Shown here one piece after another: positions 1 through 64,000 of a stretch of DNA of 64,000 nt. Source of the DNA: Styela clava (lineage: Eukaryota; Chordata; Ascidiacea; Stolidobranchia; Styelidae). Position 1 is the stretch's first letter. Each line of letters begins with the position of its first letter. The position numbers and the translations under genes were made by a program. The notes beneath the pieces were generated by a model. It saw only the letters and a program-made list of their open reading frames with translations, was not told the DNA's origin and searched no databases. The stretch lies in the NCBI RefSeq assembly GCF_964204865.1, contig NC_135254.1, positions 10,731,001-10,795,000 on the forward strand, read 5' to 3'.

Positions 1-191
1 TCATAAACCTCAATAAATTTATCAGGTGCGACCACAAACAACTACACAACAGTAATGAAAACGGGTAAATATCAGTTGTAAAAACCAGAAAGTCAGTGAG
101 CATATTGTACCACAAAATAGTAGTTCAGAAAATCGAATTATGCGCACTTGAGACTAATGTCTCTTATAATTTGTAAGCTATATAATCTTAC

Positions 192-3100
192 CACTAGAAT
201 TCGTTGTAGTAGTAGTGATTGCACTGATGGGAGAGAGAATGTTTATCTCCGTAGTTTTTGTGTCATTTGCAATGGCAGACAATGCGGAAGTATGTGTCAT
301 GTCAGTAGGAGTTGTAAATTCATGATATTTATTTGTTGTTGTCATTTCAACGGTTGAAGGGGTGGGCGTTGTTTCACAGGTAGTGTCTTTTGAACATTTG
401 GTCGTCTGAAGAAAGTAATTGTGATTTAGCAATATTTCGATTCAATATATGTACGATAATTTTTTATTTATTTCAACGGTTTTTTAAATCTGTATAATGT
501 TCTTCAAAAAGTTGAACAAATATAAAAATGCTCACAAAAATATTGATTCACATGCTAATGAAAAATATCGAAAGTGAATAATTTAGATGAATCAGAAACC
601 TTTTTGGTAATTCGTCAATAGCCAGGTCTTGCGACCTGAATCAGAAATATTGAAGATTCACTTTTGAAAGTGCAGCTTATACATTAATATAGTATAAACT
701 AATAAAAAAACATAGAATGATAATCATTTTTCTTTTAAGCACTTTAGAAGATCAAAAACTATTAAATTACTACAAAAAGTGGCTTTCCCTATTTTTTACC
801 TCAAAATTAGAACCAATGCAATTATTGGGCCCCATCCTGCTCGAGTCAATGCATGTCCGATTTCTTATTTTCATCATAGAGCTGCAGTAACATAAACTCC
901 ACGATGACCAGGTTTCCCAGTATTTCCCTACACAGTGTAAACATAATCATACGTACGATTCCTCTTTTTATTGATTTTATTCATGGTCCATATTCCAACT
1001 ATATCATATTCTAAACTTTATGCTCTTTCAATTTGTTGAATCTTACAACTAAATATAGATTCAGAGCCAGGTTTTTTTTGTCATAATTGAAACTAAGTTA
1101 AGTTGGAGTTCGTGTAAATTTATATTCCTTTTCACCGTTTGCGTTATATTAAATCTTATTTTTAACATTTTATACTGTTTTAAGCACACAGCAAAAGTAA
1201 ATTCGCGCTGGAGTTGAATGTATTGAAGCTATGTTGAATAAATATAGCAGTTTGACCTGTCACTTCATCACTTCCTATTTTTTTTTACTTTTATCAGAAA
1301 AATTATGCTAAACATTCGTCTCAACTCGGTTGTCAACAGACATTTTACTCACCGATAATGCGTTGACACACCAATCCTTTCAATCCTGTTGCTCCAGTGT
1401 CACAGTCCATCGTATGCCATAGAAGATTTGCGTCATAAGTTTTTTGTTCACCTATCGATACACAAGTCTGTGTTCCACTATCAGTATCATGATTGTTTGG
1501 TTCCCCTTCATCCCAACGAATGAATGAAAGGTTTGTTCCGTCGTTCCATTTAAACATCGACTTTGATTTGTCATAAACAAGTCCAATGTAGAATGTGTAT
1601 GGTTCTCCTGTAATAAGACATATCATATCGTCACGCTAATAACCGAATTGCGTAAGTCATTTTTGGCGATTTCGAGTTTTTTTTATAAAATAGGTATTTA
1701 TGTAATACTGCGCACCTGTCTGTTAAATCAGATTTTATTTTCAAGAATTCTGAAACCCATAAAAATGGAGATTTAGTATGACATGCACATTTGTGCAATT
1801 GTTTCGTCATAATGAATTATCATTGTTACAACAGGACTATTGTGACGTCACAAAGGAAAATAACCTCAGCGAAGTATTTTCGAGTTTTTGCATCTCGGAT
1901 TCTAGCTTAGCGCGTATTAATTTAAATTTATACTACAGTATAGGAAGACGTGCACTTGTGATATTCACTGTCCGAGTCCAATTCACCTTGGTTGGCTTTT
2001 ATATTGGGTGCATTGCTGTTTTATTCTTTATATTTATTCTTAGTCTAATTTCGGTGGGTGTGCAGGACATGTTATATTGATGAAATATATATTTTTAAAC
2101 ATAAAAAATAATGTAATTGAAACTGATTAGCTATTTTGGGGATTAGACATTGTAGATACTGAGAATTACATTCGTTTTTGGAATGTTTTGTTTTCAGGAC
2201 TGGTGCATATAGTAAAGTTGCAAAATTGCGTATGTCCCCAAGTCATACACACATTTCTGCCTAAGTCACAGTGCACCATTATGACGTCACTTAACTGCGT
2301 CATACAAATTAACTTAAATCCGGCTACGATCAAAAAATTGAACCATGGCAAATCATTGACTCTCAATGGCATAACAATATCATTAGGAAGTTTTTTACGT
2401 TTTTCTCAAAACTGCTAAAAATGACTTACGCAATTCGGTTATTAGCGTGACGATATTGTTTTATACTGCTAGGGCACGTCTAGACAAGTGTTTTAGCGAT
2501 GATCAATCGGTTGAAGCGTTAGCTCTAACTGTGTTGGCGTAGCAGATTACGCATCTTCGTTTCAACAGCCATCCCACGTCACCCGTGGGTGTAATGAATT
2601 GGTCAGAAAATGCCAAACAGTTATAGAATCTCCCTATATATTGTTAGATATCAGTGGTTTTTGTACAGGTCCGCGTTCGCGTCCTTGTGGGTGTCATATC
2701 CCACAGGGATCGGACTTATTGCATTTCGTTCGTAATGCCATCAACGACCGAAGTTATTATATCGCCGCAATACATACACATTCATTGACTTTCAATACTT
2801 ATAATATTACACGTACCTGATCCATCAAAAATAAGTGTTTTTAGAAATCCTTGAGTAATATCATCCTTTATTAATGCTAATTCACTTTCTTTATTTTTGC
2901 AAAAAGTTTTTGAATCTTTATAAGATCTTGTACTACCACCCGGTGAAACGTAATATTCATAATTTCCATTGGAAAACCAGTTTCCTCGATCTGTTTCACA
3001 AATACATCAAATAATTGAATAATATCAGTAACTTGAAAAATGCACAGTGAAAATGCACGGTGGAACGAGATGGCATCAATTATTGCCGGCACTTACTTCA

Positions 3101-6100
3101 ACATACCAAAGTGAAAAATAAAAAGAAACGTTGATATATTAACTCATTTAAATTTTCCGATCATAATCCGTTTTAGCACCTTTCGAATAGAGCGAATAGC
3201 ATAGTAAATAGCACGGCGTGATTCAGTGAAAATATTCGTAACTTTATTACAAAAAGATGTTTGTTTTGACGTGACTTATGTGAAGGAGATTGACCCATTG
3301 TTCATATATATCTTATCTCTTTTTTTGCAACGATTGTAAGAAGTGGTCAGTTTAATGGAAAATGAAGACGTAATAATCTAATTTTAAAATGAGTTATTCA
3401 TTCTCACTCAGTGTAGTCGGAGCTGTGGTCAATGAAGGCATAATTACATTGCAGGAAACGGATGGCGTGCAAATCTAAAAACAACGTTCGATATTTAATC
3501 ATGCATGTAGGTGTTTCAAAACCGAACTAACTATAAGTCCAAAATTCAATATTTCATGTAGAATGATCCAAAAATAGTTTTTCTGCGGCAATGAAATCCA
3601 AATTAATGGGGTCTGGACTGAAGGATTTGCAAGTTACATACAAAATTGGATTATGGAAATATTTTAATACGTCAATCAATCTGTTTAAATAATAACGAAA
3701 TAGACTAAACTGACTTGAATAAATTTACCTGGGTGGCAATGCCAGGTGTAGCTAAATAATATCGTCGATGAAGTTTGAGTACAAAAATCGATCAAACGAT
3801 TGCTATATAATGTAAGCGTGCCTCAACAATGTGTATGAGAAAAAATGTTATTCCCATCTGTTTATTATAGTTTTGGAACGACATGCTAGAACTTTATAAA
3901 ATCCTGAACTTGAATGTAATAGTTATTAATACAGCTAGATAATGAGCAAGAAATTTGATAGGAAACAAATTAATAATGAGTTATATATGTAAATAACGTT
4001 CACTTTGGACTGTGTTGCCGTATCATTGCATGAGTTTGGACCAATCCTTGAGCTGTCAACACAAGTTCGGTTACGCTGCCTTATTCCCGGGCATTCACAA
4101 CTTCCCCAAGATTCCCACGATCCCCAATTCCGGCCTGCAGAAACATACAGAGAAAAAAAGATTTTTATTTTCAACTAATATGATATCAGTAAATTTAAAT
4201 CAAGATAAACTGTTAGCATAGATGTGCGAGGTATAAATAGTGGCAAGATAACAATATTAAAACTTTTAAATCTTATCAGAATCGTTCCTGCACTAATAGG
4301 TAATAGTTAGTTTTGTACTGAATATTTATGATAAAATTCAGCTGGCAGGTTTATAGCATTTTTTTTATTTATCAAAAACTGAAAGTTTTGTTAACAGTAA
4401 ATTAATGATATTGTGCAACTACTTTCTTTAATAAACATAATTTATCCAATTTAAAACATTTAACTATATCTCCAAGTTAGTACCTACACTAAAGTCATAA
4501 GATTTTAACAGGAATGTTTATCTGAGATATCAGGGAGACGCTTTGAGTAATAAAGGCAATGATAATCATATACCAACGCTCACGGGCATACTACAATTCA
4601 AAAGCATTTGAATCAGGGGCCCGCTCACTGCCTCAAATTCGACAATACAAGTGCGAGAATATACTTAGATCGGGTCGGCACGCAGGTTCGAATCAGGGCC
4701 GGATTTAGACGATGTGAATCCCTGGGCCAGGGGCAAGCCCTGTCAAGCGTGCCGAACTTGGCACGCGAGCCCATTTATTCGGCACGCGAGCGAGGCTTCA
4801 GAAACGAAATCATTTTTCTTCCGAAAAAAAGTTTCAATACTCTGAATTATCTGTTGAAACTCTGCTTCCGTTTAATCATTATTGTTTGTTAACAATCCGT
4901 TATTTATTTAAATTCTTTTTGACCATTCATGACATATGGCTTCAAAGAAATATTTTATGACTTCACAACTGAGTGAGCTATCGACAAATTTGGTCGGCAC
5001 GCGGAAGAATTTTGTCATTAAATTCAGTCGATTTTGGCACGCGAGCCGGAAAAGTTGCCCTATGCCTAGGCTATGCTAATTGTAAGGGCCCTCTGTAACA
5101 ATGACGTCACATCAAATCTGTCATAACGACATATAAGTGATTGCAAGTTCTTGTATTATGATATCACAAGTTCAGTTTTTGAATTCTGTGAGTTACAAAC
5201 GTTTAGCTACCGCCAAGATACTTACGTACAGAACGTCATGGCACCAGAAAAGTCGACTTCATAAAAACTCGTTTATAATGAGCTCTGGCATAGTAAAAAT
5301 TATATGGAATATTACTTACATTCTCGGTTGATTAGATGTATCATTATATACAGAAATATATAGGTATTTTTTTCATAAAATTAAGATATTATTACGTTAA
5401 AAACTGTTCAGGTAGTTAAAAAATTTTTCAAGAGTTTTTCTAAGTTATACATATTCATTTATTCGGTCATATTTCTAATTTTCCAATTTTTCAATCGGTA
5501 AATATTTGGAATTATTACCTTCATTAAAAAAATATGAGAACTATAAAGTTTTAAACTGACATTATTCTGGAACAAGCCTTTACAATTCAAAAACGATTTA
5601 AAATGAATAATAGTTCAAAATTGATTGTCAAGTCCTTCGAAGTTAGAGACCCCAAGACTTTAGCCTACCTTGCCCAATAGTATATTCGGCCCTGGTTCGA
5701 ATCCCATGAGTGATGTGACAATGCGCAAGAGTGTTGGACTTCTCAACGTCATAGGGTGGTTCACGTAATGGCTTATCGGTTGCGTCTTCCTCCGCCGGCC
5801 ACGTTTGCAGACGCCTTGCGCTACAGCCTGAGAAGGCGTGTATGGGCAAGCCATCGATATTTGTGGTGTTTCGACGAGTTTATTGGGAATAAAAAGCAAT
5901 GGCAAGTTTCTACATAAGTTTTTCTTTGTTAGGTTTTAACTTATTAAATACAAAAAAATAACACAGCCATTTTGAACAAAACTGGCAAAAAACTTGACTT
6001 ACAACAATTCTCTTCAAACAAATCTCTGAATATATTGAAGCTATTATGAATAAACATAGCAGTTTTGCCTGTCACCTCATCACCTCATTTATATTTTTAT

Positions 6101-9100
6101 TTTTAATATAAGAAAAAAACGCTAAATATTCGTTTTTATTCGCTGTCGCAAGTTATTTCACTCACCGATACGTCGTTGACACACCAATCCTTTTGGTCCT
6201 GTTGCTCCTATGATACAGTCCATCGTATGCCATAGAAGATTTGCGTCATAAGTTTTTTGTTTACCAATCGATACGCAAATCTGTGTTCCACTACCAGAAT
6301 CATGATTGTTTGGTTCTCCTTCATCCCAAAGAGTGAATGAAAGGTTTGTTGCATCATTCCATTGAAACATCGACTTTGATTTGTCATAAACAAGTCCAAT
6401 GTAGAATGTGTATGGTTCTCCTGTAATAAAACATATCATATTGTTTTACAATGCTAGGATATGCTTAGACTAGTGTTTTAGTGAGGGTTAAGCGGTTGAA
6501 GCGTCAGACATAATTGTGATGGCCATGGCATTGCAGGTTATGCATCTCAGTTTCCCGCGCCACCCATGGGTGTAATATTTTGGTCAGACAATACCAAACA
6601 TCAATAGAAGCTCCTTATATATTGTATCTTATAGTTTTGTACAGTGATTTGTTCGAGTAAATAAGCGTTATATCCCGCAAGGAATGAAATTATTGCATTC
6701 CGTTCGTAATGTTATCAACGACCAAAGTTATTATATCGTCGCAGTACAAACATATTTATCGGCTTTAAATACTTAAAAGTAATGCACATACCTGATCCAT
6801 CAGAAATGAGTGTTTTTATAAATCTTTGTGTTATTTCATTCTTTATTAATGCTAGTTCGCCTCCTACATTTTTGCAAAATGTTTTCGAATATTCATAAGA
6901 TCCTGAACTACTACCCGGTGAAACGTAGTATTCATAACTTCCATTAGGAAACCAGTTTCCTCGATCTGTTTCACAAATGAAATATCAAATAAATGAATAA
7001 TATCAGTATCTCGAGAAATTCGCAGTGAAAATGCACGGTGGAACGAGATGGCATCAATTGCAGGCACTTGCTTTAACTTCAATACCGAAGTGAAAAATAA
7101 AGAGAAGCCTTGATATATTCACGCATTTAAATTTTTCGACTTTAAGCCGTTTTAGCACTTTTTGATTAGAGCGAATGGCATAGTAAAAAGCAACGACGTG
7201 ATTCAGTGGAAACATTCGTAACCTAATTACAAAAGAGAAGTTGGCTTCGACGTGACTTATGTGAAAGAGAATAACAAGCCCATTGTTTATATCTCTTTTT
7301 GCAACAATTGTAATAACTGGTCAGTTTGCTTGGAAATGAAGACGCAACAATACAATTTTAAAGTGAAGTTTTCATTCTCACCTGGTGGAGTCGGAGCTGT
7401 GGTCAATGAAGGCATAGTTGCATTACAGGAAGCGTCTGGCGTGCATATCTAAAAGCAACGTTCAATTTGTTCAATCGTACATGTAAGTGTTTGATTGGAA
7501 CTAACCGTAACTCCAGAATTCACGACATTATGAAAAAAGGAAGAATTTTTCCTCAACAATAAAATCGAAATTAATGGTGTCGAGACTGAAGGATTTGCAA
7601 GTCATATTTAAAATTACAATTGGATTATGGGATTATTTTAATACGTTAGTCAATCGGATTCAATTAATAACGAAATACGACTAATAACTGACTTGAATAA
7701 ATTTACCTGAGCGGCAATGCCAAGTGTAGCTTAATATTATTGTTGATGAAATTGAGTACAAAAATCTACCAAACGATAGTGTGCATGCGTAAAAATTTAT
7801 TCTTATTTGTGAGTTATAGTTTTGGAACGAAATCTTAATCAACATGCTACAACTTTATAAAATCCTGAACTTAAATTTAATAGTTATCAATAGAGCTAGG
7901 ATAAGTGCAAGCATTTTGAACGGAAACACAATCAAAATGAGTTATATATGTGAAACAAGTTTACTTCCGACTGTTTTGCCGTATCATTGCATATGTATGG
8001 ACCAATTCTTCCACTGTCAACACAAGTTCGGTTACGCTGCCTTATTCCCGGGCATTCACAACTTCCCCAAGACTCCCATGATCCCCAGTTCCAGCCTGCA
8101 GAAAAATACAGAGTAAAATGAGAGTTAAATTTTTTACAACTAATATGATATCGGTAAATTGTTAATGTAGTATAGACGGTAGAAACAATAGCATAGCTGT
8201 GCAAAGTATAAATAGTAATAATATGACATTATTGAAACTTTTGAACATTTCCAGAATCTTTCCTACACTCATAACTAATCAAAAGTTGCTAGTTTTGTCC
8301 GAGATACATATGATAAAATTCAGCTGACAGGTTTTGTTCAATTTTCTTCCATCAAAAACAGAAAGTTCTGCTGGCAGTAAATAAATGATATTGTGCAACT
8401 GATTTCTTCAATAAACATAATTTATCTAGTTGAATCTAAAGCATTGGACCTAGATAACCCAATTCTCATTTTCCGTAGAAGAATTTGCCCAAAGAAAAGT
8501 TATAGTCGCACTCACTCGGAATAGGAGATACTCGTATCTTGATTAAAATACGAGGAGTGTAATCTGAAGTAAGGTATTTTGATTTTTGATGGTGCAACAT
8601 ACACTATAGCGAATATCTGTTATATCGAAGTCAATGGCATTAAAATATATAAATAGTTATTTGCATAAAAAGGACATTTTCCACAAATTAAGTATACATT
8701 TATTGCAAACAGAGTTTGTTACCGATTAATCGTTGACAGACAAATCCAGTTGGTGCATTCGCAGCGCATTCGGAGTCATACCACGGTAGATTTGCATGAT
8801 ACGCATGCCACCACCCCATAGCAACACAATGTTCAAGTGGATAACTAGAAGGTTCTCCTGTGTTCCAATTAGTGTAGGTTATTTCTGAATTGTCCTTCCA
8901 TTTGAAGATATTGCTTGTGCCAACTTCCTTCAATCCAATATAAAATCCATATGGTGTTCCTGTAGAAAATAAAATGCTTTGGCGTAATAGAACGTTTTGT
9001 CGTGTGTAATATTTGTTGTGTGGCTGGTTGGGGCTGTTGGACATAATTGAATACATGTGCAAATATACGAAGACTGACGAATTAGAAATATTACGAATTC

Positions 9101-9535
9101 AATTAAACAAACGTATGAATGATTCTTGCGCAAATACCAAAACATTTTTATGACTGTGATGGTAAATAACCTTGAGCAAATTCATTTGGAGATTTTGGGT
9201 AAAACGTAAAATGTCCTATTTACCTGAGGTAGCTGAGACTTGATTTTGAATAAACGTTTGAATTTTGCTAGTTTTTATCATTGCCATCTCGCCATCATTG
9301 TTTTTACAGAATAATTTACCATCAGCATTTGATTTTAAATCTCCTTTTCCAGATACGTAGTATTGGTAACTCCCAAGTGCATTCCACTCACCTCTACCTT
9401 GTCGCAAAAATAAACAGTTTATGAATAAGCACATAATTTGAAAGACGTGATGACATATAATATATACCAACCTGCGCTAAGGACGGCAATCGTCCTAGCA
9501 ACTAATCCAATGTATATTAAAAATTTCTCTCTCAT
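192..9535 (-). CDS. CTR1: three-cassette CTLD-TSP1 receptor, 3' end outside window
   Basis: Thirteen exons with canonical splice sites and matching phases: 9535-9472 signal peptide; 9397-9224 and 8959-8723 CTLD1; 8095-7965 TSP1; 7448-7382 short Cys/Thr stalk; 6965-6792 and 6420-6166 CTLD2; 4134-4004 TSP1; 3474-3408 stalk; 2990-2817 and 1607-1353 CTLD3; 927-800 TSP1; 405-192 Thr-rich stalk. The joined frame is open for 690 codons. Approximate residues are signal 1-21, CTLD1 22-158, TSP1 159-202, stalk 203-224, CTLD2 225-367, TSP1 368-411, stalk 412-433, CTLD3 434-576, TSP1 577-619, mucin-like 620-690. CTLD2 and CTLD3 keep GEPNN (EPN type); CTLD1 has GEPSS. TSP1 exons show WGSWESWGSC and the RNRTC core. 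The stalk matches CTR4, so a CTR4-type membrane exon and tail are expected beyond position 1. The last two stalk copies differ at the donor: the second uses A before GTGAG. Predicted role, by inference, is a type I surface recognition receptor. Confidence 0.85.
4440..5925. repeat. Interspersed repeat in CTR1 intron, inverted copy at 51.0-51.7 kb
   Basis: This stretch between CTLD2 and the second TSP1 exon of CTR1 has a shorter reverse-complement relative at about 51010-51740 in CTR4. Both contain two tRNA-like B-box strings (GGTTCGAATC), here near 4684 and 5694. The copy here is about 0.7 kb longer and includes text rich in GGCACGCGAG strings at 4730-5050. No protein is convincing in it. Confidence 0.55.
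5640..5920 (+). mobile_element. tRNA-derived SINE-like unit
   Basis: It carries GGTTCGAATCCC at about 5694, a perfect match to the tRNA B-box consensus, with a plausible A-box region about 35 bases upstream. A related sequence occurs in the opposite orientation at about 51010-51270. The reading frames inside are not conserved between copies. I did not find clear target-site duplications or a poly-A tail. Confidence 0.5.
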
Positions 9536-10974
9536 TTTCACTGCTAATTATCTAACATTCCTAACTTTTTTCATTAACATTCTAATTTGAATCCGAAAAT
9601 TAAAATAAAACAAGGATAATGTATATTCGCAAGCTAAAAACGTTGTCATCTTCTTCGTCACAAAAATGAGAAAATTCAAAAAAGTTTTTGGGTAAGAACT
9701 AGTATGGAATATTAACGACGTTTTCGATTTTCGATAAATCGATTGGATAGCACTACTAAATTTCTTTCAAAGCTAATAACACAACTGTATGCAATACTTA
9801 TGAATGAATGATTTGATTTCCCACAATAGCATTAAATATAGGTATTCAAAAACCTTCGATCTTATTTTCAGTACACTGCAAATAATTATCAAATTTCTAG
9901 CCGCATTAATTTCAGTTTCGGAAGATTAATGCAGATGAAACCTTAATTCGACTTGCCAGGATGAAATCATAAGTAATATGATCTGACATTTCTTAATTAT
10001 ACAATAATTAGGTCTAATATGAGTAATGGAGTTAACATTTTTACACATGTAAAAATAAAGCGTTTGTGGGGGACAGAAAGAGTAAAACTTACTATCATGA
10101 GTGGGACGTTTCAATAACCTTTTAGTTACAAAGTTTTTGAAATGACAGCAAAGAGATGATTAATGACGAATATGCTGCAGAAGAAGATACCTATTACAAA
10201 GCTACTTAGCAATGTTATGACATTATTCAGTCACTTATGTTCGTGTTATATATTGAGCAAACCTTATTCATACAGAAACATAGTGGCATTTTAAAAAATG
10301 ACAAAACTCGGATATCAAAATGTAAAAATTATAACAGGGTTGGCCTAATGCTATTTAGTTGAGATTTGAACGAAACAATTAGTTTCTATTCTAAAAGAAT
10401 TAAAAATAATATCGTTTAGTGCCATTTCACACACATTTGGTTTTTCTAAATAAATAGTGAGTTGCGAAAATAAAATTGCAAAACTTCTAAATGCAAGTAT
10501 ATACAAGTGTTATAGTGATCACTGGCTCAGAGATATCTTTATGCGGTAATGTAATAAATAAGGATAAGTGTGCTCCTACATTTCATGAAAATGTCTTTTT
10601 ATGCATTATAATAAAACCGTTAAATTTGAGGTGAGATAGCGGGTCCTACAGGATTTAGAGGTAATGTGAAAGACATGATATATATAGACTATGGCATTCT
10701 TGCGGTTTTGCAATCTTCGGGTACTAAGAATCAGAAATCGATTAGTTGGAGTTCAATTACGATAAAATAGCCTATAGGTTCATCACTACAGCATCGACAA
10801 CAACAGTAATTTAGAAAAACGATTTATATGTCCATTTCGTGTTCACAATTTGCACGAGGCTCTATTGCATTCAAATAACCATTTTTGATTGTTACTGCAG
10901 ATTTCAAGATTAGACACCGGGCTGTCATCCTCTGTATGCCAACAACAAACGATAATGTTACTTGAGCATAGCGA
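9536..10974. other. Intergenic, upstream of CTR1; no gene seen
   Basis: This is AT-rich DNA between the CTR1 start codon and the 3' end of K1. It matches 25401-26818 upstream of the CTR pseudogene over most of its length, so it was copied with the flanking units. It presumably holds the CTR1 promoter, but I recognise no specific motif. Confidence 0.5.
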
Positions 10975-11697
10975 TCAATTAGACTTCTTTTGCCACAATG
11001 ACATATTCATCACCTTTAGGAACAGTAACTGTCCTTTGTATTCTATTCTGACTGCCGTGGTCTTATCAATTTCCTCATATACATCCTGTTCACATGATTT
11101 AAAACTTGGATTGACGGGTGTTTCAACCTTAATGTAGTCATCTTCAAGACTCCCTTCTTCAGCTAGACATTGACGGAGTGCGCTCGAGACTACTTTGATT
11201 GTTGATTCACTTTGTATTTCAGCGAAAATTTCGTTTCGACTATCCACAGGAGAATTTCTATCGTCTATTAATATTGGTATTGTAGGTAAAATCATATTCT
11301 TTATGACAAATTTATTCTTATTTGAAACATTGTTGAGACTTTCTTTAGTTCTCCGGGATTCTTCGGTCTCTGTAGATTTTTGCTCGTATTCTATTGCACT
11401 ATATGGCATAATATCATTTCCTTTTTTTATGCCTGTGGCTTTGGGTAAGGTCGGCAAAGTACTGCGCTACAATATTTTGATTATGCTACTATTTTTGGTC
11501 TTTCTTCTCATTGAATTTTGTTTTGTTAGGATAACTTCCGGCGGCAGTACAACCTATAATGACACAGTTTTCATTTCCGCCATTATTATTGGGTTCTCCA
11601 GTAAAACATTTTTCATAAGATTCAATCTCGCCATCAATCCACGCAAAGAAGTTATTTCTCACTTTTTGTAAACCAATAAAAAAGCCATATGGCATAT
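10975..11697 (-). pseudogene. K1: truncated CTLD half joined to a Tyr-rich tail-like exon
   Basis: On the minus strand a phase-compatible acceptor at 11697 opens a CTLD C-terminal half with MPYGFFIGL and GEPNNNGG, ending before the final WND/Cys part. About 40 bases later a 160-codon open stretch (11457-10975) begins. It is acidic and has tyrosines in IMPYSAIEY, DDYIKV and DVYEEI, resembling a cytoplasmic tail. No CTLD N-half, signal peptide or membrane exon lies nearby. In K2 the base string after the CTLD half is a good donor (GTAAGA); here it reads GAAAGA. A 7-base loss relative to K2 shifts the last frame and removes a DEYVIV ending. It is most likely a decayed relative of the CTRs. An exon of a gene missed elsewhere is possible. 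Confidence 0.5.
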
Positions 11698-11810
11698 CTG
11701 TACATTTTTGTTGTTAAGACTTCGTTGATTTTTACAGAAAATTGGTTAAATAAGAATAAACGTTTCACATTTTTAGATAAGGTAAGTATATTTTTAACAA
11801 ATAAATTGGC

Positions 11811-11910
11811 TTACCATACGTCCCGCTTTAGGCGGGACAGTCCCGCTTTTCAGCGTTTTGTCCCGCCATCCCGATAAGTCTGCCAAAAGTCCCGCTTTTC
11901 CAGCATAATA
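11811..11910. repeat. GTCCCGC-rich repeat fragment
   Basis: The string GTCCCGC or its complement recurs several times in under 100 bases, including a local inverted repeat around GGCGGGAC. It is much richer in GC than the flanks. It is absent from the paralogous K2 flank, so it is probably a mobile-element fragment. I cannot assign the family. Confidence 0.45.
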
Positions 11911-12533
11911 CACAAACATGTTCTCGTTACTGTTGTTTCTGTGTAGCGCAGCGCTAGCCTACTTACTGAAGGTGAATGCGTTCGTTTCCCGCTGATTCCC
12001 ATTGATGGCAGACGTATCGCATGTAAAACCAATACTAATTAGTCTCAATTCGAGTTATTTGTACCGGTATCGTTAACTTCAATTCCTTCCTATTTTTCGA
12101 ACTGAACCCGATATTTGGACAGAGAATATGCGCATGAAATTTCGATAACAATATGGTCAATAAAGACAGTCGAGACAGCTTCAAATGTAGGAATGTAGGC
12201 CTATGTAGTAAAATCGGAAAATGTGAAGTTATAAAATCACAGCTAAGGGGTCGTTGTCTTTCGAGGCGTCCCGATTTGAATACACAAAAATATGGTAACC
12301 CTACAAATAAAATAAATACACCAAGTCGTAGACACAGCTTTGCTTGTTAAAGTTAATTCAAGCTAAATTAATATCCAATAATTCAGAAACTTCAGCTATC
12401 ATCTATCAGCTATATGAAAAAGTTTTCGTCACATTTTCAGAAATTTTATGTCAAACTTATTACTACGCATTTTTAATACTGAATGACGACTACACGAAAA
12501 ACACCAAGAAAGGAGTATTTGCTCAATGTCATA

Positions 12534-13440
12534 GTCTATAACAGGGCTTCCCAAACTTTTGAGCTCGCGGCCCCTTTTAATATATTAAAATTTTTCGCGG
12601 CCCTTGTCCACGTTAAATAATGCCAAACAGTTCAAATTATGCATTTTTGATGTTTTATTGGCACAGCTAATTCTCGACTTTAACATGTCTACTCAATAAC
12701 AAAAACAAGCACATATTTATTCAGATTAACGATTCTCAATTATTCAGTGTAATGGGTACGAATACTTTTCGCTGCATATACAGGCCTAAATGGTGAATTA
12801 CAATGTCTGGCTACCGACGGCATGGTCCTTATCTCGAATTATTCACTCTTATTGATCAAACTTAGCATAAGGCAGCATTTTGTGCGACGCCAAATTATCA
12901 GGGAAAAAACTCATGGCGCACCTACACGACAAATATACTACCTCGGAACAAAACACAATTTTGTCATCGTTAATATGTACTTAATGTCTTTCTTTTTTTT
13001 TTTCTTTTTTCTATCTCTGCCTGGTTTTTCTTTAAAATGCTAAAAAAATCACTCAAAATTGATGAACTCGGTTTAGCAAATGAATAAACTGCAGCTTATA
13101 TGAAATTGCAGCATGTAGGGTTTATCTCTTATATTACGTAACAATAGACCCTACGTACAGAAAGTAAACACATAGAATGGCAAAATGACTTTGATTCATA
13201 AACACGTCATTTGAAACAATTAAACATTTAGAATAACTATGATATGTAATATGTTTTGAGGAGCACTCAGCAAAACGTCTTCGAAAACCGCTAGCTTAAC
13301 GATTAAAGCCGACATTGTTATGGAAACCGCAAACCGGGTTTCACGATCAGAATATGCATTGTTATGCAAGCGCCATCATTCTACCGTGTTTCTCCGAAGA
13401 TCAGACCAAGCCTGAATTTTAAAAAAGGATTTCAATATAA
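12534..13440. mobile_element. K1-side unique insert with a hAT-like end
   Basis: Sequence shared with the second duplicon stops at GTCTATAA. At 12542 CAGGGCTTCCCAAAC begins, a typical hAT-type terminal motif followed by GC-richer text. Homology to the other duplicon resumes near 13441. I do not see the matching right terminus, so the element may be truncated. No coding sequence is supported. Confidence 0.4.
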
Positions 13441-15573
13441 GCGCTCGCCTTTAATCAGCTCAAATCGTTTTATCCAGCCTCCTACAAACCCTATCCAATC
13501 GTCTTATTTATTTCACAGACCTACAAAATATTGCATGTTCTGTTACTTCCCTGCATTGCCCTATTTTAAAGATATGACTTTAATCCTTCTCAGCGATTAA
13601 TGAACAGTATTTATGTATGCAAAATGGATATATTTTTTCAGTTTCATGAAGTTTAGACATCCCACTCGTTTACATTATTTGTTTTGACGTGTTTTATATA
13701 CGTGGTTTCTACATCACCACGCTTTCCTATTCTTGCTAATATACGAACATGCATGCAGCTATACGTTATGTTGTTTTGAGTCGATAAATTTATAACAAGA
13801 CATTTACACAATGTGAATTATATGAAAAAAAGATGGTGAAACTTATAGAGATCTTATAGTAAGTTTCTTATTGTTCACACTTGTTCTGGAATATGTAACA
13901 CCAAAGTAATCAATTGTATTGGTGGACAAGAGCCCTCTCCTAAATTTATTGTATGTTTTTCCACATATGTGACTTTTGGTTAAATACAACTATTATAAAA
14001 TTAAACTCAGTTACTTCGTAGCGCTATTCATAAATCGTGGTTGAGCCTAACAAATCTTGTAACATGGCCCTGATTAGGTAACAAAATTTTAGACAAATAA
14101 TGGCTGTGACCTCCAAGTCAAGAAGTTTGATTAAAATTCATATGAATTTACAATGAAAGCTATATATGTGAAGGTAAACTAGTAATATATATTTGCGAAA
14201 TGCGTTTTAAATTCAATGTTCGATAAAAAATAAATTCAAAGTAGTTAGTAAAATTCTCTGACCAAGTTTATTGCATATATATATTTGAATAAATGTCAAA
14301 TTCTAACAGGATTGTCAGCTCTACCACTAGAATCAGATGAAATTTAGTTTTGCATATTTCATACCTTTATTGCGAGATTTGATAGACAAAACGGAAAAGC
14401 TAGATTTGATAAAAATACCCATCGATTAAATAAAATTGGTAGTGTAAATATTTATATATTGGAATGAAATACTGTTACCATGACGAAAAAGGCAATGCTA
14501 TGCATGATTGAAAAGTATGGATTCAACTTTATTTATGGAATCTGTATATAAAATATAAAGCAGTATAAGGCAGAACAGCGTAACATATTCGAAAACTAAA
14601 AAATAGTCAAAATTTACGGTAAAAATAACTTGAAAAACCCTTCCAGATAACCAGACAAATGAATATTGTTCCCAATACATGTTTATATCATGGCATCAAA
14701 GTAGATATAGTTTGGTAAAGATTTTAACAACAAAGGCGTTTTGTCTAATAACCGATCCGGGTCCGATCTGTAAATAGTTAACCAAGTAATCATTGAAGTA
14801 ATCAAATGTTTCATTGAAGAAGAATATCATGACAATTTTCTAAGTTTCGTTCACACCTTCAATGAAAATAACGCTTTGGTAAAGCAGTTTGAATTGGATT
14901 GTTCAAATTCATAATTATTTTACAAAATCAATTAAAGTAAATTCATTGTGAATTTAACTTATATATTGGTACTATGCTGGCCTTTTTGTCAGTTTTCTTT
15001 TATAAATTGTCGACGATGGGGCGAAGTTGTTGAACCTTCATCATTCAATCAATTTAAAACAAGCTTCAAAATTACTATCGTAAAGTTTATTGGGATTAGA
15101 AAATACCTTTTCAAATAACAAAGCAGGAGCAGTTTATAATCAACCCGGGGCGCTCCAGAGGTGTGTGTACCAATATGGAAGTAGTTAATTTTGTTCGCCT
15201 ACTTTACATCAAGTTTTGTGAAGGTACTGAAACCTGTGGGCAGAGGGCATGTTAACTTGACTAACACAGACAATCCCAAGTTCGTAATACAACCAAAATA
15301 AAGGGAAATCGGGATAAAATTATGGCCTAACCCTAACCTGGTACACACCCTACGGAAGTAGCCAACCAGATGTATAATATATTAGATAATCAACAGTTAC
15401 CTCCAGAAGCAACATGGCTCGTAGTAAGCATTAGTAGGTTTATTTATCAGTCTGAACCTGTTTTTCTGCTACTAATCCAATAAATATGTGATATTGATTA
15501 TAGTTTAATTTAACTTTCCCATCCTTATTTATTATTGTCAATATTTGCATATGGATCATCGTTTACTTCAATG
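13441..15573. other. Intergenic spacer downstream of CTR2; duplicated at 30.66-32.81 kb
   Basis: This AT-rich spacer is collinear with about 30655-32812 downstream of CTR3. Short open frames are not preserved between the copies, so I call no gene. A TTTATT string near 15529, about 45 bases past the CTR2 stop, is AATAAA on the minus strand and a plausible polyadenylation signal for CTR2. Confidence 0.5.
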
Positions 15574-16187
15574 TCAGCCTTCGGCATCTCCCGTGACATC
15601 GGAATTCTGATCAGTTTCAGGTTTATTGACCGTTGCATAAGTTACTTCATTGAAGTTTGAAGAATCATCTTTTTTGGGTTTCTGTACAACAGCAAGGGTC
15701 ACTTTATTGTCGTCTCCATCTGAAGATATTTCCTTTTCATCAAAGAAGTTTTCTGATTGCGAAATTTTTTTAGAATCCTCAACATTGTGTTTTTGAACCG
15801 TTTCATAAACCACAGGGGAGTTCTCGTCAGGGAAACCAGAAACCTTAATTTTTTCACTCTTTTTTTGCTTATCAACAACAGCGTATTGAGTTTCTGATAC
15901 ATCTACCGCGTCCAAATCTTTTGAGGATTTGGATAACTTTTTCGATTTTGTCTTGATAACAGCAGTATATATAGCATTGTTGTTGCCTTCTGTGGTCACA
16001 TCGTTTATCTGATCTTGATGGTTATCGGCAATGGCGTAGAGGAAATCTTGCCCGTTTAATGAGTCAACTTGATCTTCGGGTAAAAGAGAATTATTGTCTG
16101 CCTGTTCATCAGATTTTACAAACGTCTGATAACGAAGAGTTTCCGTATTTTGAGAATTGTCTCGACTAGATACTACATCTTCGGGAT
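15574..16187 (-). CDS. CTR2 tail exon with ITIMs (exon-level entry)
   Basis: This single exon encodes residues 354-556. Relative to the CTR3 copy it lacks two bases near 15581: CTR3 reads GAAGGGGCTGAC and this reads GAAGGCTGAC. The result is an immediate TGA. The CTR3 version would continue about 18 residues further, through a PYANID motif. The CTR2 tail has therefore lost its last Tyr motif but keeps both ITIMs and the ITSM. Confidence 0.8.
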
Positions 16188-19100
16188 CTATAGCAGTAAA
16201 ACATGTTAGTGATATATAATAATGTAACACCTTATCTTGTTTTATGCTTCTCTGTGTAGTATTCCTATATGCTTTATATTCTCAATATATTTCCACAAAA
16301 TCACTGTTTTTCCTATTAGTCATATAGTTCAAATAAGATAATCATATGGTGCACATAGAAATGAGCATTCCTTTTTGTTTGTCATACATTTACTAGCATG
16401 TGGTAGACAGTAAAGTATAGGAATTCATCAACCCAGATACAATACGTTGACGTAATACTTTAAAGGAAGTTACATTAACTTACGATCTGACATTAGATCC
16501 CTCGGATTGAGATGATCTTCAATTTCCAACCCATGATTGTAATTGCCAAGCTCTGCTGTGTTTATGATTCCTTGTCCTCTTCTGAAAGCAAAACTTTAGA
16601 TTATATACATTCCATGTAAAATGAGTGAACCCTTAAAAGAATATTTGGTATTTGTTCACTATTCATAAGAGATATAATGTCATAATGTGGGATATATTAC
16701 CTTTTTTTGAGTTGCTTTGAAAGTATATAAACAATGATAAGCGCTAAAAGAAGAAATCCGCCGATAGTTCCCACGACTGGTCCGATGATTGATGTTTGTG
16801 CAGCGGGTGTAGATGGACGAAGAATACCAACCGTCGAAATGTCAGGAATTTCTGTGTGAGATAATATAAGAATTAATATATATGATCAGAAATTTGATTT
16901 AATACATTATGTTCATTTAGACAAGCCAACACATTTTCGCGAGCTGAAATTGAATGTAAAATTTTTTGCAACGCGTTGCTTGTTGATTGCTACTATATTC
17001 TGAATTGGTAATGACTGTAGAATTCTGCTCAAAGCATGTAATGTCGTACCTGCGAATGAAGAAGAAGTGCCTTGCAAGTTAAAGGTTGCGTTTGTCACAA
17101 CATACACACCGGCAGTCATGGTAGTCATTGCGTCGGAGGGTTCTTCGTTTGTGGGCGAGGTGGTTAACTCACTAGCAGTCGTAGTTAATGGAAATGTTGT
17201 TTCCGCAACAGTAGTCGTATAACAACTTGGGTCTTTTGTACAATTTGCAGTCTGTATTTTGTAATCAAGTTGTTTACATTATAGAGTCGCAATCGCGTTG
17301 CTCAATTTATTTGTACCCCTTTGTGATGTCGCATCGAGACGTTTCTAGACTTGCCGAAGTCGGCGAGCATCTTTGATTAAGATATGCGCCGTTTGTAACT
17401 GTAATTCCTAGATTATGGTTGTAAATGCAGTAGGTTGCGTATGACTTAGTTCAGTTACCGTGACCATTAGATTTTGTTTTTAGTTGTTTAGGGCTATTGC
17501 ATTTAGAATAGTTATATGTTTATGATGGAATAGGAATTATAGCTCCACTGAATATCCCTTATTGTTATTTATTTGCAGTTAAGTTACTTATCTTAATTGT
17601 GATTTAAGTTGTTCACTTTTGTAAAACCCGTTAGGGTACTCATTACCCGTTACGATACTAGATACCCATTACCCCGGTTTGGACGTATCGTATTTGTTAT
17701 CAAGACGTTATCTACACCTGCAAGTTACCTATATGTTTACTGTCATTATTTCTGGATTTGATGATTAACTTTCGACATTAACATTTAAAGTTCTGTGGAA
17801 CCTTTTCAATATAAGTTTCAAAGCAATTCAGATTGTTTGACAGTGTGGAACTGGGGAGGGATTTTGCAAGGTTCAACTAAGATCGTATCAAATTATTATT
17901 GTTTGCCGAGCAAAAGGTTCGGGGTCTACAGTACGCTAAAGTCAAACGCTAGAACTCTAGTCCAAATATCCAACACCGGCTGGCAAAATATTTGAGTCCC
18001 ACCACTGGTCATATATATATATGTAAAACAATTTTACTTCAAACTGTGATGTCGTATCGTTGCAAGCGTATGGACCAATTCTTCCGCTGTCAACACAAGT
18101 TCGGTTTCGCTGCCTCATTCCCGGGCATTCACAACTTCCCCAAGACTCCCATGATTCCCAATTCCAGCCTGCAGAAACATGCAGATTAAAATAATAGTTA
18201 TATATTTTACAACCGAGTATTTCGAAGCTATATGATATCAGTAAATTAAAATCAAGATGAACTGTTAATACATTATGAGCGGTAGAAAAAATAGCATAGC
18301 TGTGCAAAGTATGAATAGCGATGAGATGACATTATGAAAATTCTAAAACATTATCAAAATCTTTCCTGCACTCATGTCTCATAGCTAATCAAAAAAAGTT
18401 TTGTACTGAATATTTTAGATAAAATTTAGCTGACAGGTTTTTGGCGGTTTTATCGAAAACTGAGAATTCTTCTGACAGTAATTTAATGATATTGCGCAAC
18501 TGCTTTCTCTAATAAACATAATTTATCCAGTTAAATTTGAAACATCTGACCCAGTTAACCCAATTCTCATTTTTTTTGTAGGAGAATTTACTCAAAGAAA
18601 AGTCAGTCGCAATCACTCGTAAAATGTAAACTAGTGTCTGATTAAAATGCGGGCAGTCACAGAGATGCCAAGTGCTACTGAAATCAAACGGTATTTTGTT
18701 GGTGCAATAAGCAACAGCGAATACCTGATGATGTGATACTTTAAGCACTTTAAATCAATGCTATAATAAACTACGAGGCAGTAAACATGGCATGAATAAA
18801 ATTTACTAAATTGGAGTCAAATGTCATTAAAATATATAAACATTTATTTATATAAAGAAATAGGAATTGAGTGGCAAATTTAGTATACATTTATTACAAA
18901 CAAAGTTTTATACCGATTACTCGTTGACAGACAAATCCAGTTGGCGAATTCGCAGCGCAACTGACGTCATACCACGGTAGATTTGCATGATACGCGTTAA
19001 ACCACCCCATAGCAACACAAGGTTCAGGTTTATCACTAGACGGTTCTCCTGAGTTCCAGTTAGTGTAAGTTAGTTCCGAATTGTCATTCCATATGAAGGT

Positions 19101-19925
19101 ATTGTTTGTGCCAACTTCTTTCAATCCAATATAAAATCCATAGGGTTGTCCTGTAGACAATAAAATGCTTTAGAGCAGAATTTCCCAAACTTAGCTTAAT
19201 TGAGCAGTAAAAAGCATTAATGACGTGTGTGTTGCTACATAGATGAAACATTATCCTTCCTCATCCTTTCTCCTGGTTAGACACATAAATTGATTCGGCA
19301 TACGATAGGGGTCCGACAAAACTAAGATTCACAAATAGGGGTACGCGACCTAAAAAGTTTGGGAAACCCTGCTTCAGATTAATGGAAAGTTATGTAAGGT
19401 TGTATGTAAACAAGGCTGATTAGGACTGTTGGACATAATTGAAAACAGGTGCAAATATGTAAAGACTGTCGAATTAAAAATTGTCACACAAACGTATTGA
19501 GAATTCTAACACAAATTCCGAAACGCTTGAACAAAGATAAAGACCATAATGTTAAATAACCTTAAACAAATTCATTTCGGGATTTGGGGTAAAACGTGAA
19601 ATGTCCTGTTTACCTGAGGTAGCTGAGACTTGATTCTGAATAAATGTTTGAATCTCGCTAGTTTTTATCATTGCCATCTCACCATCATTGTTTTTACAGA
19701 ATGTTTCGCCATCAGCATATGGTTTTATATCATCTTTTCCAGATACGTAGTATTGGTAACTTCCAAATGCATTCCACTCACCTCTATCTGGTCGCCAAAA
19801 TAAAGAGTTTGTGAATAAGCACATAATATGAAAGACCGGATGATATATGATATATACCAACCTGCGCTAACGACGGCAACCATCCAAGCAAATATCCCAA
19901 CGAATATCAAAAATTTGTCTTTCAT
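15574..19925 (-). CDS. CTR2: CTLD-TSP1 receptor with ITIM/ITSM tail
   Basis: Eight exons: 19925-19862 signal; 19787-19614 and 19150-18914 CTLD; 18168-18038 TSP1; 17251-17050 Thr-rich stalk; 16851-16701 membrane; 16581-16484 juxtamembrane; 16187-15574 tail. Phases agree and the frame is open for 556 aa. Residues: signal 1-21, CTLD 22-158, TSP1 159-202, stalk 203-269, membrane span about 291-313 followed by KQLKKR, cytoplasmic 314-556. The CTLD has GEPSS and WYD instead of EPN and WND, so classical Ca-dependent sugar binding is doubtful. Tail tyrosines: Y372, Y403, Y426, Y454 (TQYAVV, ITSM), Y480 (VVYETV, ITIM), Y536 (VTYATV, ITIM). Position 517 is a Leu in VTLAVV where a Tyr would make another motif. 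ITIM/ITSM tails are known to recruit SHP-type phosphatases, so an inhibitory receptor is inferred. It faces VF0 head to head. Confidence 0.88.
19176..19371. mobile_element. Short hAT-like MITE in CTR2 intron
   Basis: The left end reads CAGAATTTCCCAAAC and the right end GTTTGGGAAACCCTG, so the termini are imperfect inverted repeats. The flanks CTTTAGAG and CTTCAGAT agree at six of eight bases, as expected for an old 8-bp target duplication. The same insertion sits in CTR3 at 39171-39356, so it predates their duplication. Confidence 0.6.
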
Positions 19926-22278
19926 TTCCGCGGTTAATATCTAACATTTCTAACTTTCCCCATAACGTTCTAATTTACATCCAAAAATTGAAATAAAACC
20001 AGGTTGATATATACCAGATAGGGAAACTATCTACATAAACTTTCCCTGACAATATTAAAATAGCAAAAGCTATGAATATATTAGATACCACTACTAAATT
20101 TCTTCAAAGCTTATAATACAATGCATAATACTTTAAGCAATACTTAGAAATGAATGATTTGAATGCCCACAATAGCATTAAGTATAATTATTCGAAAACC
20201 TTCGATATTGTTTTTAGTACACCGCAAATAAGAATCATATTTCTAGCCGCATTACTTTCATTATCAGAAGAGTGATGCAAATAAGACCTTAATTCGACTT
20301 GTCGGGATGAAATCATAAGCAATATGATCTGACAATTCTTACCTTACAATAACTAAGTCTAATATGAGTAATGAAGTTAATAAAGATAACATTTTTATAG
20401 AATACAGAATGAAACTTCCTATTACGAGTGGGATGTTTCAATAACCTCCTAGTCACAACATTTTTGAAATTACAGCAAAGAGATGATTAATGACGGATAT
20501 GCTTCAGAAGAAATACCTATTACAAGACTGATTAGCATTGTTATGCGGTATTCTCTAGTTACTTATGTTTATGTCATGTATAAAGCAATCCTTATTCATA
20601 CAGAAACATAGCGATATTTTAAAAAATGAAGCACTCAGATATCAAAATTTAACAATTAGAACGGAAGAGGATTGGCCTATTTAGTTGAGATTTGAAAGCA
20701 ACAATTGTTTCTTTCCTAAAATTAAATATCTGTTTCATATTTTAATATATGAATTGTTTCTAATATTGGACGAGTTTTTTAATAAGAAATCCTTGATTCT
20801 GGTTTCAGCAATCAACTCAAATTATTCGCTTATGTTGAAAATGATATTTCGATCATATTCTGTTTGTTTTTGTAGTATAAGCAACAATAACTATAATAAA
20901 GTAAATAATATTTATTTCACTACTGACACATGAATAACAGACGGAAAGAATGAATGAATTGTATTGTTTGCTACATTGATTGGCTCATTGGTTGCGTTTT
21001 CCGTTTTGGCTTCTACTACAGAAGCCATACGATAACCATTACTATGGCCTTCTTACTAAGGAAATGCATGTCGAGAAAACAACAACGGAGAATATGACTA
21101 ATCTAAGCAGAACGAAATTGGAAATTATATAAACAACAACTATTAAAGTCATAAATAAATATCATGACAACTTTATAAGCAAAGTCTGGTAAAGCGATGA
21201 ATATTGTGGGCTATACTAGAGTTTTAACCTAATAAAAGTTTAGTAATCTCTTGTGACTGACTGCTGTGCTATCGTAAATGGCAGAAGGATTATTTAACCA
21301 TTATTAAAAATACACTTGATATTTGTAGAAAAACTATTCATTCATAAAATAATAAATCCATGAAATCAAATCAATTGCGTTTTGTGGAACAAAGAAAAAA
21401 TAATCATAAAATTCTGAAATTTTGTTGAAATAAATGAACGATTGTTGATAAATGAGATGAATTCAGGTTTTAAGTTACACAAGAAAAAATTTAAATTATA
21501 TGTAACAACATGATTTCTCGAATATCATTTTTTTCCTAAGGGGTGTAATTAGACACTTTTATTTTCCATTGCAGAAATGAGTGTAACATTACGATGATGA
21601 CTTGTGCAACAAACACTAGTTTCTGAAAGTAGAAGTGTGAGCTACATATTTAGTGACGACTTGTGTTTATTTTTTATGTGTATGTGACTCGTCCAATTTT
21701 ATAGAATTTGAGCCAGTTTTGGGGAAAGTTTAACGAAATTTGATTCAAAATTTACGATTATATATTGTAAACTGTATTTTAGAGATACACTAAAATAACT
21801 GTTAACATTCTGGTATTTGCGAAGATGATTCACTGGAATAATTAGTCATAAAAAACGAACCTTGGTGATCCCCTCGCATTTAATTGATCATAGTATAGTT
21901 AAAGATATGAGCATTTCGCACTGTGACTAAATATCCCCAATCGAAATTAGTACAGCGATACCAAGCAGTGATATGTAAATGGGGCATTGGCGTATGTATC
22001 AAGCGCACGTATTTAACTTATCTATTATACATATGCCTGAAATTATACATATTTTAAATTTCAATAAAATATGAATAAATTAATATACTAGTGGCAGAAG
22101 TAACTGAATGTCAAGTATTTATCAATTCTTTGGAACAAGTTTCTTTAAAATGTTTTGGTATTTTTATTATTCATTTTGTTTAACACGTTTTTCAGAGCTA
22201 ATCATTTTTACTGCTAGTTACATCCGCAAAGCATTACAATCTATATTTGAATTTTGTCAGCTTATATGATTCAGAAGA
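19926..22278. promoter_or_regulatory. Head-to-head spacer, CTR2 (minus) and VF0 (plus)
   Basis: About 2.35 kb separates the two start codons. The same arrangement and largely the same sequence recur at 39907-42324 and 52994-55359. A bidirectional control region is inferred from this conserved geometry. I recognise no TATA box or factor site with confidence. A conserved block near 21541 (CCATTGCAG followed by AAATGAG) might mark a 5' non-coding exon. Confidence 0.4.
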
Positions 22279-22342
22279 ATGAGAATCGAATTATTATTTT
22301 TGTTGGTTCTTCCTCAATATCCGAGGCCTCTGAACGCAACAG
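22279..22342 (+). pseudogene. VF0: orphan first exon of a VWA-FN3 gene
   Basis: ATG at 22279 opens a 21-codon signal peptide exon (MRIELLFLL...) ending in phase 1 at G|GTATT, the same as VF1 and VF2. Intron sequence matches VF1 for about 65 bases and then stops where the fold-back element begins. No VWA exons follow on the plus strand, so only this exon remains. Confidence 0.75.
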
Positions 22343-22409
22343 GTATTATTTCATTATTATGACTTTTTTTAGAAAATTTACTGAAAATAAGGTTACTCAT
22401 ACAGGTATA

Positions 22410-24015
22410 TGGTGGCCCATCGTTGTCACGTGTAAAATTTAAAAAAAAAATGAAAAAATAAAATGAAAAAGCAAAAATAAAAAAATAGTTGTGAAAAAAC
22501 ACAAAAATAATTGAAAAAAAAGAAATAAAAAAAAATTGAAATTAAAAAAAAAATTGAAAAATAAAACAAAAAATAAAAAATAAAAAATAAATTAAAAAAA
22601 AAAAAAATTAAAAAAAAAAAAAATTGAAAAAAAAATTGGATAAAAAGAAAATAAAAAGGTTGACAACGATGGTCCGCCTCGTGGCCTATCGTTGTCACGC
22701 GTTTTTATTTTTGGAAAATTTGATGCTGCTTGGGACCAACGTTGTCAGGCTTAATCCTACACGCACAAATGTGTTTCCTGGGTTTCTAACTCACTACTGA
22801 TTTTCATGAGCACTATCCAATAAATTCAACATGAAAATGTTCTATAAATTCTCCATGCTACAAGTTCAACCACAAGCAATATATTTATAATAATGATAAG
22901 AGAATATAGAATTGGATACGAAAATTTGTTTTTACGTGTAGAAGGTAATTTAATTGGAAAATGCTGCTTAACTGCTCAGACACTCGTGCGATGCCGGTAC
23001 GGTACCGTCTGACCGTACCCATGCAATCACTCGTGAAAGAATGGGAGATACGGATAGTCTCGTAGAATATAGTCTACTGAAACACTCTCTGCGCCTGCCC
23101 CATACCGTACAGCCGTAACGTACCGATCCAGACAAATGATAAATCGCCCGTGCTCAACCATTTATTTCAATCCATACCTCGACTCACTATATTCTACTAG
23201 GATCGAGGTATGGATTGAAATAAATGGTTGAGCACGGGCGATTTATCATTTGTCTGGATCGGTACGTTACGGCTGTACGGTATGGGGCAGGCGCAGAGAG
23301 TGTTTCCGTATTCTATATTCTACGAGACTATCCGTATCTCCCATTCTTTCATGAGTGATTGTATGGTTAACGGTACGGTCAGACGCAAAGCGACTATAAC
23401 CGACTACCGGTATTTGGTAAGACGGTACGGTACCGGCATCGCGAGTGTTCAGACAACTGAGTAGTTAAGCAGCATTCTCCAATTAAATTACCTTATACAC
23501 GTAAAAACAAATTTTCCGAACTTTCGTATTCAATTCTATATTCTCTTATCATTATTATAAATATATTACTTCTTGTTGAACTTGTAGCATGGAGAATTTA
23601 TAGAACATTTTCATATTGAATATTGCTCAAGAAAATCAGTAGTGAGTTTGAAACCCAGGGAACACATTTGTGCGCGTAGGATTATGCCTGACAACGTTGG
23701 TCCCAAGCAGAAGCAAATTTTCTAAAAATAAAAACGCGTGACAACGATGGGCCACGAGGCGGACCATCGTTGTCAACCTTTTTATTTTCTTTTTATTCAA
23801 TTTTTTTTTTTTTAATTTTTTTTTTTTTTGATTTTTTTTTTTTGTTTTTCCTTTCGTTTTTATTTATTTATTTTTTTTTTAATTTTAATTTTTTTTTCAT
23901 TTTTTTTTTAATTATTTTTATATTATTTTTATGTTTTTTCACAACAATTTTTTTATTTTCGGTTTTTTATTTTATTTTTATTTTCAATTTTACGCGTGAC
24001 AACGATGGGCCACCA
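22410..24015. mobile_element. Large fold-back (long inverted repeat) element
   Basis: Left arm about 22410-23182 and right arm about 23203-24015 are reverse complements around a 20-base centre. The ends read TGGTGGCCCATCGTTG and its complement, flanked by TA on each side. Each arm carries a long A-rich or T-rich tract and internal copies of the ACAACGATGG string. No transposase is present. It is probably a non-autonomous fold-back DNA element. The long Phe-rich open frames here are translations of poly-T, not genes. Confidence 0.75.
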
Positions 24016-24583
24016 TACATATCATTTAAGTACGGTATTTAAATTATGCGCAAATAATTAAAATTTGATCTAAATTTGTCGCAAATAATGTTACAACATT
24101 CAGGCCGCGAAATGATTTAATGTAAAATGAAGCATGGTAATCGGAATAACGTCAATAAGTCGGCATCAATAATTATTATAAAATGCTGACTAGGTAGTAA
24201 AGTCGAATAATGTTAAAAACGGTGCAATAACAAGTCTTCGTCCCGAAGCAAGCGCAAGTATAATCAAACGAGAGAATACGCTCGTCGTGGCATTGATAAA
24301 TTGGAAACCCGACACGAAATACCTGCGATGCCTGCTGATGCTTTAATACAAGCAGTTCAAATCAATGATATAATGAGCATAATCATGTGCAGTAAATCCT
24401 GACATAGTTACAATTTACTAAATTGGCGTTAAAATATATAAATAGTTATTTGCAAAAAGATTATGACTCTTGTGCTTTACAAAGTTCCGACAACCATTTA
24501 TTGCATAAAAGATTAAGCTGTATTCACAAAAAATACATAATCTACAAATTAAGTATAAATTTATCACAAACAAAGTTTGTTAC
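24016..24583. other. Junction DNA between fold-back element and CTR pseudogene
   Basis: AT-rich sequence with no gene seen. It does not match the VF1 intron that precedes the element, so it lies on the far side of a rearrangement junction. From about 24420 it resembles the 3' flank of CTLD exons in the other receptors. Confidence 0.4.
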
Positions 24584-25400
24584 CGATTGATCGTTGACAG
24601 ACAAATCCAGTTGGCGCATTCGCAGCGCATACCACGTCATACCACGGTAGATTTGCATTGTACGTGAGAAACCACCCAATAGCAACACAAAGTTCAAGTG
24701 CATAATTAGAAGGTTCTCCTGTGTTCCAGATAGTGTAAGTTAGTTCCGAATTGTCATTCCATATGAAGGTATTACTTGTGCCAACTTTCTTCAATACAAT
24801 ATAAAATCCATAGGGTTGTCCTGTGGATAATTAAATGCCTTAGCTTAGAGTAATAATAAGTTTTGTTGTGTGTAATATTTGCCGTATATAACCATGGCTG
24901 ATTGGGGCTGTTGAACATAATTGGAAACATGTGCGAACACTTGTATACTGATGAATTAAGAATTCATAAACCAACGTATGGGGATTTCTCGCGCAAATCC
25001 CCAAACCGATGAGCAAAAGATTCTAATGATCATGATGATAAATAACCTCAAGCAAATTCATTCAGGGATTCAAGATAAAACGTGAAATGTCCTATTTACC
25101 TGAGGTAGCTGAGACTTGATTCTGAATAAACGTTTGAATCTCGCTCGTTTTTTTCATTGCCATCTCACCATCATTGTTTTTACAGAATGTTTCAGCATCA
25201 GCATATGGTTTTATATCATCTTTTCAGGATACGTAGTATTGGTAACTTCCAAATGCATTCCACTCACCTCTACCTGGTTCGCAAAAATAAAGAGTTTATG
25301 AATAAGCACATAATATGAAAGACCGGATGATACACGATATATACCAACCTGCGTTAACGACGGCAATCATCCAAGCAAATATCAAAAGTTGCTCTTTCAT
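24584..25400 (-). pseudogene. CTR pseudogene: signal and CTLD exons only
   Basis: Exons: 25400-25349 (signal peptide, four codons shorter than its relatives), 25273-25100 (CTLD N-half) and 24820-24584 (CTLD C-half, open, GEPSNYAL). In the N-half the usual GTA TCT GGA AAA reads GTA TCC TGA AAA, a nonsense codon after YYVS. No TSP1, stalk, membrane or tail exon follows; the fold-back element lies there instead. Its position opposite VF0 shows it is the remains of a head-to-head pair. Confidence 0.75.
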
Positions 25401-26818
25401 TTCCGCGGCTAATTATCCAACATTTCCAACTTACCCATTAACATTTTAATTTGAATGTAAAAATTAAAATAAAACAAGGATGATATCTATTTGCGAGCTG
25501 AAAACGTTGTAAACTTCTTCGTCACAAAAATGAGAATATTCAAAAAAGTGTTTGCGTAAGAACCAGTATGGAAAACTAACGACATAAACTTTTCTTGACA
25601 ATATTAAAACATCAAAAACTACGGACTGATTTAGCACTCCTCTTTCAAAGCTAATAATACAACATTATGCCATACTTATGAATGAATGATTTGATTGTCC
25701 ACAATAGCATTAAATATAGGTATTCAACAATCTTCGATCTTATTTTCAGTACACTGCAAATAATTATCAAATTTCTAGCCGCATTAATTTTAGTTTCAGA
25801 AGAGTAATGCAGATCGACTTGCCAGAATGAAATCATAAGCAATATGATCTGACATTTCTTATTATAGAATAACTAGGCCTAATGTGAGTAATGAAGTTAA
25901 CATTTTTACACATTTAAAAATAAAGCGTTTGTGGGGGACAGAAAGAGTAAAACTTACTATCATGAGTGGGACATTTCGATAACCTTTTATTACAACGTTT
26001 TTTAAATGACAGCAAAGCGATGATTAATGAAGAATATGCTGCAGAAGAAGATACCTACTACAAAGCTCATCAGCAATGTTATGATATTATCTAGTCACTT
26101 ATGTTCGTGTTATATATTGAGGAAATCTTATTCATACAGAAACATAGTGGCATTTTAAAAAATGACAAAACTCGGATATCAAAATGTAAAAATTATAACA
26201 GGGTTGGCCTAATGCTATTTAGTTGAGATTTGAACGAAACAATTAGTTTCTATTCTAAAAATAAATATATGTATTATATTTTAATGTGAAATAAAAATAA
26301 TATCGTTTAGTGACATTTCACACACATTTGGTTTTCATAAATGAATAGTGAGTTGCGAAAATAAAATTGCAAAACTCCTAAATGCAAGTATATACAAGTG
26401 TTATAGTGATCACTGGCTCGGAGATATCTTTATGCTGTATTGTAATAAATACGGATAAGTGTGTTCCTATATTTCATAAAAATGTCTTTTTATGCATTAT
26501 AATAAAACCGTTAAATTTGAGGTGAGATAGCGGGTTTTGCAATTTTTAGGTACTGGGAATCAGAAATCGATTAGTTGGAGTTCAACTACACCAAATTAGC
26601 CTTGGGTTCATCACTACAACATGGACAACAACAGTAATTTAGAAAAACGATTTATAAGTCCATTTCGTGTTCACAATTTGCACGGGGCTCTATTGCATTC
26701 AAATATTTATTTTTGATTGTTACTTCAGATTTCAAGTTTAGACACCTTGCTGTCATCCTCTGTGTGCCAACAACAAACTGCCCGTCAGGCGATAATGTTA
26801 CTTGAGCATAGCGATCAA
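25401..26818. other. Intergenic copy of 9.5-11.0 kb; no gene seen
   Basis: Largely collinear with the spacer upstream of CTR1, with small indels. Short frames are not conserved between the two copies. Confidence 0.45.
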
Positions 26819-28797
26819 TTAGACTTCTTTTGTCACAATGACATATTCATCACCATCACCAATAACTCTCCTTTGTATTCTATTCTGCCTTCTGACTGCC
26901 GTGGTCTTATCAATTTCCTGGTATACATCTTGTTCAAATGATTTAAAACTTGGATTGACCGGTGTTGCAACCTTATTAATGTAGTCATCTTCAAGACTCC
27001 CTACTTCAGCTAGAGATGGACGGAGTGCGGTCGAAACTACTTAGATTGTTGATTCACTTTGTATTTCAGCGAAAATTTCGTTTCGACTTTCCACAGAAGA
27101 ATTTCTATCGTCTGTTAATATTGGTATTGCAGGTAAAATCATATTCTGTATGAAAGATTTATTCTTATTTGAATCATTGTTGAAACTTTCTTTAGTTCTC
27201 CGGGATTCTTCGGTCTCTGTAGATTTTTTGCTCGTATTCTATTGCACTGTATTGCATAATATCATTTCCGATTTTTATGCCTGTGGCTTTGGGTGAAGTC
27301 GGCAAAATACTGCGCTACAATATTTTGATTTTGCTAATATTTTTGATCTTACTTCTCATTGAATTTTGTTTTGTTAGGATAACTTAAGGGGGCAGTACAA
27401 CCTATAACAGGGATGGTGAACCTTTTTCGACGAATGGGTCAAAAATTATTTTTTTATCACGGAACAGAAGAGTGTGGGTCACAAATAGTTAATCAATGTT
27501 AGTATCTATAAGAAACTTGCTGCTGCATCCTATCTTTCAAATCTTATAAGCTTCGGTTGGTGTTGTGTAGCTTTGGGCTTTATTTATGCAGCACTTCAAC
27601 CAGAGACTACTGGACTGTTTATGACACTCGATTTTATGAAATTCATGTACAAAAACACGCATATTATGAATTACCCAAAAACGTTTAGAATGAAGCGGCA
27701 AATTATTTTGCGCACCAAAGAGTTTGGAGGGAATTCCACTTTGATAGAGTTATAGTTTTCGATTGGCTTTCAACCAGATTATGGTACTTTCACACTGCCA
27801 CCATTGTTGTTTCAGATTTCTAGGTCCTCATTTTGAGTCTAACAGATTTCGTTTCCTCCACGACATTGTAGGCGAGAAACTAATGAATGCAAAGTAGCAT
27901 CTAGTTTTCGTATACCCTAAACTAAACAGTCTGCAGTGCCTTTTTGGTTCACGTGAATGAACGCTGTAACACAGTGGTTCTCAACCTTTTACTGACCGCG
28001 TACCACTTTTGTGTTTTTACCATGGCCGCATACCACCGACAAAACCGCTTTTGTGGCGGGGAACAATGACACAAGAAACGCTCTATGGTACTATTTTATG
28101 TGGCACTACATCCATTTTTAGAGCTTCGTGCAAAGTTTCAACGTAATAATTATATGCAGTAACAACGTAATAATTGCGTGCAAAATCACGAGAGAATTTG
28201 CGTCGTTTATCGTCGGCTCTAATCATCGTCATCACTGAATTATCGCAAAACTCGGACAAATACACTTCGGTCGGCACTAGCAGCTATCCGGAACTGCCTA
28301 ATCTAGTCTTCAAATTATTTGGACTCAAAAGTCAAGATTATGTCGATCAGCCAATACATACATCAGACAGTAATAGTAACATATTTATGATGTATTTAGG
28401 CAGGGGTGAAAACGTGCGTCCAAGATTGGGAGTTCTGAAATTACCATACCGATCCGGAAATTTGTATTTGGGCGTTCGCAGGCCTGGCTGCCCAACTGAC
28501 GTTACATTATGTAGTTTACTTATTGTTAACTTTGTTTGAAGCCGGTTTTATCAATTTTTATCACTTATAAGTTAGTATGTTTTTATTTCATTCGTGCCTT
28601 GGCGGGTCACCGAAAAACACGGTCGGTCACTTTGTGACCCGCGGGTCAGTGGTTCGCCATCCCTGACCTATAATGACACAGTTTTCATTTCCGCCATTAT
28701 TATTGGGTTCTCCAGTAATTCATGTTTCTTAAGATTCAGCGTTATTTCTCACTTCCTGTAAACTAATCAAAAAGCCATATGGTTTTTCTGTGCAACA
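26819..28797 (-). pseudogene. K2: decayed copy of K1 split by a hAT-like element
   Basis: This is the same CTLD half plus tail-like unit as K1, with different lesions. The CTLD half starts at 28797 and is interrupted by the element at 27408-28665. The tail has one extra A after EYEQK, which shifts the frame, and a TAA further on. Near the end the frame reads through DVYQEID to DEYVIV and stops at 26819, which suggests the ancestral tail ended in another YxxV motif. Confidence 0.6.
27408..28665. mobile_element. hAT-like non-autonomous transposon in K2
   Basis: Termini are CAGGGATGGTGAACC and GGTTCGCCATCCCTG, with an exact 8-bp duplication ACCTATAA at 27400-27407 and 28666-28673. The paralogous K1 site near 11555 has one uninterrupted ACCTATAATGACAC, so the empty site is visible. 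Length is 1258 bp. Inside, CAGTGGTTCTCAACC near 27973 looks like the end of a second nested element. A 121-codon frame at 28174-28539 has no recognisable transposase motif. Confidence 0.85.
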
Positions 28798-29176
28798 AAT
28801 TTTTGTTGTTAAAATTTGGTCGATTATTATGAGCTACAATAAATCTTTGTCGTTAAGACTTCGTTGATTTTTACAGAAAATTGTTTAAAAAAGAATAAAC
28901 GATTCACATTTTTAGGTAAGGTAAGTATATTTATAAAATAAATACACCAAGTCGTAGACACAGCTTTGCTTGTTAAAGTTAGTTCAAGCTAAAATAATAT
29001 CCAATAATTCAGAAACATCAAAATTAAACAAATTTTTATCAGCTATATAACATAGCTTTCGTCACATTTTCAGAAATTTTAGGTCAAATTTATTACTACG
29101 CATTTTCAATACTGAATGACGGCTACACGAAAAACATCAAGAAAGGAGTATTCGCTCAATGTCATAGCCTATACAA

Positions 29177-29503
29177 CAGTGGTAACCAAACTATTTAGTA
29201 CTCATTAGTACTCATAGAGGCGTTTAGTACTCATGGTCCCCTATTTATCGTTCCAGCAGTATTTTATTTTGTAGTGTTATTTTGATTGGTAGATTCCAAA
29301 TCCCATCATGTTCAAACAATTCAAACTCAACAAAGTGAAAATAAAATACCTTGTGAAATACCTTTAACGGTCAATGAAATTAGGAAAAACTTGAAATTTC
29401 CATGTAAAGGAAAAAGTAAAATCAGAGTTGAGTCTAGCATGGTGGCCCCCTCCAACTGCTCTGTAGCCTTTGTAAACCACAGGTCATAGGTTGGAAACTG
29501 CTG
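29177..29503. mobile_element. 327-bp hAT-like MITE
   Basis: Begins CAGTGGTAACCAAAC and ends GTTGGAAACTGCTG, flanked on both sides by CTATACAA (29169-29176 and 29504-29511), an exact 8-bp target duplication. It is present only in the second duplicon. Confidence 0.75.
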
Positions 29504-29820
29504 CTATACAATATAATCATGCCTGAGTCCGGGATCACAAGACTAGGAATAAAATTTAGCGTTTCGCTTGTTTTACCAAGAGCATCCCACCCTGTTGTAT
29601 ACAAAAGTTTTTACTTTTGTCGAAACTCCTTATGTCATCAGCTTTAGATACATAATATTCGATATTTTTATAGTCTCTGCCAACTCCCACGACGATCTAT
29701 TTAGAGAAAAAACTTTGGTACACTGGTTGTGTACATTAAAATTTATATAAAAAAAAACTCAATCGTCTTTTGGTTTTCAAAAATTTGAGATTAATATTTT
29801 TGAAAAATCATTTTCTCTGG

Positions 29821-30311
29821 CTACTGTTTAATAATTTCGTAAACTTTTTCAAATACCTTTGAAAAATACAACATATTTGGAGATGTATTTTTTTTAATTT
29901 TTGAACAACGTTTAATTTTAACATTGTAATTATTTCCATCATCGTTGTTATATTGAGTGTCAAACTGGAACAATTTCTCGAGTGCAGAATACATGTTTTG
30001 AAGAGAATCGACTTACATATATCACGTACCTTGGACAGAAGTAAATTCATAAAGGTTCGTGCTTTGAGTTGTTTTTGTTGATCGGGTTGATATAATGTAT
30101 GTCGATGCCGTTGAAAAGATTTTGTCCACCATATAGTTTGGGAACTGGTTTTATCCGATGTCCATATTGCCTCTAGAGTTGTCTGCTGGACTGATTGGTT
30201 GACGGAAGTGCAAAGCAAAAACAGTCTCCTTATCATAAACTGTTGGGGCGATGTTGTCAGCGTTGGCTGTTGTCGATTCGTCCCACCCAAAACCAGATGA
30301 GCCAAGAACAG
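29821..30311 (-). pseudogene. Unrecognised broken reading frame in the K2-side insert
   Basis: One minus frame from 30311 to 29821 reads as protein-like text interrupted by three in-frame stops. It begins VLGSSGFGWDE, which recalls the GFGWDE string of Myb/SANT-like domains linked to Harbinger-type transposons, and ends SKVFEKVYEIIKQ. Nothing else confirms that family. It lies in DNA (29512-30654) that the first duplicon lacks, so an old mobile-element gene is likely. The 165-codon frame on the same strand is probably its shadow. Confidence 0.25.
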
Positions 30312-30654
30312 CTATTTAAAAAATCACAACAACTAAGCTTCAACATTTTTGATACTTGATTCATTCAGAGTAATTTTTCATAAAAACACGAAAACCCTTT
30401 CCCTTATTTATTATTTATTTCACATCTTCGATTCTAGAAAGTAAATATTTGGTGCTATCTAAATCTATATTCTGCAAATTTTTTGATTTATATTCACAGT
30501 ATTGCAAAACTCTTACTTGTAAATTTCATGACACAGAAGATCCAGTAGCAGAAGAAGAATTTCTACGTTTACGTCAACATATATAATAAAATCTCAATAA
30601 TAACTTGAAATCCCTTTTTATCTTGAACTACCAATCAAAAAATTTGCGCACGTG

Positions 30655-32812
30655 TATCCAGCTCAAATCGTTTTATCCTGCCTCCTACAAACCCTATCCA
30701 ATCGTCTTATATATTTCACAGACCTACAAAATATTGCATGTCCTGTTACTTCCCTGTATTGCCCTATTTTAAAGATATAACTTTAATCCTTCTCAGCGAT
30801 TAATGAACAGAATTTATGTATGCAAAATGGATATATTTTTTCAGTTTCATGAAGTTTACACATCCCAATCGTTTACATTATTTGTTTTAACGTATTTTCT
30901 ATACGTAGTTTCTACATCACCACGCTTTCCTATTCTTGCTAATATACGTACATGCATGCAGCTATACGTAATGTTTTTTTGAGTCGATAAATTTATAACA
31001 AGACATTTACACAAAGTGAATTATATGAAAAAGAGATGGTAAAATTTTAGAGATCTTACAGTAAGTTTCTTATTGTTCACACTTGTTCTGGCATATGTAA
31101 CACCAAAGTAATCAATTGTATTAGTGGACAAGAGCCCTCTCCTAAATTTATTGTATGTTTTTTCACATATGTGACTTTTGGTCAAATACAACTATATAAA
31201 ATTAAACTCAGTTACTTTGTAGCTTCATTCAACAAATCTTGTAACATGGCCCTGATTAGGTAACAAAATTTTGGACAAATATTGGCTGTGACCTCCAAGT
31301 CAGGAAGTTTGATTAAAATTTATATGAATTTACAACGAAAGCTATATATGTGAAGGTAAACTAGTAATATATATTTGCGAAATGCGTTTTAAATTCAATG
31401 TTAGAATAAAATAAATTCAAATTAGTAAACAATTCTCCGACCAACTTTATCGCATATGTATATTTGAATAAATGTCAAATTTTAACACGATTGTCAGCTC
31501 TACCACTAGAATCAGAGGAAATTGAGTTTTGTATATTTCATACCTTTATTGCGAGATTTAATAGATAAAACGGAAAAATTGGATTTGATAAAAACACCCA
31601 TCGATTAAATAAAATTGGTAGTGTAAATTTTTATATCTTGGAATGAAACATTGTTACCAAGTCGAAAAAGGCAATGTTATGCATGATTGAAAAGTATGGA
31701 TTCAGCTTTATTTATGGAATCTTATGAATCATTTTTTTTTTCTGTTTTATCAGTGTATATATTATATAAAGCGGTATGAGGCAGAACAGCGTAACATATT
31801 CGAAAACTAAAAAATAGACAAAATTTACGGTAAAAATAACTTGAAAAACCCTTCCAGGTAACCAGACAAATTAATATTGCTCCCAATACATGTTTATATC
31901 ATGGTATCAAAGTAGATATAATTTATAAGATTTGAACAACGACGGCGTTTTGTCTAATAACCGATCCGGGTCCGATCTGTAAATAGTTAACCAAGTAATC
32001 GTTCCAAATGCACAACGTGAAAGCAACACGATACTTTCCATTGGATTTGGATCGAAATTCTGCTTTACTGCTTGTTTGTTTCATTGAAGAAGAATATCGT
32101 GACAATTTTTCAAGTTTCGTTCACACCTTCAATGAAAATAACGCTTTGGTAAAGCAGTTTGAATTGGATTGTTCAAATTCATAATTATTTTACAAAATTA
32201 ATTGAAGTAAATTCATTGTGAATTTAACTTATATATTGGTACTATGTTGACCTTTTTGTCAGTTTTCTTTCGTAAATTGTCGACGATGGGGCGAAGTTGT
32301 TGAGCCTTCATCATTCAATCAATTTAAAACAAACTTCAAAATTATTATCGTAAAGTTAATTGGGATTAGAAAATCAAAATACCTTTTCAAAAATCAAAGC
32401 AGGAGCAGTTTATAATCAACCCGGGGCGCTCCATAGGTGTGTGTGTGTATCAATATGGAAGTAGCTGAATTCATTCGGCTACTTTACATAAAGTTGTGTG
32501 AATGTACTGAAACCTATGGACAGAGGGCATGTTCACTTGGCTAACACAGACAGTCCCAATCTCGCAATAGAACTAAAATAGGGGGAAATCGGAATAATAT
32601 TATGGCCTAACCCTAACCTGGTACACACACTACGGGAGTAGCCAACCAGATGTATAACATAATATTAGATAATCAACAGTTACTTCCAGAAGCAACATGG
32701 CTCGTAGTTGGGTAAGCATTAGTAGGTTTATTCATCAGTCTGAACCTGTTTTTCTGCTACTAATCCAATAAATATGTGATATTGATTATAGTTTAATTTA
32801 ACTTTCCCACCC
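30655..32812. other. Intergenic spacer downstream of CTR3; copy of 13.4-15.6 kb
   Basis: Collinear with the spacer downstream of CTR2. No reading frame is shared between the copies and I see no RNA gene. Confidence 0.5.
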
Positions 32813-33125
32813 TTATTTAATATTGTCAATATTTGCATATGGGTCATCGTTTACTTCAATGTCAGCCCCTTCAGCATCTCCTGTGACATCGGAATTCTGA
32901 TCTGTTACAGGTTTATTGACCGTTGCATAAGTTACTTCATTGAAGTTTGAAGAATCATCTTTTTTGGGTTTCTGTACAACAGCAAGGGTCCCTTTATTGA
33001 GTTTCTGATGCATCTGCCGAATCCAAATCTTTTGAGGATTTGGATAACTTTTTCGATTTTGTCTTGTTTACAGCAGTATATATAGCATTGGCGTTGCCTT
33101 CTGGGGTCACATCGTTTATCTGATT
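32813..33125 (-). pseudogene. Dead distal tail of CTR3
   Basis: Sequence homologous to the CTR2 tail continues past the new CTR3 stop, but a deletion of about 190 bases joins SETQ directly to the AVVQKPKK segment and removes the YAVV and YETV motifs. The last 66 codons are still open and end VTYATV...PYANIDNIK, showing the original C-terminus that CTR2 has lost. As read from the CTR3 frame this stretch is not translated. Confidence 0.65.
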
Positions 33126-36100
33126 CTAATGGTTATCGGCAATGACGTAGAGGAAATCTTGCCCGTTTGATGAGTCGACTTGATCTTCGAATAAGAGAGA
33201 ATTATTGTCTGCCTGTCCATCAGGGTTTGCAAACGTCTGATAACGAAGAGTTTCCGTATTTTGAGAATTGTCTCGACCTGATTCCACATCTTCGGGATCT
33301 GTAGCAGTAAAACATGTTAGTGATATATATTAATATGAAGCAGCTGTTTTGACACACTTGAAGCATTTTCGTTTGGAGGAGTTGGAAAATAGGTCGGAGC
33401 CATTCAGATTAACTGACTACAGATTTGAATACGGACTCATACACGCTATTACCTACCCGAGTTACCTATATTAATATAATTACCAAAACTGAATGCATGA
33501 TAAAGTTCATTAGAAACAACAATTCTGAATTTTTACGTGGAAAGATTCTATTTAGTATCGGTTGGTATCGTTGCAACAGGATGTGATTTAAATGTAACAT
33601 CTTATCTTGTTTTACGCTTCTCTGTGTAGTATTCCTATATGCTATATATTCTCAATATATTTCCCACAAAATCACTTTTTTCCCATTAGGCATATAGTTC
33701 AAATAAGATAATCATATGGTGCACATAGAATTGAGTATTCCTTTTTGTTTGTCATACATTTACTAGCATGTGGTAGACAGAAAGTATAAGAATTCATCAA
33801 CCCAGATAGAATACGTTGACGTAATACTTTAAATGAAGCTACATTAACATACGATCTGACATTATATCTCTCGGATTAAGTTGAATTTCCATTTCTAACC
33901 TTTTATTGTAATTGCCGCGCTCTCCTGTGTTTATGATTCCGCGGCCTCTTCTGAAAGCAAAACTTCAGATTATATACATTCTCTGTGAAATGAGCGAACC
34001 CTTAAAAGAATATTTGATATTTGTTCACTATTCATAGGAGATGTAATGTCATAATGTTGGATATATCACCTCTTTTTGAGTTGCTTTAAAAGTATAAAAA
34101 CAACGATAAGCGCTAAAAGAAGAAATCCTCCGATAGTTCCCACGACTGGTCCAATGATTGATGTTTGTGCAGCGGGTGTAGATGGACGAAGAATACCAAT
34201 CGTCGAACTGTCAGGAATTTCTGTGTGAGATAATATAGAAATTGATATCAGTACAATATAAATGATCAGAAATCTAATTTAATACATTATGTTCATTTAG
34301 ACAAGCTAACACATTTTCGCGAGCTGAAATTGAATTTGAAATATTTTGCAACGCTCACATTTGAAAATTATTCGTACGAAAGTTATTTGACTGCTTCATC
34401 TTGATTGTATGTTAACATTTAAGCATTCTAATTGGTTTTTTCAATGATCGAATGTTGGCCACGTTCTCGCGTGCATATTAGTAAAGGACTCAATTCTACA
34501 AAAGGCGAAACTAACCTATAAACTTATGACTTGGTATGCTAAACGATTGCTAATGCCGTTATAATTATCCCACGTTCCGTTTGTTGGTATTATTTAAGTT
34601 TGGTTTCATTGCAGATTTTGCCAATATTAACTCTGATCAAATGTATATTGTTGCTTATTTGCAGCTAATAGTATGAGGTCAAGCCCGTAAAATTATAAAT
34701 CGCAGTTTTTTTGGCGCGATTCTCATTTTTAGAAAGTGACTTGAGTTAAAAGAAAGATATGAATGAAGTATTCCTAATTCTGCTACCGGAGAGTATAAAT
34801 TGATTTTGTCCTCAAAGTGAATTATGACTTCCATGTTTGCGTTTTGTGACATTACATTTATATTGTGACGACCCGTTTACATTTTTACTTAAATAGCGCG
34901 CCTCATATTAAACTCAAATACGCTAATATGTGAATAATATGTAAAAAAAATTTAGATTTTGTAATCTTCTCTGCTTTGAAATATATAATCTTTGTGAAAT
35001 TTACTCGACGTTTCGTCTTCAGTTGACGATTCAAAAGTAGCAATCTTTTGCGTCTTTGTTTGTTCCATAGTGGGTTTCATAGTGCTTTTATGTTCTGTCG
35101 TCGTTGCGGTTGTAACACTAATTGAAGTTGCGTGTTGATTGCTGCTAGATTCTGGATTGGTAGTGATTGTAGACTTATGATCAAAGCTCGTAGTGGCGAC
35201 AGTAGACGTGGAATCAGTTTTTGTGGGAGTGGAAAAAGATTGAGTAATTTTTCCTGTCGTTGTTTCCATTACCGTTGTTGCCGTAGACAAAATTGGCGAT
35301 GTCACTTCGAAATTACTTCCTTGGCTTGTTTCGCTCGTTGATTGTATCATTGTATTTGTAGGGATTGTGGTTTCCAATAAGCTACTTGTTATTCCACCGC
35401 TATCAGAAGATGTCATTTTATTTGCCATCGTCGTTCTACTCTCATTTGTCTGTGCGAGGGACATGGGGGATGGCCCTGTAATCGTCGTGCTTTCTGTATT
35501 AACAAAGTGGCTGTCCATCCCTGTGGTTGTCGTTGGTTCGGGGAGATGAATAGTTGACTGGGTTAAATTTATGCCCATTTCTTCAGGGCTGTTAATTTTA
35601 GTTTCAGATGTGAATTGGAAGGTCACTGTCGTCATTTGGTCTTGTTCAGTTTCTGCGAGTGAAGAAAATGTGCCTTGCAAGTTAGAGGTTGCATTTGTAA
35701 CAACATTATTTTTCTCTGTAGAACCGGTAGTTATTACGTCGGTGGTTAACTTACCAGTTGTAATTAATGAAAATGTTGTTTCCGCAACAGTAGTTGTGTA
35801 ACAAGTTGGGTCTTTTGTACAATTTGCAGTCTGTTAAAAATATTGAATCAAACTAAGGGAAAATTGAAATTGATCACTATTAATAATTCCCAAACATTAC
35901 TTTTAAATGGCAAAAGTTTCTGTATCATACCCGGAAAGCATTAATATTTTCAATATATATACACAGGATATGATATAGTATCACTCTGATTCTTCCACCG
36001 CCAAAACGATTTGATCATGCCGTGGAAATAAGTTCTACGATATATTATTTTGAGGTTCAAGATCATCTCTAACATGCTAAAGTAGATTATTCCGAATGGA

Positions 36101-36880
36101 GAATGCCATCACTTTATAACGTGATTACTCGAGAATGAAAAACTATCATTCAATATAGCTGTGTATAAATTTGACATTGAGTTCAAGCTACACTACAGTA
36201 AAAAATTGCAGATAAAATAAACAACCACGACGACAAGAAAATCATAAAATGTACACGTTAAATATTTAGCTACTTCATACCTCATTGCGACTGCCAGCGC
36301 ATGCATCGGGTCCTGTTCGCGGAGAATTAATGCATGTGCGATTTCTCAATTTGATTATGGTTGAGCAGTTACATTCACTCCAAGAAGACCAGGTTCCCCA
36401 GTATTTACCTATATTGGAACTGTTATTTTTTTATAAATGCAATCAGCTAGATAGTAATATATATAGATATACAAAGGGGGTTTTCAGCAAAGTTCTAACT
36501 TTCTAACAAACTTTTTTGCAAAATGTTCTCGAATCTTCATAAGATCCTGAACTACCACCTGTTGAAACATAGTATTCATAACTCCCATTAGGAAACCAAA
36601 TTCCTCGATCTGTTTCACAAAAGAAATATCAAATAATAGAATAACGAGAATATCGGTCGGAGACCGAAGACTTATCCGTTGAAAGTTAGGGGATCCCCCC
36701 AAACAGCGATCTTACTCCACAGTGACACTTTGTGTCCCGTCACTAAATATTTAATAACTTGCTAATTATACTACATAATTTGCCCAAAATCAATAGGCTT
36801 CTGGTCCGAGATATGATAAACGTACAAGCAAAATCTGAAGCAGATTTAATCTCGCTTTCGTTAGATATCGCGTGCATCTA

Positions 36881-36949
<69 letters not shown>

Positions 36950-37987
36950 TACCTATCAACATACTTACCGATTAAAATCGATAAGTAATGACAGTATCTC
37001 GAAAAATGCGCAGTGAAAATGCGTGAGCTAGTGAAAACATTTGAAAAATAATTAAAAAAAATACGTTGGCTTTGGGGTGACTTATATGGGAGCGAATAAC
37101 AGAGCCCATTGTTCATATCTTATCTCTTTTTCCCGACAATTACGATAAGTGTCGAGTTTGATGGAAAATGAAGACGTAACAATCTAATTTTAAAATGGGT
37201 TTTTCATTCTCACCTTGTGGATTCGGAGCTGTGGTCAATAACAACATAGTTGCATTGCAGGAAGCGGATGGCGTGCATATCTAAAATCAACGTTCAATTT
37301 GTTCAATCGTGAATGTAGGTGTTTTAACCAAACTAAATTTAAGTCAAAAATTTAATATTTAATGTAGAATGATCAAAAAATGATTTTTCTCTGGCAATAA
37401 AATCCGAAATAGTTGGGTCCGGACTGAAGCGTTCGCAAGTCACATTCAAAATTGGATTATGGAAAGATTTTGAGATGTTAATCAATCTGTTTGAATTAGT
37501 AACAAAATACGACTAAACTGACTTGAATAAATTTACCTGGGTGGCAATTCTAGGTGTAGGTATTAATGTCGTCGATGAATTTGGGGACAAAAATCTACAA
37601 AACGGTTGCTATATAACGTAATTGAGTCTCAACATGGATATGTATGGAAATTTTTATTTTATTTTATTGGGAAGTTAGGTTTCAAACGACACACTAATCG
37701 ACATGCTAGGACCCTATAAAATCCTAATTTAAAATGTAATAAATATCAATACAGCCAGGTAATAAGCAAGCATTTCGAGCGGAAACACAATCATAATGAG
37801 TTATATACAGTGGTGGAATTCAGCCGGTTCGCAACGGTTCTATGGAACCGTCTCACGGAATTTTATGAGATCAGCTAACCGGTTAGCATTACTGGTTACT
37901 GTCAATGTTCTGTTTGTACCAGAACCGGCTGAAAAATATGACTTTTGTGAAGGAACTGGCTGAAAAAAAATTTGAATTTCATCACTG

Positions 37988-38029
<42 letters not shown>

Positions 38030-39906
38030 AAACAATTTTACTTCCGACTGTGATGCCGTATCGTTGCAAGCGTATGGACCAATTCTTCCGCTGTCAACAC
38101 AAGTTCGGTTACGCTGCCTCATTCCCGGGCATTCACAACTTCCCCAAGACTCCCATGATCCCCAATTCCAGCCTGCAGAAACATGTAGATTGAAATAATA
38201 GTTATATATTTCACAACCGAGTATTTCGAAGCAGTATGATATCAGTAAATTTAAATCAAGATGAACTGTTGATACAATATGAGCGGTAGAAAAAATAGCA
38301 TAACTGTGCAAAGTATAAATAGCGATGAGATGACATTATGAAAACTTTAAAACATTATCAAAATCTTTCCTGCACTCATAGCTAATCAAAAAAAGTTTTG
38401 TACTAAATATTTTAGATGAAATTCAGCTGACAGGTTTTTGGCGGTTTTATCGAAAACTGAGAATTCTTCTGACAGTAATTTAATGATATTGCGCAACTGC
38501 TTTCTTTAATAAACTTAATTTATCCAGTTTAATTTAAAACATCGGTCCCGGTTAACCCAATTCGCAATTTTTGGTAGGAGAATTTACTCAAAGAAAAGTC
38601 AATCGCAATCACTCGAAAAATGTAAACTAGTGTCTGATTAAAATGCGGGCAGTCGCAGAGATGCCAAGTCCTACTGAAATCAAACGGTATTTTGATGGTG
38701 CAATAAGCAACAGCGAATACCTGATGATGTGATACTTTAAGGACTTTAAATCAATGCTATAATAAACTACGAGGCAGTAAACATGGCATGAATAAAATTT
38801 ACTAAATTGGAGTCAATGTCATTAAAATATATAAATATTTATTTGTATAAAGAAATAGGAAATGAGTGGCAAATTTAGTATACAATAATTACAAACGAAA
38901 TTTTTTACCGATTACTCGTTGACAGACAAATCCAGTTGGCGAATTAGCAGCGCAATTGACGTCATACCACGGTAGATTTAAAAAATAAGCGTTAAACCGC
39001 CCCATAGCAACACAAGGTTCAGGTTTATCACTAGACGGTTCTCCTGAGTTCCAGTTAGTGTAAGTTAGTTCCGAATTGTCATTCCATATGAAGGTATCGT
39101 TTGTGCCAACTTCCTTTAATCCAATATAAAATCCATAGGGTTGTCCTGTAGACAATAAAATGCTTTGTAGCAGAATTTGCTAAATTGAGCAGTAAAAAGC
39201 ATTAATGACGTGTGTGTTGCTACATTGATGAAATATTATCCTCCCTCCTCCTTCCTCCTGGTTCGACACATAAATTGATGCGGCATATGATAGGGGTCCG
39301 ACAAAACCACGATTCACAAATAGGGGTACGCGACTTAAAAAGTTTGGGAAACCCTGCTTCAGATTAATGTAAAGTTATGTAAGGTTGTATGTAAACATGG
39401 CTGGTTAGGACTGTTGTACATAATTGAAAACAGGTGCAAATATGTAATAAATGACGAATTAAAAATTCTCAAACAAACTTATTGAGAATTCTAACCCAAA
39501 TCACGAAACGCATGAACAAAGATAAAGACCATAATGTTAAATAACCATAAGCAATTTCATTTCGGGATTTGGGGTAAAACGTGAAACGTCCTGTTTACCT
39601 GAGGTACCTGAGACTTGATTCTGAATAAATGTTTGAATCTCGATCGTTTTTATCATTGCCATCTCACCATCATTGTTTTTACAGAATGTTTCACCATCAG
39701 CATATGGTTTTATATCATTTTCTCCAGATACGTAGTATTGGTAACTTCCAAATGCATTCCACTCACCTCTATCTTGTCGTAAAATAAAGAGTTTATGAAT
39801 AAGCACATAATTTGAAAGACGTGATATATAATATATACCAACCTGCGTTAACGACAGCAATCATCCAAGCAAATAATTCAGTGTATATCAAAAGTTTCTC
39901 ATTCAT
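33126..39906 (-). CDS. CTR3: CTLD-TSP1 receptor with long mucin stalk and truncated tail
   Basis: Exons: 39906-39843 signal; 39772-39599 and 39145-38909 CTLD; 38172-38042 TSP1; 37280-37214 stalk; [damaged CTLD half 36609-36503, skipped in this model]; 36408-36281 second TSP1; 35830-35005 mucin-like; 34220-34070 membrane; 33950-33853 juxtamembrane; 33298-33126 tail. Skipping the damaged exon keeps phase and gives 682 aa: CTLD 22-158, TSP1 159-202, stalk 203-224, TSP1 225-267, mucin 268-542, membrane exon 543-592, tail 626-682. The mucin exon is four times as long as in CTR2. A C-to-T type change gives TAG after FLYVIADNH, leaving only the LRYQTF and FLYVIA tyrosines. The mucin donor (CGA|GTAAAT) is my choice and is the weakest junction. 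It pairs head to head with VF1. It may be a functional short-tail receptor or an early pseudogene. Confidence 0.72.
36503..36609 (-). pseudogene. Broken CTLD N-half exon in CTR3
   Basis: Starts with a normal acceptor and RGIWFPNGSYEYYVS, aligns to the CTR1 CTLD2/3 N-half for about 32 residues, then reads FCKKVC and TAG. The rest of the exon and the whole CTLD C-half are missing before the next TSP1 exon. This is a remnant of a second cassette like those in CTR1. Confidence 0.7.
36881..36947. repeat. (GACA)n microsatellite
   Basis: About 17 tandem copies of a 4-base unit, in a CTR3 intron. The Cys/Ser/Val-Leu repeat frame across it is an artefact. Confidence 0.95.
37808..37987. mobile_element. 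180-bp hAT-like MITE in CTR3 intron
   Basis: Starts CAGTGGTGGAATTCA and ends TGAATTTCATCACTG, near-perfect inverted ends. The flanks GTTATATA and ATTATATA agree at seven of eight bases. The CTR1 intron at the same place (near 7943) is uninterrupted. CTR2 has a related, more degraded stretch ending near 18008. Confidence 0.7.
37990..38026. repeat. (TA)n microsatellite
   Basis: Uninterrupted AT dinucleotides directly after the MITE, expanded compared with the short TATATA at the CTR1 empty site. Confidence 0.95.
39171..39356. mobile_element. hAT-like MITE in CTR3 intron, orthologous to 19176-19371
   Basis: Same insertion point as in CTR2. The left terminus is eroded (CAGAATTTGC); the right end GTTTGGGAAACCCTG is intact. 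Confidence 0.55.
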
Positions 39907-42324
39907 TTCCGCGGCTAAATATATAACATTTCTAACTTTCCCCATAACATTACAATTTGAATACGAAAATTGAAATAAAACAAGAATGGTGTGTATTTGC
40001 GAGCTGCGAACGCTTTCATCTTTCTCTTTAATAAAAAATGAGAATATTTGAATAAGTGTTTGGTTAGGTTTGAAAACTAACAACAAATTTGTCTATATAC
40101 CGTGACTTAACGCCCTGATTGTGAATGCAGCTTTGTTTAATTCAGCAGAGAATCCTGTGGAAAACTAACGTCATAAACTTTTCATGACAACATTAAAACA
40201 TCAAAAGCTATGACCTATTAGATAACACTACTAAATTTCTTCCAAAGCTAATAATACAACTTTATGCAATACTTATGAATGGGTGATTTGTTTGCCCACA
40301 ATAACATTGAATATAATTATTCGAAAATCTTCGATACTATTTTGAGTACACTGCGACTAATTATCAAATTTCTATCCACATTACTTTCAGTATCAGAAGA
40401 ATGATGCAGCTGAAACCTTAATTCGACTCGCCAGGATGAAATCATAAGCAATATGATATAACATTTGTTAGATCAGTCAGTTAGATCTGACAGTTCTTAT
40501 CTTACAATAACTAAGTCTAATATGAGTAATAAAGGTAATATTTTTATAAATGCAAAAATAAATAACATTTTTGTGGGGGACAGAATGAAACTTCCTATTA
40601 CGAGTGGGATGTTTCAATAACCTTTAAAGAAAAGATTAACGACGAATATGCTTCAGAAGACGAAACCTATTACAAAGCTACTTAGCAATGTTATAGCATT
40701 ATTCAGTCACTTATGTTCGTGTTATATATTGAGCAAAGCTTATTCATATAGAAACATCGTGGCATATTAAAAACTGATAACACGCAGATATCGTATTGTG
40801 GAAAATTAACAGGGTTGGCCTAATACTATTTATTGGAATTTCTACGCAACAATTAGTTAATATTCTGAAAATACCTGAATTATATTTTATTATACGAAAT
40901 GTTTCGAATATTGGCCAAATTGTTTTCATATGATATTCTTGATTCTGGTTTCACCAATCAAATCCATTTATTCGCCTATGTTGAAAATAATATTTTTTCA
41001 TCGTCTGTTCGTCTTTGTAGTATATGACTAGGAACTCACAAAATAAATAATATTTATTTCACTACTGACACATATAAACACTTGAATGAATGAATGAATG
41101 AATGAATGAATAGCTTGTTTGCTACATTGATTGGCTCATTAATTGCGCTTTGACTTCTACTGCAGTAGCCACGATAACCATTACTATGGCCTTCTTACTA
41201 AGGAAATGCATGTCGAGAAAACAACAACGAAGAATATGATTAATCTAAGCAGGACGAAGATGGAAATGACACGTACCACAACTATTAGAATAATACATGA
41301 ATATCATGACAACTTTATAAGCAAAGCCAAGTAAAGCGATGAATATTGTGGGCTATACTAGAGTTTTAACCAAATAGATGTATAGTAATCTCTTGTGACC
41401 GACTGCTGTGCTATCGTAAATAGCAGAAGGATTATTGAACCATTATTAAAGATACATTATTTGATATTTGTAGAAAAACTATTCATTCATAAAATATTAA
41501 ATTCATGAGTTCAAATCAATTGCGTTTTGTGGAACAAAAAAAAATATTCATAAAATTCCGAAATTTGTGTTGAAATAAATGAACGATTGTTGGTAAATGA
41601 GATGAATTCAGGTTTTAAGTTACAGAACAAAAAAAATTAAATTATATTTAACAACATGATTTCTCGAATATCATTTTTTTCCTAAGAGGTGTAATTAGAC
41701 ACTTTTATTTTCCATTGCAGAAATGAGTGTAACATTACGATGATGACTTGTGCAACAAACACTATTTTCTGAAAGTAGAAGTGTGAGCTACATATTTAGT
41801 GACGACTTGTGTTTATTTGGTATGTGTATGTGATTCGTTCAATCTATTCGAATTTGAGCCAGTTTTGGGGAAAGTTTAACGAAATTTGATTCCAAATTCA
41901 AGATTATATATCGTGAACTGTATTTTAGAGATACACTAAAATAACTGTTAACGTTCTGGCATTTGCGAAAATGATTCACTGGAATAATTAGTCATAAAAA
42001 CGAACCTTGGTGATCCTCTCGCATTTAATTGATCATAGTATAGTTAAATCTGTATTCAATTTGCATTTGTTCGTTTATCATTGCATCTTAGCCACCTGTG
42101 CTGTATATTTGGAAAATATGAGCATTTCGCACTGTGACTAAATATCCTCAAGTATTTATCAATTCTTTGAAACAAGTTTCTTTAAAATGTTTTGGTATTT
42201 TTATTATTCATTTTGTTTACAGAGCGTTTAACGTTTTTCAGAGCTAATCATTTTTACTGCTAGTTACATCCGCAAAGCATTACAATCTATATTTGAATTT
42301 TGTCAGTTTATATGATTCAGAAGA
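39907..42324. promoter_or_regulatory. Head-to-head spacer, CTR3 (minus) and VF1 (plus)
   Basis: 2.42 kb between the two start codons, related along its length to 19926-22278 and 52994-55359. A shared promoter region is inferred from position only. It holds a (GAAT)n run at 41084-41111 and no supported gene. Confidence 0.45.
41084..41111. repeat. (GAAT)n microsatellite
   Basis: Seven tandem 4-base units in the CTR3/VF1 spacer; CTR2/VF0 has about two at the same place. Confidence 0.9.
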
Positions 42325-45300
42325 ATGAGAATCGAAACAATATTTTTGTTGGTTCTTCTTCAATACCCGAGGCATCTGAACGCAGCAGGTACTATTTCAT
42401 TGTTATGACTTTGTTTTAGAAAACTTACTGAAAACAAGGTTACTCATACAGGTATAAGGGAGATTGATCTGAACAAAGATTTTGAGTTGGTAAATACCGA
42501 TCGGCACTAAGCTTAAAAATTGTTCATATCAATACAATCAGTAAAAGATGTGTGAGGTATTGAATTCCATATACATGGAGTTTTTGGAATGAACTTAGGA
42601 ATTATAGATACACTAACAGTAAACCGATGAGAGCTCGCAGTCAGTTGTATTTAACGGCTGAAAACTTTTTAGGGGGACAATATTCACATTTTTGAACATT
42701 TGGTAAGCGGTAACAACGGTTACCTGACAATATGAAATGGTAAATTTTGTTTAGATAATATAGGATTACATTACGTTATGTCTCAAATATTAATTTATTT
42801 TGCCAGAATGTCGGGAAACGCCCATGGATCTTGTATTTATGCTGGATGGATCGGGTTCTATCACAAATGTGAATTGGGAGCTTATGAAGTCATGGGTCAA
42901 GTTGGTAGCAGAAAATTATGACTTAGGCGGATTAACACAGATTGGCGTCGTTCAGTTCTCACACTGGTTTTCAAATGAGAAGTAAGCTATAGAAAGAGAT
43001 TTCATTTTATTTAATTAGATTTTAAGTCGCATTTATAAATAATTTATTTAAATTATTTGAAAGCAGCTGCTCTATTAGTCAAGATCAAATTGCCTAGAAA
43101 CAGCTGCCATGACATGTATTTGGCTTAACTTTGTGGCGAAGAATGATTTCTTCTTAAGCGTCAAATGAGATCATCATGATCACCATAGTTGTCAAAATTA
43201 TGTCAACAGTGTTTTAGCTCTGTTGTGTATTTTAGTGCTTTATTAAAAACTAACAAGGAATTAGTTTTGATCGTTTTCCACTTTGTTCCACTTCGCTGCG
43301 AGTGTTTTTACGAATTTTATCTGGGTACAGTAAGACTAAGATACATTCTTCTAAAATCATTTTCCGCGTTTGTTTGTATTTTCAAATTCATTGTTATTCA
43401 ATAAAAAAAATTCGATAAAATAGTTTTCATTTTCTTTTCATAGCACACAGCCATATTTAAAAACTGAAATTCAGCTAGGAAAACTGAAGACCAAAGCCCA
43501 ATTGAAGGTAAAATATTCATCAAGGGTTGAGCAGTCGAGACTGGTACCGTCACGGTAAGATCAGACAGTTCTTGCTGATGAGGTATCGAACATGGCGGAA
43601 TAAAAAGTATTCCTCTCTAATTAAAATACAATAGTAAACTTTCGAGATAATCATTTGGTTCTATATTTTGAAAAAAAAAATTCCTTTCGTAACAACAAAA
43701 AAAACAAAACCCAAAATTTAGCATATTTTAGATTCACATGTACAATAAACGCAGTTGCAAAACAAAGCTAGTGAGATGGTGGGGTCACGTTCTACGCGAA
43801 AAAGAACTAAAGTCATATTTGTCGTATGAATTGTCTTATTTAACGATTTGTTCACAAAATTGTGATACCTTCAGAATTCAAAATGCAATTAGCTTTAAAT
43901 TAATAACTGAGTATTCATTAGGCCGCTGTTGACGAAATATCAATTCATGGGTTCACAACTTACACTGCACATGCTATCAACAAAACAGTGAACGAAGATT
44001 TCATGAGATCTGATCGTTTTTATGATGCTTCAGTGAAGAAAGTCATTATTTTATTTACAGATGGAAGGTAATCTTGTCTAAACAATGTCTGAATACACGC
44101 AAAATGCACCTTTGAATCGTATCGTTAACTGTAGTTAATGTTTTTGTTATTATTGTTAATGTTCACGGTTCATGTAATGGTAGTTAGCAGAGTTCTTTTG
44201 ATATATCCGTATATTTAGCCCCTTTGTTTTTCAACTTGGGTTTCTGCGCGATATATATTATTTTTACACCATCAAGATATTAGTTGTTGAAACTCTAAAT
44301 AAATTTTATTTCAAAGCTGATTACTACTTTATTATTTACCAAATTATTCTAATCTTAGACATCCAAAAATTAAGAAGTAGTATAAAACCGTTTTTGTTTT
44401 GCTCGATTTATTGAAGGTATGCTCGTGTAACAAGTCTTAAATAGGTGTGTAGATTGTAGATGGTTATAGATAATTTTTTATATCTTTTGAAGATCTACCG
44501 ACAGAAATGATTTGCTTTTGTCAGCAAAATATGCTCGGTCAAATGGGATTACTATATTTGCAGTTGGTGCTGGAGGTTATGTAATGGAGGAATTACAGGT
44601 AATCTGAAAAGTTGTAACAAATTGAAATAAGAGAATTTTTATGCATCAATATGGTATAGCTTTTCTATCTTTTGTCTAATCATTATATGTCTGTGTATTA
44701 AAGATTGTTAATCAACAAGACTGAGAAAGTATAACCAAATTAGTTATCAGGATAAAACTCTTTTTGACTGAGATTGATAAGTAACAATGTGGGCTACTGT
44801 AGTTGTTTAAATGTTCTTTCTATTTGGGCATCTGGAGTGAGACCAGCTTCTTTTCTGTTTCTTATATCTGGGATTGGCAAAAAATATTTCATTCAAATAA
44901 TATATTTTATTAAATAATTAGGCATGTTGCACGGAGAAATGACGTATCGCGGGAGCTCGAGCTGATATGCGACTGGCGACGTTCCATTTAATCGCCCAGG
45001 ATCTCCGCTGATACATTAGGCCCGTTCTCCAGAAAAACGTTAAGCCATGCATGCAAAATTGCAGATCAATAACGGCAGTGTATTGCGGAACTGCCAGTTT
45101 ATTTGGACGCTGCGCGGCTCTTCAACATCTCAGCTTGTGCGATTTTCTGTGGCTAATTGTCAAAACATGTTCACTTGAATTCCTAACTTTCAAAGTTTCC
45201 CCAGTTGTGGAATATCGAAGTTAGTTTACGAGAAAATCACCTGGAGCAACATCCAACAAATCGATACATCCATACGTTTGATATCAGAGCATTTTGTTTC

Positions 45301-47393
45301 CTTATTGCAAACGATTGCGGGAGTGCTACCATAATACACTGCATTTGATGAACGATCGTTTGCAATGAATTTTCTTTTTACTTATTATATGGAATATTTA
45401 CTAGTGACGCTCTGATTCGAGTCTTTTGCCACCATTCACGTTTTGCCTGTGCTTGAACTTATTTGAATAAACAGAGCTAGGATTGTGGGCATGGACGTGC
45501 CAAACTTTACTGCTGTCCAGAATGAGGTTATGATAATGATGTCCTCCAACTTCAAAAATAATTCGGGGGATAAACAAGTTAAAGCTGTTGCTATACATGA
45601 GAATGAATAAATTAAAGGTCACGTATGAGGGGAATGTTTGTAAAATTGTGATATATCACTTAATGACCAGACGAGCAAAACGGCGGTCATCCATTGCTGA
45701 TTCATCACAATCAGTTTCACAAATCTATACACGTCATGTCATCTTTTACTTGAATAAAACACATAGAGAAAAATGTGTGATATCGTGAACTCTACAGCTT
45801 GGATTTGCTGCCCGCTCATCCGCTGGCCCGCCTCAGAGTGAGGATGAAATTCACTTAGTCTAAGTTGAATTAAATGTTTCAAGCATGGTCTCTACTGGCA
45901 CAATAAACCACTTCTCAAATATCTCAATACCTGTATCTTAAAAAAACAGAATCGAGCTATGTTCATCTATAGATCATAGTTGAATTATACTCGATGAAAC
46001 TTGAACTCGACCTCGGCAAAAACAACTTTGTGTTGGCATGTAATAAGACTCCGGCATCCCTTTTAATTTAGCATTCACTGGTATCATTGTCTTCATTACG
46101 ATTTTAATATTCATAGTTGTAGCAAATTTTATTTATGTCTTTGTGTTCACGTTTAACGACATAGTTGAATTGGGATCATATGAGTAGGAAGTATCAAATA
46201 AAACGATAACAAAAATATTTTTTTAGTAACGAACAAGACCTAACCTTGTATAGCTTTGCTACATCGGATGTTTAAACCGAAAAATATTAAAAAGTTACCA
46301 CGATAAGTTGTGATTGAAAAAGCAGATTGGGACAGTCGTAAAATGCAACAAGTTTAACCTAACTGACGGATAAATTTCATATACTTTTATTTACAGATTA
46401 TTGCAAATGGCCAGATCAATAACAATGAACGAGTGATTACAGTTTCAAATTTTACTAGGCTGAATACTACAGTAGATATTTTAAAGCAAGGTATATGCGC
46501 TATCCAAGGTAATGTTGATATTAATAGTCAGTATTTATTGAAGCTGCTACGATATGTTAGTAGCATGTAATTTCGAACTACGTTTTCAAAATATTACTAT
46601 ACCTATAATAATTAAATGTTCCCCATCTCGACGTCATAAGCCGAAATGATATTCGATTTTTTTTTTGTTAGAATCAGTGGATTATAAGATGAGATGCTTT
46701 TTGCAGGCTACCACAACACAATCAACGATTGAAATTTATTTTCTCGTTTTCGAAAAGCATTTCGTTCAATGCGCATAGCTAATAATAACTCATTTCCTAC
46801 AGATTTTATAGCATATAATATAGAAATTTACATTCATCAAAAGGTATAACAGCTAAAATGTACAAACTAAAGAGGGAATTATATAAGATTCAAAAAAATA
46901 TTTATATTTGTTTATAGTTCCCTTCATAGTGTCTCGCTACACTTGCACAACCTCATCGCTAGAAGTTCAATGGAAAACAACTACATTTAAGTCGGTCTTC
47001 TCATACAGACTTCAAATTCAGGTTAAATTTATAAATACAATAAAAGTCATTTTATTGGTTTAAACACTTTCACTGTGCGTTATAACATGTAATTTTATGC
47101 TAAATATCACATTTATGTATTTAACTTATAAGGATCTCAAGACCAAAGAAATCAAGGAGACAAGCGTTCAATTACTCATGAAAAAGGAACCAACAATAAA
47201 AATTCACGAAGAAAACACATCTTCGGAGTTTGCTTGCGTCACTACGACAAATTTGTATATTTCAAGCAACTACGAAATCGTTGTTGAGCAAATATCGGCA
47301 AAAACAAACAATCAAATAAAAACCATATCCAAAGTTCTTCACAATGCAAATGGGAAGACTATTATGCGGTTAACGTTTCTTGACTTTGTCTAG
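42325..47393 (+). CDS. VF1: secreted VWA plus FN3-like protein
   Basis: Eight exons with GT/AG ends and matching phases: 42325-42388, 42807-42981, 43444-43507, 43922-44067, 44493-44598, 46397-46508, 46918-47021, 47133-47393. The joined frame is 343 aa and ends at TAG. Residues 1-21 are a signal peptide. The VWA domain starts near residue 28. Its MIDAS is complete: DGSGS at 35-39, FTTYT around 112-116, FTDG with Asp148. Residues 223-330 look like a fibronectin III or similar beta-sandwich (LEVQWKT, SYRLQIQ, NYEIVVEQ). No membrane segment is seen, so it should be secreted. Known VWA MIDAS domains bind protein ligands through a metal ion. The partner is unknown; the head-to-head CTR3 gene is one candidate. 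AATAAA at 47501-47506 is a plausible poly-A signal. Confidence 0.88.
44925..46028. repeat. Repeat-rich segment in VF1 intron 5
   Basis: This intron is far longer than the others. Parts resemble 58440-59150 in VF2, including a minus-strand frame with YHNLILDS and WHV words that is shifted differently in each copy. That pattern fits a decayed transposable-element gene. About 370 bases (near 45660-46028) are absent from VF2. Confidence 0.4.
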
Positions 47394-49366
47394 CTTATAT
47401 TCGGGATGTCAGACTTTTCAAAAGAAGATATTTTTTACACATACCAACTTAAAACACATGTAAATCTATATATGTGTGCGTATATTTTTCATTCAGTTCA
47501 AATAAACATATTAGGACAATCCATCTATTATATGCTGATATAGCCACCACCACATTCAGAGTATAATAAACTGGGTTAGGAATGCGGAACCGGAAATATT
47601 CTGGTCCACCAAGTTCTGTTCTTTATGCATTATTTACTACTTCCATGGTTTCTTATTTGGGGTGAAATGGTGAAGAACATTTCATAAAAATAATGCCAAC
47701 TGATTACAGCTCCAAAGTTGATTGGAATCCTGATTCAAAATGATAATACATTCAATTATTCAGGCTCTACTTGGGCATTTGATACTGGCAAGGAAAGCTA
47801 ACACTGCTTGACAACCCAATCAAACTCAGTTCAGGTGAATTAAACTGAATATTCTCTTCTTCATTCAGATTCCAGTTTTGTCAAATAAATTATCACCATG
47901 TAATGTAAATAGATTGAAATCATGTTTTTGAATTTATAAGGAAAATTTATAGAATTTTGTAATATTATTCGAGGACGCTTTCGAGGTCAATTTGCTTTGA
48001 TTCATTTTAATGAAATATTTACTATGCACACATTTTACACTTATATTAGTAAATCAAAAAAAAAATGAATGTAATAAATTTTGATCGTATTTAGTGATAA
48101 TATTTACTGCCTTGGAGAAATTACCATTATTTAAATGTTTAGTACAAGATTATATTATTTAGTTTATACTACTGTCGAATAACTTATTCTCGAACGTAAA
48201 GGCAGTCAGCTAACTAAAGAAAATCATTCGAGCACTATGTTTTTACGTTGTTACGTATGGTTGTTCTCTTTTGGTACGAGACTAAATCATTTAGTTTATA
48301 CTTTGCCGAATAACTTATTGCCCAAAGTAAGGGCAGTCAGCTAACTAAAGAAAATCATTCGAACATGTATGTTTTTACGTGGTGACGTATGTTTTACGTC
48401 ACAACTCACAGATACCGCAATCAATGTTATGCTACGGTTCACATCATGAGAAAGCGTTTACCAAGATTTTATATGTGATACTTGTTTAATTTGGAAAGAT
48501 CTAGTCTAGGTCATAATTGAACAAATACATTCAATTCGAATTATTAATTTAAGATTATATCGTTACAAACCTTATTTATATATAATCTGTTTGACTTATA
48601 TTCATAGTTTTGTACAAGACAAAAACAATAATGGACCATACAAGTATGTTCTGAATTTGGTTATATTTTAAAGTTTCTATAACGAACACTTGAACGAGTG
48701 TGAACTCATCACTTAGTCCTATAGCATTATAAAATAAGACGATTCCACCAAGCTTCAAATTATTGAATACCAATTATTGTAAGAAAAATGTCAGTGGCAC
48801 CTACAAACAAAAAAGAAACACACTTAAAAAAATATGTTACTAATTTAGAAGGAAACAGGATGGATGCTATCAGGGTAAAGCTTTCAACAAAATATGACTT
48901 GAAATTAACAATATTTGTTGAAAACACTTCAGAGTTAGACAATAGTGCTTGTGTACTTGCTTTCATTTATGGTAGGAAATAGAAAACCAAGGAATATCAC
49001 AATACATCCATAATACAATACATCAACTTCATTTATATTACGGGATTCTTAAAAAAGTGGCAAATGTATTGCAAAGAAACCATTACCAGCCTAGATCATG
49101 TTATGCCAGTTATACGAATCCAGATCCACAGTTGCCTTTATAATGAAAGATCCAAATTTTACATCTCCGATATGCAATGTTATTTTTGTTTCAATGAGTA
49201 TCAGCTAATACAAGCGCAGAAGTTCAAGAACAAGTAGTAATGGTTAAAATTACAATGCTTGTATGCGTTTCAGAATGTATAACAAGATTCACGACTAAAC
49301 AGGAGTGGCAATGGATGATTGCTATTTAAAATCAACATGTCAAGAATCATATTCATTTTTAGGCAT
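47394..49366. other. Convergent spacer between VF1 and CTR4 3' ends
   Basis: Contains the VF1 3' UTR region, a pair of similar ~100-base stretches near 48180-48260 and 48300-48390 (each with TTACTT/AAGGGCAGTCAGCTAAC-type text), and the small frame at 48788-48982. Repeated at 60509-62752. Confidence 0.5.
48788..48982 (+). CDS. Hypothetical 64-aa frame, possible FN3-like exon relic
   Basis: Open from ATG to TAG; the copy at 62174-62368 differs at only two residues, but the surrounding DNA is equally conserved, so this is not evidence of selection. The words VENTSELDNSACV resemble EENTSSEFACV of VF exon 8, with a similar spacing to a following Tyr. An acceptor-like CTAATTTAG lies inside the frame before the similar part. 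It may be a duplicated fragment of the VF last exon. There is no signal peptide or membrane segment. Confidence 0.3.
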   Translation: MSVAPTNKKETHLKKYVTNLEGNRMDAIRVKLSTKYDLKLTIFVENTSELDNSACVLAFIYGRK

Positions 49367-52300
49367 TTAATTGATGTACGGATGTTCTTTTGTTGTGCTA
49401 TTATTCATTTCTTCGTATTGATGATCTCCGTCTTTTATTTTCTCATAATTATGCGGGATTTCATAATTTTCTTCTTTCTCTTCTCTTAACTCATAATTTC
49501 CGGAGTTCAGTTGTGATGTTTGAATTTCATCAAAGTTTTCATAATAACTCGGGACGTCATTAACAACCCTATTCATCTCTGAAAGACGTTGTGGTTGAGT
49601 TGCGATTTTTTGAGAATTCCTTCAGTAAACAAAAAATAAGTTAGAATTAATTAATAAGTAGGATTTTAAATAAGAAACATTGGATTTGTTTTCGGAATTG
49701 CTTCTACCATAGAGGAGTTAGACAAAACAATCGACGAAAATGTTAGAGCCCAGTATTGCAGACATTGTCCCAGACATTGAGATTGCGCATACAGCTGTAT
49801 AAAGAGACACACCTTACTGATTCAATTAAGAGTGAATACTCCAAATTTTCGGAAAATATACACATTTTGTTGTAGTATCGAACATTTCTCACCTCATTTT
49901 TTTGTTTCTACAAATCAGCGAACCAATTCCAAATAGAATGATTGCAAGAATCAATGTGACTATGGATGAAATAATTGCAACCAATAAATTGTCGTGGCCT
50001 GCAATATATTTCAACATATAGTAAGAAGAAGCATAAACGTTAAAAAAATTATCAGCATTGAACACAGGTTAAACATGAGAATCAGAAAGTCAGTGAGCAT
50101 TTTATGTAACCACAAAATAGTAGTTTTAAAAACTCTGATTTTGTGCACTTAAGACTAATGTCTCTTATAATTTGTAAGCTATATAATCTTACCACAAGAA
50201 GTCGTTGTAGTAGTAGTGATTGCACTAGAGGGAAAGAAAATGTTTATCTTCGTAGATTCTGTGTTATTTGCATTGGCAGACAATGTGGAAGTATGTGTCA
50301 TGTCATTGAGAGTTGTAAATTTATGATAAATATTTGTTGTTGTCATTTCAGCAGGCGCCGCGGTGGACGTTGTACTACAGGCAGTGTCTCTTGAACAATT
50401 GGTCGTCTGAAGAAAGTAATTGTGTTTAGCAATTTTTCGATACAATATATGTACGATAATATTTGTATATTCCAACATTTATTTAAATCCGAAGTTTAAT
50501 GGTTGGACGTTCTTCAAAAAGTTAAACAAATTTAAAAATGCTCACAAAAATATTAATTCACACGCTTATGAAAAATAACGTCGGGCGCCCTGAATAAGAA
50601 CTACTAGATATTCACTTTTACGACTGCGGCTTATACGCTGTGAAATAGTAAAAACTATTCACACAACATAGAATGATGATCCTTTTTTTTTGAACCTTTT
50701 AGAAAATCAGAAATTATTAACTTACTACAAATAATGGCATTTTTTTTATTATTTCTTACCTCAAAATTAGAACCAATGCAAATATTGGGCCCCGTTCTTC
50801 CCGAGTCAATGCATGTTCGATTACGTACTTTCATCATTGAGCTGCAGTTACATGTACTCAACGATGACCAGGTTTCCCAGTATCTTCCTGCACAGTGTAA
50901 AGATTTAAAACAAAAGTTTTTTTGCCTGTTTTGATTAGAATGGCTGTATTTTTGTACGTAGTAAATAGGTTTAAACTTAAATAGGAAAAATTGCCAATTG
51001 CTTCTTATTCGCAATAAACCCTTCGAAACTCTACAAATATCGATGACTTGCCCATACACGCCTTCTCAAGCTGTAGTGCAATACGTCCGCAAACATGGTC
51101 GGCGGAGAAAGACGCAAACGATAAGCCATTAAGTGAACCACTCCGTGTCGACGAGAAGTCCAACACTCTTGCACATTGTCACATCCCTCATGAGATTCGA
51201 ACCAGGGGCGACTATACCATTGGGCAAGGTAGGCTAAAGCCTTGAAGCCTCTAACCTCGTAGGCCTTAACAATCAATTTTAAGCTCATATTCACTGTAAA
51301 TCCTTTTTGAATTGTGAAGCCTTCAGAGTTCCAGAATAATGTCACTTTAAAACTTTATATTTTTATTATTCACGGTAATAATTCCAAATATTTACCGATT
51401 GAAAGATTAAAAAATTTGAAATATGGCCGAATAAATGATTTTGTAATAATACATCAACTTGAAATCCCTATTATGTTATATCCCATGGTTTAAATTTGTC
51501 CCAGATTCGAACCTGCATTCCAGCCGATCTAAGTATATTCTCCATTATTGTATTAATGCACTTGTTTTGTCGAATTTACAAGCGGTGACCGGGCTCCTGA
51601 TGCAAATGTCTTTAGATTGTAGTAGGCCCGTGAGAGATGTTACATGATTTTTCTTTTTTTTTACTCAAAGCGTCTCCCTGATAACTCAGATAAACATTCC
51701 TGTTAAAATCTTACGACTTTAGTGTTGGTACTAAGTTGGCGATATAGTTGCACAATGACAGTGAAACTTGAAGCAAACATTATAATAATCATTTATGCAC
51801 TAATATTTAATCAAGAGTAGTTAGTTTTGAACGGAATATTTATGATAGAATTCATAGTCGCACTCACTAGGAATAAAAAAAAATCGTATCTGATTAAAAT
51901 ACGGGCGGTCGCTGAAATGCCAAGTGCCACTGAAATCATACCGTATTTTGTTGGCGCAAAGAGCAACAGCGAATACCTGTTGATGCGATACTTGAAGTTA
52001 TTTAAATTAATGTTATAAAGTTTAAGTAAAATAACGATCAGTAAACATTGGTATGATTTAAATGAACTAAATTAAAGTCAATGGCATTAAAATACATAAA
52101 TAGTTATTTGTATAAAGAAAAAATGACATAATCTACAAATTAAGTAGACTTATTACATTAAAAGTTTGTTACCGATTAATCGTTGACATACAAATTCAGT
52201 TGGTGCATTCGCAGCGCAATCGACGTCATACCACGGTACATTTGCAAAATACGCGTTAAACCACCCCATAGCACCACAAGATTGGGTACTCTCACTAGAA

Positions 52301-52993
52301 GGTTCTCCTGAGTTCCAGTTAGTGTAGGTTAGTTCTGAATTGTCATTCCATATGAAGGTATTACTTGTGCCAACTTCCTTCAATCCAATATAAAATCCAT
52401 AGGGTTGTCCTGTGCACAATAAAATGCCTTATCTTAGGGTAACGTTTTGTCGTGTGTAATATTTATCCAATATGAACATGGCTGATTGGGGCTGTTGAAC
52501 ATAATTGGAAACATGTGCGAACACTTGAATACTGATGAATTAAGAATTCATAAACCAATGTATGGAGATTTCTCGCGCAAATCCCAAAACCCATGAGCAA
52601 AAGATTCTAATGACCATGATGATAAATAACCTTAAGTAAATTCATTCAGGGATTTGAAATAAAAAGTGAAATGTCCTATTTACCTGAGGTAGCTGAGACT
52701 TGATTCTGAATAAACGTTTGAATCTCGCTCGTTTTAATCATTGCCATCTCACCATCATTGTTTTTACAGAATGTTTCACCATCGGCATATGGTTTTATAT
52801 CATCTTTTCCGGATACGTAATATTGGTAACTTCCAAATGCATTCCACTCACCTCTACCTGGTTCGCAAAAATAAAAAGTTTATGAATAAGCAAATAATTT
52901 GAAAGACATGATATATAGTATATACCAACCTGCGTTAACGACAGCAATCATCCAAGGAAATAATCCAATGTATATAAAAAGTTTCTCCTTCAT
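49367..52993 (-). CDS. CTR4: compact CTLD-TSP1 receptor with YxxM/YxN tail
   Basis: Seven exons: 52993-52930 signal; 52857-52684 and 52409-52173 CTLD; 50887-50760 TSP1; 50406-50193 Thr-rich stalk; 49998-49893 membrane; 49619-49367 tail. Phases agree and the frame gives 391 aa. Residues: signal 1-21, CTLD 22-158, TSP1 159-201, stalk 202-272, membrane span about 277-299, tail 308-391. The CTLD has GEPSS, WYD and a Gly where relatives have Val after the conserved Cys (SCGAMG). The TSP1 has WETWSSL, missing the third Trp. The tail is unrelated to CTR2: Y334 in YENF, Y350, Y360, Y366 in YEKI, Y376 in YEEM, Y389 in a final YIN. YxxM is known to bind PI3K p85 and YxN to bind Grb2-type SH2 domains, so an activating or adaptor-recruiting role is inferred. 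The membrane span has no charged residue. Head to head with VF2. Confidence 0.88.
51010..51740 (-). mobile_element. Inverted relative of the 4.4-5.9 kb repeat, in CTR4 intron
   Basis: On the minus strand it aligns with 4440-5925, including both B-box strings (complements near 51196 and 51503). It occupies the intron between the CTR4 CTLD and TSP1 exons. Its frames are not conserved with the other copy. Confidence 0.55.
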
Positions 52994-55359
52994 TTACGCG
53001 GCTAATTATCTATCATTTCTAACTTTCCCCATAACATTACAATTTGAATACAAAAATTGAAATAAAACAAGAATGGTGTGTATTTGCGAGCTGAGAACGT
53101 TTCCATCTTCTTCATCACAAAATTGAGGATACTCAAAATAGTGTTTGATTAGGTTTAAAAACTAACAACAAATTTGTCTATATACCGTGACTCAACGTCC
53201 TGACTGTAAAGGCAGCTATGTTTTCATGCAGCAGAGAACCCTGTGGAAAACTAACTAAATAAACTATCCATGACAACATTAAAACATCAAAAGCTATGAC
53301 CGATTAGATAACTCTACTAAATTTCTTCCAAAGCTAATAATACAATACACGCAAAACTTATGAATGAATGATTTGATTGCCCATAAGTACATTGAATCTA
53401 ATTATTCGAGAATTTTCATTATTATTATCAGTACACTGCGACTAATTATCAAATTTCTAGCCACATTACTTTCAGTATCAGAAGAATGATGCAGCTGAAA
53501 CCCTAATTCGACTCGCCAGGATGAAATCGTAAGCAATATGATCTAACATTTGTAAGATCAGTCAGTTCTTATCTTACAATGCCTAAGCCTAATATGAGTA
53601 ATAAAGGTAATATTTTTATAAATGTAAAAATAAATAAAGATTTTGTGGGGGACAGAATGAAACTTTCTATTACGAGTGGGATATTTCCATAACCTTTTAG
53701 TTACAACGTTTTTGAAATGACTGCAAAGAGAAGATTAAAGATGAATATGCTCCAAAAGACGATACCTATTACAAAGCTAATTAGCAATGTTATCATATTA
53801 TTCAGTCACTTATGTTGATGTTATTTTCGAGCGAACCTTATTCATACAGAAACATAGCGGTATTCTGAAAACTGACAACACTCAGATATAGGTATGTGAA
53901 AAATTATAACAGGGTTGACCTAATACTATTTATTGGAATTTCTAGCGCAAATAAGATGGTTATTATATTGAAAATACATATCTGAATCAGATTTTAATAT
54001 ACGAATTGTTTTCATATGAAATTCTTGATTCTGGTTTCGCCAATCAAATCGATTTATGCGTTTTGGTTTCTACTGCAGAAGCCATACGATAACCATTACT
54101 ATGGCCTTCTTACTACGGAAATGCATGTCGAAAAAAACAACAACGGAAAATGAAGCAGAACGAAGATGGAAATGACACGTACCACAACTATTAGAATAAT
54201 ACATGAATATCATGACAACTTTATAAGCAAAGCCAAGTAAAGCGATGAATATCGTGGACTATACTAGAGTTTTAATCTAATAAAAGTTTAGTAATCTCTT
54301 GTGACCGACTGCTGTGCTATCGTGAATGTCAAAAAAATTATTTAACCATTATTAAAAAAACACTATTTGATATATGTAAAAAAACTATTCATTCATAAAA
54401 TAATAAATCCATGAGTTCAAATCATTTGCGTTTTGTGGAACAAAAAAAAATAATCATAAAATTCCGAAATTTGTGTTGAAATAAATGAACGATTGTTGGT
54501 AAATGAGATGAATTCAGGTTTTAAGTTACACAAAAAAAAATTAAATTATATGTAACAACATGATTTCTCGAATATCATTTTTTTCCTAAGGGGTGTAATT
54601 AGACACTTTTATTTTCCATTGCAGAAATGAGAGTAACATTACTATGATGACTTGTGCAACAAACACTATTTTCTGAGAGTAGAAGTGTGAGCTACATATT
54701 TAGTGACGACTTGTGTTTATTTTGTATGTGTGTGTGATTCGTTCAATCTATTCGATTTTGAGCCAGTTTTGGGGAAGTTTAACGAAATTTGATTCAAAAA
54801 TTACGATTATATATTGTAAACTGTATTTTAGAGATACACTAAGATAACTGTTTACGTACTGACGTTTGCGCAAATGATTCACTGGAATAATTAGTCATAA
54901 AAAATGAACCTTGGTGATCCCCTCGCATATAATTGATCACAGTATAGTTAAATCTGTATTCAAGTTGCATTTGTTTGCATTTTTGTTTATCAGTGCATAT
55001 TATAGCCACCTGTGCTGTATATTTAAAAATATGAAAATTTCGCATTGTGACTAAATATCTCAAACCGAAATTAGTATAGCGATACCAAACAGTGATATGT
55101 AAATGGGGCATTGGAGTATGTATCAAGCGCACGTATTTAACTTATTAGACATATTTTCAATTTCAATAAAATATGAATGAATAATATACTAGTGGCAGAA
55201 GTAACTGAATGCCAAGGATTTATCAATTCTTTGGAACAAGTTTTTTTTTAATGTTTTGGCATTTTCATTATCATTCTGTTTAACATATTTTTCAGAGCAA
55301 TCATCCGCAAAGCATTACAATCTATATTTGAATTTTGTCAGCTTATAGGATTTAGAAGA
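52994..55359. promoter_or_regulatory. Head-to-head spacer, CTR4 (minus) and VF2 (plus)
   Basis: 2.37 kb between start codons, third instance of the same spacer. Its length is almost constant across the three pairs although the DNA has diverged, which argues for a shared control region. No individual site is claimed. Confidence 0.45.
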
Positions 55360-58300
55360 ATGAGAATTGAATCAATATTTTTGTTTATTCTCCTTCAATA
55401 CCCGAGGCATCTGAACGCAGCAGGTATTATTTTATTGTTATGACTTTTTCAGGAAATTTGCTAGAAACAAAGTCATTCATTCAAGGAAAAGGGAGCTTGA
55501 TCACTGATCAATGTTAGTGCAACCACGAAACGCCATCAAGAAATTTTGAGACGTTAAGAGATTGAAGCATAGAATTGAGCGTTGGTTAATACCGATGGGC
55601 ATGAGGCGTAAAACTAACTGAATTTAACGGCTGAAAACTTTTAGAGGGACAATATTCAAAGATTCAAAAGAAAATTTTAAAAGCGGTAACAACGGTTGTC
55701 TGACAATGTGAATGAGTTTAGAAAATATAGGATTACATTACATCTCAAATATTAATTTATTTTGCCAGCATGTCGTGAAACGCCCATGGATCTTGTATTT
55801 GTGCTGGATGGATCGGGTTCCATCAGAGATGAGAATTGGGAGCTTATTAAGTCATGGGTCAAGTTGGTAGCAGAAAATTATGACTTAGGCGGATTAACAC
55901 AGATTGGCATCGTTCAGTTCTCACACTGGTTTCCAAATGAAAGGTAAGCTTAGAAAGATATAATCATTCAACAAATCAACGTCAATAAAGTAAGATTTTC
56001 ATTTTATTCATTTTGTAAGCCGAATTTATAATTTTTCTTTAAATTATTCAAAGCAACTGCTCAATCAATTAAAATTAATTTACCTATAAACAGCTGCCAT
56101 GCCATGAATGATTTTTTTCAAGCGTCAGACCATGAATGTAGCTTCAAAAATTTTCTGACTTAAGTAATGAGCTGTGTTAAATATTGTAAAATTTTTGGAC
56201 ATGTTAGTGGACATAACGATCGTTTCGTTATTATGTTATTGTTGTTCTTGTTGTTCTTTGTCATAGAAAAAAAAATCGTTTTTCTCTTTGATCACTGGAC
56301 CAATCGCTTTGAAATTTAAGTGCCTAATTTTTTGCTAGAAGGCTATTACTTTGATTTATTTTAAATATTCAAGTGAGCTGTATAAAATTCGTTATTTTGT
56401 GTGCTATGACGTCATCAAAGTTTGCTACCATGTGGCGCTACGTTTCCATATATTGAGCATAGCTCTCTTGTTTTAATTACCCAAAAAGTGTTAATTTTAA
56501 ACTTTGCCATTTTGTTGTTCCACTTCGCTTCGTGTTTTCACTGCTTTTATTTGAGTACAGTCAGCATACATTCTTCCAAAATCATTTTCGGCTTTTCTTT
56601 GGGTTTTCGAATCCATTGTCATTCAAACACAAAATATGATAAAATGATTTTCATTTTTTTTAACAGCGCACAGCCATATTTAAAAACTGAAATACAGCTC
56701 GGAAAACTGAAGTCTGAAGCCCAATTCAAGGTAAAATATTCATCGAGCGTTGAATACCGCTGAGAGGGGCAGCGTCACGGTACGATCAGACGAGAGTGCT
56801 TGCTGATAATGTCTCAAGCATGGTAGAATAAAAAGTATTTTTCTATAGATAAAATACAATGGTGAAATTTCGAGTTAGTTATTAGGCGACATGGGTGTCA
56901 AAAAAAAATTGAAAAAAACAGCAATATCATTCGTAAAATCAAAAATACTAAAAACCAAAATTCAGACGGACTTCTTTTTTTTTTTTTTTTTTTTTTTTTT
57001 ATATATTCATTAATAAATAAAACACAATTGATCGGTACATCTACAACAATCACTAATCATGAACAATACACAATTCATCATATAAAATAATCAGTAAATG
57101 TATCATAAAATTTTCCATTTTTGATCAGACGGACTTCGTGTGTACACGAAATGTAGTTTCCCAACAATGCTATTGAGCTAGTGTGAGTCACCTTCTATGC
57201 AGAATAGAATTTAAAGGAAAATTTGTCGTATGATTTATCTTATTAAAAAGATTTGTTCACAAATGTGTGATATTTAAATATATCAAAATGCAATTAGCTT
57301 CAAAATAATAACTTGAACTGAGTATTCCTTAGGCCGCTGTTGACGAAATATCAATTCATGGATTCACAACTTACACTGCACATGCTATCAACAAAACAGT
57401 GAATGAAGATTTCATGAGATCTGATCGTTTTTATGATGCTTCAGTGAAGAAAGTCATTATTTTATTTACAGATGGAAGGTAATATCTTGTGGGAACAATG
57501 TCTGAATACACGTAAAATGCACCTTTGAATCGTATCGTTAACTGTTGTTAATGTTTTTGTTATTATTGTTAATGTTCACGGTTCATGTAATGGTAGTTAG
57601 CAGAGTTCTTTTGATATATCCGTATATTTAGCCCCTTTGTTTTTCAACTTGGGTTTCTGCGCGATATATATTATTTTTATACCATCAAGATATTAGTTGT
57701 TGAAAATCTAAATAAATGTTATTTCAAAGCTGATTACTACTTTATTATTTACCAAATTATTCTAATCTTAGACATCCAAAAATTAAGAAGTAGTATAAAA
57801 CCGTTTTTGTTTTGCTCGATTTATTGAAGGTATGCTCGTGTAACAAGTCTTAAATATGTATGTAGATTGTAGATGGTTATAGATAATTTTTTAAATCTTT
57901 TGAAGATCTACCGACAGAAATGATTTGCTTTCGTCAGCAAAATATGCTCGGTCAAATGGGATTACTATATTTGCAGTTGGTGCTGGAGGTTATGTAATGG
58001 AGGAATTACAGGTAATCTGAAAAGTTGTAACAAATTGAAATTAGAGAAATTTTTGGTTTCAATATATTATAGCATTTCTACCTTTTGTCTAATCATTATA
58101 TTTCTGTGTATTAAAGATTGTTCATCAACAAGACTGAGAAAGTATAACTAAATTAGTTATCAGGATAAAACTCTTTTTGACTGAGATTGATAAGTAACAA
58201 TGTAGGCTACTGTACTTGTTTAAATGTTGTTTACATATATGAAAACAAGAATACCTATAAGCCATATTTGCATGATAATTTCTTTCTAACAAAATGTCTA

Positions 58301-60508
58301 TAATTCTAGCCATTAATTTGTATTCCGTGATTAGATAAGTTAGAACTCTATTAAGTAGTATTTTAAAATATTGAATAGTCATCATAAGCATTGCATGATT
58401 CACCGATAAATTCAACTAATATGCATATGCAATAAATACATGCACGCGATTTACATATAAAACAAGCCGGTAGACGCCCAGAATCTGCACTGATACTTGA
58501 GGCCGGAGGTTCAGGAAAACGTTACCACACATGCAAAATAACAGATCTATAACGACAGTGTACTGCGGAACTGCCAGTTCATTTGAACGATGCGCGGCTC
58601 TTCAGCATCTCAGCTTTGGCGGTTTTCTGTGTTTAATTGTCAAAACATATTTACTTGTATTCCAAACTCCTGAGGTTTCCCCAGTTGTAAAGTATCGAAA
58701 TTAAATTACGAAATATTCTTCTACAGCAACATCCAGCAACATCAATTTTAAGTGCATTTACTTTCAATCGTTTGATATTAGAGCATTTTGTGCTCTTTGC
58801 AAACGATTGCGGGAGTGCTAGCATAACACACTGCACTTTATGAGTGATTGTCTGTGTTTTCTCGTTTGCAATGAATTTTTCTTTAGGAATATTGACTAGT
58901 GACGCTATGCTTCGCGTCTTTTGCCACCAATCACGTGTTGCCTGTGCTTGAAAATATACAGCGCTAGGATCGAGGGAAGGGACGTGCCAAACTTCTCTGC
59001 TGTCCAGTATGAGGTTATGATAGGAATGCCCCATAACTCCAAATCAATTCGCGGAATAAACAAATTATAGATGTTGTTATAAATGAGAATGAATAACTTG
59101 AAGGTCACGTATGAGGAGAATGTTTGTTGTATAATTGCGATATATCACTATGTGTTGGCATGTAATAAGACTCCGGCATCCCTTTTAATTTAGCATTCAC
59201 TGGTATGATTGTCTCCATTACGATTTTAATATTCATGGTTTTAGCAAATTGTATTTATGTCTTTGTGTTCATTTTTACCGACATAGTTGAATTGGGATCA
59301 TATGAGTAGGAAGTATCAAATAAAACGGTAACAAAAATATTTTTTTAGTAACGAACAAGACCTAACTTTGTATAGCTTGGCTGCATCGGATGTTTAAACC
59401 GAAACTGGGACAATCGTAAAATACCAACATGTAAAACTCCGCTGGCAAATAAGTTTCATATACTTTGACAGTAACTTTTATTCACAGATTATTGCAAATG
59501 GCCAGATCAATAACAATGAACGAGTGATTACAGTTTCAAATTTTACTAGGCTGAATACTACGGTAGACATTTTAAAGCAAGGTATATGTGCTATCCAAGG
59601 TAATGTTGATATTAATAGTCAGTTTTTATTGAGGCTGCTACGACATGTTAGTAGCATATAATTTCGAACTACGTTTTCAAAATATTTTTTGCGCCCGAAT
59701 CTGATATTGAGCCAAGACACTATAATAATTAAATGTTCCACATTTCAACATCATAAGCTGAAATGATACTTGATGGTTTTTTGTTTAAATCATTGGATTA
59801 TAAGATGAGAGGCTTTTTGCAGGCTACCACAACATAATCAACGATTGAAATTTATTTTCTCGTTTTCGAAAAGCATTTCGTTCAATGCGCAGAGCTAATA
59901 ATAACTCATTTCCTACAGATTTTATAGCATATAATATATAAATTAACATTCACCACAAGGTATAACTGCTGAAATGTTCAAATTAATAAGGGAATTATAT
60001 AAAATTCAAAAAAATATTTACATTCGTTTATAGTTCCCTTCATAGTGTCTCGCTACACTTGCACAACTTCATCGTTAGAAGTTCAATGGGAAACAACTAC
60101 ATTTAAGTCGGTCTTCTCATACAGACTTCAAATTCAGGTTACATTTATAAATAGAATGAAAATCATTACATTGGTCTAAACACTTTTACTGTGCGCTAAA
60201 ACTTGCCATTTTATGCTAAATATCACATTTATGTATTTAACTTATAGGATCTCAAGACCAAAGAAATCAAGAAGACAAGCGTTCAATTACTCATGAAAAA
60301 GGAACCAACAATAAAAATTCACGAAGAAAACACATCTCCGGAGTTTGCTTGCGTCACTACGACAAATTTGTATATTTCAAGCAACTACGAAATCGTTGTT
60401 GAGCAAATATCGGCAAAAACAAACAATCAAATAAAAACCATATCCAAAGTTCTTCACAATGCAAATGGGAAGACTATTATGCGGTTAACGTTTCTTGACT
60501 TTGTCTAG
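55360..60508 (+). CDS. VF2: secreted VWA plus FN3-like protein, paralog of VF1
   Basis: Exons 55360-55423, 55769-55943, 56667-56730, 57333-57478, 57906-58011, 59488-59599, 60034-60137, 60248-60508, each the same length as in VF1, giving 343 aa. Signal peptide, MIDAS (DGSGS, TTYT, FTDG) and the FN3-like region are all intact. By eye exons 2 and 3 differ from VF1 at 13 residues, several of them straight after the MIDAS loop (RDENW against TNVNW), while exons 4-8 differ at about three. Intron 3 holds a small retro-insertion at 56975-57124. AATAAA lies at 60616-60621. Confidence 0.88.
56975..57124 (-). mobile_element. Short retro-inserted sequence with poly-A tail
   Basis: A run of about 26 T at the left end (poly-A of a minus-strand insert) and about 120 bases of unique sequence are bracketed by an exact 13-base duplication, TCAGACGGACTTC, at 56962-56974 and 57125-57137. 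VF1 has no insertion here. It looks like a 5'-truncated LINE end or a processed transcript; the source is not identified. Confidence 0.8.
58440..59150. repeat. Repeat-rich segment in VF2 intron 5
   Basis: Counterpart of 44925-45660 in VF1, with the same minus-strand YHNLILDS words in frames that are broken differently. No functional gene supported. Confidence 0.4.
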
Positions 60509-62752
60509 CTTATATTCGGGATGTCAGACTTTTCAAAAGAAGATATTTTTTACACATACCAACTTAAAACACATGTAAATCTATATATGTGTGCGTATAT
60601 TTTTCATTCAGTTCAAATAAACATATTAGGACAATCCATCTATTATATGCTAATAGCCACCACCACATTCAGAGTATAATAAACTGGGTTAGGAATGCGG
60701 AACCGGAAGTATTCTGGTCCACCAAGCTCTGTTCTTTATTTATTATTTCTACTTCCCATGGTTTCTTATTTGGGGTGAAATTGTGAAGAACATTTCATAA
60801 AAATAATGCCAACTGATTACAGCTCCAAATTTGATTGGAATCCTGATTCAAATTGATATTACATTCAATTATTCAGGCTGTACTTGGGCATTTGATGATG
60901 GCAAGGAAAGTCAACACTGCTTGACAATACAATCAAACTCAGTTCAGGTGAAAAAACTGAATGTTCTCTTCTTTATTCAGATTCCAGTTTTGTCAAATAA
61001 ATTATCACCATTTAATGTAAATAGATTGAAATCATGTTTTTGAATTTATAAGAAAAATTTATGAATTTTTGTGATATTAGTCGAGGACGCTTTCGAGGTC
61101 AATTTGCTTTGATTCATTTTAATGAAATGTTTACTATGTACACATTTCACACTTATATTAGTAAATTTAAAAAAAAAGGAATGTAATAAATTTTGATCGT
61201 ATTTAGTGATAATATTTACTGCCTTGGAGAAATTACCATTATTTAAATGTTTAGTACAAGATTATATTATTTAGTTTGTACTACTGTCGAATAACTTATT
61301 CTCGAACGTAAGGGCAGTCAGCTAACTAGAGAAAATCATTCGAAGACTATGTTTTTACGTTGTTACGTATGGTTGTTCTCTAGTAGTACGAGACTAAATC
61401 ATTTAGTTTATACTTTGCCGAATAACTTATTGCACAAAGTAAGGACAGTCAGCTAACTAAAGAAAATCATTCGAACATGTATGTTTTTACGTGGTGAGGT
61501 ATGTTTTACGTCACAACTCACAAATACCGCAATTAATGTTATGCTACGGTTCACATCATGAGAAAGAGTTTCCCAAGATTTTATATGTGATACTTGTTTA
61601 ATTTGGAAAGATCTAGTCTAGGTCATATTTGAACAAATCCTTCCAATTCCAATTATTAATTTAAGATTATATCGTTACAAACCTTATTTATATATAATCT
61701 GTTTGACTTATATTCATAGTTTTGTACAAGACAAAAACAATAATGGACCATACAAGTATGTTCTGAATTTAGTTATATTTTAAAGTTTCTATAAGGAACA
61801 CTTGAACGAAATCAAGTAATCTTTAAAGTGACATATTTACTATGTGGTCGTGAATTCTATTATTCTTTTATGTCAGTTTGAAGATTTCTTGATAGTGTTG
61901 ATAAACAATTACAAGAAATTTCATTTTAATGATACCATGCATATTCGTATTCAAATTTATGTTTAATCTGATTACTTTAAAAGTCTTTATCAAGAATGTA
62001 ACCAATTTAAGCAATTCAAATAAAAGCATTTTTTTGGCTCATCCTTTATATTCAAAGTATTGACATGCAAGGCGAATAGGTGAGTGTGAACTCATCACTT
62101 AGTCCTATAGCATTATAAAATAAGACGATTCCACCAAGCTTCAAATTATTGAATACCAATTATTGTAAAAAAAATGTCAGTGGCACCTACAAACAAAAAA
62201 GAAACACACTTAAAAAAATATGTTACTAATTTAGAAGGAAACAGGATGGATGCTATCAGGGTAAAGCTTTCAACAAAATATGACTTCAGATTAACAATAT
62301 TTGTTGAAAACACTTCAGAGTTAGACAATAGTGCTTGTGTACTTGCTTTCATTTATGGTAGGAAATAGAAAACCAAGGAATATCACAATACATCCATAAT
62401 ACAATACATCAACTTCATTTATATTACGGGATTCTTAAAAAAGTGGCAAATGTATTGCAAAGAAACCATTACCAGCCTAGATCATGTTATGCCAGTTATA
62501 CGAATCCAGATCCACAGTTGCCTTTATAATGAAAGATCCAAATTTTACATCTCCGATATGCAATGTTATTTTTGTTTCAATAAGTATCAGCTAATACAAG
62601 CGCAGAAGTTCAAGAACAAGTAGTAATGGTTAAAATTACAATGCTTGTATGCGTTTCAGAATGTATAACAAGATTCACGACTAAACAGGAGTGGCAATGG
62701 ATGATTGCTATTTAAAATCAACATGTCAAGAATCATATTCATTTTTAGGCAT
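60509..62752. other. Convergent spacer between VF2 and CTR5 3' ends
   Basis: Copy of 47394-49366 plus the extra block at 61810-62081, in which I see no gene. It contains the second copy of the 64-aa frame. Confidence 0.5.
62174..62368 (+). CDS. Hypothetical 64-aa frame, second copy
   Basis: Same as 48788-48982 except for two adjacent residues (DFRL for DLKL). The same doubts apply: it may be non-coding or a relic of an FN3-like exon. Confidence 0.28.
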   Translation: MSVAPTNKKETHLKKYVTNLEGNRMDAIRVKLSTKYDFRLTIFVENTSELDNSACVLAFIYGRK

Positions 62753-64000
62753 TTAATTGATGTACGGATGTTCTTTTGTTGTGCTATTATTCATTTCTTC
62801 GTATTGATGATCTCCGTCTTTTATTTTCTCATAATTATGCGGGATTTCATAATTTTCTTCTTTCTCTTCTCTTAACTCATAATTTCCGGAGTTCAGTTGT
62901 GATGTTTGAATTTCATCAAAGTTTTCATAATAACTCGGGACGTCATTAACAACCCTATTCATCTCTGAAAGACGTTGTGGTTGAGTTGCGATTTTTTGAG
63001 AATTCCTTCAGTAAACAAAAAATAAGTTAGAATTAATTAATAAGTAGGATTTTAAATAAGAAACATTGGATTTGTTTTCGGAATTGCTTCTACCATAGAG
63101 GAGTTAGACAAAACAATCGACGAAAATGTTAGAGCCCAGTATTGCAGACATTGTCCCAGACATTGAGATTGCGCATACAGCTGTATAAAGAGACACACCT
63201 TACTGATTCAATTAAGAGTGAATACTCCAAATTTTCGGAAAATATACACATTTTGTTGTAGTATCGAACATTTCTCACCTCATTTTTTTGTTTCTACAAA
63301 TCAGCGAACCAATTCCAAATAGAATGATTGCAAGAATCAATGTGACTATGGATGAAATAATTGCAACCAATAAATTGTCGTGGCCTGCAATATATTTCAA
63401 CATATAGTAAGAAGAAGCATAAACGTTAAAAAAATTATCAGCATTGAACACAGGTTAAACATGAGAATCAGAAAGTCAGTGAGCATTTTATGTAACCACA
63501 AAATAGTAGTTTTAAAAACTCTGATTTTGTGCACTTAAGACTAATGTCTCTTATAATTTGTAAGCTATATAATCTTACCACAAGAAGTCGTTGTAGTAGT
63601 AGTGATTGCACTAGAGGGAAAGAAAATGTTTATCTTCGTAGATTCTGTGTTATTTGCATTGGCAGACAATGTGGAAGTATGTGTCATGTCATTGAGAGTT
63701 GTAAATTTATGATAAATATTTGTTGTTGTCATTTCAGCAGGCGCCGCGGTGGACGTTGTACTACAGGCAGTGTCTCTTGAACAATTGGTCGTCTGAAGAA
63801 AGTAATTGTGTTTAGCAATTTTTCGATACAATATATGTACGATAATATTTGTATATTCCAACATTTATTTAAATCCGAAGTTTAATGGTTGAACGTTCTT
63901 CAAAAAGTTAAACAAATTTAAAAATGCTCACAAAAATATTAATTCACACGCTTATGAAAAATAACGTCGGGCGCCCTGAATAAGAACTACTAGATATTCA
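62753..64000 (-). CDS. CTR5: 3' part of a CTR4-type receptor
   Basis: Tail exon 63005-62753, membrane exon 63384-63279 and stalk exon 63792-63579 are visible; the next upstream exon (TSP1) should lie just past the window end. All three encode the same protein sequence as CTR4, including YEEM, YEKI and the terminal YIN. The junction phases match. The CTLD of this gene is not visible, so whether it differs from CTR4 in the ligand-binding part is unknown. Confidence 0.82.

Follow-up and report, generated by a model that had tools for sequence, protein, structure and literature searches.

The question that this locus of Styela clava raises is whether a single receptor ectodomain has been joined to two unrelated signalling tails of opposite effect, as in the paired receptors of vertebrates, in an invertebrate. 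The whole stretch of DNA analysed, of 64,000 nucleotides (hereafter the window), is enclosed by a receptor array of 335 kb in which the CTLD exon was counted 24 times. By position, the array comprises 15 genes with a Y tail (YxxM and YxN motifs), eight with an I tail (ITIM/ITSM type) and one pseudogene. The 24 copies of the second CTLD-A exon, at ≥73%, were all inside the array, the next best match elsewhere being 55%. Genomic matches to the tails (E ≤ 0.01; eight places for the I tail, 16 for the Y tail) were likewise confined to it, at 10.51-10.85 Mb of C5, the window's own contig in the coordinates used for the flanking array. The plan proposed in the earlier note, one ectodomain with two unrelated tails, therefore holds well beyond the window. 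Given these data, we consider it probable that this is a tandem array of type I receptors with a shared CTLD ectodomain, in which the I tail would damp and the Y tail would stimulate the cell, and whose 5' exons are kept alike.

Five CTLD-A starts lie on the minus strand of the window, those of CTR1 to CTR4 and that of a previously unlisted pseudogene at 25 kb. The features are as follows:

CTR1, 192..9535, minus strand: 13 exons in the window, open over 690 codons, all GT-AG
CTR1 exons, 5' part, minus strand: 9535-9472 signal peptide; 9397-9224 and 8959-8723 CTLD-A; 8095-7965 TSP1-A; 7448-7382 linker; 6965-6792 and 6420-6166 CTLD-B
CTR1 exons, 3' part, minus strand: 4134-4004 TSP1-A; 3474-3408 linker; 2990-2817 and 1607-1353 CTLD-B; 927-800 TSP1-B; 405-192 stalk
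Relic of a third receptor, 10978..11692, minus strand: partial CTLD 11692-11552 (Lectin_C 25.5 bits); distinct Tyr-bearing tail frame 11466-10978
CTR2, I-type, 15575..19925, minus strand: 536-aa open model
CTR2 exons, minus strand: 19925-19862 signal peptide; 19787-19614 and 19150-18914 CTLD-A; 18168-18038 TSP1-A; 17251-17110 stalk; 16851-16701 membrane; 16581-16484 juxtamembrane; 16187-15575 ITIM/ITSM tail
Pseudogene, 24585..25400, minus strand: signal peptide and CTLD-A with in-frame TGA
Second copy of the third-tail relic, 26818..29696, minus strand: frameshifted, with CTLD pieces
CTR3, I-type ectodomain and membrane, truncated tail, 33127..39906, minus strand: 682-aa model up to TAG
CTR3 exons, 5' part, minus strand: 39906-39843 signal peptide; 39772-39599 and 39145-38909 CTLD-A; 38172-38042 TSP1-A; 37280-37214 linker; 36408-36281 TSP1-B
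CTR3 exons, 3' part, minus strand: 35830-35005 stalk; 34220-34070 membrane; 33950-33853 juxtamembrane; 33298-33127 tail up to TAG
Orphan CTLD-B first exon within CTR3, 36509..36610, minus strand: 82% match to the first CTLD-B exon over 34 residues
CTR4, Y-type, 49368..52993, minus strand: 391-aa open model
CTR4 exons, minus strand: 52993-52930 signal peptide; 52857-52684 and 52409-52173 CTLD-A; 50887-50760 TSP1-B; 50406-50193 stalk; 49998-49893 membrane; 49619-49368 tail
CTR5, 3' part only in the window, 62754..63792, minus strand: 63792-63579 stalk; 63384-63279 membrane; 63005-62754 Y tail

An array gene begins with a signal peptide, followed by CTLD-A at the N-terminus, CTLD-B and TSP1 modules in variable number, a Thr-rich stalk (S+T content of four measured exons, 42-45%), one membrane helix and one of the two cytoplasmic tails. 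Every junction of the window gene models was GT-AG and in phase, and in the window together with C5:10490001-10690000 splice sites were at the expected place for 155 of 158 acceptors and all 129 donors. Splicing and topology were deduced from phase, splice sites and hydropathy, which point to tandemly arrayed type I receptors; signal peptides were assigned by eye, only the N-terminus of CTR2 exceeding a hydropathy of 1.6. The Y tail of CTR1 lies just left of the window (membrane match C5:10730862-10730969, tail 10730319-10730573). Its inner CTLD-B modules were considered as separate genes and rejected as such, since inspection by eye showed no signal-peptide exon ahead of them and the phase is restored by linker exons. 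No partner second exon was found for the orphan CTLD-B exon in CTR3, nor any TSP1, membrane or tail match between the pseudogene and the next gene. Scanning the window for Rfam families and tRNAs gave no matches, Pfam recognised no family in five further window ORFs, and a viral-contig scan for CTLD-TSP1 was negative. GH6 is not known from non-tunicate animals. As a separate observation, a GH6-family exon was located on C9 of the genome, consistent with a tunicate; such genes are reported from tunicates (PMC7464555).

With respect to the ectodomain, the CTLD, TSP1 and Thr-rich stalk that the earlier note attributed to all the genes were found in CTR1 to CTR4, while the part of CTR5 in the window holds stalk, membrane and tail only; the exons for its signal peptide, CTLD and TSP1 are located beyond, at C5:10795146-10797379, and encode the same protein sequence as those of CTR4. 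The curated cut-off of Pfam PF00059 (22.6 bits) was exceeded by CTR1 (127.8), CTR2 (56.0) and CTR4 (54.4), with Lectin_C E-values of 3.7e-37 (three stretches), 7.6e-15 and 2.4e-14, respectively. As read from the sequence, the calcium/sugar sites carry EPS and WYD in CTLD-A, and EPN without WND in CTLD-B. The TSP1 modules are recognisable and divergent: six Cys columns are invariant across the seven modules, five of the seven matched PF00090 at E ≤ 1 (best 2e-6) and one passed the cut-off (23.0 vs 21.6 bits). In whole-protein scans of CTR1, CTR2 and CTR4, TSP_1 was not listed at E ≤ 0.1, and neither Ig nor sushi domains matched at that threshold.

The ITIM/ITSM tail over three exons, previously ascribed to both CTR2 and CTR3, stands for CTR2, with two ITIM and one ITSM patterns. 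Its four Yxx[ILV] are seldom reached by shuffling (0.85% of 2,000 shuffles; mean 1.0), it ends through a frameshift 17 residues short of its relatives, and one 21-residue motif repeat found in the other five open I tails is missing. In the tail exon of CTR3, codon 58 is an in-frame TAG, followed by a TAA and a deletion; therefore no ITIM/ITSM is encoded, and this stop rules out CTR3 as an ITIM inhibitory receptor. Across the array, two of eight I tails are truncated and six open. Each of the open ones contains 4-8 Yxx[ILV], where shuffling gives means of 1.0-1.65 and reaches the observed count in ≤0.85% of cases for every tail; all six present ITIM patterns, 1-4 apiece. It must be noted that the strict ITIM count lies beyond 5% of shuffles in only four of the six, which speaks against the preferred reading.

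All 16 Y tails are open. The tail of CTR4 contains YENF, YELR, YEIP, YEKI, YEEM and PYIN, and the separate membrane and tail cassette claimed for CTR4 and CTR5 was borne out. In the CTR4 tail alone, YxxM and YxN do not exceed chance (15 and 22% of shuffles, respectively, reach the same counts); what gives them weight is their conservation among paralogs, of which some are very recent, rather than orthologs: YEIP 16/16, YE[EK]I 16/16, YxEM 15/16 and PYIN 16/16. YENF, in turn, is not a conserved YxN site, YxN other than PYIN occurring in 2/16 Y tails. The block with the conserved motifs has a dN/dS of 0.35, vs 0.71 in the preceding part. An ITAM was considered and discarded (0/16), hemITAM was sought in the same tails (0/16), and 15/16 hold YxxI-x(6-8)-YxxM with ITAM-like spacing. 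The membrane helices of CTR2, CTR3 and CTR4 have no charged residue; therefore, the means that vertebrate activating receptors usually employ are missing from these tails and helices, which also speaks against the preferred reading.

Two other readings of the tails must be considered. As scavenger or endocytic receptors, the proteins would use their tyrosines for sorting (YxxPhi motifs) or phagocytosis, and the tails would route cargo differently, with no opposed signals. Among solved structures, the CTLD scores best against multi-CTLD receptors, the macrophage mannose receptor being one; CTR1, like other genes, has repeated modules, and YE[EK]I, YEEM and YAxV also fit the YxxPhi consensus; however, PYIN and YEIP do not, and the 4-8 Yxx[ILV] with 1-4 ITIM patterns of the I tails exceed the one or two copies that sorting signals usually require, so that we regard this as fairly unlikely. 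Alternatively, both tails could be stimulatory, or both modulatory, as in phagocytic receptors, their split reflecting different adaptors and not an on/off pair. ITSM-type motifs may work either way, activating or inhibitory, neither an ITAM nor an adaptor-type membrane charge was seen in the Y class, and 3/16 Y tails also have the ITIM pattern; the classes are thus not perfectly clean, which also weakens the preferred explanation. Nevertheless, ITIM patterns mark every open I tail, and YxxM occurs in 15/16 Y tails vs 0/6 open I tails, which makes tails of the same sign unlikely.

In this regard, the relation between both ends of the genes is informative. The I-vs-Y dS was 0.146 and 0.218 in the first and second CTLD-A exons, 0.271 in TSP1-A and 1.69 in TSP1-B; the 5' ectodomain has therefore passed, on rare occasions, between two tail classes that are themselves old. 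Young ectodomain exons across classes together with an old tail-side TSP1-B are as expected of a paired family. Between CTR4 and either CTR2 or CTR3, matching DNA begins 2.4 kb or more before the start codon and extends into the intron past CTLD-A, and no DNA match ≥120 nt joins their 3' halves. Against the preferred reading, tail type clusters on the CTLD-A tree (two changes for I; 5/500 shuffles as low): one clade (97/93) holds four of the five I-gene sequences, and a single clade for all five was not rejected (p-AU 0.077). Plain tandem birth-and-death, by which ectodomain likeness is recent duplication only and tail roles are not maintained, could account for the pseudogene, the truncated CTR3, the third-type relics and the stop-bearing or decayed ectodomain exons of three of the 13 Y genes with ectodomain read (10514, 10610 and 10679 kb). 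It is hardly credible in view of the open tails (16/16 Y, 6/8 I), the dN/dS values of tails, CTLD core and TSP1, all below 1, and the contrast in dS between CTLD and TSP1-B.

The paired-type architecture is thus well supported, similar ectodomains being carried on different signalling ends in one cluster, with ITIM/ITSM in CTR2 and the other open I tails and not in CTR3. That the two tails signal in opposite ways we infer from their motifs. A CTLD loop, with bounds set after inspection of the data, had a dN/dS of 2.0 (bootstrap 0.98-4.94, touching 1) vs 0.39 elsewhere, and amino-acid to silent changes of 60:6 vs 119:70 (Fisher p 8e-6); it looks to be under diversifying selection and may bind a variable ligand. 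Recombination or gene conversion would keep the 5' ectodomain exons of I and Y genes alike while the 3' halves stay distinct, so that a single family of ligands could feed both outputs. Once phosphorylated, the I tail, a string of Yxx[IV] motifs with ITIMs and ITSMs among them, would act as a brake on the cell by recruiting SHP-type phosphatases; the Y tail (YEIP, YE[EK]I, YxEM, PYIN) may directly recruit Src-family kinases, PI3K and Grb2-type adaptors for stimulation. More tentatively, it is possible that this is a separately evolved, NK-complex-like tunicate locus, with conversion-shared CTLD-TSP1 5' exons, inhibitory and self-contained stimulatory tails and a loop under diversifying selection, and that blood cells may use it to tell self from non-self or to discriminate microbes.

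Should the tails do what their motifs indicate, the sister group of vertebrates would have evolved paired on/off recognition anew, out of lectin and TSP1 modules and with a stimulatory tail independent of an ITAM adaptor. The evolution of receptor pairs would become testable, since the stages to be expected are found together in this array: sharing of ectodomain exons, separate tails of old date, loss of the ITIM tail of CTR3 by a stop, the recent copies CTR4 and CTR5 (99.8% identity across a gapless 4,719-nt block) and a ligand loop that looks to be under selection.

As regards known systems, the novelty suggested in the earlier note must be tempered. No CTLD-TSP1 paired family was among the literature matches listed, whose scope leaves out figures, subscription journals and preprints and does not show absence from print; however, according to PMC12065747, tunicate FcoR loci with ITIM-type or activating-type tails were already reported, the fester/FcoR genes of Botryllus schlosseri being clustered multigene receptors with both types in one family. 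The present array resembles them in host group, clustering, tail types and Yxx[ILV] core motifs. FcoR has Ig and sushi ectodomains, neither of which was found in CTR1, CTR2 or CTR4, and works with a second chain (PMC12065747), unlike the single CTLD and TSP1 chain of this array; the Y tails also differ in having no hemITAM. BsCD94 and CiCD94-1 are likewise tunicate blood-cell CTLD receptors (PMC5465252), and the Botryllus CD94-like lectin is described there as type II with a CTLD, in contrast to the type I CTLD-TSP1-stalk genes in tandem reported here. Among solved structures, the best sequence match of the CTLD is the mannose receptor family. That family differs in its endocytic tail and is not known to carry TSP1. 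With the vertebrate KIR, LILR, Siglec, CEACAM and NK-complex lectins, the array shares clustered genes, similar ectodomains and distinct signalling ends. NK-complex lectins are type II with one C-terminal CTLD, whereas here the CTLD is N-terminal, the helix follows the stalk and the tail is C-terminal. Activating members of vertebrate pairs usually carry an ITAM of their own or, by way of a charged residue in the membrane, engage ITAM adaptors; the Y class has instead a long tail of its own with YEIP, YEEI, YxxM and YIN, on an ectodomain plan unrelated to theirs.

The receptor genes of the window, CTR1 to CTR5, were all found on the minus strand. Gene models were built from the sequence by reading exon junctions, and all junctions were GT-AG and in phase.

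Receptor features of the window (gene models are junction-based)
CTR1, minus strand: 13 exons, 690 aa, extends out of the window
CTR2, minus strand: 8 exons, 536 aa
CTR3, minus strand: 10 exons, 682 aa
CTR4, minus strand: 7 exons, 391 aa
CTR5, minus strand: only the last three exons inside the window
48696-53414 and 62082-66800 (the latter runs past the window end): CTR4/CTR5 common block, gapless, 99.8%
10978-11692, 26818-29696 and, elsewhere on C5, near 10542 kb and 10680 kb: relics of receptors of a third type

The CTLDs of CTR1, CTR2 and CTR4 scored far above the Pfam cut-off. The TSP1 modules were divergent: whole-protein scans of these three gave no TSP_1 match at E ≤ 0.1, five of seven modules cut out with their last cysteines matched at E ≤ 1 (best 2e-6), and a single TSP1 exon exceeded the cut-off on its own (23.0 bits). 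Since cysteines 5 and 6 (of six) are encoded at the start of the next exon, linker or stalk, the TSP1 fold extends into that exon. The CTLD-TSP1-linker units, three in CTR1 and one each in CTR2 and CTR4, have phase 1 at both ends and could therefore be gained or lost in frame.

The assembly holding the window comprises 376.6 Mb, and the window corresponds to C5:10731001-10795000. The CTR2 tail (I tail, ITIM/ITSM-type; 15 matches at E ≤ 0.01) occurred at 8 places, all at 10.547-10.845 Mb of contig C5, one of them on the plus strand, and the CTR4 membrane-tail query (Y tail, unrelated to the former; 31 matches) at 16 tail places, all at C5 10.511-10.807 Mb. The second exon of the N-terminal CTLD, CTLD-A (45 matches at E ≤ 1e-5), had 24 copies at ≥73% identity, all within this array; the next-best matches, on C18 and C5, reached 53-55%. 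These remoter relatives lie outside the tandem set, at C18:15692660-15702694, C5:10485599 and C5:10849471. Pairing of CTLD-A copies by position with the tail beyond assigned 15 of them to Y genes, 8 to I genes and 1 to a pseudogene, the ectodomains at 10704, 10717, 10811, 10826 and 10838 kb being read only in part. The Y tail of CTR1 is immediately left of the window. Two unrelated tails on one ectodomain plan, as the earlier note proposed, are borne out array-wide, and the genes are most likely paired-type receptors with one variable lectin front and two tails.

Splice sites of the predicted exons were present where expected in the window and C5:10490001-10690000 (acceptors 155/158, donors 129/129); of the missed acceptors, two belong to Y tails whose alignment contains an additional codon and the third to a relic. 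In 3 of 13 Y genes with the ectodomain read (10514, 10610 and 10679 kb), an ectodomain exon is decayed or interrupted by a stop. The CTLD-A copy near 25 kb of the window is interrupted by a stop, and the search downstream of it matched no further exons.

Other features were observed in the region. A second open Y-tail exon, possibly an alternative last exon, lies about 2 kb beyond the first one of CTR1 (both tail exons at C5:10728193-10730588). A swollen Y-type gene (C5:10619696-10635076) with one CTLD-A, three further CTLDs (CTLD-B) and six TSP1-B modules was apparently enlarged by internal tandem duplication. Relics of the third receptor type, which combine CTLD pieces with another Tyr-bearing tail, are found repeatedly in the array, and none of the array regions read showed a complete gene of the type. 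The insert adjoining the pseudogene (window 22453-23983) is mobile-element-like; the arms of its inverted repeat measure 370 nt (82%), and an inner pair measures 167 nt (96%). Genome-wide, the CTLD repertoire is very large, with at least 149 Lectin_C matches from the best 150 scored of 697 first-look candidates, many in tandem clusters. A glycosyl hydrolase family 6 (GH6) exon was found on C9 (42.4 bits, cut-off 27), which makes a tunicate source probable; COX1 was searched for in the assembly and gave no match. We know of no GH6 genes in animals other than tunicates. GH6-containing genes from tunicates have been reported (PMC7464555; PMC6523144).

With respect to the relationship between I and Y genes, pooled dS was 0.146 in the CTLD-A N exon (60 pairs), 0.218 in its C exon (65 pairs) and 0.271 in TSP1-A (28 pairs), vs. 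1.69 in TSP1-B (36 pairs, lowest 1.13), a contrast to be taken with caution as the TSP1-B exons of the two types may never have been the same module. The DNA match of CTR2 or CTR3 to CTR4 begins 2.4 kb or more before the start codon and reaches into the intron after CTLD-A, and their 3' halves gave no match of ≥120 nt. Therefore, young 5' halves stand on old, distinct 3' halves. Tail type was clustered on the CTLD-A tree (I, 2 changes, 5/500 shuffles as low; Y, 3 changes, 17/500), which argues against free exchange. Four of five I-gene sequences formed one group (97/93) with the fifth apart, and a single clade for all five was not rejected (p-AU 0.077). In our reading, ectodomain exchange between I and Y genes probably occurred, but rarely.

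A gapless block of 4,719 nt, 99.8% identical, is common to CTR4 and CTR5 and ends at the edge of the fetched sequence; the opposite flank is 92-96% alike. The block is probably a very recent copy or conversion, an assembly duplicate being less likely. The ectodomain that the earlier note attributed to CTR5 is not in the window; its exons, located outside, equal those of CTR4 in protein sequence.

A 23-codon loop that begins at EPSS and stops short of PWY had dN 0.237 and dS 0.118 in 17 CTLD-A sequences; with 16 rows, dN/dS was 1.99 (bootstrap interval 0.98-4.94, 2.9% at or below 1) and 0.39 in the rest of CTLD-A. Counted by parsimony, amino-acid to silent changes stood at 60:6 for the loop as against 119:70 for the remainder (Fisher p 8e-6), and 1 of 20,000 random codon sets was as extreme. 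The selection signal is suggestive, not final, because the bounds were chosen after the sequences were seen and conversion distorts the trees. The loop starts at EPS, aligned to GEPS of a mannose-receptor CTLD; this stretch is taken as the region where a ligand would bind.

Six of eight I tails were open. Each of these had 4-8 Yxx[ILV] (shuffle means 1.0-1.65), a count that at most 0.85% of the shuffles of any one tail reached, together with 1-4 ITIM and 0-1 ITSM patterns. For the strict ITIM count, four of the six went beyond 5% of shuffles. The dN/dS of the I tails (0.59 whole, 0.47 around tyrosines, 0.70 elsewhere) indicates weak constraint. The ITIM/ITSM tail assigned to both CTR2 and CTR3 held for CTR2 only. 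The CTR3 tail exon has an in-frame TAG at the site of a CTR2 glutamine codon, with a TAA and a deletion further on; therefore, CTR3 encodes no ITIM or ITSM, and the TAG rules it out as such a receptor.

All 16 Y tails were open and, compared as paralogs, retained YEIP, YE[EK]I and PYIN (16/16 each) and YxEM (15/16). The YxxM/YxN assignment stands at these last two motifs and fails at the YENF site, where Tyr is kept in 10/16 (11/16 at the YELR site). In one Y tail alone, YxxM and YxN were within chance (15 and 22% of shuffles); dN/dS was 0.35 from YEIP to PYIN and 0.71 in the stretch before. None of the 16 had an ITAM pattern, 3 had an ITIM pattern, and 15 had YxxI-x(6-8)-YxxM, a motif spaced like an ITAM but ending in Met. 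SH2 domains of Src-family kinases prefer YEEI, and those of PI3K, Grb2 and Crk prefer YxxM, YxN and YxxP, respectively. Such partners could bind phosphorylated Y tails, and the two tails would have opposite outputs. The putative membrane helices of CTR2, CTR3 and CTR4 contain no charged residue.

The array would work like the vertebrate paired receptors and like Botryllus FcoR, yet it is a member of neither, since its ectodomain, predicted topology and putative stimulatory tail differ.
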